Part shown: positions 1 through 64,000 of the stretch, one piece after another
Position numbering within the stretch: position 1 is the first letter of the stretch
Layout: each line of letters starts with the position of its first letter
NCBI GenBank assembly: GCA_016165875.1
Contig: JABBOT010000015.1
Coordinates: 1,519,921-1,583,920, forward strand
From: Acanthopleura granulata
Taxonomy: Eukaryota; Mollusca; Polyplacophora; Chitonida; Chitonidae
Direction of reading: 5' to 3'
Length of the DNA stretch: 64,000 bases
Program-made: the position numbers and the translations under genes
The notes under the pieces: generated by a model
What the model was told of the DNA's origin: nothing
The model's input: the letters and a program-made list of their open reading frames with translations, nothing else
Databases searched by the model: none

Positions 1-395
1 CCTAATTTTGCTACATTGGTGTGTGAAGTTTCATGACTGAGGATAAAATTCAAAACTAGTTTAAAACCTTAGGCAGGGATGTTGCATATGAGTTTGTTCC
101 TACTATCATGTACTTTAACATGGTCACTGTTAGATTATAGTTTCGTAAATATTTGAGAAGTTATGATAGATTTAAAGTAGAATTAAATATGACTGAGTTG
201 TTCCTTAGGGATTAAATGGTGTGTCGTTAGAAATGTTGATATAGTAGATTTTTTATATTTAACATGCTTGTAGAGTATACCTGGACAATTCACTAATGGT
301 TACAAGTTTCTAGATGTATGCATTATATTCTTTGTAAATGCCGTGTTTGTGATGTCATAAAAACACAAATCCTAGGTAGCATTGTGCTAACATCG

Positions 396-735
396 CCCCA
401 TCGCCCAATCCTAACACCTGAAGCAGAGTTTGTTAAGGACAGGAAAACCCTCACCACCCCCCCACCCTGTTGCCCCGGCGCTCAATCCCAACACCTGAAG
501 CAGAGTTAGTTAAGGACAGGAAAACCCTCACCACACCCCACCCTGTTGCCCTGGCGCTCAATCCCAACACCTGAAGCAGAGTTTGTTAAGGATAGGAAAA
601 CCCTCACCACCCCTCCACCCTGTTGCCCCAGCGCTCAATCCTAACACCTGAAGCAGAGTGTTAAGGACAGGAAAACCCTCACCACCCCCCACCCTGTTGC
701 CCCAGCGCTCAATCCTAACACCTGAAGCAGAGTTT
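396..735. repeat. Minisatellite, period about 74-77 bp, about 4.4 copies
   Basis: The phrase AACACCTGAAGCAGAG recurs at about 410, 487, 563, 640 and 715, each time followed by GGACAGGAAAACCCTCACCA and a C-rich run. The copies differ by a few bases and by C-run length. The short open frame across the first copies is a by-product of the repeat. Confidence 0.9.
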
Positions 736-738
736 ATT

Positions 739-1215
739 TTGGTTTGCAGCAGAACTATCAGGAGGAGTATTCAAAACTGTGACCTGACTGGCCGATAGCC
801 ATGGGGCCCCACTCAGGGCTGGTGAGGACCTACCTCCCACCCCCCACCCCACCTCACACATCTACCAACTGATGAATTACTGCGGTATCTATATATAAAT
901 TGCATTCTTCATAGCAGACTTCTCCTACTCCATACTTTTAAAGTGAAACAGGTGCACGTGATTTCATTACTAATATGTGCACAGACACCTGCCAACTATG
1001 CGTACACTTTTACACATACATCTAATTAACTCTCCCCAATACAGCCGTGGTTGATTATTTATCACCAATAAGACTAATCGCTTCCTCTCAGGTAATTGTG
1101 TCAGCACTAAATGTCCCAGTATACAGCGTACATGCTATAATCACCTGGTGGCCTGAGCTAGGGCCTTCTGACAACTGGGTCACATTGTTATTCAATCATC
1201 AACATACATGTGGAT
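739..1215. other. Non-coding stretch, nothing recognised
   Basis: There is no open frame with coding character and no repeat of note. A C-rich patch at 832-853 resembles the C-rich part of the preceding minisatellite. Confidence 0.6.
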
Positions 1216-1217
1216 CA

Positions 1218-1290
1218 TAATTATTCATTTATTTATTAAATTAAAGTTAATAAACGCTGTACTCAAGAAGTGTTCACTTATATTCAGCAG
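1218..1290 (-). mobile_element. SINE 3' end fragment (main family)
   Basis: ATTTATTTATTAAA followed by a decayed GCTGTACTCAAGAAGTGTTCACTTATA matches the reverse complement of the 3' end of the main SINE (TATAAGTGAAATATTCTTGAGTACGGC). Only the tail end remains. Confidence 0.55.
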
Positions 1291-1324
1291 TGGTCAGGTT
1301 TGTCAGTGAAGGAAAAAGGTGAGT

Positions 1325-1905
1325 ATGTGGATGAAACTGGCGTATGAAGGAAACGGGCAAGGAAACTGGTGGGTCTGGGGGAACTGGCATATAGAGGAAG
1401 CTGGCATCTGGAGGAAACTAGCGTGTCTGGAGGAAACTGGAGTGTGTGTGGAGGAAACTAGCGTGTCTGGAGGAAACTGGAGTGTGTGTGGAGGAAGCTG
1501 GTGTGTTTGGGGGATACTGGAGTGTGTATGGAGGAAGCTGGTGTGTCTGGGTGAAACTGGAGTGTGTATGGAGGAACCTGGAGTGTGTATGGAGGAAGCT
1601 GGTGTGTCTGGGTGAAACTGGAGTGTGTATGGAGGAAGCTGGTGTGTTTGGGGGAAACTGGAGTGTGTATGGAGGAAGCTGGTGTGTTTGGGGGAAACTG
1701 GAGTGTGTATGGAGGAAGCTGGTGTGTCTGGGTGAAACTGGAGTGTGTATGGAGGAAGCTGGTGTGTTTGGGGGAAACTGGAGTGTGTATGGAGGAAGCT
1801 GGTGTGTTTGGGGGAAACTGGAGTGTGTGTGAAGGAAACTGATGTGTTTGGGGTTAACTGGAGTGTGTATGGAGGAAGCTGGTGTGTCTGGGTGAAACTG
1901 GAAAC
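1325..1905. repeat. Minisatellite, 40-bp unit built from 20-bp half-units
   Basis: The unit alternates GGAGTGTGTATGGAGGAAGC and TGGTGTGTTTGGGGGAAACT. Exact 40-bp spacing is seen at 1621, 1661, 1701 and onward, with about 14 units in all. The early copies (1400-1500) show the 20-bp half-unit more clearly. Trp/Val/Cys-rich open frames through this block appear in more than one frame and are explained by the repeat. Confidence 0.92.
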
Positions 1906-2462
1906 TGTAAACTATTTGAAGAGGAAAAAAAATCCATAATCACTAACCAAATATAAATCTACTCTATTTAGCAAGAATACCTACTCTTTATACATGTACC
2001 TATTTAACAAGTGTACCTAATTATCACTTGTACCTGTACTATTTACAATGTTAATGTTATTCTTAGGTCTGAAAATATTACAAAACAAACCACGTGATAA
2101 AGTTTAGTTCACAGCGAGCCAGCCAGCTTGACAAATCTGCAGATCCGATTTGGCATTCGAAATCTCAACAAAAATATAAGTATACACCTGCTGCAAACAA
2201 TTCTTTATAAGCCCAGTTTAATTGGGTAATAAAAATATATCCCTTAGGTGAAGCATAAATATTAACGAGGATGTTGCGAGAACGGAAATAATGTAAATCC
2301 TCAACCTCTTCAACAACCAAACCACTTTCTTCAGTGGAATTTATGTAAATAATGAGTGTGAAAATGACGCATATAATGATTTGCATGTATAAACGAAGAC
2401 ACGAGCTTTATAAAACTATGCCAATTATTTCTCTACCCTCCACAGTTCTGTCAGAATGTTTC

Positions 2463-3086
2463 AAAACATTGGTAGCAGAGCTGGTTGAAAAGGCTGAAGA
2501 ATTTGGGTACATACAAAACATTGGTAGCAGAGCTGGTTGAAAAGGCTGAAGAATTTGGGTACATACAAAACATTGGCAGCAGAGCTGGTTGAAAAGGCTG
2601 AAGAATTTGGGTACATACAAAACATTGGCAGCAGAGCTGGTTGAAAAGGCTGAAGAATTTGGGTACATACAAAACATTGGCAGCAGAGCTGGTTGAAAAG
2701 GCTGAAGAATTTGGGTACATACAAAACATTGGCAGCAGAGCTGGTTGAAGAGGCTGAAGAATTTGGGTACATACAAAACATTGGCAGCAGAGCTGGTTGA
2801 AAAGGCTGAAGGATTTGGGTACATACAAAACATTGGCAGCAGAGCTGGTTGAAAAGGCTGAAGAATTTGGGTACATACAAAACATTGGCAGCAGAGCTGG
2901 TTGAAAAGGCTGAAGAATTTGGGTACATACAAAACATTGGCAGCAGAGCTGGTTGAAAAGGCTGAAGAATTTGGGTACATACAAAACATTGGCAGCAGAG
3001 CTGGTTGAAAAGGCTGAAGAATTTGGGTACATACAAAACATTGGCAGCAGAGCTGGTTGAAGAGGCTGAAGGATTTGGGTACATAC
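2463..3086. repeat. Minisatellite, 52-bp unit, 12 copies
   Basis: Twelve almost identical copies start with AAAACATTGGCAGCAGAGCT and end GGGTACATAC. Differences are single bases (TAGCAG against CAGCAG; GAAGAGG against GAAAAGG). The unit has no stop codon on the minus strand in any frame, so three overlapping minus-strand open frames of 215-252 codons result. A diverged relative of the unit lies at about 3309-3345. The high copy identity points to recent expansion. Confidence 0.95.
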
Positions 3087-3099
3087 ACATAAATGCACG

Positions 3100-4788
3100 T
3101 GTACTGTAGTTCTTCAACCTTTTCACATGATGGCAAGGTGACTATACAAACATGTTGTGAAGGCATTATTCTACACTGACTGATAAAATTATATTTTCGG
3201 TGAAACCCTTACACGTAAAACTGGCTAATAAAAACCAATGCAGTTTTTTTCTCCAAAATCACATTACAAACATGCACAAACTGCAATGTAAACAGCTCTT
3301 TTCTATGTGAGAAGGTTGAAGAATTAGGGTATTTACAGAAACCTACGTAGTATATATTTATAATAAAATACCAGCCCATCTGTGTTACCTCGACCACTTT
3401 AATCTACAGGGAAATGTACAGTACATTGCAGCCATACAGCAATAAATAAACAGACTGCCACTATCAGATATTTACCTACAGTTAAACTTTACTTAAATTA
3501 TTTGTTGGTTAATGCGACACTGCTGGATTATCTATACGCCTATATATGCTTGGGTTTTATGCCCCGTACTCAGCAATCTGTCAATCACAACCATGGCCAG
3601 GAGCGATTAGTTTATTATCTATTCTTGTGTCAGGGCGAGTCCCTGCCACCAAAGTGCTTGGGTTACCTACGTACAGTGCATGTAGACAGCAATATCTCAT
3701 TACAGGTAGCGCACCTACATTACACAAAATGTAGCCGTCGTCATATTTCTCTGTCTATTTAGACATCACTAAATAAGCCTGCAGTCCTCAATAAAGCAAT
3801 AAACACATTTAAGCTTGCATCCTCTATATATGAAGTACATGTACATGTACCTGGTACGCACAATAACACATTAGCATGTCTACGCAGAAGGTCTCTAATC
3901 ACCATCTATAACTCAGGTAGGAGTTCTGTCAAACAGGCTGAAACATTTGTTTTCCGGATGTTAATCTGGTTGTAATCTTGTTTTCTTAACTGTGACACAA
4001 GTAGACACAATGTCCATGTACAGGTAGGCTAAACATAACATACATATATAAAACAGAAACAAAATGAAGTACTTACACCCTAAATCCTCAAGAAATTTGA
4101 CCACACATAGTGCAAATTTTAATTGGCACATCAGGGGAATGTTACTTCATTTCAACAGGTTATTATATAATTTCTGTAAAGTTCATATGTGCACCTGTCG
4201 GAACAATACAATTTAGTCATCGAAATCTTATGAATTATGTTTACAAATCGCACTGATCAAGTTATATTTGACAGGTCTAATTTGTTGATGATTTAGGGGA
4301 TGATTACCTGTACGCTACAGTTTGCGTGATAAGCTGAGAAGTCAGATCTAACCTGTACAGTAAATTATGAAATATTTGTTCCAAAACATGAATTTTACAT
4401 GTACCTGTATATGTAAAGGGAAATGAAGGTCACAGTTTTGTTTTTCTTGCCTTCCGGTACTTACACAGTGCATCTAAGTCATCATGTTAGTGTAACTCAA
4501 ACGAACTTCACAACATCATGTACTTAAACATCAAAATCAACAGAAGTCTCTGAATGAGTCACAATGACACCCAGATAAAGATTTAGGTGAAATGAATTCT
4601 CGGACAAGCAGTGTGGGTTAAGTACATACATACATTACGGATCTCATGACTTTGTCATGTCTCTTGTTAAGGTTTAGGAAAAAAAACCTGGGCTTTGACA
4701 CACATGTGATATCTGACAGAAGGTGAGTTAATATGTTGTACATGGATAAGTGACAACAACAACAACACACAGACAAGCACTGATATCT
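3100..4788. other. Non-coding stretch with one weak SINE remnant
   Basis: No supported gene. At about 3556-3575 TTTTATGCCCCGTACTCAGC recalls the tail of the main SINE. At 3628-3660 TCAGGGCGAGTCC...CACCAAAGTG matches the reverse complement of the second SINE family (9715-9746). The rest is AT-rich and featureless. Confidence 0.5.
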
Positions 4789-4790
4789 AT

Positions 4791-4962
4791 TCATTACTTA
4801 TTTCATTGGCGTTTTATGCCGTGCTCAAGAATATTTCACTTTTGCGACGTCATGGCGGCCAGCATTATGGTGGGAGAAAACCGGGCAGAGCCCGGCGGAA
4901 ATCCCCGACCATCCGCAGGTCAAGCACTAGACATGCCAACAACGCAGGAAGCCTCAACCTAA
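4791..4962 (-). mobile_element. SINE, main family, 5'-truncated
   Basis: Reading the plus strand, an AT-rich tail is followed by GGCGTTTTATGCCGTGCTCAAGAATATTTCACTT, then GGCGGCCAGCATTATGGTGGGAG, AAACCGGGCAGAGCCCGGCGG, CGACCATCCGCAGGT and a diverged remainder. This is the inverted body of the element seen in full at 19014-19279. Confidence 0.85.
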
Positions 4963-4999
4963 TTACATTACAATGTATGTCTTTTTCCAATCAGTTACT

Positions 5000-6720
5000 G
5001 CATGTAACTTTCTTTCTTTTTATTTTTTTCTGCAATGGACCAGTACCACACCTATACAGTTACCTAGATGTGGTGGGGTCCAATATACATGCATGAACAC
5101 TGAATGACCTCAAATTTTATCTAAGACTAAACTCCTCCGATTTCCCAATTTTGAGACTTCTGTTGATTTTAGAGAGGTGATTTTTGGTGGGTCAGGCAGA
5201 CAGGATGATAGCCAGAGAGTACTGGAAAAAATTAAGTTTCAACAACTGCTGAAAAATCAAACCATCAGTGCATGAATTTATAATTAATATTTTATACAAT
5301 TTATACTAGATAATTTATATTTATGTACATGTATGGTAATATGACAATACATGTATTATCATATCTGCCTCTAAAAATGCACCTTTTTGCGGGAGTTTTC
5401 GGCAAAGCCTTGACTTTTAGGTTATTTGCAGTCCGTCAATTCTGTTGTAGGCACATGTACATTGCATGTATGAGCTCTTCCCAAAGCCTTTAGATCTATC
5501 AGTACATGAAGTAACTCACACTTAGAACAGAACATATAGAGGATTTACTGCACAGTGACTTCTGCGTGAATATCACAAATACTGTTTGAGTGAGAGATGG
5601 AAATGATAACCCAGGAGGCACGTATACCGTCTTGATTTCATGTATTTAGGGAAGTTTTAAGCTATTCGTGTATTTAGATGTAGGCCTCTGACAACATGTC
5701 TATTGCGTGACTTTGTATAATCACGCAGTTATTGGAAAATCGTCACGCAATGTAGTGCAGTAAGAACAGAATGAACTTTCACAGCATGTACACTTACGTA
5801 TGACATACGTCACCCTGCTGTGATGATACAACCTGGGATTTCACTAATGTAGTATAAATAATAAACATGCAAGAAAGAAAACAATTCCCAAAATGCAGAG
5901 GCTAGAGTCTGATGTACACACTGCTTTTGCATTAACATCAGCTGGTAATTTTTCAGAATTTAACAATTTCCAATGTTACACATACAAGCGGGAATCTTCT
6001 GCAAAGCGTGATTTTTCGCTGTTCAAGTTTTCCGGTTCTAATTCTCAGAGATGAATGTGCATGTATCAGTACTTTATACATGGATCTTTTTTTACGTGAG
6101 CAAAGAATAAGCTGAAGATGATGAGCAGCCACCTACATGATATGTTGGCAATGAAATATGTATACCTTATATGTGATGGACTAGCATGCACCAGCCAATG
6201 TCAGATGTCATGAACGCCCTCAGATCTAGTATAGTCGTGACAGTGTTATATAGGCACAATTAAGCCAATCGTCGTTTGTACATTGAGGACTGCGCTTAAG
6301 CTCTCCACAAGTTTTTATCACATTTTTCTAACACCTTTTAGCATCTGTTCAGGTCTACTCGTTAATTCCAATGCCTTACTTAAGGCTATAAATTTCAACA
6401 TGGACCTTATTGACCCCGTACTTTGATGAACGACCTGTCTAATACATGTACCAGATGCATGTACTGTACATGTAGCATGCTGTGTTAACTTAACACTTTC
6501 AACCACACCACACCCACTTCTTCACTTCTTGTATACTATTTGTCACTTGGTCAGGTACAAGGTCCCAGAATCTGACAGGATATTCACACAGGCGTATAGA
6601 TGTATGTCAGCCTGGGCGTGACTTGATGCATTACAAATGAGTAAACATTAGACCATTGATTTCCTATAGTTTCCCGACAGTCTGCGCTACGTTTAAATAT
6701 TCAGCCATATTGACAGCTCA
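5000..6720. other. Non-coding stretch, nothing recognised
   Basis: AT-rich sequence with frequent stops in all frames. No repeats, exons or RNA genes could be supported. Confidence 0.55.
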
Positions 6721-6741
6721 GACCAGCTGTGTACGTTTTCA

Positions 6742-6846
6742 AGTATGTGGTACTCCTTCAAAATCTCCCTGATGGTCCAGGACCGTTCTCAGGCCGTGGA
6801 TGTTACAATGTCGACGCGGCAGGAAGTCGACTACCTTACAGTACAG
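6742..6846 (+). CDS. Isolated exon-like block, product unknown
   Basis: A frame beginning near TATGTGGTACTCC encodes WYSFKISLMVQDRSQAVDV and continues to a possible donor CAG|GTGTAC at 6847. The local base composition is more coding-like than the surroundings, and TTTTCAAG just upstream could act as an acceptor. The alternation of hydrophobic residues with a V-x-D turn loosely recalls an OB-fold strand pattern, but I do not recognise the family. No partner exon was found on either side. It could be a chance open frame. Confidence 0.25.
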
Positions 6847-7499
6847 GTGTACCAGCTGGACATACAAATTCTTTCTTTTTTTTTACAAAGATTTAATGCT
6901 TCTTTCATCCAACTATCAATTAAATATGATATCTGACCAATTTTGAAGAGAAACTATAGTGCAACATTAAGTATGCAGGGGTTTTTCTATGGCTACTATC
7001 TCACCATGGTAACCACATACATGTATATTCCTTATATGGTAAAGACAATGAGAATTATTGGAAAGTTGAGTTATACATGTCAGCTAATTCTTTATTGAGT
7101 TTTGGTGAAATAAAATGACTTTTTAATACAATGGTGACAAAAAAGCATCGAGTTTTCTGATACGTTCAAATTCAAATTTCTAAAAACAAACTGGCTAGAA
7201 AAAATCCTGAGTGTATGGCCTGATAAAAATTGTTAAAAATGGTGAAAGTACAAAGTATTTATTCCACGGAGTTTTCTTAACCTTTCTTGTACCGGCATAA
7301 ATAACTTCTAGCTTATCTTCATTGTCTGGTGTCTCATGTATTAAATACAAAGACAGAGCAGGATACCACCACTGCAACTTAGCGTGTAGATACACATGCA
7401 CCTGGCCTGATGGTCTAACATAAAGCTGCACCCACTCAGGCCAGATTTTAGATCCAGCTAAGCACAAAACCTTTATTGGTCATGAGTCAGACAACTTTT

Positions 7500-7640
7500 G
7501 ACAGAGGCCATTTAAGACCCCTCGGCCAGCCACGACCATTATTTGACCGCCCCCTGGGATGCGACGTTATGGCAAATGGCAGAACGCGTTCCCCAATTTC
7601 ACCCAATTCAGTTTAGGCGACCTGTAATTGGTTACCGCAA
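7500..7640. promoter_or_regulatory. CpG-richer patch, possible promoter
   Basis: Several CG dinucleotides and GC-rich words (CCTCGGCCAGCCACGACC, GACCGCCCCCTGGGATGCGACG) stand out from the AT-rich surroundings, with an inverted CCAAT box (ATTGG) at about 7626. It lies just upstream of an ATG at 7674. No TATA box is visible. The assignment is weak. Confidence 0.25.
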
Positions 7641-7673
7641 AAAACAAAATCGTTCTCCATAAATTTTGAACAA

Positions 7674-7762
7674 TGTTTAGGCAAACCAAGATGAAAATCA
7701 CTCTTGGTGGCATGGTGGTACTTCTGTGCTGTTCGGTTTATTTCTGCGTGTGGCAGATACAG
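7674..7762 (+). CDS. Possible first exon with an N-terminal membrane segment
   Basis: The ATG opens a frame whose first residues (MFRQTKMK) are followed by a hydrophobic run ITLGGMVVLLCCSVYFCVW, as in a type II membrane anchor or a signal peptide. The sequence ATACAG|GTACGC gives a possible donor at about 7761/7762. Beyond it the frame loses coding character and runs into an inverted repeat. No downstream exon could be linked with confidence; the next exon with clear coding content is the cytoplasmic B-box exon, which would not be expected after a membrane anchor. Confidence 0.3.
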
Positions 7763-7804
7763 GTACGCTGGCTCACGGCGAGTGAAAACAACTGGTGGGC
7801 TACA

Positions 7805-7900
7805 GTACAACAAAAAAGTCAGCGCGATGAACACGCGTGTAGATTGGGTTCTACTCAGTTGTTACAAGCATGTGGTATAGTGCTGACTTTTTTGTTGTAC
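7805..7900. repeat. Perfect 19-bp inverted repeat, 58-nt loop
   Basis: GTACAACAAAAAAGTCAGC at 7805-7823 is exactly reverse-complemented at 7882-7900. It could form a hairpin or mark a small element; no target duplication is obvious. Confidence 0.85.
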
Positions 7901-8027
7901 TCCAGTGCAAGGCCTACCCGAAGTCCCTTACTACAAAGGCCTCATACCTTCCTTAGATGATAAATATACATTGAAAAGGTATGTTTGGTGCTACACAGTA
8001 ACGTTGGGCTGTACTTTGCTCGGATAG

Positions 8028-8352
8028 CAAAAACAAGTGCGAGGAGGATAATGCAAAGGAAGCCGTCAAGTTTTGCCCAGATTGTGAGTCCTTCTACTGC
8101 GAGGATTGCCTAGCCCATCACCCAATCAGAGGGAAATTCAAACATCACCAGCTGATTTCTGCCCATGAGTACATCCTCCAGAGGGACAAGGATGGTCCAA
8201 ATAGGACCGAAGACCTGGAATTGTGTACAGCACACAAGAAGGCGCTGATCCTGTACTGTGCCGCCTGTCAACAGCTCTGTTGTCTTGATTGTATGTCAGA
8301 TCATTGTGAACATCCAATGAGTGACAAGCTGTCTGCTTACACAAAACTGAAG
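8028..8352 (+). CDS. B-box zinc-finger exon (TRIM-like gene 1)
   Basis: The frame encodes two B-boxes. The first has AVKFCPDCESFYCEDCLAHH and later HH-x-LI. The second is canonical: C-x2-H (CTAH), then YCAACQQLCCLDCMSDHCEH, giving the C-x2-C...C-x2-C...H-x2-H zinc ligands of the TRIM B-box2 family. In that family B-boxes follow a RING finger and precede a coiled coil, and the proteins often act as E3 ligases or innate immune factors. A stop at 7999 closes the frame upstream, so I place an acceptor at ATAG|CAAAAAC (8027/8028). The donor is CTGAAG|GTAGGG. No RING exon was found upstream; it may be absent or outside the recognised sequence. Confidence 0.8.
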
Positions 8353-8480
8353 GTAGGGCACTCGATAAAGATTTAGATGCCTTCAGATCTAGCTTCAATT
8401 GTACATGGATAAAGAAACTTTACGATCGAGTCAGTGTGAAGCATTCAACTCCTTGATGTTGGCTGAGGAAATGAACGTAG

Positions 8481-8766
8481 ATGAAATCAGCTGAGCTACA
8501 CAGTTGCCCTGTTCTTGGTATTAATCTGAGGGACCTGTATGCAGATTTTTACTCAAATCCCCTCGCATCCTGTTGGTTTATCTCACGAATTATCGCCAAT
8601 AGATTTATTCCTGAATATATTGACAATGCTTTAGCTAAACTCGATGTTTTCCTTAATGCTATGTCACAGGAGCCATGTGTTAAGAAAACTGAAGAGTGTG
8701 TTGAGTTGGAGGACCAGCTGGCGGGTTTCCTCTCTGAAATGGAGGACTTCTTGAGGGATGTTCAGG
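8481..8766 (+). CDS. Probable helical linker exon (TRIM-like gene 1)
   Basis: The open frame ends with acidic, helix-like sequence (CVELEDQLAGFLSEMEDFLR) and a donor DVQ then CAG|GTTTGT at 8766/8767, in phase 0. The next exon (9937) also starts in phase 0. The 5' edge is unsure: GTAG|ATGAAA at 8480/8481 or ACACAG|TTGCCC at about 8504 could be the acceptor. The stretch 8353-8480 just upstream is open piecewise in two other frames (LDAFRSSFNCTWIKKLYDRV, then EAFNSLMLAEEMNVDEIS). This suggests one ancestral exon broken by frameshifts or sequence errors. Confidence 0.5.
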
Positions 8767-9287
8767 TTTGTGTGTTATCCTAAATCTCACCAGTTGTCTC
8801 CTAAATTGCTGGGAAGCTATGGACGTTGCCGTTGAGGTCGAAGCATGTATAATTCTGTGATTGTCTAATTCTCCGTGGTCATCAAGACTGTTGGGTTGGT
8901 GGCACAATATTAAAAGACAGATGGCTGTGGGACAAACAAACCCACGCGGCTGTGTTAAAGCATTGTAACCCTTTATCCGCAGTCACACACAATGCAGCAC
9001 CTTTTGGGCATTTAACCCCAGTCTTTATGACATCAGAGACTTGGGCTTTAGTGTAGTTCAAGTTGACAACTTCGTGAAGCACGGTGCAAACTTAGAACAC
9101 GGCGAAATCCTGGGCATTCGTCGAAGTCTGTAATGTTAAGTATTCCGTCTTTCCCTCGTTCATTACCTTAGTCCATCCTCCCTTCCCTGATTGCGGGAAA
9201 GTTCGTCAGTAAGTTGGCAAAGGTCAGTGGTTTTCCTTCACTAATAAAACTGAACAACATGTATTAAGTGAAAAAAGTCTTGAGTGT

Positions 9288-9334
9288 TGCTTTAAATAAC
9301 AATCAAATAAGTAAGTAAATAAATAAATAAATAT
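9288..9334 (+). mobile_element. SINE tail fragment
   Basis: CAATCAAATAAGTAAGTAAATAAATAAATAAAT matches the 3' tail of the main SINE; the body is missing. Confidence 0.5.
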
Positions 9335-9487
9335 AACTGTATTGAAATGAGAACGTTTTTTCTTCATTCAACTGATGACTTTGATTCAGGTGTATTGTTA
9401 GGCGATTGAATCGACCTCATCATCCGTAATCTGTCCTGAAAGTTTCTCTGCGTGATACACCGTTACACGCATCTTGCTAATTATTTT

Positions 9488-9800
9488 AGACCGCCTCGGT
9501 GTTGTATTGGTTAGAGCGTCCGCCTCTAAGTCGGAAGATCCTGGTTCAAGCCCGGGTCGGATCATACCAAAGATTTTAAAAATGGCACTTGTTCCATCCT
9601 CGCTTGCCGCTCAACGTTGAAACATTAGAACAAAGAAAGGGCTGGTCGACCGGCGTCAGTATAATGTGACGGGGTGGGGTGTCATGTCTGGTGTCTTCGG
9701 CGTGATATTCCATTGGCGGCAGTACTTTGGCGGCATGGACTCGCCCTGAGCACATACCTGAAGGACTCCTTGTCGCCGTACGATTGAAACATTGTTAAAT
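9488..9800 (+). mobile_element. SINE, second family, tRNA-derived head
   Basis: The head TTGGTTAGAGCGTCCGCCTC resembles a tRNA A box, and GGTTCAAGCCC fits the Pol III B box (GGTTCRANNCC). The body differs from the main family: GGCGTCAGTATAATGTGACG, GGTGTCTTCGGCGTGATATT and GGCGGCATGGACTCGCCC. It lies in the intron before the coiled-coil exon. A bare tRNA gene is unlikely because the acceptor stem does not pair well and a SINE body follows. Confidence 0.7.
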
Positions 9801-9936
9801 CCGATGTTATGTACGATGTTAAAGCCCAAGCATTCACTAATCTCCATTTTCTCTTAACCGTTTCCGTTTTACCAACTGCAATTTTGTTGTCTAAAATATC
9901 AAGCTCTTTGTTTTTTGTTTTTTTGATTTTACAAAG

Positions 9937-10167
9937 AAAAACCAAGACGGACAAAGAGAGGAAATTGAGAAAGCTTACCAAAGAGATCTGGAAGCGATAA
10001 ATCACTGGAGAAGGCAAGCACTAGTGCGCGTGGATCAATCTCATTCCTACCGAACAAGTCATGTTAAGTCGACCATATCTGGCCTTCGTCTTCAGATGTT
10101 GGAAATGGAGAAGATCCTTCGGGAATCCCGAGATCTTCCATGTACCCTCACAGAGACTTTCTTGCAG
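9937..10167 (+). CDS. Coiled-coil exon (TRIM-like gene 1)
   Basis: The exon is 231 nt (77 codons), phase 0 at both ends. The acceptor is TTTTGATTTTACAAAG| with a T-rich tract and the donor is TTGCAG|GTATGG. It encodes a charged helix: EIEKAYQRDLEAINHWRRQ near the start and MLEMEKILRESRDLPCTLTE near the end, closing ETFLQ. In TRIM proteins a coiled coil follows the B-boxes and drives dimerisation. Two diverged copies lie at 17697-17954 and 20894-21055 and share the I-x-(E/D)-x-x-(D/E)-LP-x-S/T ending, which supports this as a real exon. Confidence 0.75.
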
Positions 10168-10507
10168 GTATGGTGAACATTCCATCTCACTCAAAATAGA
10201 ACCAGTATAACTCCTTCCTAAACTGACTTGTCGCATATTAGTTTTGAAGCATGTCAGTTGATCAGAATAACCAGTGGTGGCCAAGTCGCATTCTTAGATC
10301 TCAGTAACCAATGAGAGTTCATTTGATCTAATTTTTCAATGTATTTCTTCTGAAGGTCTACTCTTATTAACAGATGATCAAAATTTCTAGAAACATTCTC
10401 TCACAATCAGCTGGAATATCAACATGTCGTACCAAGAAAGAGACATTCTCCATGATGCATTAAGAAGGAAACTAGAAAAGCAGCAAACATGTAGGAGCAT
10501 ACATGTT

Positions 10508-10648
10508 TGTTGCTAATCTGCTGATGGTCGTGGGTTTCCCCGGGCCCCCACCGATTTCCTGCCCCCATAACGCGGGGCACTGTGTATGAGTGAAATGTTC
10601 TTGAATGCAGCGTAAAACGCCAATCAAATAAATGAATAAATAAATTCG
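10508..10648 (+). mobile_element. SINE, main family, 5'-truncated
   Basis: Contains GATGGTCGTGGGTTTCCCCG, a GC-rich middle, GAGTGAAATGTTCTTGAA, GCGTAAAACGCCAATCAAAT and the (AAAT)n tail. It lies in the intron between the coiled-coil exon and the 23-nt exon. Confidence 0.85.
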
Positions 10649-10784
10649 TTTGCTGCTTTTACCCGATTTTAGTTTGTCGTGTGTATAAAGTAACCACACA
10701 ATGGTTAAAATATGTCTGATTGATATAGGATGATAATCTAGTAACATGTATCGCAAGGTCAGGGAACATGCTAATTTTGGTATT

Positions 10785-10910
10785 GTGAAAGACTTCAGCA
10801 TGGACAGTATAACCAGACCAGCGTTACAACGTGATATTTGTCAAATGGTCCCGCATCACTGGTGAAATCTGGCCTGGTGTCGGTGTACCTCAGTTATGGT
10901 TTTATTTTAA
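10785..10910 (+). repeat. Dispersed repeat, copy 1 of 2
   Basis: GAAAGACTTCAGCATGGACAG...CAAATGGTCCCGCATCACTGGTGAAATCTGG...AGTTATGGTTTTATTTT matches 43805-43920 in the same orientation with moderate divergence. It may be an old mobile element; no coding content is seen. Confidence 0.65.
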
Positions 10911-11552
10911 CTGTTTATGTATTTGCTTAACTGTTACCACCTTAAGCTACGGTCAAACTATGTACAGAAATCCGTCCGGAGTCCTAACCGAATTCATGAA
11001 CGATAACGTTTTTGGAGGGTTGCATTCACATACGGGAAATTCGGAGCACATATCCAGTTACCTAAGTAAATTTATTTCTTGAATAAACTTGTCGCTATTT
11101 AGGTTAGCTATGGATCATCGGATAGTACCATTAGAAATAAACGTGTATTTAGAAATTTCCGAACAAATTACGCCGTGCTTTTGTTTTTGTGTTGACGTGA
11201 ATAAACACAATTAACGTGAATATATAGTGGCCAGTTTTCGATCCGAGGCAAAGATTGATCAGTAGTGAAAGTCCCTCACGATTTTTCTCCTGGGACCGAA
11301 AAAATGGGCTCTCAAGCCATCTGCCCGAATGCGTGGCCTGACACGAATTCGGCCCGTGTGTATGTGAACGATTGTACGTTTTAATACTATACCCATTTGC
11401 CACAAAATCGGAACGGATTTCCTTACGGCCCCCGGACCGTTTTCCGTGCCTAGTGTGAACGTAACTTAGGACGGCCCCTGGCGCAGAGATGTTAATTGCA
11501 ATTGATTAACTCGGATTGTTTATAATGTGTTCTTAATAATTGATGTTTTCAG

Positions 11553-11575
11553 ATGTCCAGAGAGCTGACGTCAAA
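11553..11575 (+). CDS. 23-nt microexon (TRIM-like gene 1)
   Basis: The sequence lies between TTTTCAG| and |GTAAGA. It enters in phase 0 and leaves with two bases of a codon, encoding MSRELTS plus the first two bases of a Lys codon completed by the next exon. A copy of identical length with the same splice framing lies at 22231-22253 (MSRNLTS). The conserved length, reading frame and splice signals support a genuine microexon. Confidence 0.65.
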
Positions 11576-12169
11576 GTAAGATGATCCAATATGTCAAGTG
11601 ACATAAACCCTAACCTTATTGAAGGTAAATGCCATAGGTGTAAAATAATGTCATGTCCATGAGTTTATAACTTTATTCCTGTTGGCCGTTTTTACCAGAA
11701 GCATATTAGTGTGTGGCGTCTGCCTCGTTGAACCTCTATCCGGGGTTGATTACCCGTTAGAATCATACCTAAAGCTGTAACATCGGTAATTCATGCTTAA
11801 GGCAGACACCCTTATACCGACCGTCAACCAAAATGGGCGTTCCAGGCGGAGAAATCAAGTGTACCGTGCTAATTTAAAAGATCTCTTTATCACAATATGT
11901 GTTTCGGTTGAGCCTTGATTGCAACTGTGCAGAAAACTAACTTGGCGATTAAATTCAACGCCATGAAACTATGACCCCCAGCCCGGGGTTTATATGGGGG
12001 AATTAGAAACAAGAATGAGGCATGCTCAGATCTATTTTTCAAATAGTTGAAACTGAAAAATACAGATTCCATACTCCTTATACGCAAGCGTGGCTCTCCG
12101 TGCTCTTTTTACATGGCATGACTGGCAGAACTGCCAAGTTGGCCACACACCACAATTTTTCATTTACTT

Positions 12170-12590
12170 ACATGTTGACGTTTGGCCTCCCAGCACCGTC
12201 CCTAAATCTGCAACCCCTAAACCCTTCGGGCCTGATAGTCCTTGTCCCCTAAGAAAGCTCCTGTCAAATTTCTGATAAGGCAAGACCGATGAAATTTTTC
12301 GCAAATTTGACAAACAGCTGGCAGGGGTCAAACCCGCCTAGTCAGAGATCAATGCACCCTGATTTTTCACTACTTTTTCCTGGTGTCCACCCGCCTCCAA
12401 ATCTTGAAAAAGACACAATTTTATATCTGGAATGAAACTTTGAAGCTGTGGTCCAAAATGATACCACCCGACAAGAAATGCAGAAAAAAAGAAAAAATGC
12501 AGCCCAGAGGAGCAAAACAAAATATCTGTGTAAATACCCAGGACCTATATTCGTCCTTCCCGACCCGGAAGCATGAATTGTTGCGTGTAG
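12170..12590 (+). repeat. Dispersed repeat, copy 1 of 2 (about 400 bp)
   Basis: Matches 53330-53640 in the same orientation. Shared blocks include GACAGGGGTCAA-like words, TCACTACTTTTxCCTGGTGT, ATCTGGAATGAAxCxTTGAAG, AAAATGATACCACCC and AGGxGCAAAA. It may be a non-autonomous element. It lies in an intron of TRIM-like gene 1. The short open frames inside it are on both strands and are not supported as genes. Confidence 0.7.
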
Positions 12591-13415
12591 CCAGTTTTGT
12601 ACATTACATGCTGAACACCGCCAAGGTCATTGTGATCACATTGATTAAACAGGAAGTGATGTCAGAAAAACGATGATCTGTAGTAACCGATGCGAATGCA
12701 TTTTCTAGATATAATATACGCGCAACATGTTTCCGAAAAGATACCTTAATTACTTAATGACTGACAAATACTGATTGCGGGTCCACTGGAGGACATTATT
12801 GGTTAGAATACGTAACCTATCTTCGCCTATCTTCGGGTTTAGATCGGGAATGGCAGAATCTGAACTTGTTTATATTGAGTGGCCATCTTCTCCCCAAATG
12901 TTGGCTTGGTCCTAGTTTCAAATCTAAGTAAAATAGTTTCATTACGAATATGAAAAAACGGCCAAATCACGCAAGCAGTTTTAATTTTGAACTTATTGAT
13001 CTTTTTCAATGTGACAAATAATTTCCGACGTAAGGTCATTAGAATTCAAGATGGCTACTTCCATAGAACCTTCTTTCGACACGATTACTCTTCTGTCAAC
13101 GGGGATACGTTAAAAGTGTTACATTTCAGCTCTTATCGTGAGTCCGTTTGCTTTAAATCTACGCGATGTTTGCCTGGTTCGCGACATACGGATACCAGGA
13201 AAATGACGTAGTAAAATGGCAACGTTTCATGAAGATAGTGACCGGCGCTCCGCTGTAACTCCTTGAACTACGTAATTCTTGTCAAAAATCCTTCAACAAA
13301 GGGATTTAATTTGATATAGGACAAGTAAAAGTAACGCAACTTTAACCGATGGTTTATGCCCATCCTTTAACCCCTCATAATCACACTTTGGCAAGTGCAT
13401 GATGTGTGTTTACAG

Positions 13416-13549
13416 GATGGAAAAGCAGTTGCTGACAACAAAAGCCTACATGAAGGAACAATGGGAATCTAAGAAGAAACTTGAGCAACGTTTGAAGCAG
13501 AATCCAGTCTCCCCTGTATATCACATGCTGGACGTGAAGACGATAGCAG
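13416..13549 (+). CDS. 134-nt exon, charged helix (TRIM-like gene 1)
   Basis: The acceptor is GTTTACAG| and the donor GCAG|GTAGGG. The first base completes the codon begun by the 23-nt exon, and the frame reads MEKQLLTTKAYMKEQWESKK, then a Lys-rich helix and HMLDVKTIA. The exon ends one base into a codon, and the next exon (14317) supplies the other two. Copies at 19979-20112 (134 nt) and 22903-23035 (133 nt) share the pattern K-(D/E)-x-(R/W)...K...E-x-x-LK...P-V...(L/F)D-(V/A)-K. Role unknown; probably the linker between the coiled coil and the C-terminal domain. Confidence 0.72.
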
Positions 13550-14316
13550 GTAGGGCGTTCAGTCAGGCACCGAAGCAGTTCAGTGAAGAAAATGTAGTCG
13601 TGTAAAGTTGGAACTTGCATAGCTCACATTCTTCTAAAGCGTCAATTGCGTCGATATGGCATTCATTCTAAATCATCAAACCTACATATAGTTTCAAATT
13701 TTTTTAAAACTTGCATTAATAACCAGAAGTTATTCAAAACTAAATTTTCCGAAATCAGTATGAAGTGTAGTTTGTGAAATTATATACATTTTCCACAGGG
13801 ATCCTATGGATCACTTCAAAAACACGATCTCCCCTCCTGTTCTTTTCCATAATATAATTTTGGAGTAAGAACTTGTGGTAGTAAAAGTTAATACATGTGG
13901 TAAGCTAACTGTTCAAGCCGACAACCGGTTAAACGATATGCACCACAAGGTTCCCTAAGAACAATTTCAGTTAAAAAAATTATCATCACATGTCAATATG
14001 TCAAATTTATGGTTTCCTGGAAGAAGAACTAGTCAACAGTTTCCAGTGACGGGGGGACTTAGGGTTGTAACCACCGATTGGTCAAACCAGTACGTAATCC
14101 ACAAGACTTGTATTAACATCGAAAAGTCCACACTTCTAGTATACACAAAATCCTGTTGCAAATCAGAAAAGGCATAAAAATGTTGCTGTTGTGCTTTTAT
14201 TGCAACTGTATCCATGCTCTGTTTTACCGTGTCGTTGTGTTTTGCGGCATCTATGCTGTGTTTTATGGTATCTATGCTGTGTTTCACGGTACATGCATGT
14301 GTGTTGTGTGTTACAG

Positions 14317-14891
14317 TGGCCCAAATGAAATTCAAAGAGACATCTGACACAAGCTTGGTGATTCTGGACAATGGTTCTACGGTCAGATTTGAAGATCGCT
14401 TCGACAAGTGGTGCACTGCGTGGACAGACTGTTGTTTAGAGACAGGGTGTCATTTCTGGAAACTGAAGTTGACTCTTCACACGTCTTCAGTGGGGTTTAA
14501 GGGGTATATATGTAGGACTGGTGTGACACAGAAAGGCGGTACACTGGACAATGAAGTTGGTGTTGAAAGCTGGTGGGTTGCGATTACCAAACGTAAACGT
14601 ATGTTCAGATTTTCTTGTTGCGCACCGAGTGGGAAAGTGGAGGATGCCTACAGGGAGTGGTCATCTGTCATTAGCATGGATATAGGATTCTGTCTTGAGT
14701 GTGACTCGAGACGGCTGACAGTTGTCGACTGTGCACGAAACGCAGTAATACTCCGGTTACACAACGTGGACGTTTCTAGGCCTCTTATACCAGGTGTGGA
14801 TTTCCGTGGAAAGCGTGTGCAGTCTGCGTCAGCTCATCTGGTGACAGGCGACTCCGTGTCGCCGCCAAGTGTCTTGTGGAGCACATTGTAG
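14317..14891 (+). CDS. Terminal exon, SPRY-like domain (TRIM-like gene 1)
   Basis: The acceptor is GTGTTACAG| and the reading frame ends at TAG 14889-14891. The exon joins the 134-nt exon in frame. It has a WxLKLTL strand near the start, GVESWWVAITK in the middle, and a late segment MDIGFCLECDSRRLTVVDC followed by RPLIPGVDF. These resemble the G-V-x-L-D-x-x-x-x-x-L-x-F-x-D and PL-x-P-x-F parts of SPRY/B30.2 domains, which are ligand-binding C-termini of many TRIM proteins. Similarity to SPRY is by eye and imperfect. The last 60 nt lie inside a 100-bp tandem repeat, so the final residues (LVTGDSVSPPSVLWSTL) derive from repeat sequence. Confidence 0.7.
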
Positions 14892-15300
14892 AGCCTACAT
14901 GATCGTGCGTTTAGGACAGTATTGTCGTGGACCCTCGTCTGGTAACAGATGTCTTGAAGTCGTCGCGAAGTGACATGTGGAGCACATTGTAGAGCCTACA
15001 TGATCGTGCGTTTAGGACAGTATTGTCGTGGACCCTCGTCTGCTAACAGATGTCTTGAAGTCGTCGCGAAGTGACATGTGGAGCACATTGTAGAGCCGTC
15101 AAGAGGCGTGTCTAAAACTCTATTGTCATGGGCACTCGTTTGGTAACAGGCGACTCCGTGTCGCCGCCAAGTGTCCTGTGGAGCACATTGTAGAGCCGTC
15201 GTGAGGCTTGCCTAAAACCGTATCGTCATGGGCACTCGTTTGGTAACAGGTGACTCGGTGTCGCCATCAAGTGTCCTGTACAGCACATTGCAGAGCCTAC
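14833..15300. repeat. Tandem repeat, period 100-101 bp, about 5 copies
   Basis: CTCRTYTGGTRACAG recurs at 14833, 14934, 15034, 15135 and 15235, each followed by a variant of GTGTCGCCGCCAAGTGTC or GAAGTCGTCGCGAAGTGACA and then GTGGAGCACATTGTAGAG. The first copy contains the C-terminus and stop codon of TRIM-like gene 1. The open frame that starts at 15228 is a continuation of this array. Confidence 0.9.
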
Positions 15301-15639
15301 ATTTCTTCATAATGGCCGACATTTGGACAAAGCCCCTTGTAACAACTTCTCTCTATTTCAGTGGATTTTGTCCTCCAGCATCACATTCTCTTGATGTACC
15401 AATGTTTACATTGTCGTACACTTGTGTGATTGACACATGCAAGGATGATCATTTGCTTTATGATATAATTACGCTTGGCTATAAGAAAATTGGTTCCTTT
15501 TTCATTTATCATTGTTCCCCGTTCGAAAGGATGGAGGAGTTTAGGAATGACGGCTGTCTATGCGTCCGTTCGTATAAACGACGAGGTCGTGATTTAAACC
15601 AAACCTCTTCATATAAAGATTTCATAGTTGCTGCGTAGG

Positions 15640-16260
15640 CTCGTAATGAGGTGGACTAGATTCCTTGTTGAACTGAATCTTTTGCGGTCAGATTTCTGGT
15701 TTCCATGGTCACCAAGTGGAAGTAGCAAGCTGCATCGAGGTCTTCGGGGTAGAAGCCAAACAGCTTTAGAAAATGATTTCCTATGTCTTACGCCCGTTCA
15801 TACTGAGAGGAACTATAGATTCTTCTTGAAACTTGGTTTATTGTGATGAAATTTCTGGCAACCAATTGGAAACAGCAAGTTTCGCCGCTGTGATAGCAAA
15901 GAAGCCAATCCTCTTAAACAACGATTCATTTGATATGTAAACCGATTCTGCGGTTAACTAGGTTGCTGCGTAAATTGGGGCTGTTCCGATAGAAACCAGA
16001 AATGGAAATTGCAATTTACAACTCCGTTATCGCAATATTTAGAGTGAAAGTACTTGTGGTGATGATTTAGTATTTTTGTGCAGATACATGTGAAGTTGAA
16101 CTGGACTCCTAAACTAAGGTTGTTTCTGTCGAATTTATGGTTTTTGTGGTAACAATCTGGAAATGGAAAGCATGAAGTGCACATAATTAATAGTAGTCCT
16201 TCCATTTCTGAAAGGATTGGGGTAAATTAGGTTTCCATTTATACTAGGGGTGGTTCAATA
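15640..16260. repeat. Imperfect repeats, spacing about 170-250 bp; no gene seen
   Basis: Phrases such as TTCCATGGTCACCAAGTGGAAGTAGCAAG (15701), CTGGCAACCAATTGGAAACAGCAAG (15853) and GTGGTAACAATCTGGAAATGGAAAGC (16146) look like decayed copies of one unit. No coding frame persists across copies. Confidence 0.4.
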
Positions 16261-16630
16261 AAATGTCATTTTTCGATGGCCACAAACTAACGTTAGACAG
16301 GCCTAACCAAATCTTGGGCTATCACATAAGGGTTCCAATCCCATGTACGTGTTCATATAGGGACAAAGTACTTCTAATTTAAACTAGGATCAATTCGGTC
16401 ACATGTACGATTTCTGAAGTTTCCAACAGAAAGTTGCACGCAACAGTTTCCAAGAGTTGAGCAGTCAAAGCTGTTAAATCCGCCGATAGGATTGCGCGTC
16501 TCGCTCTCAGTTCTTGTTTCTCAATTTCGCTCCATTAGCCAATTTCATTACATTTTCCACGCCATTCTACTGTGGAATGCTGTTCTGTGCAGTCAACCGC
16601 TCCTGCCAGGGAAACGGAAGCTTCTGAAAC

Positions 16631-16689
16631 TTTTAGAGTTTATAACATCTTTAATTTGTTGTACAAACTGAAGGTATTATAAACTCTAA
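16631..16689. repeat. Inverted repeat, 13-bp arms
   Basis: TTTAGAGTTTATA (about 16632-16644) is reverse-complemented as TATAAACTCTAAA (about 16677-16689). It could form a short stem; function unknown. Confidence 0.6.
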
Positions 16690-17365
16690 ATGTTTTTTTT
16701 TCTTTTTCCTTAGACTGATTCTGGAGGTGTAACCAATCCCTTGACATCTGGGAACGTCCCACCTATCTGGGGCACTTGGACAATGTGGTCATGTGTTCGA
16801 TTCCAGCTAATGTTGCTTTGGCTGGGGCTTTAAACCAGGGTGTTGTTGCTCTACTTCTGTCACCCCGGCTTCCTGCGCCCGTAATCATGACCACCGCCTT
16901 GTATAAGAGAAAAGATTTTGACGGAATGCATCGGATAGCTTTCTACACTAACAAATCGAGACCTTCGATTGACTATTAGCTGGCTCCAATCATATATAGG
17001 ATGTCCCCCCAAAATACACTCATTTTTTGACTGACCCTTACTCATGTATTTTGTTTTGATGTAGGTGTTTATTGACATACATACAAGTCTAAGGACAGTC
17101 AGTTGTACGTCTGTCGCTATTTAGGGTTAGTTGCACCTGAAACAAAAACAGAAAATAAAGGAGTAATGGGCAGTTAAAGGGTAGGCAGTTTTTTGGGACA
17201 TCGTGTATATATATATTCGGTGTATTCCGTGATGGCGATTTCAGTGAGTTTTCGGAAGATCGAGTCGTCTCTTAGCACACATGACAAATGTGCGTATTTG
17301 TGAACATAATCCCATGCTTATACACGTGGTACTCTATCCTAACGAGCGAGCTGTTAGTTGGGTTC

Positions 17366-17468
17366 CTCCGGAGACTGACCGGCTTCCTGCCACAATAATG
17401 CTGACTGCCGTGGTATACAAGTAGGATACTCTGGAGTACGGCGTAAAACACTAATGAAAGAATAAATA
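17366..17468 (+). mobile_element. SINE, main family, 3' half
   Basis: Contains CGGCTTCCTGCCACAATAATGCTGACTGCCGTGGTATACAAG, GGAGTACGGCGTAAAACACTAAT and an AAAT-type tail. The head is missing. Confidence 0.75.
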
Positions 17469-17589
17469 TAGCCTATTAATCTAACAAGCGATCTGGAGTT
17501 TGGCATGCAGTAAGTCCTAAGTATGTATATCTCCAAAACTATTGTCGTTTTTAGCATTTTTACGCGACGTGCAAACCGCTGGGAGAAAA

Positions 17590-17692
17590 ATATTTGCTCC
17601 CACCATAATGTTGGCCGCCGTCGTATAAATGAAATATCCTTGAGTACGGCGTAAAACACCGATATAATAAATAAATAAATAAATACAGTAAT
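17590..17692 (+). mobile_element. SINE 3' half abutting an exon
   Basis: CCCACCATAATGTTGGCCGCCGTCGTATAAATGAAATATCCTTGAGTACGGCGTAAAACACC is followed by (AAAT)n ending at about 17688. The acceptor of the next exon (CAG at 17694-17696) is only a few bases further, so the SINE tail sits where the pyrimidine tract should be. Confidence 0.85.
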
Positions 17693-17696
17693 ACAG

Positions 17697-17954
17697 AGAA
17701 AGAAAGCATCTTCTACTTCTGAAGGAAATGAAGGCAGGCATAGAACAGAAATTGACAAAGCTTACAGTCATGGCCTTGGAGTGTTGAACACGTGGAAAAA
17801 AGACGCTCAGGATCGTACTGAAAATTGGCACGCCTCCCTAACCAACGCTGCAAAGACACCCTCAACGGAAGTTTCAGTTAAACTGGCAGAAATAAAGGAG
17901 ATGATACAAGATACAAGGGATCTGCCAGCTTCCCTCGCAGAGGCTTTCTTACAG
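17697..17954 (+). pseudogene. Coiled-coil exon, partial TRIM-like copy A
   Basis: The frame is open for 258 nt (86 codons), phase 0 at both ends, with donor TTACAG|GTGCAA. It encodes a helix similar to the 9937 exon: EIDKAY, KLAEIKEMIQDTRDLPASLA and the ending EAFLQ. The upstream acceptor has an A-rich SINE tail instead of a pyrimidine tract, so normal splicing is doubtful. No B-box exon precedes it. The reading frame itself is intact, so it may be a recently disabled exon or one used by an unknown transcript. Confidence 0.6.
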
Positions 17955-18061
17955 GTGCAAAGTTCACTCATGACTTTATCTGTTTATCACTACTGTAAGA
18001 ATTTAACTTTTCCCTGTAAAGTCGTTTTTCTTCTTTGGAAGCGAATAAAATCCATTTAAAT

Positions 18062-18232
18062 TTTATTATTTATTGTTATTATTGTTTTATGCTTAACTCA
18101 AGAATATTTCACTTACACGACGGGGGCCAGCATTCCATGGTGAATAGAAACCGGGCAGAACCCGAGAAAAACCGACGACCATCCGCAGGTTGCTGGCAGC
18201 CCGTCTCACGGGCGGTCGGAAAGGAAGACAGC
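18062..18232 (-). mobile_element. SINE, main family, 5'-truncated
   Basis: Plus-strand reading shows an ATTATT tail, GTTTTATGCTTAACTCAAGAATATTTCACTTACACGACGG, GGCCAGCATTCCATGGTG, AAACCGGGCAGAACCCG, GACCATCCGCAGGTTGCTGGCAG and a diverged head-side end. It lies in the intron after the coiled-coil exon of copy A. Confidence 0.8.
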
Positions 18233-18439
18233 ATGAATATCATGTACATCTTAAAGAAATTATAACATTTCTGTCATAACGTTTGCATAAATTGCAACTC
18301 TGTAGAACATTTTCCAGTTCATTAATTAACGTTTACATGTTAGGTTGAAATACGACCTCTGGTCAATATACCTCAAGTAGGGTTTTGATTCTGATTGTTC
18401 GTGCACGTGCATCATTACCAGCAACTTACATCCCCCCCC

Positions 18440-18690
18440 CAACCCACTCCCTCAGCACCAAATGCTGTACAACCTGCAGTGACAGAGTCTGCATTTTAGT
18501 TAGACAGTTGGAAGTTTATTCCATTTTCTCAGCTATTAATATACTACACTTTGATCACTTGGTGCACTTCGTGCCTGTGTGGACAATGAGACTGTGATGT
18601 TGTACAAAGTGCAGTGGTACGTGATACAACAATGCTAATGCAGTGGTACTTATACTATGCTCCCTGCACTGTGGCTGATACATAATTAGC
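18440..18690. repeat. Intron segment shared with copy B (matches about 22330-22700)
   Basis: CAxCxAAATGCTGTACAA...GAGTCTGCATTTTAGTTAGACAGTTGGAAGTTTATTCCATT resembles CAGCATTTGTGACAAG...GAGCTTGTATTTCAATTTGACAGTTCAAAGTTTGTTCCATT at 22348-22415, and the following CAGTGGTACT words match the 22440-22866 repeats. About 100 bp upstream (18336-18361) a weak match to the 23-nt exon has lost its donor (GGTCAA instead of GGTAAG). Confidence 0.55.
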
Positions 18691-18994
18691 AAAATATGCT
18701 ACCAAAAAAGAGAAGATATGAAGTATGTCGCTGCTATAACGGTGTTCGATAATTTACAGTAAGATGTGGTTGTTATTGTTTACGTATACTTTCCTTTACC
18801 GTACAGCTACTTTCCAAAATGTTCATGTGATCATGCATTTCTCAGCACAGATAAATAACACTGTTCACGCTGAATTAAACGGTTGAAATACGTCTTTTGA
18901 TTGTTTACTAATGAATTTCAACATAAAGCAAAAGTCTTAAAGGACATTAGGTTGTTTGAGCCTCGGTAGACTTGAACGGAATTACCTATGCTTC

Positions 18995-19293
18995 ATTAAA
19001 ATGATAACCGGAAGCCTCGGTGGCTTAGTTGGTTAGTGCGCTAGCGCAGCGTAATGACCCCAAAACTTCCCACCAATGCGGTTGCTGTGAGTTTAAGTCC
19101 AGCTCACGCTGGCTTCCTCTCCGGCCGTACATGGGAAAGTCTGCCAGCAACCTTTCGATGGTCGTGGGTTTCCCAGGGGCTCTGTCCGGTTTTCTCCCAC
19201 TATAATGCTGCTGACCACCCTCGTATATTTGAAATATTCAGAGAGTACGGCGTAAAACATCAATCAAATAAATAAATTAATTAAAATGATAAC
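18995..19293. repeat. 14-bp target-site duplication around a SINE
   Basis: ATTAAAATGATAAC occurs at 18995-19008 and again at 19280-19293, immediately flanking the SINE at 19014-19279. This is the expected signature of retroposition by a LINE machinery. Confidence 0.85.
19014..19279 (+). mobile_element. SINE, main family, full length
   Basis: The head GCCTCGGTGGCTTAGTTGGTTAG carries an A-box-like word, and GTGAGTTTAAGTCCAGC sits at the B-box position (consensus copies read GAGTTCAAGTCC). The body follows: TGGCTTCCTCTCCGGCCGTAC, GATGGTCGTGGGTTTCCC, GTCCGGTTTTCTCCCACTATAATG and GAGTACGGCGTAAAACATCAATCAAAT with the (AAAT)n tail. It is flanked by a 14-bp target duplication. This is the reference copy for the family in this window. 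Confidence 0.92.
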
Positions 19294-19978
19294 GAGCAGA
19301 GCGGCACCGTTATGAGGTCACTACAATAGCAGTCTCCCTTTTCATAGGGAGCAGTGTTCGTTAGGTAGTTAACGTAACCTTGTATATTACTTGGCCGTAA
19401 AAAGGAATGGCAGAATCTTTGGCTTATACGATGGCGGCCAGTTTTATGTGTGGAGGAAACCAGAGTGTACACGGGGCTGGCGAGCGATCCATGATGAATT
19501 ATCATTGATTTGTACATATAGTTGCATTACATAGGTCCTACTCTGGGCAGATTGTTGCCTTAAATCAGCCAGCCAATTGCCATCAACCGCCGATTGTCAC
19601 CGTGGGCCTTGGAGCATTGAGAGCGGGGACATTTAATTGTTCCACTTGTGATTCGTATGAGTTTTACAGAGTAATTAAGTGCCTTGTTCCAGTCAACTGC
19701 TGTTTTGTATCAACGCCTTAAAGAGGATCGCTGGCTGTTGTAGACCCCTATCTACAACCTGGGAATTTTTTGACAATGAGTAATACAACTGGTAAGTCAT
19801 TCATAATTGTAATACAACTGATAAGTTTTTGACAATTAATGACTTCCGGGTTCAATTCAAAATGCTTAGTGGTCAGATCTTAGAAATATGACCTCTCAAC
19901 CCCTTTTGTATAGTCTACATACCTGAAAGTGAGTGCAATATAAGAAGATAATAAAACCTCCTATTCGCTGAAATACAG

Positions 19979-20112
19979 AATGGATGCCCAGCTGCCGAGT
20001 GCAACTAACTTCATTAAAGATCAGCGGATAGTTAAAAAGAAAATAGAAGAAACCTTGAAGCTGGGCCAACCTGTCCCTATTCATCTTGACGTGAAGCTGA
20101 ATGTAAGAAAGG
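19979..20112 (+). pseudogene. 134-nt exon, partial TRIM-like copy A
   Basis: The acceptor is GAAATACAG| and the donor AAGG|GTAAGT; the length equals the gene 1 exon. It encodes MDAQLPSATNFIKDQRIVKK and then a Lys/Glu helix ending HLDVKLNVRK. The exon is intact, but the SPRY-like exon it should join is missing before copy B begins and the 23-nt exon before it looks decayed, so I class it as part of a remnant. It could still be joined to exons of copy B by long-range splicing. Confidence 0.6.
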
Positions 20113-20289
20113 GTAAGTTCCTCAGAGAAAGAAAAGGAAGTTATATATCTACATCTTAAAGTGTCTTGACGGATTGCTTTCAGACTTACAGGAGCATACT
20201 TCAGTTCCATATCATTCCAGTGAATCACACTGTACCCTGTGCTAATTTGCACCCACATCGTGTTGGAGAGCTTCACCCAAGCTAGTATA

Positions 20290-20880
20290 CAATGTACAGT
20301 CTACTGTTTGACACCCGGATCCTGTACACATAATGTTAGACAACATGAAGGCAGCTAGTCTATACTGTACACTCTGCTATTTGACACGCAGATCCAATAC
20401 ACATCATGTTGGACGACATGTACGCAGCTAGTCTACAGTGTACACTCTGCTATTTGACACCCACACCCTGTACACATAATGTTGGGCAACATGAAGGCAG
20501 CTAGTCTATACTGTACACTCTGCTATTTGACACCCAGATCCAATACACATCATGTTGGACGACATGTACGCAGCTAGTCTACAGTGTACACTCTGCTATT
20601 TGACACCCACACGCTGTACACATAATGCTGGGCAACATGTAGGCAGCTGGTTTACACTGTACACTCTGTCATTTCACAACCACATCGGGTACACAAAGTT
20701 TTGGACATCTCTGCAGCTGATCTTCACTGTACACTGTGCTATTAAACACCTTAATCGTGTGCAGGTAATGTTAGACAACATTTCTCTAGCATGTGTGAAT
20801 TCTACACTCTGCTATTTCACGTCAAAGTCGTGTATACATGCTGTTGGACATCCGTTTTCAGTTGTGCTATCATTATGCCA
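20290..20880. repeat. Minisatellite, period 73 bp, about 8 copies
   Basis: CTGCTATTTGACACCCA recurs at 20374, 20447, 20520, 20593 and, diverged, at 20666, 20738 and 20810. Each is followed by TGTACACATAATGTTGGxCAACAT and GCAGCTxGTCTACAxTGTACACT. It is related to the 75-bp array at 23211-23815 and occupies the same position, just after the 134-nt exon. Confidence 0.9.
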
Positions 20881-20893
20881 TTTCATGAAACAG

Positions 20894-21055
20894 GTGCATG
20901 TTGCGTCCTGGATCGTGACGAAATCCGGCAGACCTCCGCCGATCAGCCAGGCCAAGACAGACTTCACTGAACATCCGGTGAGACTGACAGAAATAGAGGA
21001 GATGATACGAAACTCAGAAGATCTTCCAGCTTCTCCGACAGATACTTTCTTAAAG
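20894..21055 (+). pseudogene. Coiled-coil exon remnant, partial TRIM-like copy B
   Basis: The acceptor is ATGAAACAG| and the donor TTAAAG|GTATAG. The 3' part, RLTEIEEMIRNSEDLPASPT then DTFLK, aligns with the copy A and gene 1 coiled-coil exons. The 5' part is shorter and has lost the EI(D/E)KAY segment, and the minisatellite runs up to the exon. The reading frame is open, but the exon looks truncated. Confidence 0.6.
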
Positions 21056-21437
21056 GTATAGAATACACTCATGACATACGTTTGACGATGCTGCAAGAAT
21101 TTAACTTGTAAATGAACTCCCTTTTTGATAATTTCTATTATTGAAACCTGGGCGTCGAAACCCACATTTGTGTACCCGCCGTCGTCAAATTGGGCGTAAT
21201 GGCAAGATTAGTTTCCAAAAAGGACAAGTCACACAAACAAACCAAAGAACTAAGAAAATGTATACACTCTAAAAGTTGCAACAGATTCATGCAAAGAGAA
21301 GCGGTCAACAAGTTTCAATGAAGACGAAGAGAGGCAGTGAATGTTGTAGGCGGATGAATAAAATCAGAAAAGAGAGAGACGTCAAAAGTGGATGAAATCC
21401 ATTTATGTTTGTGATATATTATTTAATGTTATTGTTA

Positions 21438-21556
21438 GGGCAGCGTTATCGTGCCAATAAACTGGGCAGGGTCAAGGAAAAACCCACAGCAGACAGCAGA
21501 CTGCTGGCAGACCTTCCCACGTACGATCATTGAGGAAGGCAGCGTGCCAACGATCC
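21438..21556 (-). mobile_element. Decayed SINE, main family
   Basis: Words such as AAACTGGGCAGGGTCAAGGAAAAACCCACAG, GACTGCTGGCAGACCTTCCCACGTACG and TGAGGAAGGCAGCGTG follow the inverted SINE body, with internal losses. Confidence 0.6.
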
Positions 21557-22230
21557 TTAATATTTTGTTTATTTTTATTTAGGAGAAAAATGTATTAATG
21601 TTCTAAAGAAGAATGTGCATCATGCATGTCTAATAAATTTATTTCATTGTAATTTTGTTGTTTATATCCAAACATATACAGTTAACATGAATTATGGCTA
21701 TATATTTATAAACATATTACAAACATAAATATTATTCAAATAGAGGTTGAAAACGTTTGTTAGCCGAAAAGGACAAAAATATTTAATAAGGAAAAGTGCA
21801 AAAATACTTATTAAACATGCATTACATCTTCATTTATGCCATTATTACACAAAGACTATATATACCAAAAGGTGGTCCCAAATAACCACCATGCAGAAAA
21901 TGTTTTCAAGTGTATTTTTTTAAAAGAAAAATCGAAAAAATATTGAAGACCACATTTACAACTAACTCTCTGGATTCTTTCATCTGGGCATTATGTGATT
22001 TTTATGTTTTTTCCAGCATTACAGAAATTATAACAGTTCTTTGCATTTTTTTGCTGCTTATTAAGTGCTTTAACGACTTCACAACTCTATTAATTGAGCA
22101 TTCTGAAAATGACTACGAAGTGGTATGTGTACCATACACATTAACTTTACTCACAATTCTTATCCCACGCCGTTTAATGGATTTCATTTAATTTGACGAT
22201 TTATAGAAATTTTGAAATTTTTTTTTACAG

Positions 22231-22253
22231 ATGTCAAGAAATCTGACTTCCAG
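22231..22253 (+). pseudogene. 23-nt microexon, partial TRIM-like copy B
   Basis: It is bounded by a strong TTTTTTTTACAG| acceptor and |GTAAGC donor. It encodes MSRNLTS plus two bases, the same length and phases as the gene 1 microexon. It joins the 22903 exon in frame (…TS-R-IDIQV). Confidence 0.6.
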
Positions 22254-22439
22254 GTAAGCTAATCGATTGAACAGAAATATTAAATAATCTTCGTTTAATA
22301 AATAAATGTCCTGAAGTCCATAAGTAGTAGCAGCTTACCCACCCAATAGCAGCATTTGTGACAAGCAGCCACAGAGCTTGTATTTCAATTTGACAGTTCA
22401 AAGTTTGTTCCATTAGCTCCTCCACTTTAGACAGTAAGA

Positions 22440-22866
22440 CTGTGCATGGTACAGTAATAGGTGGTGCTTTGGTACTGACGCTCTGGTGCTGACTCAGTGG
22501 TGCTAATGCTGCGCGAGACACTGTGGCTGACACAGTGGTACTGATGCTGTGGTGCTGATAAATTGATGGTGATAATGTGTGTGACACTTTGCTGACACAT
22601 TGGTACTGATGATGTATTGCTGATGCTGTGGTACTGATTCTGTGGTATTGACACTGTCCCAGACACTGTGGCTGATACATTGGTACTGATTCTGTGTTAC
22701 TGATACTATGCATGACAGTGTGGCTGAGGTAGTGGTACTAATACTTTGCGTGATACTGTGGCTGACATATTTGTACTGATACTGTGCGTGACGTGGCAGA
22801 TCCAGTGGTACTTATTCTGCGGTACGGATACTGTGCGAGAAACTGTAGCTAATACAGTGGTACTGG
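22440..22866. repeat. Irregular short tandem repeats (GTGGCTGACACAGTGGTACTGAT type)
   Basis: Many imperfect copies of ACTGTGGCTGAxACAGTGGTACTGATxCTGTG lie directly upstream of the 134-nt exon copy. Period is irregular. Minus-strand Ser/Gln-rich open frames here are explained by the repeat. Confidence 0.8.
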
Positions 22867-22902
22867 TAAGAAAAAATCAAAATCCTGTTTGCTGTATTAC
22901 AG

Positions 22903-23035
22903 GATAGATATCCAGGTGCCGAATGCAGCTGGCGTAATAAAGGACCGGCGGAAAGTTAAGGAAATGGTAGAAGAAACCTTGAAACAGAAACCAGCTGTCT
23001 CTGTTCACTTTGACGCAAAGCTGAATATCAAAAAG
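22903..23035 (+). pseudogene. 133-nt exon copy with one base lost, copy B
   Basis: The acceptor is GTATTACAG| and the donor AAAAAG|GTATGG. It encodes IDIQVPNAAGVIKDRRKVKE, then a helix ending FDAKLNIKK. The other two copies are 134 nt and end one base into a codon; here the last exon base is missing because only one G precedes GTATGG where copy A has two before GTAAGT. Joining to a SPRY-like exon in the gene 1 phase would shift frame unless another exon intervenes. Confidence 0.6.
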
Positions 23036-23210
23036 GTATGGCGGGAAGGCTTAGAAGGACCTATAAAGAAAAAAAATCACACATATCAATTCATTTCGGA
23101 ACATTCCGGTTATGTATCTTAAAGTATATATTAAGTGGCTGAATGATTTTCTTCTGGTAGGAGCATACTTGAATTCCGTGCAATTTCCGTAAATCACTCT
23201 GTACTCATTG

Positions 23211-23818
23211 CTATTTCACACCATCAAGGTGTACATAAAATGTTGAATAACTTCTCTCCAGCCTGTCTACACTGTACACCCTCTGCTATTTCACACCATC
23301 ATGGTGTACAGATAATGTTGAATGACTTCTCTCCAGCCTGTCTACACTGTACACCCTCTGCTATTTCACACCATCATGGTTTACAGATAATGTTGAATAA
23401 CTTCTCTCCAGCCTGTCTACACTGTACACCCTCTGCTATTTCACACCATCATGGTTTACAGATAATGTTGAATAACTTCTCTCTATCCTGTCTACACTGT
23501 ACACCCTCTGCTATTTCACACCATCATGGTTTACAGATAATGTTGAATAACTTCTCTCCAGCCTGTCTACACTGTACACCCTCTGCTATTTCACACCATC
23601 ATGGTGTACAGATAATGTTGAATGACTTCTCTCCAGCGTGTCTACACTGTACACCCTCTGCTATTTCACACCATCATGGTGTACAGATAATGTTGAATGA
23701 CTTCTCTCCAGCCTGTCTACACTGTACACCCTCTGCTATTTCACACCATCATGGTGCACACATAATGTTGGACATTTTCTCTCCAGCCTGTCTACACTGT
23801 TTACTCAGTTATTTCACA
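23211..23818. repeat. Minisatellite, 75-bp unit, 8 copies, in-frame
   Basis: CCCTCTGCTATTTCACACCATCATGG recurs every 75 bp. Because 75 is a multiple of three, the plus strand gives an open frame of about 196 codons with a 25-residue repeat (NNFSPACLHCTPSAISHHHG). It lies in the intron position after the 22903 exon and is related to the 73-bp array at 20290-20880, so I read the open frame as a by-product. Confidence 0.92.
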
Positions 23819-24024
23819 CACACACCGTGACTACATAGCGTTTGACAACTTTTTTCCAGCCTGGACATTGTGTTAGACTGCTATTTACTCTACACTTAGT
23901 CACAATATACACTTTGTTGTTTAAATTTGTTTTGATTGATTCATCGTGTATCATATTAGAAATCTATCATCAGCGAATTATGTACAACTGACTTACACTT
24001 TGAACTACAAAATTTCACCTCCAG

Positions 24025-24047
24025 GAATCGAGTGGCGTGACGTACAC
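24025..24047 (+). pseudogene. Second 23-nt exon-like copy upstream of the SPRY-like remnant
   Basis: Exactly 23 nt lie between TTTCACCTCCAG| and |GTAAGT. The sequence differs from the other 23-nt exons (GAATCGAGTGGCGTGACGTACAC), so common origin rests on length and splice signals only. It lies between the 133-nt exon and the SPRY-like remnant, where gene 1 has no microexon. Confidence 0.35.
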
Positions 24048-24059
24048 GTAAGTCACTTT

Positions 24060-24305
24060 AAGTCTCACTTTAATCACATCTTTGTTTCAGTTTCTTGATT
24101 GCAGATAAATTACATTACAGGAAAAACACAAGAGATGTTGAATAATGTTTAGTGAAGTGTTTAGAAAATGACTTTACCTACAAATACCTGATGCCTCACT
24201 TTAATCACACCTTTGTTTCCTTGTTCTGATTGCAGTAAAGTTACATTACAAGAAAACACAAGAGACCTTGATTTAGTGTTTAGTGAAGTGTTTAGAATAG
24301 GAACG
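24060..24305. repeat. Tandem duplication, about 131-bp unit, 2 copies
   Basis: CTCACTTTAATCACATCTTTGTTTC...GATTGCAG...TTACATTACA...ACACAAGAGA...TTTAGTGAAGTGTTTAGAA occurs at 24064 and again at 24195, with about ten differences. Confidence 0.85.
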
Positions 24306-24331
24306 CTTATGGTTTATTATAATAATGTCTT

Positions 24332-24763
24332 ATGACTAATGGTTCTTTGGTCAGCTTTGAAAATTGCCCAGCGCGATGGTCTGAAACTTGGACAGGGCGT
24401 TGCTTACAGACAGGGTGTGATTCAGGGAGTTGCTTACAGACAGGGTGTGATTCAGGGAGTTGCTTACAGACAGGGTGTGATTTCTGGCAGCTCCAGGTTT
24501 ATTTAAACCCACGTGATCTCAAGGTACCCAGGTGTATTTTTACGGCTGGTGTGAGACATAAAGGCTCTTCCGTTGACGGTGAAGGTGGCGTAGACTGTTG
24601 GTGGATTGGGATTAACAAATCTGCAGACAAATCTCAAGTGTACACTACATGTGGCGTAAGGTTTGTAGGCACACTTGTAAGTCCGTTTCCGATTTTTTGT
24701 TCATGTCCAACTTTTAAGAGATGGTTAGGTTTTTGGGAGATACCGGTGTTAGGACAGACATGA
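24332..24763 (+). pseudogene. Truncated SPRY-like exon with 30-bp expansion, copy B
   Basis: The frame matches the start of the gene 1 terminal exon: TNGSLVSFE (gene 1 DNGSTVRFE), CLQTGCDFWQLQVYL (gene 1 CLETGCHFWKLKLTL), TAGVRHKGSSVDGEGGVDCW and WIGINK. A 30-bp block encoding SCLQTGCDSG is present in extra tandem copies (about 24395-24482). No in-frame acceptor lies upstream: TAA at 24323-24325 closes the frame with no AG between. After about residue 110 the similarity ends and the frame stops, so the second half of the domain is missing. I read it as a pseudogene fragment. Confidence 0.65.
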
Positions 24764-25282
24764 TTTTTATGAGGCAGACAGGAGAGTGCGGGCAGTATAG
24801 TTCTACAGTAGGGGAGTATAGCGGATTAGAGACCACAGATCCTTCATAACACGATTTCGGCTGCCAGGAAATTTGTGAGTTGTTAGCTGTAGCGTAAACG
24901 TTGCATATTTGTTTACATTATGTTTGTTTACATCTTCGCCATGCTGATGCATCTTTCTGATAGTGAAATTTGTTTGGCTCTATTCAGCTTGAACCGCACA
25001 CAGGATAGAGATTGAATAAAGAGTGTGTGTGCAAGACAGTGGCAGTCTGTTGATCTTTATGGAAGGATTACATGTGGTAAGTGTGAAGGAAAACTTCAGA
25101 AAATGGGTGCCTTTCAAAAACACACACAGTCTGGAGTTCCGTCTGTGGTCTAAGACCGGAAGAATGAAGGTTGTGCATTGTTAGGGAAATGAGATGCTCA
25201 CAACAAACAATGTGTACTAGCGGTGGATTTTCACGAGGATTTTTGTACAGTCTGGGTCAGCTCGCCTGGTGAGCGTCCTGTG

Positions 25283-25345
25283 GGAGGCATAATGCTGTCC
25301 GCCGTCGTATAAGTGAAATATTCCTGAGTAAAACCTCAAGCAATT
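25283..25345 (+). mobile_element. SINE 3' fragment
   Basis: GAGGCATAATGCTGTCCGCCGTCGTATAAGTGAAATATTCCTGAGTAAAACC matches the 3' end of the main SINE. Confidence 0.75.
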
Positions 25346-25378
25346 GTATTGAGAAATAATTTGGTCCTGAATTTAAAT

Positions 25379-25720
25379 AACAGTATTATCGTTATTAGAG
25401 ATTACACCTTACTAGAGATTACTTAAATTCACTTTCTAAATGACATCTACCCATCTTTTATATTCACCTCAGAGAGCTGTGTCATTTCTGACCATCAGAG
25501 GGGTAATGCATGTTCGCCGTAAAGTCTACCGGCCAACTACCTTCTATTTTCGTAGACGCTTGGTTGGTCGAGTGGTCTAGATTGGTGAAACAGGTTCGAA
25601 ACCTGGAGAGGTCTCACCCAGTTTCCAGCACTAGACCCTGTGATATACCCAGAAGATGTAATATCTAATAACGATAATACTGTTACTTAAATTCAATTTC
25701 TAAATGACATCTGCCAAAGA
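25379..25720. mobile_element. Small element with 27-bp inverted repeats and a tRNA-like core
   Basis: AACAGTATTATCGTTATTAG plus AGATTAC at 25379-25405 is reverse-complemented, one mismatch, at 25658-25684. A direct repeat TTACTTAAATTCAxTTTCTAAATGACATCTxCC follows both arms (about 25430 and 25684). Between the arms, 25560-25615 has TTGGTCGAGTGGTCTA and GGTTCGAAACC, which fit Pol III A and B boxes of a class II tRNA. The core may be a SINE head or decayed tRNA; I cannot fold a full cloverleaf. Confidence 0.55.
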
Positions 25721-26249
25721 GTGAGATATGTCAACACATGATCGGACAGCTCGCCAGGATATTAATTCCTTTTCTGACATTTGGTGCGTAGGAGTGAGAG
25801 ACGGGGCAAGGTATATATGCCTTCACCGCTACTGTTGACAATGTCGTTAAAACATAGTAATGCGCATGAATATAATAAGAGAGGTTGTCCTAAGAACACG
25901 TATCAATCAATCAACAAGTCCTACAACATCTACACCCTCCATGTACGTATGCAGTTGATGATTTAAACACCAAATCAAGAATAACCTGTACCACTCGATG
26001 GCTATATCATTGTGCAGTTCTACTGACGCAGTCCTTGTGAGGAGATTAAGAAATCCCAACAAACACAAACTGTTGTCTTTTGCGATGTTTATATTTTCCC
26101 CATTCGGGATGAGAAGAGACATACTGAGCCTAATATAGAAGTCATTCTAACAATACTACAGACAGGAAAACACGTAAAATCAGAGGTTATGCGAGTGTGC
26201 CGCAGCTTGTTTGCGTGTGGATTATTGAGGATTCTTTCAGTAGGTAGAG

Positions 26250-26352
26250 TTGAAGACGTTGCATACAGCTGCAGACGTCGGTTACAGTTGAAGGTGTAGG
26301 TTACAGCTGAAGACGTCGGTTACCGTTGAAAACGTCGGTTACAGCTGAAGAC
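26250..26352. repeat. Short tandem repeats of about 24 bp
   Basis: GACGTCGGTTACAGTTGAAG-type units recur four to five times with variation, leading into the 45-bp array. Confidence 0.7.
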
Positions 26353-26365
26353 TGATGTTGACTGA

Positions 26366-26790
26366 TGTGCCTACAGTTGGATACAGTAACGGTGTATCGT
26401 GACGACTGATGCGCCTACGCCTGGATACAGTAACGGTGTATCGTGATGACTTTTGTGCCTACAGTTGGGTACAGTAACGGTGTATCGTGACGACTGATGC
26501 GCCTACGCCTGGATACAGTAACGGTGTATCGTGATGACTGATGCGCCTACACCTGGATACAGTAACGGTGTATCGTGACGACTGATGCGCCTACACCTGG
26601 ATACAGTAACGGTGTATCGTGATGACTGATGCGCCTACAACTGGATACAGTAAGGGTGTATCGTGATGACTTTTGTGCGTACAGTTGGATACAGTAAGGG
26701 TGTATCGTGATGACTTTTGTGCGTACAGTTGGATACAGTAACGGTGTATCGATGAGCCTACAGTTGGGTCATAAGGGTGTTCTCATCTAG
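26366..26790. repeat. Minisatellite, 45-bp unit, about 9 copies
   Basis: GGATACAGTAACGGTGTATCGTGA with GACTGATGCGCCTACACC or a TTTTGTGCxTACAGTT variant recurs every 45 bp. Confidence 0.92.
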
Positions 26791-27059
26791 GATATACAGT
26801 GTTCCATGAATATAGTGAAGCATAAGATATATATGAATATGGGAAAACAAGGTTATATGCATCTATTTAGTTGGTATATGCTCCATCGCTCGGCAATCGT
26901 TCAAGCGTCCTCGAATCCGCTAGTCAATCCATCCGTCGCGCTTCTACAGGCGAAAGAAAACAGAAATAACATTGGCTACTGTCGTAACTGTCGTAGTGTG
27001 CAAGTGATTTACAAAAACAAATTCTCATTATTCTGTGTTGAGTTTTCAGGCTATTAAAG

Positions 27060-29290
27060 TGAAATAAACGTGGAAACGAATGTGCCTTTGTTGACATTTT
27101 TGGGGAAAGAAATGAACAACTGAATAATTCTGGATCATCGTTTTCCGGACGACTGGAAGTAAACAGCCTGAAATAATGCAGGTTCTTTCGTTCACAGGTT
27201 ACATAGTTTGAAGTCTTACATTTGTACGATTTTTATCCCAATACGTAACTATTGGGAATTAAAAATACGTGTAGTATTTTTAACACCCAACATAAAAGAT
27301 AACAATAATCATTCCCATGGTCCACCTTGACCTTAAGTTAATAATTCAGTCTTACCAAATTAAGCAAGCTTCCTGGTCTATTACTTCTCAACCTCAACTC
27401 AGTCAGCCCACTGCAGGAAGACAGAAATACGCCATAAACACCGGTAAGAGCATACAAGAACTCTGTGTTGTAAATTTATTCAGCCTTTAGTATTAAAATT
27501 AGACATTTAAGGTGCATGTATATTGGACAACTGGAAAAAAAATGAAAAAGAAAGGAAAAGGTAAAACAAAAAAAAAAGCAATTTGACCACCAGTCTGTTA
27601 CCTCAGGGTAAAACCCTAATGGAGGTAAATTGACCAGAGGCCAGGTTTCACCGGAAACGTTGTGATCAATTGCTAACTATCACGCTGTCGTCGCTACAGC
27701 TGCTTTGGATTTATTCTCTTTGCTGTGGTCTTTCATAATTATCACAATTTCTGTATATAAAAAAGTGTCGTAACTTAAGAGGCCAAAGTTTCGAGTAAGT
27801 TATATTGAAGACGCTCCGTGTATCGCTACGCGTTTATAATCCCGTTTTCTGCCTTGATCAATGGACTAGGCGAATCCACTCCAGCCGGAAATTGAAAAGC
27901 CGTCATCGTTATCCAATCCGACACTTTGCCTGCTCGGATTGGCAAAAAATTTATGCGCATAGTAAATTTTAAACCTGTCAATCAAATACACTGAAGTCTC
28001 TTCAATACATGGCCGGCGAACATTACAAGCTGATCGAGCGACATACCTACTCTCCAGCACGGCAGCATACTCTGACCATTAAACTCAGAATGCAAAGGCA
28101 CAGCGGGTAACTGACTCTGGCACATCTCGCTCTGGTCTCACCCCTTTCATCACAGGATAACTTATTGTATGATCAAGAAGTTTCATGCTATTCTATCTGC
28201 ATGATAAACCGCTCCAATAAGTATGTTGACACCACGTCTTAATATGACAGCAGGCCAGCATCTATCTGTTTACGTCGGTTTTGTCCCCATCCTTACACGT
28301 GTGGAAAATTCTTGTTTCTAAGGCTTTAACTGCCATCGGTTCTATACGCAGAAGCGTGTTGTTTTGTCTTTGTTGTCCATCAATTAGGGGAAATGCTGTT
28401 TGATTGAACAATATATTCACATTAATCTCCATCATCTAGCGAGTCAGGTGGATCAGGTATTTCTGCCTCCTGGATCCAGGCAGAAAACGTAGCTATAGGC
28501 GAAGTGTCTGACTCGATAACAGATCTACTGAAGTATGAGTATACCGTATAGAGAGGATGTCAGTGACATGAAGACCGCGGTCATCAACCGGGAAACTAAA
28601 TGACCCGGTGCTGTGTATATACGTAACATAACCGCTGTGGGACATCGATATTTTGCAACAACACAATTATTACAGAAAAAAAAAATATAAAAAGGTAGGC
28701 CATAAGAAAGTAACAAACAGGTCAAGGGCGGAAATTTGATCCTTGGCAAATGATCACATTTGAAAACGATATTTCAGCTGAAGTTGAAGTTTTAATCTAA
28801 CTGTTTATGTAAATGCTTAAAAAGTAACAACTTAGCTCAATGGCCACAGCGGAAAAAGTCAGAAAATATGTAGTGATGATAACTACAATATATTAGACGT
28901 CATTAGTCTCTACTTACTCAAAATGATGTGACGTCAACACATTTAATACGTCCATTAAATCAGTCAAATATCTTGACTTATTCTATTCGCAAAAAAATGT
29001 ATTTGATCTCTTAGATCAATTAGCAATCAAAAACTGCCGCACCTGCCTCGAAAGCATTGTCTGGATTATTCCTTTGCAAAATTTACTTCGTTCTGTCGAA
29101 ATTGACAGCCTCATATGATCATATGAGTACTGTTTTCACGATATTGTAGATTTTCATAGTATAAAATAAAACAAGGGTGTCTGCCCTCCTGAATTCTCTG
29201 AAATGGTTTGGCCATTGTACAAATCTCACAGCAGCTAACGAATTACCTTCACTGACCTTCGTTAGATTTATCACAATTTTTGTCCAACTT
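27060..29290. other. Non-coding stretch, nothing recognised
   Basis: No supported exon. An 18-bp perfect palindrome CTCATATGATCATATGAG lies at 29110-29127. Short open frames at 27866 and 28525 (minus) have no splice context. Confidence 0.5.
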
Positions 29291-29293
29291 TAG

Positions 29294-29381
29294 GAAATGG
29301 AAATATTATTATTGGAAATAACTTCAATAAGGCAGGAAGAGTCCGCGATTTGGTGCAGTCATTGGCCGATGAGAATGAAAG
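29294..29381 (+). CDS. Isolated 88-nt exon-like block, product unknown
   Basis: It is bounded by CCAACTTTAG| and AAAG|GTAACT. One frame reads NGNIIIGNNFNKAGRVRDLV then QSLADENER, which looks like protein sequence rather than chance. The IIIGNN segment distantly recalls amyloid-type RHIM motifs, but the key Asn position does not fit, so I do not assign it. A second frame is also open. No partner exon was recognised. Confidence 0.3.
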
Positions 29382-30165
29382 GTAACTCCACACTGGAAGT
29401 ATTACAGTCATAAGGCGGCGCCCGGATGAATGAGATGTCTTCAGAGGCAATGTTTATTATGATAAATATATAATACTTACAATATATCCTCTTTTGTACC
29501 GATATGACATCACTCCATGGGAAGCCAGTGGCGAGCTCTGCCGGAAATTATAACACAAACAGACCTGGTTATGGCACGAACGTATGTTTGTCTTAACCTA
29601 GCATCAAGTCAAGAAACCATCCTACACACCACGTGCGCACACACTGTTTATATGAGGTGAGTTCATTAACGAAGTTGCTTTAATCCAAGGATTAGGTGAA
29701 TGTCCAGGTGAAGTGCAGTGTCATTTCGTCGATATATTTAGGGTCAAACATGTTATCCATACACGGCTCATTAAAGATGACTTGCTGTTGCTATTTAGCT
29801 GTACATTCTTTTTATTACATGTGTGTATGTTCTTTTTTTTCCGTCCCCTAATCTGATTACACATATGTAGAAAATATAATCTATAATGGGTAACTGTTTT
29901 TTTTGTTCTGTCATTTCTCCATATCAAGACTGCTATCTGTCTTTTTCAAGACAATCAGTTCATCAAGACTCCAATGTCACAATCGGCCAGCAGCTAGAAT
30001 TCCACACTAATTGAAACAAGTGCATGCAATTAACGGGTGAACCAGACCCTGAGTGTTAATTTAACCCCACAGTCAAGACTTCATCACGGCACTAGACCTC
30101 ACGGGAATTTCTCAGCCCGGAGTGTCAATCAAACTCCAGTAGTAATGCAAAACTTAACCGGCAAG

Positions 30166-30305
30166 CCGCGTAAATTTATACGACGGCGGCCAGCATTACG
30201 GTTAGAGGAAACCGGGCAGAGCCCGGCGGAAACCCACGACCATCCGCAGGTTGCTGGCAGGCCTTCCCACGTACGGCCATAGAGGAAGCCAACATGAGCT
30301 GGACT
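30166..30305 (-). mobile_element. SINE, main family, body
   Basis: Well-preserved inverted body: TATACGACGGCGGCCAGCATTACGG, GAAACCGGGCAGAGCCCGGCGGAAACCC, CGACCATCCGCAGGTTGCTGGCAGGCC, CCACGTACGGCC and GAGGAAGCCAACATGAGCTGGAC. The overlapping open frame at 30037-30282 is derived from the SINE. Confidence 0.88.
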
Positions 30306-30429
30306 CGTGATATATTAGAATATTCGGCTTAACTCGACTTGGAATTTAAGAATAATTTATACGTTAGGCGTTAGGAATTGCAACAGATTGGATCTGTTGA
30401 ATCACTAACAATACCATTAAGAACATTAC

Positions 30430-30480
30430 CTTTTCTTCTTCCGCCATGCCATACAGGGATCGTTTACGTTGTCCAGAAAA
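30430..30480 (-). CDS. 51-nt cassette exon, minus array (exon 9)
   Basis: On the minus strand it lies between CGTTGCAG| and AAAAG|GTAATG. Length 51 nt matches other members. In phase 0 it reads FSGQRKRSLYGMAEEEK; shifted by one base it reads LDNVNDPCMAWRKKK, which looks more like the family (D-x-V then KKK). The phase is therefore uncertain. It is the most 3' member found for the minus gene; no terminal exon or polyadenylation site was identified. Confidence 0.4.
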
Positions 30481-30878
30481 CTGCAACGAAATAAAAATAA
30501 AAAAAGAACGGAAGGGTAAGATTCAGACCTGCAATTTGTAGATTTTTACAGAAAATTTGGCATTACGATTTTACTTAAGAAATTGTACATTCAGGCTATT
30601 CTTAAGCTATGTTATCTAATGTACAAAATACACATTTGCTAGGTATCAAGGATTTATCGGCCTTCGACATTAAATAACACAGCCACCCCAAAAAAAAACA
30701 ACAAAAAAAACAAAACAAAACAAAAACAAACACTTACATATAACCATACTCTCTGATCTGTGTCAACATATATTCTAGTAAACTGTTTTAGAGCAAAAGA
30801 GCAGAATGGAGCATCATGCAAGCAGGAATACTTAGGCTTAAGGTGTTCTCTGTGTGTAGAAGAAAATGTTTTACTTAC

Positions 30879-30941
30879 AGTGAAACCCCTTTTCTGTCTG
30901 GAGGCCAGCGCTTCTGGTTGATCATGGTTGGAAATTACTGA
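30879..30941 (-). CDS. 63-nt cassette exon, minus array (exon 8)
   Basis: It is bounded on the minus strand by TTTCCCCAG| and TTTCACT|GTAAGT, phase 0 at both ends. It encodes SVISNHDQPEALASRQKRGF and one more residue. Same length as exon 7 (32377-32439) and the same ending style (R-x-KR). It lacks the acidic D-(V/I)-(V/I) core, so it is a diverged member. Confidence 0.5.
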
Positions 30942-31061
30942 CTGGGGAAATAAAGCAAGAAAACATGCCATGTCATAGCGTTTTGAGACCCCAGTACCTT
31001 AATAATGGTAATATTTACAGTCGTTTTGATGCGTCACGCTCGCGGGCACGGCATCCGCCAC

Positions 31062-31106
31062 CCGCACCATAATGCCTGCCGCCGCCATGATATGACTGAG
31101 ATATTG
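31062..31106 (+). mobile_element. SINE 3' fragment
   Basis: CACCCGCACCATAATGCCTGCCGCCGCCATGATATGACTGAGATATTG is a diverged piece of the main SINE 3' region. Confidence 0.5.
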
Positions 31107-31109
31107 CCA

Positions 31110-32370
31110 AAGTGACCTCAAACCACAATCATTCATTCACTATGCCTACTGAAGTCAGAACTGCGCGGCCACCGAGCGATAGCAATACCTTTACATCTCA
31201 TAAAAAGCTGCTGACCTTACGCAATTCACGCCGGGTTAATCCTGATAGTGGCAGGCGGAACCCGAAATACTTGTACCTTTATTCTGCTAAAAGTGAACAG
31301 CCCTATTGGAACGTAAGCCAGCGTATTCAAGCAGAGTGACTAATGTTTTGCCTTTATTATCGTTGGATTATGGCCCTTAACATCCACGTTCTGAATGTAT
31401 TCATCATGCGTGCAAAATCAAATCGTTCGATTTGTGGTCAGGCGAAGAACTTATGAACAAATGGCATAATTATTTCGATAGTATCAAAATGCTTGCTTGG
31501 TGACGTGCTAGGGTCATATGACTAACCTTATGCGCGCGTTTCTGTCTGCTAACGATTACATCCAGTGGACATTATAAAGGTGTAAAAGTCTTAATCTGTC
31601 GTGGCTTTGCAAAACTAGACAATAATAATTGGAGCACTTATAGACTGAAGATTTTTTTCACACATACGCTGGCTTTTAGTTTACAGAGCTTCCAGAGTTT
31701 ACAGACTTCCATATTTGAAAAGTTCCCCACCTGTGGCATACAGGTATGCACTCATGACCGCGTGACCTGTGCCTAATTTAAAAACAAATACAAATTGTCT
31801 AGTGAGATGTAGTTGAATGTGATGAAGGTAAATGTAATGTTATCCCCCCCTTCCCTCCCATGTGACGAATCGTTATCTGTAAATTGCGATTAAAATCTAA
31901 AAACTGCGCCTTTGGTCACTTCACAAGATCACATGAAGTGGAAATGTTGCAGGTGTGACGTTAAATTTTTTTGTCTTGTTTTGAGCTGGAAATAAATCAC
32001 ATTTTATTATTTTAATCTTAGCAGAATATGTGATTTTACCCGTACTTTATAGCCAGTTATGTACGGATTTAGACAATGGGGGATGAAATTGGATAGAACG
32101 GTCAATTGGTGTGATCTATGAAGCGATATGTTTGTTGGGTTATTACGTCAAGATTTCAGATAACACTTTGTACAGTTTTGTTTCTGTAACAACTCATATA
32201 TGTCTTTAACAGCGGGTACGATTTTTACTTGCATTTTTTAGATCTAGGTGTTCAGTACCTTGATCAAGCAGGTGAGTTTTTTAAAGTCCTTGTAACGGCG
32301 GGGATTCAGTTAACCCTGAGTATGTTGTATTGATTAAAAGGGCAGCACCTTAACCGTTCAGATACCTCAG
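31110..32370. other. Intron-like non-coding stretch
   Basis: No exon of the minus array and no repeat was recognised between exons 8 and 7. The 75-codon open frame at 31112 begins in a SINE remnant and is not supported. Confidence 0.5.
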
Positions 32371-32376
32371 ACTCAC

Positions 32377-32439
32377 CTTGGCAGCTCGCTTCTCTCTGAA
32401 GCCGTCTAAATCTTCGACAATAACATCAAGACCGCGTTC
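32377..32439 (-). CDS. 63-nt cassette exon, minus array (exon 7)
   Basis: It is bounded by ACTTCTTCTAG|-type acceptor and GCCAAG|GTGAGT donor on the minus strand, phase 0 at both ends. It encodes ERGL followed by DVIVEDLDGFREKRAAK. The D-V-I-V-E-D core and the basic KRAAK end match the family consensus, with four extra residues. Confidence 0.6.
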
Positions 32440-32509
32440 CTAGAAGAAGAATAACTAGCTCATCAATGTATCAGTAAAGGAAAGTATAACTTGAAATGAT
32501 TGGCTAAAG

Positions 32510-32772
32510 GCACGAGATGTACAGCTTAGGCCGATTTGCTCAGGGAACGAGGTGTACAGCACTAAGTTTGTAAGTACATACACGACAGGAGAACATGCAT
32601 GACAATGCTTTCGGCGTACACATTGTTTTGTGTTTTATTTCCATTAAATCAACATGTACAGCTTAGACCAGTTTGCCCAAAGCACGCGGTGTACAGCTTA
32701 GACTGATTTGCTGAAAACACGAAGAGTACAGCTTGAGATAGCTTGGTTAAAGGCAGGATGTGTACAGCATCA
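32510..32772. repeat. Tandem repeats of about 36 bp in two blocks
   Basis: GTACAGCTTAGxCxGxTTTGCTxAxxxxACGAGG recurs at about 32519, 32555, 32656, 32691, 32727 and 32761. The two blocks are separated by about 80 bp of unrelated sequence. Confidence 0.7.
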
Positions 32773-32978
32773 ACTATCGTCGAATGTCGGTTTCGACGCT
32801 TTGGTGGCATTTTTGGCAGCTTTGGTATTGGCGAGAGGTTTACAGCTGTCATCCATCACAGCAACGGCAACAATACGATAGTCGAAATGAAATTGAAATT
32901 CATGGAATAGTTGAAAGAAACTAGGCGTATTTTTTTTGGAAAACTTCAGCTGTGACCTTAGTGAATGTTTGTTCCATG

Positions 32979-33292
32979 GATATTTGTGACACAGTAAACA
33001 GCTTGGACAGTTTGATGGGTCTTTGTGACACAGTAAACAGCTTGGACAGTTTGATGGGTCTTTGTGACACTGTACACAACTTGCACAGTTTGATGGATCT
33101 TTGTGACACTGTACACAACTTGCACAGTTTGATGGGTCTTTGTGACACTGTACACAACTTGCACAGTTTGATGGATCTTTGTGACACTGTACACAACTTG
33201 CACAGTTTGATGGATCTTTATGACACTGTACACAACTTGCACAGTTTGATGGATCTTTATGACACTGCACACAACTTGCACAGTTTGATCAT
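32979..33292. repeat. Minisatellite, 39-bp unit, about 8 copies
   Basis: TTTGATGGATCTTTGTGACAC followed by TGTACACAACTTGCACAG recurs every 39 bp (13 codons), so long open frames appear on both strands (CDTVHNLHSLMDL on plus; Cys/Lys- and Thr/Gln-rich frames on minus). They are repeat by-products. Confidence 0.92.
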
Positions 33293-33916
33293 TTTCTAAT
33301 GACGGTGTGTTCATGTAGAAGCGCATTACGAAAGGGACCCAAAGCGACAACCATATCCTTGGTACAGATTGCTTCAGGTGTAAAGCTTGGAACTTCTCTA
33401 TGGCGAAAAGAGGAACAACTGGAAACCCTTTGCTAACAAAGAGAAGAATTTTTACAACTTTCGCACAGAATGATTAATAATACAATATGTCAATCCCTAA
33501 AGTCCTTCACATAAGTCTAATTCCCGAAGACCGGGGTGAATTGCGGAGCTTGGACCGCTTTTATTCATACGACATTTGAACAACGGGGACGCTTTTGCTG
33601 TTAAAAGGCGGAAAATGTACAATCAAAACCTTGTGATTTCAACGGATGGACTAAATAAACAAAAGGCAATCGTACCATTCACATTAATTACACAACTAAT
33701 ATCTTTCAAATCTAGCTCTATCCTCTGATATCCATAAAATTGTCAAAATGAAAAAATTTGAAAATTAATTACTTGTTAGGTTCATATTGGATTAGTGGAA
33801 ATAAAACACAAAACATTGTCTGTACTGAAAACATTCACACGTATGGTCTCAGGTGGTGTATGTAACAAACACAGTAACAGAAAGGGTAATATGGTATTAA
33901 CAACTCAGTCTCATAC

Positions 33917-33963
33917 TTCCGCTGCTCGTTTTCTTTTATAGCCGGTAGTGTCATCAACTATGC
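33917..33963 (-). CDS. 47-nt exon copy, minus array (exon 6)
   Basis: It lies between TAACCCAG| and GCGGAA|GTATGA on the minus strand. After two bases it reads IVDDTTGYKRKRAAE, a clear family member. The length is not a multiple of three because the acceptor AG uses the first G of the expected first codon. Its flanks resemble those of exon 5 (34627), so the two arose by local duplication. Confidence 0.5.
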
Positions 33964-34626
33964 CTGGGTTATCCCCTCGGTGGTATAGTCCCTGTGTTAT
34001 TGATACAAAACAGAACCTTTACAATCAATACAGCAACCTTGTGACAACATGTCGTGTATTTACTAATGATTAAGCTCAAAGATAAAGAATAGATATCTAG
34101 TTCCTTATCCTGTCGGTTGTGTAATCCCTATACCGCCAACACAGAAGGTTTTGAATTTATAATCTGAGTGGAATGTTAAGGACAGATATGTTATGGGATG
34201 GATTAACAGCAGGTATATTGGGACGGAATATACAGCTGATGATGACTTGATGAAAGCTGCAAATTCACGACTAGGGATTGACTTCGTTGTTACAGATGGA
34301 AGATGTACATTTAGAAAGTGCTTGTTATTAAAAGCAGGGAGAAAAGTTTAAAAGTTTCGCCCTAGATAAACAAGAGACTTAAAAATACTCATTGTACAAT
34401 AGATATTAGGTGGAATCCCTATCTCCCTCCCACATGTCTCTGTGTATTATGTTTCCCAAATTACTCAAATGAATAATCAAGAAATGTTTAACCTGGACTG
34501 CGTTTATTGGGGCGGCAACTACAGGGCTGGGGGGGGGGGGGGTTGCTGAAGCCGGGGAGAGGTAGAGGCATTGCTAACGTTGACGTAAGTGAACTGATCA
34601 TGTGCATTGAAAATTCAGTCTTTTAC

Positions 34627-34676
34627 CGTTGCTTCTCGTCTTCTTTTAAAACCGATTATATCATCAGCAACAAGGC
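34627..34676 (-). CDS. 50-nt exon copy, minus array (exon 5)
   Basis: It lies between AAAGTAG| and GCAACG|GTAAAA on the minus strand. After two bases it reads LVADDIIGFKRRREAT, matching the family core (DDII) and basic end (KRRREA). As in exon 6, the acceptor falls one base inside the expected frame, so inclusion would shift frame relative to phase 0 neighbours. Confidence 0.5.
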
Positions 34677-35615
34677 CTACTTTATCGTCGGTATAGCGTT
34701 CTAATCACTATGTCAACGACACAAAAGAAAACGTTTTGAGTTTACAAACAATGCAGAATGTTCAAGAGCAATATGATATTCACTAACTTCAGATTTAGCG
34801 AGAATATGGGTAAGGCCTCAAGAAAACAAATGAAACATATAAAAGACTATATTGCTAAGACTGAAACGAGACCAGCGACGGCAGTGTGATAGTTGTCTAG
34901 TGCAAACAAAAGTCTTGAACTAGTTAAAATTATCTTGACAGATCATTTGAGAAATTCTGCTGTCGTCTTAATAATAATAAGTTCGACGGAGTTTTGACAA
35001 GTTATGTGAAGACACAGATTCCACAAGGGTTGGTCGAGTCATCTAGGGTCGATCGGTCACACTAACAACGGGTTCTAATGAAATATTCGGGAGAACACTT
35101 TGGAAAGTGAAATCTGTATTTAAATGTAGAAACGGTATATAACTGTTACATTTAGTAATAACACAGTCCTCACATTGTCATAGATTTAATACTGAATTGT
35201 GAGGTAAATGGGATGTTAAATAAAGGCTTTTCACTCACGAATATTTAACAAATTTGAAAAGAAAGAACATGAATCCCTTTTTTAAAAAATACTAGACTTG
35301 CACGAAGAATATGGAATGAAATGTGAAATGATATCACCCGGCTCCAGCGGGTCATTCAGGCAGGTTGCCAGACGAATTACTTATTTACATCATATGTTCA
35401 TCCATTTTTCTCCCACTACCAATTGAATCTCCATCATACAGGCGGACCAGTGCCGGAAAAGGATCCGTTGTACATTTTTAATTGAATGGAAAAATTAAAA
35501 CTACCTTTAATTATCTTATGCTCCAGTAGGACACTCTTTTGGATCTATATATGTCTTCAACACATTGATGTGTCTGTTTTATGCGCTGTTTTCAAATCAT
35601 ACTTGATTTACTTAC

Positions 35616-35666
35616 CTCGGCTTCTCTCTTCTTCTTATAAATCACATCCTCAATAGTCCATGAATT
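35616..35666 (-). CDS. 51-nt cassette exon, minus array (exon 4)
   Basis: It is bounded by TTCCCCTCAG| and GCCGAG|GTAAGT on the minus strand, phase 0 at both ends. It encodes NSWTIEDVIYKKKREAE, a textbook member of the family: hydrophobic start, I-E-D-V-I core, KKKR block and E-A-E end. Splice signals are strong. Confidence 0.65.
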
Positions 35667-35751
35667 CTGAGGGGAAAACTGGCAAAAAATTATACCACCT
35701 GTAATAATTTGATATATTACTATACAAGGCTGATAAATAGCAGTAATACCT

Positions 35752-35858
35752 AGGTCGTGGATTTCTCCCCGCGCTGTGCCCGGTTTCCTTCTGCCATTAT
35801 GCAGTTCTCCTCCCCAAATAAGTGAAGTATTCTCAAGTACATCCAAAAGCACCTTCCC
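35752..35858 (+). mobile_element. SINE 3' half, diverged
   Basis: GGTCGTGGATTTCTCCCCGC, GTGCCCGGTTTCCTTCTGCCATTATG and AAGTGAAGTATTCTCAAGTAC follow the main SINE body in plus orientation. Confidence 0.65.
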
Positions 35859-36644
35859 ACTTGAGCTGGACTTGAGCACATAAGTAAATTAATGAACGTA
35901 TAATTAAAAAAAGCACAGGTTTAACTCCATTGACACATCCCCCATCACTATATTTAATGGCATATTAGGCGATCATTCTTTTATCAATTACATGCAACGG
36001 TTTTTAACTTGCCACGTCAACAAATATGTATTACTTCATACATGTATGTAGCTCTTCCAATACACAATTACAAACCTCCAATTCTCGCAACCAGTGCATC
36101 ATACATGATGTACAAGTTTAAAACGAACGTTTCTCAATCTATTGCATCGCTTTTCGTGAACGTGTGAACGTTCCCATCTACGGAGGAGGGCGGTAAAGCG
36201 AGGAAAATGTACTGATCGTTGAGTTTGAGCATTCACCTTTTTTTCTTTTTAACCTCATAATCCTTTGTAAAATGTTCGTTTCATGGGTCACAAATGACTC
36301 CAAATGGTAACGAGAAATCATTTTCAGCGCGTGTTGAATCTAAGCTCAAGCTCGTTCGGGTTGTATTTGTGGGCTAATTTGTAACAAATAATCGGCTTTA
36401 AACCTATCATATGGTGTCATGATTTTCAGAAGTGCCATCACTTGATCACAACTGGCTCTGAGTGACAGCTTGTTGTTTCAGATTGTACCACAAAACCCAC
36501 AGATATAATCAGTAGGAGAGCCCTTCAGCAGGAAAACACCAACGATGCTATCTATGATGAGATGGGATCTAGAAAGCAGAATATTCCCAGATCAACGTGG
36601 TTTGTTTCCCTGAGAGGGATGGGTTTAGATCACATGTAACTTAC

Positions 36645-36680
36645 ATCAGCGTCTCGTTTCTTCTCGGAAACGATGACATC
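36645..36680 (-). CDS. 36-nt cassette exon, minus array (exon 3)
   Basis: It is bounded by CGTTTTCCAG| and GCTGAT|GTAAGT on the minus strand, phase 0 at both ends. It encodes DVIVSEKKRDAD, the family core without the N-terminal five residues. Confidence 0.6.
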
Positions 36681-36934
36681 CTGGAAAACGATGGGTTTAT
36701 GTAAAGTAGGAAAGTGTCTGATATTGGCAGTTTGTAATAAAAAATACATTTTCTTTGAGCAGTAAAGGTAACAGGACAACAGAATGACTGGAGTTACAAA
36801 TGGATGCTGAAAGACCCTCTAGTTGGCATTACGTACACCGCAGTCAATGACATACGAAAGGAACTTTCACTGGTTGGAATCATGGAGTACCTTTCATTGT
36901 TCCGACTGATGACTGTTTGGAATTATCAATCACA

Positions 36935-37150
36935 GTTTGATACTGCTTAGTTTGATCCTGTTACTGTTGAGTTATAGCTTGACACTATTCAGTTATAGCT
37001 TGACACTGTTCAGTTTCATCATGTTACTGTTCAGTAATACTTGGTACTGTTCAGTTACAGCTTGGCACTGATCAGTTTCATCTTGTTACGGTTTAGTTAC
37101 ACATTGGTACGGTTGTGTTACTGTTTGTAACGGTTCACTTATAGCCTTGT
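36935..37150. repeat. Irregular repeats of about 22 bp
   Basis: GTTACTGTTCAGTTxxAGCTTGxCACTGTTCAGTTTCATC-type phrases recur about nine times. Confidence 0.7.
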
Positions 37151-38600
37151 GCAGGCTGCTACAGAGTTTTAGGACGAATTGTCGTCGCATGTGATAGTCA
37201 TGAAACGAGTTGAGTAAATTTGGGGTTTGTTACAAGCTTTGGCGACATAGAAACACAGAATTAAATCAACGAGTTCATAACTAAATCAGGAAAACAACCA
37301 GAACAAAATCACATCACTTCGGGATAAATTTCCGTCACAGAACAAGCAGAGAGTTCATGCGTCGCATCATTACTTCAACACCGAACGCATACCTCCACAA
37401 CAGGAGAATAGGTCAGTAAAAAAATTACCGTTATCTAGGGAATATAATTTATATGCATAGTAAAAGTAAAGAATGTGTTATTGTATTAAATAGGGAATAT
37501 TTTAAATGACGAATAAGATGAATTATTTGCATCTCTGTATATTCCAGCATCGGGTACACGCGTCCCGGAAATGACGTTTCACCGTAGGCACGGTTCGTGG
37601 TTGATTGAAACGATGTGTTTGAAACTGATCGCCCGAAAAAAGAGAATATTTTGTGAACTTTGCCGTGAAAACATATGTCATATAATTGTTTCAGTGCCTG
37701 GATGATGCTGTTTCCAAGTTGGATATTTCTTGTGATAGTTTTGTAACAGTTAGCGTAAGTATTTTACCGAGAGGCTGCAGTGGTAATCGGTGCAGATTGG
37801 ACCTGAAGTTAAGGGGCCAGAAAGCTTCGGTTTCATATTTATGTCAAAGTTTACAGAGAATTTGGTTTCTTTTTTGGCCTGAAAATTGCATATTTTTTTG
37901 GCTCGGAAGAACAATGCTATAATTCAAGTCACGGGCGAGATAGGAGACGTTTACAAACCCTTTTGTCTGTGGTTAGTGGGACGTTTGTGTCATTAGATAC
38001 CACCCGACGAACTGGCCGTTCCTGAACCTGTAAGGGCCCCTTGTTTTTACCGTGCAACTGACCAACCAAAAGAAGCTGTTTGAACGGCAAATGTCCTGTG
38101 CACCCAACCCCCCCCCCTCATTTCCCAACGAACTTAAACCGGAATATTGTTTATCTTTTTGGAAGCGAAGCCTGTCGAGTGGTAAATCAACGTGACAGAT
38201 GCTTTCATAACTTTGAAGGGTGTAATATATCACTGACGCCTTTCCCTTAAAATACATTTATAATTGTTGTCCTCCCTCGGTTATCAGTTTCAATAACACT
38301 GTAGAGTAGAATATATGATAGGGTTTGTGTGTTTAAGATGCCAGCACATGGCATTTTCGGTAGAAATAAAATCCTCCTCCACCATCTCCTCCTAAAATCC
38401 GCTGGCCCATATTTCCCTTACTATAGTGCAATTTTCGAGAGGGGTACCAATGTTTCGGCTACCTCTTTTGGTTTCCCTCTTCACTCAAACACACAATTGG
38501 TGTCTAGATGCTATAGCACATTTCTCATGGGCACTACTAGCGTCTTGGCTACACGGGTACCTTGTATTGGTTTTCATGACAACCCAAACATGCAATTAGA
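37151..38600. other. Intron-like non-coding stretch
   Basis: No exon recognised. Open frames at 37686 and 37973 (minus) lack splice or homology support. A C-run lies at 38109-38117. Confidence 0.45.
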
Positions 38601-38662
38601 AATTTGGTACCTCGAGGTATACAGAGCTACCAAAGCAACGCCAACGAGCTACAGCTACCAAT

Positions 38663-40116
38663 ATGGCTCACCAAGCCACATTCCAAAGCATGTGCGTGTG
38701 GTTGGAGAAAACCGTCGCCATCCACCAGCTGCTCGAAGGCACACACGAGAGAAACATCTTGGCGGACATTTCCCAGGTTGATTACTTGTCCGGGCATCTG
38801 GGTCCACTTGGGCCCATCTGCGCCCTGTCGAAGAGCTTCGTCGACGACGTGTACGTGTTCAGTTACCTGCTATGCCGTCGCCTTTCCTGTAAGACCGGAG
38901 AAGGCAGCGTTGCCAAGAATATTGCCGCGCAAATTTCTACGGCCGTCCTCGACACCATAGAAAGTCCCCGACGGCACCAGAGGCGGCCACATACAGATCA
39001 ACATTGTCCACATCCTTGAACCCCGACAGAATACTGTGGGTAGGGCCATCCCCATTTAAACGGAATGATTTCGGATGATATTGGAATGTGGTGGAAAAGC
39101 AATGGCATCCAGGCCAGACCTTTCATAAGTCCAGATGCATGATATTGGAGATCTTCGAGACAAAATGTCCTCAGCCAAGACAAAAAAGTCTCCCCAGGAT
39201 TGGATCCACACGGCTATACAATACAAGGAATTCTACACCCGTTTTGGATTCTGCTTCAAAAGAGGTGTGGCAGCCTCCAGAATTGCAGAGAGCGCCTGTT
39301 CCAGAAGAACATGCCCTACACACTTTTTCAAAGCTGGCGGGGTGGGGTGGGTGGGGGGGAGAGACAATGCATCGAGATTTTGAAGCAGTTCCGAATAATT
39401 TGCAGGACATGCATCATAGCAAGGCGCTGATTTCCCGTCAAGATTTCTACAACCGCATTAAGCATCTCGTGACCCGCGTGGAGTATTAGGCAAAGATGCT
39501 GGTGCAGATATTGGCATTTTTGTCCCATGTCGACGGCACTTCTAGTTTTGGTGAGATCGACGACCTCCTCGAATATTTAGAGGAGTTTCAACGTAGTTTC
39601 ACCGCTGCAGATTCGCAAAATCATCAGCAGACAACGGCAAAGAGGAATATACGGCCGGGCGAACAACTACTGGAGGAAATACAGCACAAGCCAAAGGAAA
39701 CCCAGGGTGGGCCCACAGAAGGCTGGGCAGATGGTCGAGTCAGTCCAAAAATGGACATATGTTTCTCTTCGTGTAGTGATAGCCTGGGGGACAGCGCAAG
39801 CAACCCGGAACCAGCGTTCGGCCCATTGCTTCCCTACAGTTCCCTACAGAATCTGCAGCGACAGATGCACAATGACGTCGATGAGAAGAACGCACTTGTT
39901 CGGAGAGAACGGGACTACCCATCGCAGTACACGGGAGTCCGGGAGACCCCTGGTACATGGAGTGGAGGACAATCAAAAAAACATAGCTGGGTACGAAAAA
40001 TCCACTATAGCATCAAGACACCAGTTGTACGTTTAGGCAAACAAGAAATCAAAAAATGTAGCCGATGCATTGGTAGCTCAGACGAAAAATGTGCTAGAGT
40101 AAAGGCCAGAAATTGA
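38663..40116 (+). pseudogene. GC-richer block with broken long open frames, product unknown
   Basis: A start ACCAATATGG at 38663 opens a frame of 118 codons (MAHQATFQSMCVWLEKTVAI; later SFVDDVYVFSYLLCRRL). From about 38964 a second frame carries VPDGTRGGHIQINIVHILEP to a stop at about 39057. A third frame runs from about 39079 to 40116 with a single TAG at 39487-39489 (…NRIKHLVTRVEY, stop, …FLSHVDGTSSFGEIDDLLEY). The block is visibly GC-richer than its surroundings and lacks introns. The simplest reading is one ancestral gene of about 1.4 kb with a few frameshifts and stops, such as a retrocopy or the gene of an inserted element. I do not recognise the protein. Confidence 0.45.
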
Positions 40117-40119
40117 AAG

Positions 40120-41740
40120 CGAATGGCCTTCGTCATCCTAGGGCGTGTCTGCGTAGATTTCTTTTCGGACATTCGAAAAAGCCTTGTCAATTTCTGCCTC
40201 AAACTCCTGTGGTTGCCTTCCTCGGTATGACATGGTTGAAATGAGGATAGGAAATAAGGCTTTATTTCAAACTGCCGAGCTCCTAGATATCTGAGAGAAA
40301 AGTGATCCCAAACTTGCACTATATACACTTCTCGTACTAAAAAGAAGTGCCGGTAGGTTTGCATAACCTAACGCGTAGGATTTTGATTTTCCCAGGCTCT
40401 CAGCGAATCAAATTTTTCCAAAAACGTTATGTCTCAAGGGTGATATGAAAATCTGCTATGGGCTGGCATGAATGAAAACTAGACCTACGTCAGTTGTGAG
40501 AAAACTTGAGAAAATGTCAAAAAGCAGAAATTTAGTGTCATATTAACGTTTTCACACACAGACAAACATTACAAGGGTATTCAGAGCTGAATATAAAGGT
40601 GTACGTAAAGTTGGGTGACGTCACCAGTGAACCACATTATGAATATGGCCCATAAAACCCACCCGAAATATTTGACTGCGTTTTCTTTGGTGAAAATGGT
40701 CTTTTCACTCAACATAGGTTCATTTTTGTGAGGTCTTCACTTCAAGGAGTGGAGTACGGCCCCGGAACAGCAGTACTGTGCTGTTTGGAATAATTTCAAG
40801 GATTTGTATCTTGTTGATGGGATGGTGAATGGCTACAAATGATGGTGAAATGATGGTGAACCTTTTCAGCTAAAGGTAGTCCGCAACAAGTCTCTGTAGT
40901 CTATTGTTCTTTCCTGCATTTACCACGACACTTTGTGAGCGAAATGATTACCTATTACTCGTGCAGTGCAAAAGAACAACACACAGGTCGTTTGGGACCA
41001 AAATCGCCACGTGCAGGATAGTCGCAAAGAGCCAATGTTTGAACCGCCTGTACCAGCGAGTAATCGCATTCTCGCGAGAACTCCCATAAACGAGATTGCG
41101 ATAGCTCTCCTACGCAGTTACGAACCCTAAACTGGCACATTGATATTCTCCACTAAAATGGGGCAGTATTTTTGAAAACTATCAATAAAAATCCAAATCT
41201 GAATCCGAATCCGAAAAACGAATATGATTTAACACAAAAAGTAGTGTCAACATGGCGGTGCCCAGTAGTTTGACAACGACAGGGTCTACTCAAACGAAAA
41301 AAAAATGGTTCGCATGTATCTTAGAGCTGATAGCAGGAGGTAGGCCTGACAACGGGGGTAAGATTAGTTTCTATTTTAGAATATGCCAATAGTGCTCAAG
41401 TGTGACTTGAATAGAGGTGAATCAACAGCAGATTTTTCACTCCAATAACGAAGACAAGCTCTACAGCTTATTATCAGGTTCAGGTGAGTCACTGAACTGT
41501 TACGCTTGGTTTATATGCACGCCAATTTTCCTATACCAGAAGGAGGGGAATAACAATTCTTAAAAGAAGCAAAAACATATGAAATTCTCGTTTCACTTCT
41601 CTTTCTTCATGCATTCATAAATTCATCGACTTTAAACTCATTGATTTATGAAGCATTGAGAATGTGTCAGTAATAGAACATGTTTCAAAATTCTACAGGT
41701 AAAATTTGATTCTGAACTTTTCCTTTGTCTCTCCAAGCGT
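40120..41740. other. Intron-like non-coding stretch
   Basis: No exon recognised. A short segment at 41155-41205 (AAAATGGGGCAGTATTTTTG, CAATAAAAATCCAAATC) resembles 55077-55125 and may be a remnant of a dispersed repeat. Confidence 0.45.
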
Positions 41741-41747
41741 TGCTTAC

Positions 41748-41776
41748 CTCGGCCTTTCGATTTGCGGCATAACATG
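41748..41776 (-). pseudogene. 29-nt fragment of a cassette exon, minus array (exon 2)
   Basis: On the minus strand, a GTAG| acceptor and a strong GCCGAG|GTAAGC donor bound 29 nt whose end reads CYAANRKAE, like the family ending (R-x-A-E). The length is not a multiple of three. It may be a decayed copy or a chance match to the donor side. Confidence 0.3.
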
Positions 41777-41779
41777 CTA

Positions 41780-43360
41780 CATTTAAACTAATGGCAAAGG
41801 GAGATGAACATATAATAACTTTATACGGAAATTTTATCTACAGTGTAGCATGTATACACAGTACTGTGTAGCATTCGTAAAAGTACACGATAATACAATC
41901 ATCACATGACATAAAACATTAAAAGTATAATATCTGATATGTTTTAATTATTGTTTTACCCCATATACATTGCACTTTCAGTTATTACTGTAGCAATCAG
42001 CTCAATAGGCGGCGGAAGCCGGGACACTCGAAATAAACTTTGCAATGTTAATGACAAACTTTCCCGCGTGTTCATATATTCATATGCTCATCCACATCGG
42101 TGGAGGGCGAGTGGTCAGGCGTTGTACAGCGCAAAGAGCCGCACGTGCGCCGTGGATCAGGGTTTGTAACCAAGACACCGTGAACAGTAAAAAAGAGCGG
42201 GGAAATGTACAAATTCTTCTGCACAGGAATAATTTGAAACCAGACATCGTGTGTCCTAGGAATTTAAAGGCGGTGTTATATTAGGATAGTTCTGTTCTAT
42301 CATTATTAAAATTCCCTGGCATTGATTCATAGCATGATGTCATTACAAAATGATAACGCTGCAGGTGTTTGCCATGCTGCATACCGTAATATAAAATGGT
42401 GTATTTGGTATACAATCACATACTGGCACTATAAATCAACATGGAAGGTTTTTCTCAAGATGGGACCATAGCATTTATTTAAATGGTATTCAAGAACGTA
42501 GACCCAACTCCGTAATATTTCGCAAATAGATAAGTTTCTTGGGCACCAGAAATGCCTCAATCTACAAAGCTCTTCAAAACCTGCTTTTAGGAAAAGTAAT
42601 ATTGTGAGATAGCAAAGAAAATCCGGCCTCAACTAGTTATGGTTTCCTCAGACCCTCCTATTGAACAACGAGGAGCCTAAATTTATACACCCTACGGAAA
42701 TGCCACCAAAAGGGAACTCCTCTACTCTGTCTCCATATATACTAGTCTTTACAGACATTTAATTAATTGACTTTCATTATTAACTGTCTTGGGTTTTATT
42801 AACCTGTTTGAAGACACCGACATTTGTATGCCTGCCGTCAACCAAATGGGCATTCCGTGTCATTAAAACCAATCACCGCTGCATTAACGCAATGGGGGTA
42901 ATTAACGTAACAAAGATCCAGGATATACTCAGGTAACTATTCTTGGGATGTCTTACCGGATGATCTTTTCTCTGGAATGTATGGATATATCTCCTATCGT
43001 GAAGGATTGCTCTCATAAACTTAAAAGATATTTAAATTTATTAGCTAGTGGAAATAAAGCAGATGAGGTTGACTGCATACATACAAATGAGTATGGGGAC
43101 GTATGAGAAGCTCGTTTTCCACAAAACTGACAATCTTACCTACAAGTCACGATGTAGTTTGGATATAAAATATTACTGATAATTCAATCGAAAGATTCAT
43201 ATCAGTGAACGTAGCCTTACACATAATAGGTCTAAAGGGTACTCAATAACTGAACCGCTAAACTCCATACAGGGACAGATGTTCGGAAAGAAGAACCGCT
43301 TCTTCCTGTTGTATGACCACATTTGTGGTACAACGGAGTAGCTAATAAAGCAGGTATATT
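41780..43360. other. Intron-like non-coding stretch
   Basis: No repeats or exons recognised between exon fragments of the minus array. Confidence 0.45.
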
Positions 43361-43363
43361 CAC

Positions 43364-43479
43364 CTGTCTTGGACTGGCCACCAGCTCCTTGAACTGAGGT
43401 AAAGATCGAGGCTGAACCACGACTGGCAGTATCCAGAGGACTCGGACGCTCAACATGGCTGCCGTGTATATCATCCTGA
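43364..43479 (-). CDS. 116-nt exon, paired with 51295 exon (minus gene)
   Basis: On the minus strand it lies between TTGTGTTTCAG| and AGACAG|GTGAAT. One frame reads DDIHGSHVERPSPLDTASRG followed by SASIFTSVQGAGGQSKT, a Ser/Gly-rich low-complexity segment. The plus-strand block at 51295-51400 is about 60-65% similar by eye, and both the acceptor and donor positions are conserved between them, which argues for an exon in this orientation. In the gene it would precede the cassette exons. Confidence 0.5.
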
Positions 43480-43596
43480 CTGAAACACAAAAAACAACGA
43501 ATGAAGTCACTACACAAAGCACAAACTAAAGAGTCATCGGAGAATAAACCACATTTCTGGTTTCCCAATGCATGTTTTATAATACTTTAAAAGTCT

Positions 43597-43700
43597 AGAT
43601 GGCCGAACGAGCAACATCGGATTATAGGCAGTATTGTTGCTGCTCAATAAAGCATAGAGAGTGAGATCGCGAGTTCGATTCCAGCATGTGCTGGTTGTGT
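43597..43700 (+). mobile_element. tRNA-like SINE head, possible
   Basis: ATGGCCGAACGAGC resembles an A box and GCGAGTTCGATTCCAGC fits a B box. The spacing is longer than in a normal tRNA and there is no closing acceptor stem, so a decayed SINE head is more likely than a tRNA gene. Confidence 0.35.
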
Positions 43701-43804
43701 TGCTGATTTATCTCCGAACGTTTCTCATGTACATTTATGTGCTAGTCGCTGATCATAGTGAATGTTAAATAAAACTTCTAACGGAAACTATACAAGACCT
43801 AATA

Positions 43805-43920
43805 TGAAAGACTACAGCATAGAGAGTACAAGGACAGTGTGATGGCTGACAAATGGTCACACGTAAGCGGTGAAATCCGGCCTCTTGTTAATTTAACTAA
43901 GTTATGGTTTTATATTTTAT
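43805..43920 (+). repeat. Dispersed repeat, copy 2 of 2
   Basis: Matches 10785-10910: GAAAGACTACAGCATAGAGAG, CAAATGGTCACACGTAAGCGGTGAAATCCGGCCT and AGTTATGGTTTTATATTTT. Confidence 0.65.
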
Positions 43921-44084
43921 TTCTCCTCAAGCCTGATATTATCATACCTTTAGCAGAGTTATGTAAAAATGGAGTCAGGTTAATCATTAGACGTCAATGG
44001 TCCAGAAAAACTCAAACGGCTGTGAGAAATATCAGAGTAGAGTAACTATCATTACCCTCTCTGAGGAAAATAACAATAAAGATA

Positions 44085-44245
44085 TAAAGTTTCAGTGCAA
44101 GAGAAACTGACCAAAACAGCCATAACGTTAATACGGATAATGCGGAAAATAATGAAACTTGAGCTGTATGTGTAACTTGACCAAAGCAGCGGTAACGTTA
44201 ATGCGGGTAAAACAGTGAGACGAAATGATGAAACTTGAGTTGTAT
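44085..44245. repeat. Imperfect tandem duplication of about 75 bp
   Basis: CTGACCAAAACAGCCATAACGTTAATACGGATAA...ATGATGAAACTTGAGCTGTAT-type sequence is repeated as CTTGACCAAAGCAGCGGTAACGTTAATGCGGGTAA...ATGAAACTTGAGTTGTAT. Confidence 0.75.
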
Positions 44246-44419
44246 CTGACACGTGAAGAAATGTGTCGAATTTCAGTCTGCTGTAATGTTAGCTTTTTTT
44301 GAAAAAAAATACAGGTAAAATGTTTTAAACCACTGGTTTACTTCGTGCATTGTGCCCAAACACTAATATATATATAAACACCTCAATATATTGAGGAGGT
44401 AAAAGCGTTGTGTCTGTTA

Positions 44420-44670
44420 ATAACCTGTGGACAGTCATAGTTTACACAGAAATAAAAAAAATACCTTTATCTGTTGTCGGAAGTTCGCTTCTACGAAGTA
44501 TCTTCAGGGATGTGGAGAATACCCATGAAGTTTCTACTTATAGCCTTTAAGTACTAGTAGTACATGTTTTTTATGTAAAAAAAATCCAACATTCTGTGTA
44601 AAAACACAAATCAGAAAGGCAGTTATTGGAGTGTGCTGAAAATTTAATTACTTTGTTTACCTACCAAGAC

Positions 44671-44726
<56 letters not shown>

Positions 44727-45075
44727 TAAAAAAACTCGCATAGCTAAGGCCATAAGTGCTCAAGAGCAAATATGGCGTGATAACAGATTTTACGCCCGAT
44801 TAACCAGTCCAGCCACTCGGATTACACCTGTGCCCAAAGCGACACAACTTAAAAAGTGAAATGTAATTCTCCACATTACCATGCGGTGCTTCGGGGAGGC
44901 TATAAAATATAGCAACCTCTGAGCGTGACCAGGGACTCGGGAAAGGTGAATAAAATCATTCACTATTTTAAACAGAAAACATTACACGTTATTTGTTTGG
45001 CAGTCGCAATGAGAGTAAATTCAAATATTATGTTCCGCCATTTTTTGCAGGTTGCGATCAGTCTTTGATACATTG
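44420..45075 (-). promoter_or_regulatory. Promoter-proximal block of minus gene, mirrored at 49990-50700
   Basis: Read on the minus strand, TATCAAAGACTGATCG (45070 downward), then AATGTTTTCTGTTTAAAATA, CGAGTCCCTGGTCACGCTC, CCTCCCCGAAGCACCGCATGG, AATGTGGAGAATTACATTTC and GTCGCTTTGGGCACAGG match, in the same order and spacing, the plus-strand sequence at 49995-50230. A weaker match continues to ACTATGACTGT (about 44440). TATCAAAG aligns with TATAAAAG of the plus copy and could be a weakened TATA box. Inference: duplicated promoter and 5' leader of two head-to-head genes. Confidence 0.5.
44673..44722. repeat. (TA)n microsatellite
   Basis: About 25 TA dinucleotides in a row, inside the 44.4-45.1 kb mirrored block, which explains part of its length difference from the plus copy. 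Confidence 0.95.
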
Positions 45076-45769
45076 TATTATTTTCTTTAGTTTCGCAAGC
45101 ACTTGACTTAAATCCTAAACTGTGCATACACCATAGCGTGCGCTGTAGTTTCTCGAAGCTGTTGTATCTATGAGTTTTAGCGTCATTTTACACATAGCGT
45201 ACTTTCTGGAAAGAAACAGCCGTGTTGCAAAGATGTTGAAAATGAAACCGTCTGGAAATTTCGATACACTAGACCATATAAGAAATGCGAAATCATTGCC
45301 ATAACTGTCCGTTTGTGAAGATTATTGCCAGGATCGACGTTGTCAATTTGTAATCCATTGTTTTGTACGCTCACATTTGAAGCCAGTGTTTCGTGACTTC
45401 CTGTTTTTACTAGAGACTTTGAATTTGTTCTGTGCCTGCATTGCACATTGTCTCTTTACGCTGTGACTTAATTTTATCCCAATTTCCACTGAAAGTGACA
45501 CTGGCGTGAGGTCAATTTGTGTCAACACCGACGACTGAAATTTATAGTGCCCGATAAGAACTGGGACGTTACCGGTATAGTTTACCTCCTTCCCCAGGGA
45601 AGAATGATCACCAGCCGACCTTTTTGCGTGACCTACATTCGACTGATCTCACTTGATAGTCAGTGATATCCTTCACATCAGGGATTCACAGGAAACTGTG
45701 GATTTGCCCTATTTCTGGGAACCCAGACTCGCCCTATATACTTGCGGTACTCCATCCGGATTGGTGTGC

Positions 45770-45990
45770 CGTAATCTTTGTATGAAACTATATTTTTTGT
45801 TATTCTAAGTTGTATTGCTTACATTATACTATTCAATTACATATATTGAACATACATATGTCTAAGTGTCTTCCTGTTTCTTTGGTTGGCCTTGTCCAAG
45901 GCTCGTCTCTGCTTGGAAGGTGAACAAGGCGTCTGTTTATTCTTTTTGCTCTCAGATTAGTGATGCCTTTATAGTTATACTCCCGCTTCG
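45770..45990. repeat. Dispersed repeat, copy 1 of 2-3
   Basis: TTATTCTAAGTTGTATTGC...TTTCTTTGGTTGGCCTTGTCCAAGGCTCGTCTCTGC...TCTTTTTGCTCTCAGATTAGTGATGCC resembles 55450-55680 (CCTTTGTTTGATATTGTATAAGGCTTGTCGCTGCC...CTCTGAGATTAGTCATACC). A short piece at 52970-53035 is also related. Confidence 0.55.
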
Positions 45991-47000
45991 AAGCCAACCG
46001 CTTTATGTGATGGTGACTGTACGTCCGAGCGTCCCTCTGTCCGTCCGTAGCCGCTTGTCCGACCTGTATGTTCTACACTTCACATGGCAAGAATCCCCTA
46101 TGCTTTACAGCGCCCGAGAAGGACTCAGATTTATCGTTTACCGGCTTCTCCAGGGTAGGGTATTTGCCAGCCGGGCGAGTTTTTCCTCTTGAGACTATGT
46201 CTCGCATAACTATCTACGTCATCGGCTACTGCCCCTGAAAACAGTGAAACCAGACATAACCAGTGTACCAATACTCACTTTGTAATTAGGCATAACTTTA
46301 TGTCCGGGTTACAACTCTGCATTATTTTAGGCTTGCAGTTTCTGGTGGAAACATGAGCTTGATCTGAGTGTGTCCAAGTTAAAGGTTGAGTGTGGCTCAC
46401 TGAACACCAGTATGGACTCATGACTTGTGTCGGGTGTACAAGTCAAATTATTTTGCGGTGTTGACTTTTTGTCACAACATATATGTCAATGTCAACCAAA
46501 ATAGACTGTTACATATCCAACTCCAAATTTCTTTCAATCCACTGGATTCGGGATTCCTCTGGTAACATTTTTTAGCTGCGTAATTGGATTCTGTATCCAA
46601 GAAGTTGAACTCTGGGCGTTATTTTAACGCAGAAATTCTTCTGATAACTGCTGACTAATCTGGTCGTGAGCACGATATGTAGAATATCATGGCTGTTGCA
46701 GACTGGACTTCACCCATACAATAGTGATAAAATACAGATTTTGACTGTGCGTATTAAAGCAGAGCGAGTAACAGAAAAACGGAATGGAGTGAGGTGTGGT
46801 GAGGTGGGAAGGGGCTGGGGGGAGGTATCGCACATCGATTGAGATATAGCTTAAGCTGTTGACAGTGTTTTAAATTGTAGAAGACAAAGCACACTACATA
46901 ACTTGAATCCCGAAAACGTGTGACGCCTCGTCTGAAACGTTTCACTGTAATACAGCAAAATGCGAAGTGGTAACCAGCGAAACTCGACCTCCAGCCAGTT
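45991..47000. other. Spacer between the head-to-head genes, nothing recognised
   Basis: No gene supported. Open frames at 45866 and 46754 (minus) overlap repeats or lack coding character. Confidence 0.45.
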
Positions 47001-47003
47001 TAC

Positions 47004-47076
47004 TTCTGTTTGGGTGACCTCTGTTTGGGTGATCTCTGCATGGGTGACCTCTGTTTGGGTGACCTCTGTTTGGGTG
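47004..47076. repeat. Tandem repeat, 15-bp unit, about 5 copies
   Basis: CTGTTTGGGTGACCT recurs with variants (GATCTCTGCATGGGTGACCT). Confidence 0.85.
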
Positions 47077-47454
47077 TTATACTAACTGTTCGTGAAAATG
47101 CTCCAGCAATTGCTGTAAGACGTGTTCTGCACGAATGCCTTAAGCTAAACACAGTAGAAAGGAAATGAAGGTTTCTTCAGTTTATAAGACTTCACTGGTC
47201 TAGAGAATTAAGCCTGCACAAAGTGCCGTGTTGTTATCACAGTCGTTAATTATGTACTGCATTCTTAATATATCTTGGACACGTTATACTATATTTGTAT
47301 TGGGTCATCACTGTGTTTCATCGCCCAACTCGACTTTGTCGAAGTAACCAGTTTTTGTTCGACGAACGAGATACACAGATACATAATCTTCATTCGCTTT
47401 ATGTGTTTTGCGCCTCAATCTAAAGACGCAGCGACTTTTGTCTTTTTAGCAGCA

Positions 47455-47610
47455 GATTCATTTATTTATTTTATGTCCTTCCAACGGTCCTTTACACAAC
47501 ATTCATTATGGGGGAATGAAACCGTAATGAGTCCGAGTAAAACCCACAGCCACCCCCACGCTGCTGGCAGACCAGAGGCAGATTACCTGAGGAGGACGTT
47601 CAACCTTACT
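47455..47610 (-). mobile_element. Decayed SINE, main family
   Basis: ATTTATTTATTTTATGTCC, CATTATGGGGGAATGAAACCG, GTAAAACCCACAGCC and CGCTGCTGGCAGACC follow the inverted body with many changes. Confidence 0.55.
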
Positions 47611-47619
47611 ATCCTTTGA

Positions 47620-48420
47620 GGACAAGAAGACCAGGAGTTTTCTGACTTTTGGACGAGAAATCATTTTCTGAATGTCTTTGCTTTAGTGCCCTCAGGTAAA
47701 AATAGATCATCCTGATCGAATTTTCTTGTAGCTTGTCTTGCAAAGTTTGCTTAATGGCGTGTGAAAAATACCCGTTTTATGATTAATGATTATTTTTCCT
47801 TATTCATTTAAAGGTAACAAAACTCCTATGTGGGAAGCGTACTTAGAGACAACAGACTTGTCCTACCGACCTATATGTACATTTGAACATTTTAAACGTG
47901 AAATTAGCTTATTATGATATGACTTATCCCCAGGACGTCAGTAAACTTCGTCCATGACCCAAAAGATCAGTATCCGAAGTTTGAATATGCCCCTTAGGCA
48001 AGCTACGGCTAAATGAAGTCTTGATTACTTTAACTTGCCTACTCCATCGTAAAATACATTTCTGCACCATTTGATTAAGGCATAAAACTCCTAAAACAAA
48101 TCATTTGTGAACACAGCGGATATAAAATCAGGCAGTGATGAGATATTCAAAGCATTGAAACCTAACGAATTTGCAGATATAAAACATGTACATGTACTAC
48201 ATGTCACGGAACGTTTTGTTACGAGATTGTTCAGTTTTGTACCTTCAATGTTATGACGAAGTTGCAGTGAATACGATTTCAGTGTGATAAAATTCTGGTT
48301 CAGTTCCTTTGCAATGTGACAAATGTGGAGTAAGGGCCGTTCCGTGTGATGAATGTAATACAGATACCGGGTAATGTCGCAAATACCGAGTACATTGAGT
48401 GTAATATGACAACTATCCGA
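47620..48420. other. Spacer, nothing recognised; approximate mirror axis
   Basis: The midpoint of the paired blocks (43.4/51.3 kb and 45.07/50.0 kb) falls near 47.4-47.5 kb, just to the left of this stretch. No sequence symmetry remains visible here. Confidence 0.4.
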
Positions 48421-48423
48421 TAA

Positions 48424-48632
48424 ATTTATTTACTTATTTATTTGATTGGTGTTTTACGACGTACTCGGGGAAAACCCACGACCATCCGCAGGTTGCTGGC
48501 AGACCTTTTCATGTGCGGCTGGAGAGGAAGCCAGCATGAGTTGGACTTGAATTCACCTCGACTGCATTGATGGCAGGCTTCTGGATCATTACGCTGCGCT
48601 GGTGCGTTAACCAAATGAGCCACTGAGGACTC
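48424..48632 (-). mobile_element. SINE, main family, with internal deletion
   Basis: From TATTTATTTGATTGGTGTTTTACGACGTACTC the sequence jumps to GGGGAAAACCCACGACCATCCGCAGG, then runs to GAATTCACCTCGACTGCATTG, GGATCATTACGCTGCGCTGG and GAGCCACTGAGG. The segment between CGTACTC and GGGGAAAACCC (about 60 bp in full copies) is missing. Both ends are present. Confidence 0.9.
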
Positions 48633-49087
48633 AATGTCCGGTGAATATTACGTATTGTTACTGGTGAAGGAACAAGAAACAGCCTACTGATACGACACAG
48701 ATCGATGTTGTGGCATGTAACACAATAAACACTGGATGCAAACACACGACACGTATAAGGGACCAAGATATGATAAGTATGCAGTACATGCATGATTAAA
48801 GCCAGCCATGTGAACACAGCATTTTGGGTCATTGTAGGCCAGTGACATCTAATAATCTGCAACCATCATCAGTCTCTGTGTTTCTGCTTCTGTTGCGATG
48901 CAAGGGGTGATGCATGATGCTAGATGTAAGTGGGCTCCTGATCTGTTGGTTCTGAAATATCAATAAATCATAATCCAAGAAACCATGTATTAATTATTAA
49001 AACTTGACAATGTATGCAAAACAATTAGTTCGGAAAGAATAGCTAATATAGCAACAGCGGATAGGGACAAATGCCTATATCCACCCC

Positions 49088-49366
49088 TTGGCATAAATAT
49101 TTATTTATTTATTTGATTGGTGTTTTCACCGTACTCAAGAATATTTCACTTATACGACGGCGGTCAACATTACGGTGGGAGGAAACCGGACAGAGCGCGG
49201 GGAAAACTCACGACCATCCGCAGGTTGCTGGCAGGCCTTCCCACTTACGGCCGGACAGGAAGCCAGCATGAGCTGGACTTGAATTCATAGCGGCCGCATT
49301 GGTGGGAGACTTCTGGGTCATTACGCTGTACTATTGCGCTAGCAAACTATGCCACGGAGGAACCCA
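49088..49366 (-). mobile_element. SINE, main family, full length
   Basis: All parts are present in inverted order: (ATTT)n tail, GTTTTCACCGTACTCAAGAATATTTCACTTATACGACGG, GAGGAAACCGGACAGAGC, CGACCATCCGCAGGTTGC, GAAGCCAGCATGAGCTGGACTTGAATTC, GGTCATTACGCTGTACTATTGCGCTAGC and GCCACGGAGG. CATAAATA occurs at both ends (about 49092 and 49370), a possible short target duplication. Confidence 0.93.
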
Positions 49367-49580
49367 GGTCATAAATAGTTCCACCCAAAAACAAAAATGC
49401 CCATACCAAGCATTAAATGGGAGTTGTAACCTTGACGCTAAATCAAAAACGTTGTTACCATGGCATCTGCGGAAAAGGGCTAATGTAGGCGAAATACATC
49501 GGCATGTACATCTATGTAGGTGTCTGTAAAAGAATATTAGAAGCGCAAAACAGGTAGAGTTATAGTCTTGACACAAGGCC

Positions 49581-49874
49581 ATGCCTAATTACAGGGTGTA
49601 TTCAGGTACACTGGTTATCTTGTTCTCGTGGCTTCTATCAACAACGGCAATGTGCATTTTATCATCTTTTCCAATCACTTCTACCGACGACAACGGAGAT
49701 GCCCAGCGTGCAAAGTGTAGAATATTTACACCCGACAACAGGTTGCACACGGACAGGATGGCGACCATGCAGTGGGACAGTCGGGCGGTTGTTATATGTG
49801 TATTCTGTGCGAACAGGCCATGTAGTACATTATTATTTACATACATTTGTCAAATGCTTTTTCGCGGAACATGA
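49581..49874 (+). CDS. Open frame with signal-peptide-like start, unknown
   Basis: The context AAGGCCATGCC is acceptable for initiation. The N-terminus has a hydrophobic run (YSGTLVILFSWLLSTTAMCI) like a signal peptide or anchor, followed by a polar segment (STDDNGDAQRAKCRIFTPDN) and Cys residues. No donor or partner exon is clear and no mirrored copy was found near 45.3 kb. It ends about 120 nt before the TATA candidate at 49995, so it is not part of the downstream gene. May be chance. Confidence 0.2.
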   Translation: MPNYRVYSGTLVILFSWLLSTTAMCILSSFPITSTDDNGDAQRAKCRIFTPDNRLHTDRMATMQWDSRAVVICVFCANRPCSTLLFTYICQMLFRGT

Positions 49875-49989
49875 TATAGACTGGATAAGACAAGCCCCTT
49901 GGGGTTTTCATCCCGCCAGTATTAGTGTACATATATTATCCTTCAAAATTGCGTATGTCCTTGTATGTATTCATAGCATTTATTCATAG

Positions 49990-50700
49990 CAGCGTATAAA
50001 AGATTGGTCGAAAGGGATATTTGATTTAACAGCCATCGCGTTTTGGAAAAAAAGTTTAACATTTTCATTGAAAATAATAAAAGATTTTGTTCAGCTTTCT
50101 AGAGTCCCTGCGTCACGCTCAGGTAGAGCCTAAAATGTTTTATATTCTCCCCGAAGCAATGTATGATTATGTGGAGATTTCCACTCTACTTTTTTAGTTA
50201 CCTCGCTTTGGGCACTAATTTAATCCGAATTAGTCCGACGTGGTCATCGGGCGTAACATCTAACCATCACGCTATTTGAGCTTTGACACTTGTTTCCTCC
50301 GGGCGATGTTGTACTGCAAGGATGTTCACTTCTACGTTTTTTCTTCTTTTTCCACTTAACTATTATGAAGTGTGTGTATGCCTTGATAGGCACAGACTAA
50401 TTAAATTTTTAGTACACTTCAATGATTTTGTCTTTACCCAGGAGGTTTGGTATTATATATATAAGCCCAGGATTAAAATAACACATTTAGAAACCTGTCA
50501 CTTTTTACCTTCTGTTCCCAGAAGCTGCCTTCAACAAAAGGGCTCGAGTTTAAGGTAATAGTGTATTGCGTTACACAATGTATCCTTTTTGATTTGCATT
50601 GCATGTCGTTTTAAAATATATTTTGTATATTATTGTATATATTGTATATTGGTACATGTTTCGTGCAATAAATATTATCTTTCTCGTAGACTATGACTGT
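49990..50700 (+). promoter_or_regulatory. Promoter-proximal block of plus gene, mirrored at 44420-45075
   Basis: TATAAAAG lies at 49995-50002 in the context CAGCGTATAAAAGATTGG. Downstream, AACATTTTCATTGAAAATAA, TAGAGTCCCTGCGTCACGCTC, CTCCCCGAAGCAATGTATG, TTATGTGGAGATTTCCAC and CCTCGCTTTGGGCACTAATT match the minus-strand block in order and spacing. The TATA box, conserved leader and downstream exon array support a plus-strand promoter. No coding frame is shared across the block, so it is probably an untranslated leader. Confidence 0.5.
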
Positions 50701-51294
50701 TAACGGTAAACACAATACTTTAACCTTTTATTTGCATCTTCAAGACAGACGCGTTTTGGATGTAACATAGGAAGTACTGTAAATACCCTTAAAACTTTAA
50801 CGAGTAAAATAAATGTTTTTCAACATAACACTTTAATGATGTAGTCTATGATTTTGGTACATTTATTCTCTCTGATGTCAGATCCAATTTGAGTTTCATG
50901 ATATTTGGCTCATATTTTACCCAAATTAGGATAACAGCTGTTTTGGACAATTTCTCTAAACGCCTAGTGTTATTGATTGATAATTTTGCCACGCACCTTT
51001 CAACTTTTCTCTCAATGTAAATCCACACACGCCGTTATATGAGTGAAAAATTTTTATTCAGAGATCTAATGAATAATCCAACAAAACAACAGCTTGGGTG
51101 AAATAAAATGCACTCTAGAGTTTTACACGGGAACAAAAGGTAGAAATGACAGGTGTTGATCGTTTGACCACCAAGGCTGCAAGATACTATTAAACACAAC
51201 CTCAAATGTGTTCTATGCATTGAAGATATTGTAATTAAAGTTTTGAGTAGACGCTTTAGAGTCTATTCTTTTTCTTTTGTGCTTGTTGTTTCAG

Positions 51295-51400
51295 TGAGGA
51301 TGAAGTCATACTGAGCGTTGGCGTCCTCTGGATGCTGGCGACCGTGGTTCAATCTCGAGTTTTGTCTCAGACCAATGCGGTGGAGAGCGATTCTGGAGAG
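51295..51400 (+). CDS. 106-nt exon, paired with 43364 exon (plus gene)
   Basis: It lies between TTGTTGTTTCAG| and TGGAGAG|GTAACC. The frame parallel to the minus partner reads ERWRPLDAGDRGSISSFVSD (partner ERPSPLDTASRGSASIF), but a 10-nt deletion near the 5' end puts a TGA upstream in that frame. Another frame (EDEVILSVGVLWMLATVVQS) is open across the whole exon. So either the exon is broken or it has switched frame. The minus-strand open frame at 51263-51463 over the same sequence is considered a shadow. Confidence 0.45.
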
Positions 51401-51412
51401 GTAACCATAGCC

Positions 51413-51639
51413 ATCTTCAGGAGAAGTAATTTGTACAATCAACAAACACACATATATATACATTTACAGATATGCGGACAATAGAAGGATGACCATAAGT
51501 GATCAATGTTTAATTTCCATTGGTTGAATCATTTGATCAATCATAGCAGTGTATTTTATTCAGCCTTCTATTGTCCGCATATCTGTAAATGTATATATAT
51601 GTGTGTTTGTTGATTGTACAAATTACTTCTCCTGAAGAT
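51413..51639. repeat. Perfect 76-bp inverted repeat, 75-nt loop
   Basis: Positions 51413-51488 (ATCTTCAGGAGAAGTAATTT… to …GACAATAGAAGG) are exactly the reverse complement of 51564-51639. The arms are identical, which implies recent origin or gene conversion. The left arm begins 12 nt after the donor of the 51295 exon, so the pre-mRNA would carry a long hairpin next to that splice site. No target duplication or transposase was seen. Confidence 0.95.
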
Positions 51640-52247
51640 GACAAGTAAAACTTAGTCGAAATATTGAGAACGTCAACCATGTGTTACATTTCTTTTTTCG
51701 GAGTTTCTATGCTTTTGTACTTTACTAAGCTAGTTGGTGGATCAACAAGATTTTAACCATAGCCACTTCATAACACTTTAACACTTTATCATCTGTATAT
51801 GGCCTTTACCTCCTTCTTCCATACCTACGATCCCTCTGCCTTTATACCTCTGGTGTCTGCTGCTAGTCTTCTTCCAGCATAAACGAGACACTCTGCTTCC
51901 CGTAGTTTCAATACTTCTACCTTTATACCCGGAATGCCCACCATCTGCCTTCCTGCACAATACGAAAGACACTGAAGCTTGTTTTCTTACACCGTCCCTC
52001 AGAGACTACACTGTACAAAGCTTTCACCAAAGAGTGTCCCGTAATTCTACAAAACTTCTTGTGTACCTGTGATCCTTTCTCCGGTTCACTTCCATCACAC
52101 TGTAAATACCATCATTCCTGCAGCACTGCCTGCCGCAAATTCTTTGTTGTAATGTCTTGTTTATGCCCCTTCAGGGAGATGGTGTATTCTTTTTCTACCT
52201 CCTGACAGCAGGATTCATATTTCAAGTTTTTTTCTTTATCTCCTTAG

Positions 52248-52301
52248 AAATACATCGGCGTTGAGGATATCATCGTTTTCAAAAAGAAACGAGACGCCGA
52301 A
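52248..52301 (+). CDS. 54-nt cassette exon, plus array (exon 2)
   Basis: It is bounded by a T-rich tract, TCTCCTTAG| and GCCGAA|GTAAGT, phase 0 at both ends. It encodes KYIGVEDIIVFKKKRDAE, one residue longer than the 51-nt members and otherwise matching the consensus at every core position. Confidence 0.65.
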
Positions 52302-53329
52302 GTAAGTTAATCTACACCCAACACCGTCGGGAAAAAATTACGTTGTCTGAGATTATTCTGCCCCATAATATACATGTCACTTCTTAACAGATAACATATT
52401 TGGTGTTTTGTTAGATATCTGATGTACTACCGAATTATTACTGGGGTTTTGGTCCATTCTGTAATAAACATTCACAACGTCGTGACCAAGTTTGCCATTT
52501 CGAGAAAACATCATGCCGAATGAAGTCTGAAGCCCAAGGTTTGACACGACATAAACCGATAAACGCAGCCGAACGAGCCTGAGCTTTACTTTAACTCATA
52601 ACCTGAATACTGAAGTGTTTTTCATCTCCGAGAGGAATCATTAGACCAATATTTTATTAGTTGTACACACAAAAGTAGATGGTGGGAAAACACGTAAGTA
52701 TTTTGTGTTATACACCCAGTATATAACTAAATTTCCAAGTTCATGACACCCTGTACTTTCCTCACTACACAACACTCGCGTGTCCAGGGAAAAGCGAGAC
52801 AACAAGTGAGAAATTTCATGAACCCTGATACACACGATGCATGCATCGTGACAGCCATTGTGGCATGACTGCGTATCTTGTAATTCTATAGTACATTATT
52901 TGTCAGTTACTTTACTTGCTTCTTTACTCTTCATCAACGCGTGGGTTCCAACTTTAAACTATATTATTGTTCTTGTATATTTTATGTAAGCTGTGGTGTA
53001 CTGTTTACATAATATTATTCAATTATGTGTATACATGTGAATATATGATACACATGGGAAAAGAATAATGCCTTCATCATGATAAATGTGTTAGGCGATA
53101 CTAGAAATGCCAATTTATTAATATCATTTGTTCTTTACTTTACTTACTACTTTACTTTTCAATTACGCCTGGGTTTCGATTGGAAAATTGGAAACAAGAT
53201 GACGACGACGCAATGTTTATGTTACATTGACAACCCTAACCATTTTGTATAACATAGACACGCATTGTAAGGAGCGTATATTGTGACGTATATCTGTGTT
53301 AATATGAACACACGCCACAATTACTTTCC

Positions 53330-53640
53330 CAATTACTTACATGTGAACCTTTGGCTTCACAGCACTCTCCCCAAAATCTACAATTTCGCACAGCTGACAA
53401 ATAACTGACAGGGGTCAATCTCACCCGGCCAGAGGTCAGTGAAACCGGATTGATCACTACTTTTGCCTGGTGTGCATCCGCCTTTATTGGCTGAAAAACA
53501 CACAAATTTACACCTGGAATGAAGCCTTGAAGACTGTCCTATAAAATGATACCACCCAACAAACAGAAAAAATGAAAAAGGGCAGGCCGGAGGCGCAAAA
53601 GAAAGTAATACTAAAAATACCACGGATCTAAATTCCTGGA
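53330..53640 (+). repeat. Dispersed repeat, copy 2 of 2
   Basis: Matches 12170-12590; shared phrases include CTGACAGGGGTCAA, TCACTACTTTTGCCTGGTGT, CTGGAATGAAGCCTTGAAG and AAAATGATACCACCC. Here it lies between cassette exons 2 and 3. Confidence 0.7.
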
Positions 53641-53803
53641 GGCATTCATTCTGGAGTGAAGCCATCTTGCACGTTACGTCTGTCGCAGTGTTACGCCTGC
53701 TGTTAAACGGGCTCCACAACTGAGGCACAGTGGGTGAGAGAAGTAGAAGACATGGGTCTCTAATATCAACGGGAGCTATATTTTCAACCATTGTTCTATT
53801 CAG

Positions 53804-53926
53804 CAATCCACTACGATTGAGGATGTGATTTTTAAGAAGAAGCGAGAGGCCTCCACTACACTGAAAAATAATCCCCTTTCAACACTAATCAACAACTACA
53901 ACACTGAACAAGAACTAGTCAACTAA
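53804..53926 (+). CDS. Cassette exon copy reading into a stop, plus array (exon 3)
   Basis: The acceptor is TTGTTCTATTCAG|. The frame reads QSTTIEDVIFKKKREA like the family, but the expected GAG|GTAAGT is replaced by TCCACTACAC, with no donor. The frame continues 24 codons (STTLKNNPLSTLINNYNTEQ…) to TAA at 53924-53926. It is either a terminal exon giving a short C-terminus or a cassette exon that lost its donor. Confidence 0.5.
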   Translation, partial: QSTTIEDVIFKKKREASTTLKNNPLSTLINNYNTEQELVN

Positions 53927-53929
53927 TTA

Positions 53930-55440
53930 CGTTTGGGGACAATTTTGATAGAAAATATTCAATATTATGCATGCGTCATATACTGTCTAACGCCACAGTT
54001 TCCTCGCTACAGGTGCTCCTATTAATTTTACCTTGGGGTCCCGTGGCCGTGCGGCGGGCGTTTTAGCCCACCACATTGATTAGGAGACCCCACATCACTG
54101 CGTTAGTTATGTGTTCAAACCCGTCTCAGACTGGCTTTCTCTTCGTAACTTGAAAGGGAAAAGATTTTACGGTTTTCCCCTTACTGAAGGAAAACATATA
54201 GTGTACATAAAATCAGCATAATCAGCCTGTAAGGGTTTTCTTAAAACTGCTATAACGCTCAGCATCGAATAATGGACCAGTACGTAATCACGGAAATTCC
54301 AATAGGAGGAATGTAGCATTAACGTCTGTGCCAGAATTGTGAAAGATTAATGTCTATGCGAAAATGTCGTCCAAAATTTCTGATACGTCCGAAAATGAAA
54401 ATAAAATCGTCTTTTGTTTAAAAGTTGATCTTTTATCGTGAAATTCCATTCACACATTTTGCTAGCGTAAAACACCAGCGTAAAACAGTGGTGGAGTAAT
54501 ATAAATGACTGAAGTTAGAAAAAGGCAAAACCACCGATGGTGAAGTCTTGTCAGAGTGGGTGGTGGCACTTTGCCCAAAGGATATTGAGTTTTTGAAACT
54601 GCGGGTAGGCCCCTAATGGCTTCTCGACACAATGGTCATTGAGCTGCATTAACACACCAAAGAATGCGTTTTTCACGAATGCCCATAAAGTATACGATGA
54701 AAGCGCAGTATTCTGACATAGATGACATAGGTGGTATTCCAGACCTGGTGTTTACTGCGTATGTACACATCAGTGGTAGTTGATTCCAAGTGATAAGAGC
54801 CCACCACCAAACCGATTTGTCTCCGTCCTAAGACACTATTTCTTGATTCGAGAAGGATGGACGGGGCTGATTCAAAGTTCAGGTTAGACTGATGTCAGAA
54901 AAATGAATCGTCGGGTTAAAATGCATGTCGAAAGGTAGTGAAGGAGATTTCCACGTGATCTCGGCCGTTTAGATGTTGACGAAGCGTCGGGATCGTTCGA
55001 TCAATTAAAACAGAGCAACCAATGACCACAGTTACTAAACGAAAACAACTGCAACATTTATCTCAATTTTTGCAACAAAAATGGGACAGCATTTCTGAAA
55101 GCTGCCAATAAAAAATTCACAATCCTGGCTTCAAAATGCCCTTAAAAATGTGCCGTGAACAAAAGTGAACAATACATCAGCGGAGGAAAACGAAAGTGAT
55201 TTACACGATATAGTCCCAATATGGTGGAGGCCAGTTTTGTGACAGGACGAGAACATTGTCCAATCGCTACATTGCTCTATATCACATGGCCCTTCCACGT
55301 GATCGCGTGACCTTACCGCTTGACCTCTGAAAGGAGTCCGGTAGAACAATGCCGCTTGTATGTATCTCAGGGCTGCTATCTCCAAGTAGTCCTGAGGAAA
55401 GAAGTAGGGATAGTTCTACTTTAGAACGGTCTGATGTAAT
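53930..55440. other. Intron-like stretch; possible tRNA-like SINE head at 54045
   Basis: At 54045-54165 CCGTGGCCGTGCGGCGGGCG and TGTGTTCAAACCCGTCTCAG look like A- and B-box regions of another tRNA-derived SINE, without a recognisable body. Nothing else is supported. Confidence 0.4.
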
Positions 55441-55449
55441 CTCCGTAAT

Positions 55450-55680
55450 AAACTATAGTTCTGTTATTGTTTGGATTCTTTTTGTATGTTTTATGTAAGT
55501 TGTACTGGACTGCCCAGGTTATATTAATCAGATCTATGCTTTGCTCTTATCTAACTCTTTTCGTGTTCCTTTGTTTGATATTGTATAAGGCTTGTCGCTG
55601 CCTGAGATTTGAGCAAACCACTTGATCATTGTTTTTCCCTCTGAGATTAGTCATACCCTCCACAGTCTGTGTCCATTATT
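55450..55680. repeat. Dispersed repeat, copy 2
   Basis: Resembles 45770-45990 in the same orientation; see that entry for shared words. Confidence 0.55.
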
Positions 55681-55703
55681 GTATCTCCACGATTTGACTT
55701 AGT

Positions 55704-55950
55704 TCCATGGTCGAAGTGGTTAGCCCCTTAACGCTGTGCAATAACACAGGGGTCTCTCACCAAGGTGGTCCCTGTGAGTTCAGTCCACCTCATGATGGCT
55801 TTCTCTCCGATCATGCGTTGTACGTCTGCCGGCAATGTATGGATGGTCGTGGGTTTCCGCTGGACGTTGACCCTTCTACTCTCACTTAACACTACAACGG
55901 CGGTCGTGTAAATGAAATATTGTTGGGAAGAGCTCTAAACACCGGTCATG
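55704..55950 (+). mobile_element. SINE, main family, diverged
   Basis: The head is CCATGGTCGAAGTGGTTAGC and TGAGTTCAGTCC sits at the B-box position. The body has GATGGCTTTCTCTCCGATCATGC, GTACGTCTGCCGGCAATGTATGGATGGTCGTGGGTTTCC and ACAACGGCGGTCGTGTAAATGAAATATTG. The tail is lost and replaced by a short repeat. Confidence 0.8.
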
Positions 55951-55998
55951 TCATTGCTAAACACCAGTCATGTCAGTGTTAGACACCAGTCATGTCAG
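55925..55998. repeat. Tandem repeat of 24 bp, 3 copies
   Basis: AAACACCGGTCATGTCATTGCT, AAACACCAGTCATGTCAGTGTT and AGACACCAGTCATGTCAGTAAA follow directly on the SINE 3' end. Confidence 0.85.
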
Positions 55999-56556
55999 TA
56001 AATAATTCGGCAAATAAAGAAAACCCTGTGGTCGCTCAAAACGGAGCGAAAGAACAAAGCTGCAAGACTGAACTGCGAAGAAGAATAATAGAATAACAAT
56101 TCAACGAAAAAATTAATCGGGGATTAGCAAAGGCCAAAGACTTAATCACTGAAAGATTTACTCCAAAATAATACCCTCTTTGACGTGGTTCCGGTTTGTT
56201 TATTTTAGATGAGTACGAGTGTTGTGACTTCCATAAGCATGCCTAACACGTTAACTGCCTCGTTCTTTCTACAGGATGAACAGTAAAACATCATATATTA
56301 TTTTTCGAATTTTATATGAGGACAATAGAAGATCCGCACAAAGCCTCTCGTGTCAGTGAAAGGTGAATTTATTGATTAGATTATTTCTTTCTGTAGACAT
56401 TATGTCCTGTGTGATATACTTCATTTGTTCCGCACTTCATATGACTTACTGAATATGCAAGGTTTCAAAGGTAGAACCCCCCTCCCCCCCTAAAATATTG
56501 AAGTCTGAACAATATTGACCTCTAACAACTATAGATCGAACGGCGAAGAGTACTTA

Positions 56557-57150
56557 CCAAATAAAGGTGTCATTAGATTTATACCTGTAACACTTTACTG
56601 ACACGTTAATGTATTCATGTGCTAAAATAAATGCTGACAATGTAGGCCTACACAGTCACATATCAACTAAATGTATGTGTAAAACGACATTAGAGAAATA
56701 ATTGAATAATAATTAGATAAATCTATCTCTGTATCATATACTACCAAAATTTTGAATTTTTCTTTGTTGTAATTAAGACATATGTTAACGTATTAACAGG
56801 TATGTGTTATTATATCAACACCGATGTTAATAATTTAACGCATTAGAAAGTAAACTATTAATACATTGTATTCGGTGTGTCATTCTGATTATTAACACGT
56901 AAACACGTTATTGACGATGTGTTTGTCTGTTTGCAGAGGTATATTTAGAAATAAAATCCAAGTCTGATATATGATACAGGATATATTTAGAATAGATCTA
57001 GTTTTTACGTGTAAGTATAATATCTTTTTACACTTACATTTAGCTGATACTTTACTGTTTAGGCCTACATTGTCAACATTTAATTTAACACATTAACACG
57101 TTAGTAAAGTGTTACAGATATGTGTTATTTTAATAACACTTTTATTTTGT
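56557..57150. mobile_element. Fold-back element (long imperfect inverted repeat)
   Basis: ACCAAATAAAGGTGTCATTA, AACACTTTACTGACACGTTAA and CTGACAATGTAGGCCTACAC on the left recur as reverse complements on the right (TAGGCCTACATTGTCAACAT, ACACGTTAGTAAAGTGTTAC, TAATAACACTTTTATTTTG). Pairing continues inward to about 56748 and 56965 with gaps. No protein is encoded. The structure fits a MITE or other fold-back element. Confidence 0.7.
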
Positions 57151-58150
57151 GTGTGGATAGCAATCTTTTATTTGTTTTGTCGAAATTTGTCCCAAGTGTT
57201 TTGTTTTTTTGAATTGCTGGACCACATGAAGGAAATCCGATTGTGATATTTCATAAACACGAGATATAGACCTGCGCATTTTTTTTCGACGCATATCATA
57301 ACGAAATCAAAGGTCAGGGTTACGGAAAGGTTACTTTTGAGCTAAAAACCTTGATATCTAGATCCTGACCATAAAAAATCGCTATTTCAAATAAATATTT
57401 TTGGCTGCTTAAGTGCTTTTTCTAGCTGTATTTGTAAGTACACTGTGTTTAGCAGGCCGTAAGCGGCTTACAAAAACTTGCAGAACAACTCTCGATTCGC
57501 TTTTTCTTGAAACATAAAATATTGTTTTTCGTTTGAACACTTTGCTTCTTAACTTTTGCTTTATTTGTTCCACTTACATTTAATTTCAAGCTCCTTGGTG
57601 GTCTGCACTAACATTTCTAGGGGCCTCCTTGACCGAGTTGTGGCATCAATAAAAGGTAGCCAGGGATGGGTTTTCAGCCAAATCCGTGAAAGAACATTGT
57701 CGCTGAGGCGAATTTTGTTTTCCAGCCGGTTTATATTGTCAGGGCATTGGTTTGAAAACGTAAATTAATACGGTCTCCGTGAGCATCTTTGTTGTCTAAT
57801 TTGTCGATCTTGTCAGGATAACATATTCACGATGAATGCCTCCAGACATGGAAAGTATTTAATGAAAGAATTCTCATGTCGTTGGTTCATATTTAACTCA
57901 TATTTGTGGCTTAAAAGAGACCGCTTTGTGGATCAAATTAAGTTAACACTTTGTGATGACTCTTACGTAGTCCTTCACGGAATATTGCATTTTCTCTTTA
58001 TTTTTAACAATTCATCTTCATAGAACACACTGAAGCCGTGGTGGGAAAAATTACAAAACACTGTATTGAATTATAATCAAAGATGATACCTGCTCATAGC
58101 TTTTCCTTTTCTCCAGCTCTTTCTGAATTTGTTTTTTCATATTTTAACAG
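57151..58150. other. Intron-like stretch, nothing recognised
   Basis: Open frames at 57556 and 57832 have no splice context or family similarity. Confidence 0.45.
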
Positions 58151-58152
58151 GA

Positions 58153-58209
58153 CATCGTCGCTGGGGATGAAACAATGGTAAAAGCGGCAAAACGTAAACC
58201 AGGGAAGGT
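58153..58209 (+). CDS. About 57-nt cassette exon, plus array (exon 4)
   Basis: The acceptor is ATTTTAACAG| and the donor GGGAAG|GTGAAA; the 3' end may be off by a base or two. In phase 0 it reads DIVAGDETMVKAAKRKPGK. The D-I-V start and a basic end (KAAKRK) relate it to the family, with an acidic insertion. It is a diverged member. Confidence 0.4.
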
Positions 58210-58787
58210 GAAACAAATTTTGCCAGTATATTTGTATGGATGTGGATTTTCTTTAAGTTATTCTATTCTACCATCTTTACTTAAAAGGCCACGGTTACTT
58301 GCGTGATGAGTGTTATTAAAATTCAACCTCAAACATATAAAAAAAACAGCTGAACTCATTAATCTCCAGAAATGCTGGAAGTTGTAAGTTTGTAACATGT
58401 TTGGTGAAAAATCCAGCAGCCATGACAGTGGCCCGTTAAAAGAGAAGACGCTAACAGTTCTGGCTTGATTAATGGGCGAATATAGCCGCTGCATCCACCA
58501 TATTTCCGCTATTGATGAAGAGTATTGTTCTTTTCATAAAACGAATTTGAACACTTTGAGTGCCTCAACCCATTACACGTCTCAACTGTAAGATTGTTGC
58601 ATAAAAATTTAATATTAGGGAAATATAAAGAACCAAATTCTTCTAATTTTCTCATCCCGAGCGCCCAATATATTCTTTACATCAAATTTTGGGAAACAAT
58701 CTGTTTCTTATTTTGCTTGAATGTAGTTCAGGTTTCTATCGACTCCATCTGTCATCTTCATCGTTCTTCACGTTGTTTTCCCCACAG

Positions 58788-58838
58788 GGATTCGTCGTTA
58801 TTGAGGACATTGTTTTAAAGAAGAAGCGAGATGCGGAG
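58788..58838 (+). CDS. 51-nt cassette exon, plus array (exon 5)
   Basis: It is bounded by GTTTTCCCCACAG| and GCGGAG|GTAAGA, phase 0 at both ends. It encodes GFVVIEDIVLKKKRDAE, a consensus member. The flanking introns are duplicated around 60282. Confidence 0.65.
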
Positions 58839-59157
58839 GTAAGATAATGTACAAGGTAATAAAGAACTAAGGCTCAGGGAGCCATGGCAGAAGCAGTACA
58901 ACTTAAAGGAAGGACGACGAATCCTCGCACCGCCTACAACTGCGAAAGAGCGAACGACCATAACAAAATATTTTAAGCTCAACCAAAGGATGTTACTTTG
59001 AAAACTGATACACTCAGTTTAACGCTCGTGTACGAATTGTCAAAACAAATTTAATTCCTCTTGGCTGTAAGAAACTTGAAACGGGAAAGTTCGCAGCCCT
59101 TTTGTTTAGTCTGTGTCTTCTTTGGTTTAACAAAAATGGATGGAAATACCAATTGCC

Positions 59158-59397
59158 CGCAACCGCAGCGTGATGACCCAGGAACCTGTCACTAATGCGG
59201 TCGCCGTGAGTTCAAGTCCAGCTCATGTTGGCTTCCTCTCCGGCCGTTCGTGGGGAGGTCTGCCAGCAGCCTGCGGATGGTCGTGGGTTTATCTCTGGCT
59301 CTGTCCGGTTTCCTCACACCGTAATGATAGCCACCGTCGTATAAGTGAAATACTTTTGATTACGGAGTTGAACACCGATAAATAAATAAATAAATAA
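59158..59397 (+). mobile_element. SINE, main family, nearly full length
   Basis: GCAGCGTGATGACCCAGGAACC, GTGAGTTCAAGTCCAGCTCATG, GGCTTCCTCTCCGGCCGTTCG, GATGGTCGTGGGTTT, GTCCGGTTTCCTCACACCGTAATG and an (AAAT)n tail; the first part of the tRNA head is lost. It lies between cassette exons 5 and 6. Confidence 0.88.
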
Positions 59398-60281
59398 GGA
59401 GCCTTGACACTCGCTGAACAATTGCTTCTAGTGCACACCTAAATTTTTTTTTTATAAAGAATGAACTCTTCACGACAATCACATTTTGTGATCATTGAAC
59501 ACAAAAAACGTGACCTGACACAATTCCGCCGCATACTGGTGAACGTAACGTTGATTTGCTTGAGTATACTTCGCGGAATATCATGTGACCCTGTATTGAT
59601 CAATGGAAATCAAGAATATCAAGTATAAGAACGAGATCTTCTTGGCTACAAGAAACCTGAAAATGTTTGTGGGGGTTTTTTCTCGTTGTATTCTTTGGCA
59701 CATGAAAATGGATGGAAATACCAAGTGCCCCAACCCATTACACTTCTGAATTGTAAAATTGATATCTGAGAATAATGTAATATGAGGGAACCCTAATAGA
59801 AGCAATATTGGTCGAGGTCAGCAAAGGCGATACACAGAGGTGCTAATTTTCCCTTCCCAAACGTCCACTTTGTCCTTTATTCAATTTGGGGGAAAACATC
59901 TATGCATTAGTTATACCTGAATTTAGTTCACTCTGTTAACAGTGTTAGGTATTCCGATGAGTCCAAATTGCGCCCGATTTTTGGCAGACCTAATCCTCTA
60001 ATCGTACGGCTATATGTAGAAGTTATTAACGTGTAATCTTCATTAGGCTCGACTTTTCTCATTAACCAAAGGATATATGGAGGATTAGCTAACAGTGAAC
60101 AACTCTTATATAACAATGGCAGTGAAAGATATCTATCCACCTTCGCCGGATTTAAAGGGAACTACAGATTCTCCAGTCGGAACACTTGACCTGGACAACC
60201 AAGGTTTCCTGTTACGCGATCACTTGCAATCATCTTCCATTGCGGTCATCTTCATCGTTCTCCCCGTTGTTTACCCTACAT

Positions 60282-60332
60282 GGATCCATAATTACCGAAG
60301 ACATTGTTTTAAAGAAAAAGCGAGACACTGGG
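60282..60332 (+). pseudogene. 51-nt cassette exon copy with lost acceptor, plus array (exon 6)
   Basis: The sequence matches exon 5: GSIITEDIVLKKKRDTG with donor ACTGGG|GTAAGA, and upstream CTTCATCGTTCTCCCCGTTGTTTACCCTACA parallels CTTCATCGTTCTTCACGTTGTTTTCCCCACAG. Where exon 5 has CACAG|GGA, this copy has TACAT|GGA, so the acceptor AG is gone. The open frame starting at 60095 runs through it and is not supported as a separate gene. Confidence 0.6.
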
Positions 60333-60339
60333 GTAAGAT

Positions 60340-61430
60340 ACGATACAAGGTATTAAAGAAGTATAAGTTCTCGAGTCCCAACAGAAGCAATAGTTCTTCA
60401 AGTGCCGAAAGATCGAGCGAAAACAAGAAACCATTCCTCCCCGACCACAACGTGTGGAAGTTGACTGGCAGTGTCTTCCCAACGGCGGTCCAGTCAAACA
60501 TTCATGATCTTCTTTTAGGACACGACCGCCTAAACATGAATGCGTTTTACGACAAATGCATTTAATTATTAGGCACACCGACATGGGCCTATTTTGTTTT
60601 CAGTGCTCAAACAATGCAGTCGATAGGACAGTACGACTGGCATAGACATTTGCAGACATGAATAGATTTAACGTATACATGTACAGATGCCAATAGGTTT
60701 GATGTATGCAGATCGTGATAGGTTTCGTGTCTGCAGATACCGGTAGGCTTAATGTATGCTATTGCGGACAGGCTTCATATGTGCAGATACAGATTGGCTT
60801 TATACATTTAGATACCGACAGATTTAATGCATACAGAAACGGATAGGTTTAGACTGCAAAAACAAATGGTGTCGTTTTACCGTAAGGAAAAGATGGCAAT
60901 TTTGTAACCGGTAATTTTTGCTGCATGTTTACGCGTTGCTGTAGAGGCAAAGTTAGCTATGTTTACCCCATATTTACCTGTTTAGTAACACCTCTATCTG
61001 CCTACAGCTGATTCCATGTATATCGAACTCGCTCTGAATTCACAGGCTACACTACAGTGTTAAGTTTTTTGTTTTAATTTTTTCTGTGCGGCTCTACAGT
61101 AAAACAATGTAGAAATCACGCCAACAACATACTTCACGGAGCTCACAAGATAGCATCAGTTTGCGGTGCAAGTTTTCATTTTGGTGTGAGGTATACATCG
61201 ATATCTTCACTTTACATTTATCTACTGTCATATTACAACCGAATGAAGCAAAGCAGCTGAGAAAACTTTTGTTGGATTTTTACAGTGATATTTGTGGTAC
61301 ATACTTACACGCAATGCATTTGTAAATTTACATTTCTTACCAGAATCCTACAGGAATAGAGTGTTAACTAACATCAAAAATTGCAGCATTGTTATTACAC
61401 ATTGTGCTGTGAAATTACATTCCTTTTTTC
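60340..61430. other. Stretch without genes; short GATAGG-type repeats at 60650-60860
   Basis: AGATxCxGATAGGxTTxATGTxTGC phrases at about 60685-60860 are diverged relatives of the 61438-61930 minisatellite. Nothing else is recognised. Confidence 0.5.
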
Positions 61431-61437
61431 AGTGCAA

Positions 61438-61930
61438 TGTATATACGGATAGGTTTGAAGTATGCAGATACAGATAGATTTGATGTATGCAGATAGGGAT
61501 AAGTTTAATGTAATCAGATAGGAATAGGTTTGATATATACAGACACGTAGAAGTTTGATGTAGGCAGATAGGGATAAGTTTGATGTATGCAGATAGGGAT
61601 AAGTTTGATGTATGCAGATAGGGATAGATTTGATCTATGCAGACATGTAGAGGTTTAATGTATGCAGATGCGGATAGGTTTGACATATGCAGATGCAGAT
61701 AGATTTGATGTATGCAGATACAGATAGGTTTGATGCATGCAGATACAGATAGGTTTGATGTATGCAGATACAGATAAGATTGATGTATGCAGATACAGAT
61801 AGGTTTGATGTATGCAGATACAGATAGGTTTGATGTATGCAGATACAGAAAGATTTAATGTATGCAGATAGGAATAGGTTTGATATATACAGACAAGTAG
61901 AGGTTTGATGTAAGCAGATAAGGATACGCT
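61438..61930. repeat. Minisatellite, 25-bp unit, about 19 copies
   Basis: GTATGCAGATACAGATAGGTTTGAT recurs with variants (AGATAGGGATAAGTTTGATG, AGACATGTAGAGGTTTAATG). The central copies (61690-61860) are most regular. Minus-strand Leu/Tyr/His-rich open frames are repeat by-products. Confidence 0.92.
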
Positions 61931-61939
61931 TACACAAAT

Positions 61940-62880
61940 ATGTCTTCAGATTTTATGCATGAACGCATGGGGATACCGCCATAAACTTGGCCATCATGCT
62001 TTAAATGAAACACTGTAGGAATGGATAATAGAGGGATTGCGAGGTGGAACACTTTCAAGAGCATGACCTTTCCAAAATGTTAGGTAACTATTTCTGATTA
62101 CATTTACTATAACATGGGCGTCTAAGAAAAGCGTCATAAAAGCTATTCAGACTAAACGTACGATAAGGAAATTGAGGAGCTGGATTTTTTTTTAATTTAA
62201 GAAGCTCCTGATTGAAGGAAATATCGTTTGTGCCTCCCTAACACGGCAAGACCAGTGATCTGTAAATTAAAATCAATTTTGGGCATGTCACATGACAGTG
62301 TTGAACTCTTTTTAACTTCTACGATATAAGAGTTCGAACTCGAAACTCCCAACTTGATTTGATAACAATAACAATTGTATTACTCACAACAATACAACCT
62401 CCCAAGGGGATGGAATAATTAATGTGAGGTTTTACAGCGATCCCGCTACCAACACGGCCTTAATCCTACTTCAGATGTCTGGCCTACAGTGTATCTCAGC
62501 CTTCTCATCGTCAATTCGCTGAATACCAAGTCGCGGCCTTACTAAGTCCTGTAAAAGTAGCATTAGTAGTTTTAGTGGCTGTCTAATTAGAGTCAAATCT
62601 ACTCTAAAATGTCAATCTATAGCTGGATTTCGATGCATAAAGTAAGCAGATCTTTTTTGTTTTCAAGTGGATAAGACAAAGTTGTATTTTTGCTTTGACA
62701 TGTTTCTACCAAAGGCGCAAACTCTAACTAACAATCAAGCTGTAGCAATAGGACTGGGAATGGAAAACGAATAACGTAGAGGTTAGTGAATGCTTTGCGT
62801 CAATACATCAAAATCACTGTCTGTGTGCTTTAATATACTGGTTTCTGTGTTAGACTTCTCTAACGACACCAATCCATCCA
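61940..62880. other. Non-coding stretch, nothing recognised
   Basis: No exon, repeat or RNA gene could be supported. Confidence 0.5.
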
Positions 62881-62887
62881 CCAGATA

Positions 62888-63215
62888 ATAATGAAGAAGT
62901 TGAGAGCAATTTCAGAACCAGCCTAAAGATACAAATTCACTAAAATAAAACTGATAAACCAAACATGAAACAAAAAAAATGAATGCTCAGAATTAGTGTT
63001 ATTAAGTGGGATGTAATAGATGTCAAGGTCTGGTAGTGGTACGGTATTATCGTCAACTTGAAGTTGGGAAATAGCATCATAATGAAGAAAATAGGGCGCG
63101 ATGAGGTAGAGTTACAACCATTCTGCGGTGTGTGCTGAAGAAACAGATTCACCGAAATAAAATTGGTCAAAATAAATATCTAAAAAGAACAATGCTCAGA
63201 GTCAGTGTTATTCAT
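62888..63215. repeat. Imperfect tandem duplication, about 190-bp spacing
   Basis: ATAATGAAGAAGTTGAGAGC...TTCACTAAAATAAAACTGAT...GAATGCTCAGAATTAGTGTTATT (62889-63003) is repeated as ATAATGAAGAAAATAGGGCG...TTCACCGAAATAAAATTGGT...CAATGCTCAGAGTCAGTGTTATT (63080-63212). Confidence 0.75.
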
Positions 63216-64000
63216 ATTTTTGCTATCATATTCAAGTTGTACCTCTGATGACTTAATCTTTTAAAAAAAAACACAAAATGAATTGTACTTTTACGGCCAT
63301 AAGAGGCCATGTTGATGCTTATAAATCAGACAACCTTAAATCCTAACATATCGTCACAGAAATCAAGGCACCCCAACTTCAAGCTACACTTATATTAAAA
63401 ACTGAATGTTCAAGATTAAATCAATGTCGGAAGATAAATATATCGGCTTTGTTATTACACTATCCCGTGGGTGCGATTGTACCCTTTACTGGGTCTAAGA
63501 CCATGTATATGTGGGCGGAACCTTGCAGTCTGGTGAGCATTGGATACAGCATATTCGTGTGCAGACGTCATCAGTATATGCAATGACCAATGGAATGACC
63601 ATTTCATTAAACGTCTTTTCAAACGCGATTGAAATCAAATAAATATGACCATTGAATACTGAATGCGCAACCGAATGAAAGAGCCTTACTGGTGGTGTAA
63701 CTCAGCATAAAATTTATGAGTGTTATTTTGCGACAAATGCAAAATGCGCGTAAAAAGGGTTGTCATGTGTCAAACAAAACCACAGTTTTCTTCAGTCATT
63801 TTTTTTTGTCCTGATGAGTGAAATTATTTGTAAAGATTTTGTACACGCCAAAGACTAACTAGTAACGCTATGGCGTTATCTGCAACAAAAGGTTGAGGAA
63901 TAATAATACAGAGGATAGTAAAAACTTGAGGAGTTCTCTGAGATTTATAACGTCACCATCCTGTTGGTGTTCGTCATCATTTTACCATGTCTCTACTCAG
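63216..64000. other. Non-coding end of window, nothing recognised
   Basis: AT-rich sequence with no supported feature. Confidence 0.5.

Follow-up and report, generated by a model that had tools for sequence, protein, structure and literature searches.

What are the tiny exons of this locus for? Within the window (the whole 64,000-nucleotide stretch that was analysed), the original prediction saw a single array of at least eleven short blocks on two strands, each with splice signals and each encoding a variant of one module. We count twelve blocks, and the four peptides quoted in that prediction (NSWTIEDVIYKKKREAE, GFVVIEDIVLKKKRDAE, KYIGVEDIIVFKKKRDAE and DVIVSEKKRDAD) are all present (Table 1). 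Five blocks (those four and ERGLDVIVEDLDGFREKRAAK) are intact modules, of 51, 51, 54, 36 and 63 nt, bordered by AG...GT, open throughout and in phase 0 at either end. Three more (30879-30941, 30430-30480 and 58151-58207) are intact phase-0 exons of different sequence, each with a run of basic residues, and the last four are decayed modules. Splice signals thus hold for eight of the twelve and not for the decayed four, while the single module describes nine and not the three of other sequence. The motif's basic part takes the form of a run fixed in position, mostly K/R-x-K/R-R. It is less regular in the window's own exons (EKKR, QRKR, KAAKRK).

Table 1. Features of the two window genes, in window coordinates.
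Feature	Position	Strand	Sequence	Remarks
Upstream block, minus gene	44388..45064	-		Precedes all five family genes
First coding exon, minus gene	43364..43479	-	MIYTAAMLSVRVLWILPVVVQPRSLPQFKELVASPRQ	Acceptor 6.2, donor 4.7; ends in phase 0
Phase-0 module exon, 36 nt	36645..36680	-	DVIVSEKKRDAD	30/36 identical to plus-strand pair vs 351/654 in flanks
Phase-0 module exon, 51 nt	35616..35666	-	NSWTIEDVIYKKKREAE	AG...GT, open frame
Decayed module	34631..34675	-	VADDIIGFKRRREAT	nhmmer E 0.001; clean phase-0 acceptor absent
Decayed module	33917..33963	-	VDDTTGYKRKRAAE	nhmmer E 0.029; flanks in common with 34.6-kb copy
Phase-0 module exon, 63 nt	32377..32439	-	ERGLDVIVEDLDGFREKRAAK	Acceptor 3.9, donor 8.0; resembles exons of the distant cluster
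Phase-0 exon, 63 nt, second module type	30879..30941	-	SVISNHDQPEALASRQKRGFT	
Phase-0 exon, 51 nt	30430..30480	-	FSGQRKRSLYGMAEEEK	
Proposed terminal exon, coding part	26920..26943	-	KRDGWID*	Region pairs with plus 67755-69380
Upstream block, plus gene	49980..50660	+		Homologous to minus gene's block
First coding exon, plus gene	51295..51400	+		10 nt shorter than paralogs; ATG frame soon hits stop
Phase-0 module exon, 54 nt	52248..52301	+	KYIGVEDIIVFKKKRDAE	AG...GT, open frame
Decayed module	53804..53851	+	QSTTIEDVIFKKKREA	Donor missing at homologous place
Phase-0 exon, 57 nt	58151..58207	+	DIVAGDETMVKAAKRKPGK	
Phase-0 module exon, 51 nt	58788..58838	+	GFVVIEDIVLKKKRDAE	AG...GT, open frame
Decayed tandem copy of 58788-58838	60282..60332	+		Acceptor AG lost; introns in common

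Could chance supply such blocks? Scanned for phase-0 exons between 30 and 75 nt long, the window yielded 16, 7 of them carrying the basic run, and all 7 lie either on the minus strand at 30.4-35.7 kb or on the plus strand at 52.2-58.8 kb. Twenty dinucleotide shuffles yielded a mean of 1.2 phase-0 exons and one basic-run exon over all 20 combined, a figure that undercounts the background of real DNA, because the 9 scan exons lacking the run are spread window-wide over both strands (one sits inside the first coding exon). When a profile built from five copies was asked to find the sixth (n = 6), five of the six were recovered, at E 8.8e-5 to 1.4e-7; the miss was the 32377 copy (E 0.45, not significant alone). 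In these profile searches and those with nhmmer, the copy at 53804 was entered as starting at 53805.

The single array itself did not survive. Two paralogous genes, lying head to head, have the blocks divided between them, as three alignments reveal: minus 45070-43974 to plus 49974-51082, minus 36700-36038 to plus 52246-52899 and minus 27541-25843 to plus 67755-69380. Judging from these alignments, the pair evidently comes from an old inverted duplication that took in introns and the first coding exon together with the region upstream. Within it exons match better than flanks (74/106 against 148/267, 30/36 against 351/654 and 38/51 against 63/136). A plus-strand exon similar to 30879-30941 lies at window coordinate 67128-67178, past the window end; a convincing pair for 30430-30480 was sought and not found. 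This pair may be dead in part, because the first exon of the plus gene is frame-broken and four of the twelve blocks have decayed. At 34631-34675 and 33917-33963, both minus, the splice sites are poor or out of phase, and the two copies share flanks (34807-34585 against 34083-33874, 61.5%); the second can also be taken for an exon of 75 nt whose donor is poor. On the plus strand, the 53804-53851 module could be read through as a terminal exon, and the tandem copies at 58733-58908 and 60224-60402 agree at 74%, introns included.

The window pair has relatives elsewhere. About 8 Mb away on the same contig (C15:9.51-9.63 Mb) lies a larger cluster of the same family, three genes with at least 12, at least 7 and at least 37 module exons (the last gene is G3, the first G1), all on the gene's own strand. 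Among 587 open phase-0 candidates in the cluster, 57 reached a profile score of 9, and with one set aside 56 were left; reversed-sequence controls never reached that score, either for the cluster (0 of 512) or for the window region (0 of 743). Left out of the module counts were 9539672, which belongs to a neighbouring gene, and 33917, while the 36645 module was added despite a score below the cut-off. The cluster counts are lower bounds because further matches fell short of the cut-off and went uncounted (9579522-9579575, 9582309-9582356, 9569750 and 9599652). Exons in G3 are spaced 251-5654 bp apart, and the gene contains recent tandem blocks of 96-98% identity over up to 5.6 kb. Searches of the organism's own genome for modules gave credible matches on C15 only; more loci of the family may be present.

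Both ends of the genes, which like the inverted duplication and the fixed position of the basic run escaped the original prediction, can be followed across the family. In the minus gene the first coding exon is predicted to encode a signal-peptide-like N-terminus and has cluster paralogs at C15:9571349-9571468 (E 0.0036), 9533370-9533480 (E 0.026) and 9578637-9578747 (E 7.3 genome-wide, 9e-6 in a local search). A hydrophobic N-terminus stands in frame in four of the family's five first exons, a count made from the sequence itself. Four intact copies of the exon carry no clear frame signal (pS 0.252, pN 0.221), and in its last 15 codons pN is 0.328 and pS 0.261. A tree of the upstream block sets the window pair apart from the cluster genes with support 95; the first-exon tree has no resolution, so the two are not in agreement. 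In all five genes the aligned terminal exon meets a phase-0 stop after 1-7 codons, which lends weak support to that exon. Other 3' ends can be drawn for the minus gene, through an alternative acceptor at 27410 (WAD*) or in another frame, and a reading of the terminal exon begun one base later also gives, by eye, similar minus and plus copies.

Are the modules coding sequence at all? They might instead be a dispersed DNA repeat that carried its splice sites along by accident, in which case similarity should extend past the splice sites to the same degree in every copy, the refuting condition named in the original prediction. Some of it does: flank identity exceeds 60% in 35 of the 37 pairs whose exons are at least 90% identical (the recent tandem blocks, such as those of G3), in 12 of the 1,793 pairs below 90%, and the 58.8 and 60.3 kb copies have introns in common. 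Over those 1,793 diverged pairs, however, exons average 57% identity against 27-28% for introns and 26% for random DNA. In the proposed frame pS is 0.709 and pN 0.357 (1,224 non-independent pairs), as against pS/pN of 0.351/0.435 and 0.451/0.406 in the other two; the excess of synonymous over nonsynonymous change stands out in the proposed frame only. Because similarity is limited to exons and constraint is specific to one frame, the module blocks are coding, and a repeat as general cause is ruled out; the confinement of credible matches to one contig also speaks against so dispersed an element, which we find scarcely credible. The growth by exon duplication that had been predicted is thus strongly supported by the frame-specific constraint, the exon-limited similarity and the 56 further exons on the contig. 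For combinatorial splicing, the other layout suggested there, the exon phases would allow it.

What, then, do the modules encode? Their exons are 36-69 nt long (one of 62 is 36 nt, the others 51-69 nt). In all 51 distinct modules the R of the basic run is preceded by K/R, and 48 of the 51 have K/R three before that R; this constancy is partly built in, because the profile seeds were picked by a pattern containing the run. Forty-one of the 51 have Ala two residues past the predicted cut site, and 41 have F, L, M or I directly ahead of the run. Gly falls outside the six commonest residues at that place, so the modules do not characteristically carry the amidation signal known from many neuropeptides. 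In the G3 product, 37 phase-0 exons supply 767 of the 808 predicted residues, and those 808 include 211 K/R and 167 D/E. Of its 38 predicted pieces, 31 have a length of 16 or 17 residues. Cys is absent from the three cluster products.

The data show an exon structure supported by homology, constraint on coding and a conserved basic run; secretion, cleavage and any function of the peptides are inferences. We put at roughly 60% the probability that the window genes are lineage-specific small secreted precursors cut into many peptides. Each gene would have, in order, a conserved upstream block, a signal-peptide-like exon (frame-broken in the plus gene), successive phase-0 microexons and a terminal exon in which a stop comes early. 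The spliced product would be a signal peptide followed by n units, each an acidic peptide of about 13-17 residues with a basic run behind it (K/R-x-K/R-R in most). Cleavage in the secretory pathway, by furin or a prohormone convertase, could follow the last R of each run and free many related acidic peptides, and Ala two residues beyond the cut may permit further trimming of X-Ala pairs. Nearly every module exon ends three residues after the predicted cut site, so that it would start three residues into one peptide and stop three residues into the next. Because the borders sit there, the gain, loss or skipping of nearly any exon would keep the frame and the order of peptide and cut site, and such gains and losses could explain both growth to 37 units in one gene and the shrinkage of the window pair. 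More tentatively, splicing may create a combinatorial peptide library, with subsets of cassettes chosen per animal or cell, so that G3 would release varying cocktails drawn from as many as 37 peptide units, and with unequal exchange between near-identical blocks shifting the repertoire from one individual to another.

The same gene-level evidence would fit a secreted repeat protein that is never cut, with alternating acidic and K/R-rich stretches, a role in matrix, mucus or binding, and the same growth by exon duplication; the high K/R and D/E content of the G3 product suits it too. We think it unlikely, since the basic run stays fixed in position and R-ending while the remainder drifts, and since piece lengths are so uniform. 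More doubtful still is a micro-exon gene as known from schistosomes, which would serve above all to vary the protein through exon skipping. The symmetric short exons that make up nearly all of G3, their wide spacing and the signal-peptide-like first exon all recall such genes; against this, the exons here are copies of one module, and only one of 62 is as short as 36 nt, where PMC5825161 gives 6-36 bp. (The 3-81 bp range in the abstract of PMC10526429 would take in the modules.) That the window pair, or the whole family, is a silent set of decayed arrays draws on the four decayed modules and frame-broken first exon, and is very improbable given cluster genes with 56 open phase-0 exons, whose pN is roughly half of pS or lower.

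Four known systems resemble these genes most closely. In the yeast mating factor alpha precursor, KR is followed by acidic-Ala pairs and then by peptide copies, between which introns are not known; this lack of introns, the peptides and the unrelated organism set it apart from our genes. Among the repeat antimicrobial precursors of Hymenoptera, apidaecin spacers also contain acidic-Ala pairs. The nasonins and abaecin-like genes of that order expanded through duplicated exons and through the shuffling of phase-0 exons, and a dibasic site occurs in some (PMC2853521), a similar expansion of secreted peptide precursors, although repeats there are few (4-5 in nasonin-2 and -6) and the peptides different. 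Several copies inside one neuropeptide or prohormone precursor are common, according to PMC2575521. Those precursors have a signal peptide (here a signal-peptide-like N-terminus), many related short peptides and borders at basic sites; a basic run ending in R, a candidate site of that kind, occurs in all 51 distinct modules, the seeds having been partly so chosen. Their copies often share one exon, as in Drosophila fmrf, whose whole precursor is coded by exon II (PMC2575521), and many are amidated; here each phase-0 exon holds a single copy, with as many as 37 in a gene, and the amidation signal is not a feature. Micro-exon genes encode secreted products from coding regions of mostly short symmetric exons separated by long introns (PMC5825161 and PMC10526429). 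Our genes share that exon layout, but theirs are repeats of a single module, 36-69 nt long and with the basic run in a fixed place, where micro-exons are mostly shorter.

Our searches found no known family with the layout suggested here, interchangeable tiny exons each encoding one peptide and one probable cut site. In the protein collection, the minus window product gave 14 candidates and a two-row alignment of the window products 20, none at E <= 10; this absence of relatives is weak evidence because the queries were the diverged window genes. Neither the window product nor any of the G1 (all 12) or G3 (10 of 37) modules searched exceeded a curated Pfam cut-off. The best Pfam match, Tal_Pri (E 8.2e-05, 23.1 bits against a cut-off of 27), came from a neighbouring gene, six of whose exons we had joined into one product. 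In the PDB nothing matched the window or G1 products significantly (DOB1 helicase, with the window product, reached E 0.3), nor was there a match in the viral contigs searched. Literature text contained no match to KKKRDAE, KKKREAE or KKRDAE, or to the repeat letters, and a literature search on dipeptidyl-trimmed propeptides yielded none.

If expressed as predicted, these genes would be a multi-peptide precursor built and expanded through copies in exchangeable phase-0 cassettes. Evolution, or regulation through splicing, could then alter how many peptides are made and in what mix while frame and processing stay safe. Micro-exon genes were first reported in schistosomes, and the origin of tiny symmetric exons in secreted families beyond them would become a testable question. 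Routine gene prediction could easily miss this family, we infer, because its exons are 36-69 nt long and hundreds to thousands of bases apart.

One last observation concerns the protein collection, which includes some kin of the organism or its group: the ORF at 14214-14888 matches one of its proteins at 60%.

The module blocks of this window, short phase-0 microexons each encoding one acidic-to-basic peptide unit, belong to two genes. The original prediction had joined the minus- and plus-strand blocks into one array; four segments instead pair as an inverted duplication, which sets two paralogs head to head (see the table). The four peptides it quoted are present at their window positions, and the blocks number twelve: five are intact modules with an AG acceptor, a GT donor, phase 0 on either side and no stop, three are intact phase-0 microexons whose basic run lies in other sequence, and four are decayed modules. 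The original observation is partly confirmed, and it is extended here. A scan of the window found 16 phase-0 exons of 30-75 nt. Seven of these carry a basic run, all on the minus strand at 30.4-35.7 kb or the plus strand at 52.2-58.8 kb, against a mean of 1.2 phase-0 exons in 20 dinucleotide shuffles and one basic exon across all 20. Profiles built from five copies found the sixth in 5 of 6 cases (E 8.8e-5 to 1.4e-7); the copy at 32377 was not recovered significantly by the profile of the other five (E 0.45).

The first coding exon of the minus gene looks like a signal peptide. Its plus partner is 10 nt shorter and the ATG frame reaches a stop early, so the plus gene either begins elsewhere or is dying. 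Beyond the window the plus gene continues with an intact module, a decayed one, an exon resembling one of the minus gene, and a 3' region that pairs with the minus strand. About 8.5 kb past that region lies a further phase-0 exon of 57 nt. A palindrome sits in the intron following the plus gene's first coding exon.

Coordinates of features in the window, beyond it and in the distant cluster (unprefixed, window positions; C15, contig positions)
Feature	Coordinates	Strand	Remark
Inverted pair	45070-43974 / 49974-51082	minus / plus	58%
Inverted pair	43718-43322 / 51057-51442	minus / plus	59%; contains first coding exon
Inverted pair	36700-36038 / 52246-52899	minus / plus	62%
Inverted pair	35714-35619 / 53757-53851	minus / plus	71%
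First coding exon, minus gene	43364-43479	minus	MIYTAAMLSVRVLWILPVVVQPRSLPQFKELVASPRQ; ends in phase 0; not named in the original prediction
Upstream block	44388-45064	minus	
Upstream block	49980-50660	plus	
Intact module	36645-36680	minus	AG/GT, phase 0, open
Intact module	35616-35666	minus	AG/GT, phase 0, open
Intact module	32377-32439	minus	AG/GT, phase 0, open
Intact module	52248-52301	plus	AG/GT, phase 0, open
Intact module	58788-58838	plus	AG/GT, phase 0, open
Other intact microexon	30879-30941	minus	phase 0
Other intact microexon	30430-30480	minus	phase 0
Other intact microexon	58151-58207	plus	phase 0
Palindrome	51412-51640		~230 bp, 86%
Decayed module beyond window	64053-64094	plus	
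Intact module beyond window	64986-65036	plus	PLIINDDIVMKKKREAK
Exon beyond window	67128-67178	plus	SSGGLPDVSSRDKRGFM; resembles minus exon SVISNHDQPEALASRQKRGFT
3' region, plus gene	67755-69380	plus	pairs with minus 27541-25843, 56%, E 5e-29
57-nt exon	C15:1597767-1597823 (77847-77903)	plus	SEGVVIIGILDKRRKRDIQ; good splice sites
First-exon paralog	C15:9571349-9571468	minus	E 0.0036 genome-wide; 3.5e-9 local
First-exon paralog	C15:9533370-9533480	minus	E 0.026 genome-wide; 1.7e-8 local
First-exon paralog	C15:9578637-9578747	plus	E 7.3 genome-wide; 9.4e-6 local
G3 tandem block	C15:9602834-9624248		96-98% identity (L030, L031, L038)
Second module type	C15:9539672-9543687	plus	L023, L024
Open frame	14214-14888	plus	
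Open frame	24332-24760	plus	
Dispersed repeat	19015-19281, 30176-30305, 49099-49360, 59166-59396		130-270 bp
Minisatellites	395-735, 1409-1902, 2462-3087, 14833-15302, 20280-20781, 23209-23800, 26359-26751, 32976-33289, 61443-61926		units 25-146 bp

The family has a larger home. Searching the whole genome (606.5 Mb, 87 contigs) with the minus product located three first-exon paralogs on C15, the contig that carries the window at 1519921-1583920, 8 Mb away. In the cluster sequence we examined (C15:9500001-9630000), 47 of 79 phase-0 candidates at strict splice thresholds match the module profile at score 5, as do 6/91 in the window extended by 50 kb in both directions; the 50 kb to its left contribute 0/23, and reversed-sequence controls gave 0/43 and 0/40. 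Relaxed thresholds at score 9 gave 57/587 in the cluster vs 0/512 in the reversed control. With the match at 9539672 set aside as part of a neighbouring gene, homology places three genes here, G1 (minus, 12 modules), G2 (minus, 7) and G3 (plus, 37), every module on its own gene's strand and G2 and G3 arranged head to head, as the two window genes are. Adding the window region (the weak match at 33917 excluded, 36645 included though it scores below 9) brings the set to 62 modules and 51 distinct peptides, counts that are lower bounds because further matches fall short of splice or score limits. Credible module matches in our searches of the genome are confined to C15; those on contigs C14 and C86 are 20-27% identical, with internal stops. 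Inside G3 a multi-exon block has been amplified recently in tandem, which makes it a good place to seek copy-number variation.

A block of roughly 600 bp lies upstream of each of the five genes, in part better conserved than the sequence separating it from the first exon; it is possibly a promoter or a 5' exon, and Rfam has no match in the window. At the other end, the proposed terminal exons can be aligned for four genes, and the one in G2 was located by similarity to its G3 counterpart. All five, when read in phase 0, stop after 1-7 codons (D, ECDE, EFEK, NIAK, KRDGWID), weak evidence if taken by itself; in a reading shifted by one base, the copies of the minus and plus genes also resemble each other by eye.

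That the modules are coding units spread by exon duplication, as originally proposed, is upheld by similarity limited to exons and by an excess of pS over pN specific to one frame, and the proposed interpretation as a whole is partly supported. In the inverted pairs, identity in exons exceeds that in their flanks for the first (74/106 vs 148/267, Fisher p 0.014), second (30/36 vs 351/654, p 4e-4) and third exon (38/51 vs 63/136, p 6e-4). Six window copies, two of them decayed, give pS 0.623 and pN 0.190 in the proposed frame (15 non-independent pairs), with no synonymous excess in the other two (0.202/0.234 and 0.126/0.294). Among 1,224 pairs of modules, also non-independent, the in-frame values are 0.709 and 0.357, and those out of frame 0.351/0.435 and 0.451/0.406. 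Sixty-one modules make 1,830 pairs, and in the 1,793 with exon identity below 90% mean identity is 57% for exons and 27-28% for introns, random DNA giving 26%; a flank exceeds 60% in just 12. The remaining 37 pairs, all in G3, have introns in common too (mean 78-87%; a flank above 60% in 35/37), and recent tandem copies there are 96-98% identical over up to 5.6 kb. We rejected a DNA repeat as the general explanation of the modules because exons outlast their flanks and the synonymous excess is confined to the proposed frame.

With the final Arg of the basic run as anchor, all 51 distinct modules have K/R immediately before it; 48 have K/R three before it, 44 have Asp/Glu eight before and 41 have Ala two after. 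The basic run is conserved and fixed in position, its constancy being partly built in by profile seeds chosen on a pattern that included it. The rough consensus is I-I-x-E-D-(I/V)-x-G-F-(R/K)-K-(K/R)-R followed by (A/E/S/D)-A-K. The exon ends three residues past the Arg in 58 of 62 modules, and later in four 69-nt exons.

We consider the family most likely to be a multi-copy peptide precursor in its working and a micro-exon gene in its architecture, without known relatives in these searches. The predicted product would go into the secretory pathway, where a furin- or convertase-like enzyme would cleave after each basic run and yield many acidic peptides of similar lengths; 31 of the 38 predicted pieces of G3 have 16 or 17 residues, and 10 of the 13 from G1 have 13-14. 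The joined G1, G2 and G3 products are without Cys. An X-Ala past the predicted cut site is reminiscent of precursors in which dipeptidyl peptidases trim the peptides. Because the junctions fall three residues past the putative cut, gain, loss or skipping of an exon should be harmless to both frame and processing, and since 26 of the 37 G3 exons carry AAK or SAK as the three residues across the junction, skipping would chiefly alter how many peptides are made and which, and would create hybrids to a lesser extent.

A repeat protein that is never cut would fit nearly all of these data. Telling against the precursor are a first exon with no clear frame signal (pS 0.252, pN 0.221, and pN above pS in its last 15 codons), the want of a prominent amidation Gly among the aligned modules, irregular basic runs in some of the window's own exons, and the partial decay of the window pair.

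Predicted secretion and short symmetric exons are in common with schistosome micro-exon genes as described in two papers (PMC5825161, PMC10526429); the first gives exons of 6-36 bp (PMC5825161), and 61 of our 62 are longer. Drosophila fmrf is described as having all its peptide copies on a single exon (PMC2575521), and exon duplication with phase-0 shuffling is reported for wasp antimicrobial precursors (PMC2853521). Among papers found by a small set of text searches of an open-licence library, no title or abstract opening concerned this family. A protein collection, searched with the window products alone (the cluster modules are better queries), gave no relatives, nor did viral contigs; Pfam gave none above cut-off for the window product, for all 12 modules of G1 or for 10 of the 37 in G3, and PDB no significant match to window and G1 products.

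The neighbouring run of phase-0 exons in the cluster is built on another kind of module, W(R/S)LASDTAPDSRQKRSVDW, which occurs as three units 142 bp apart, and also has exons ending NREKRGGW and RNKRGNP. Its first exon was not found; it looks like another multi-copy peptide gene. In the window, two plus-strand open frames without Pfam match are similar by eye, the longer having one relative in the protein collection (60% identical across 87% of the frame's length). A dispersed SINE- or MITE-like repeat occurs in copies of which some are oppositely oriented, and several of the minisatellite arrays overlap long open frames.
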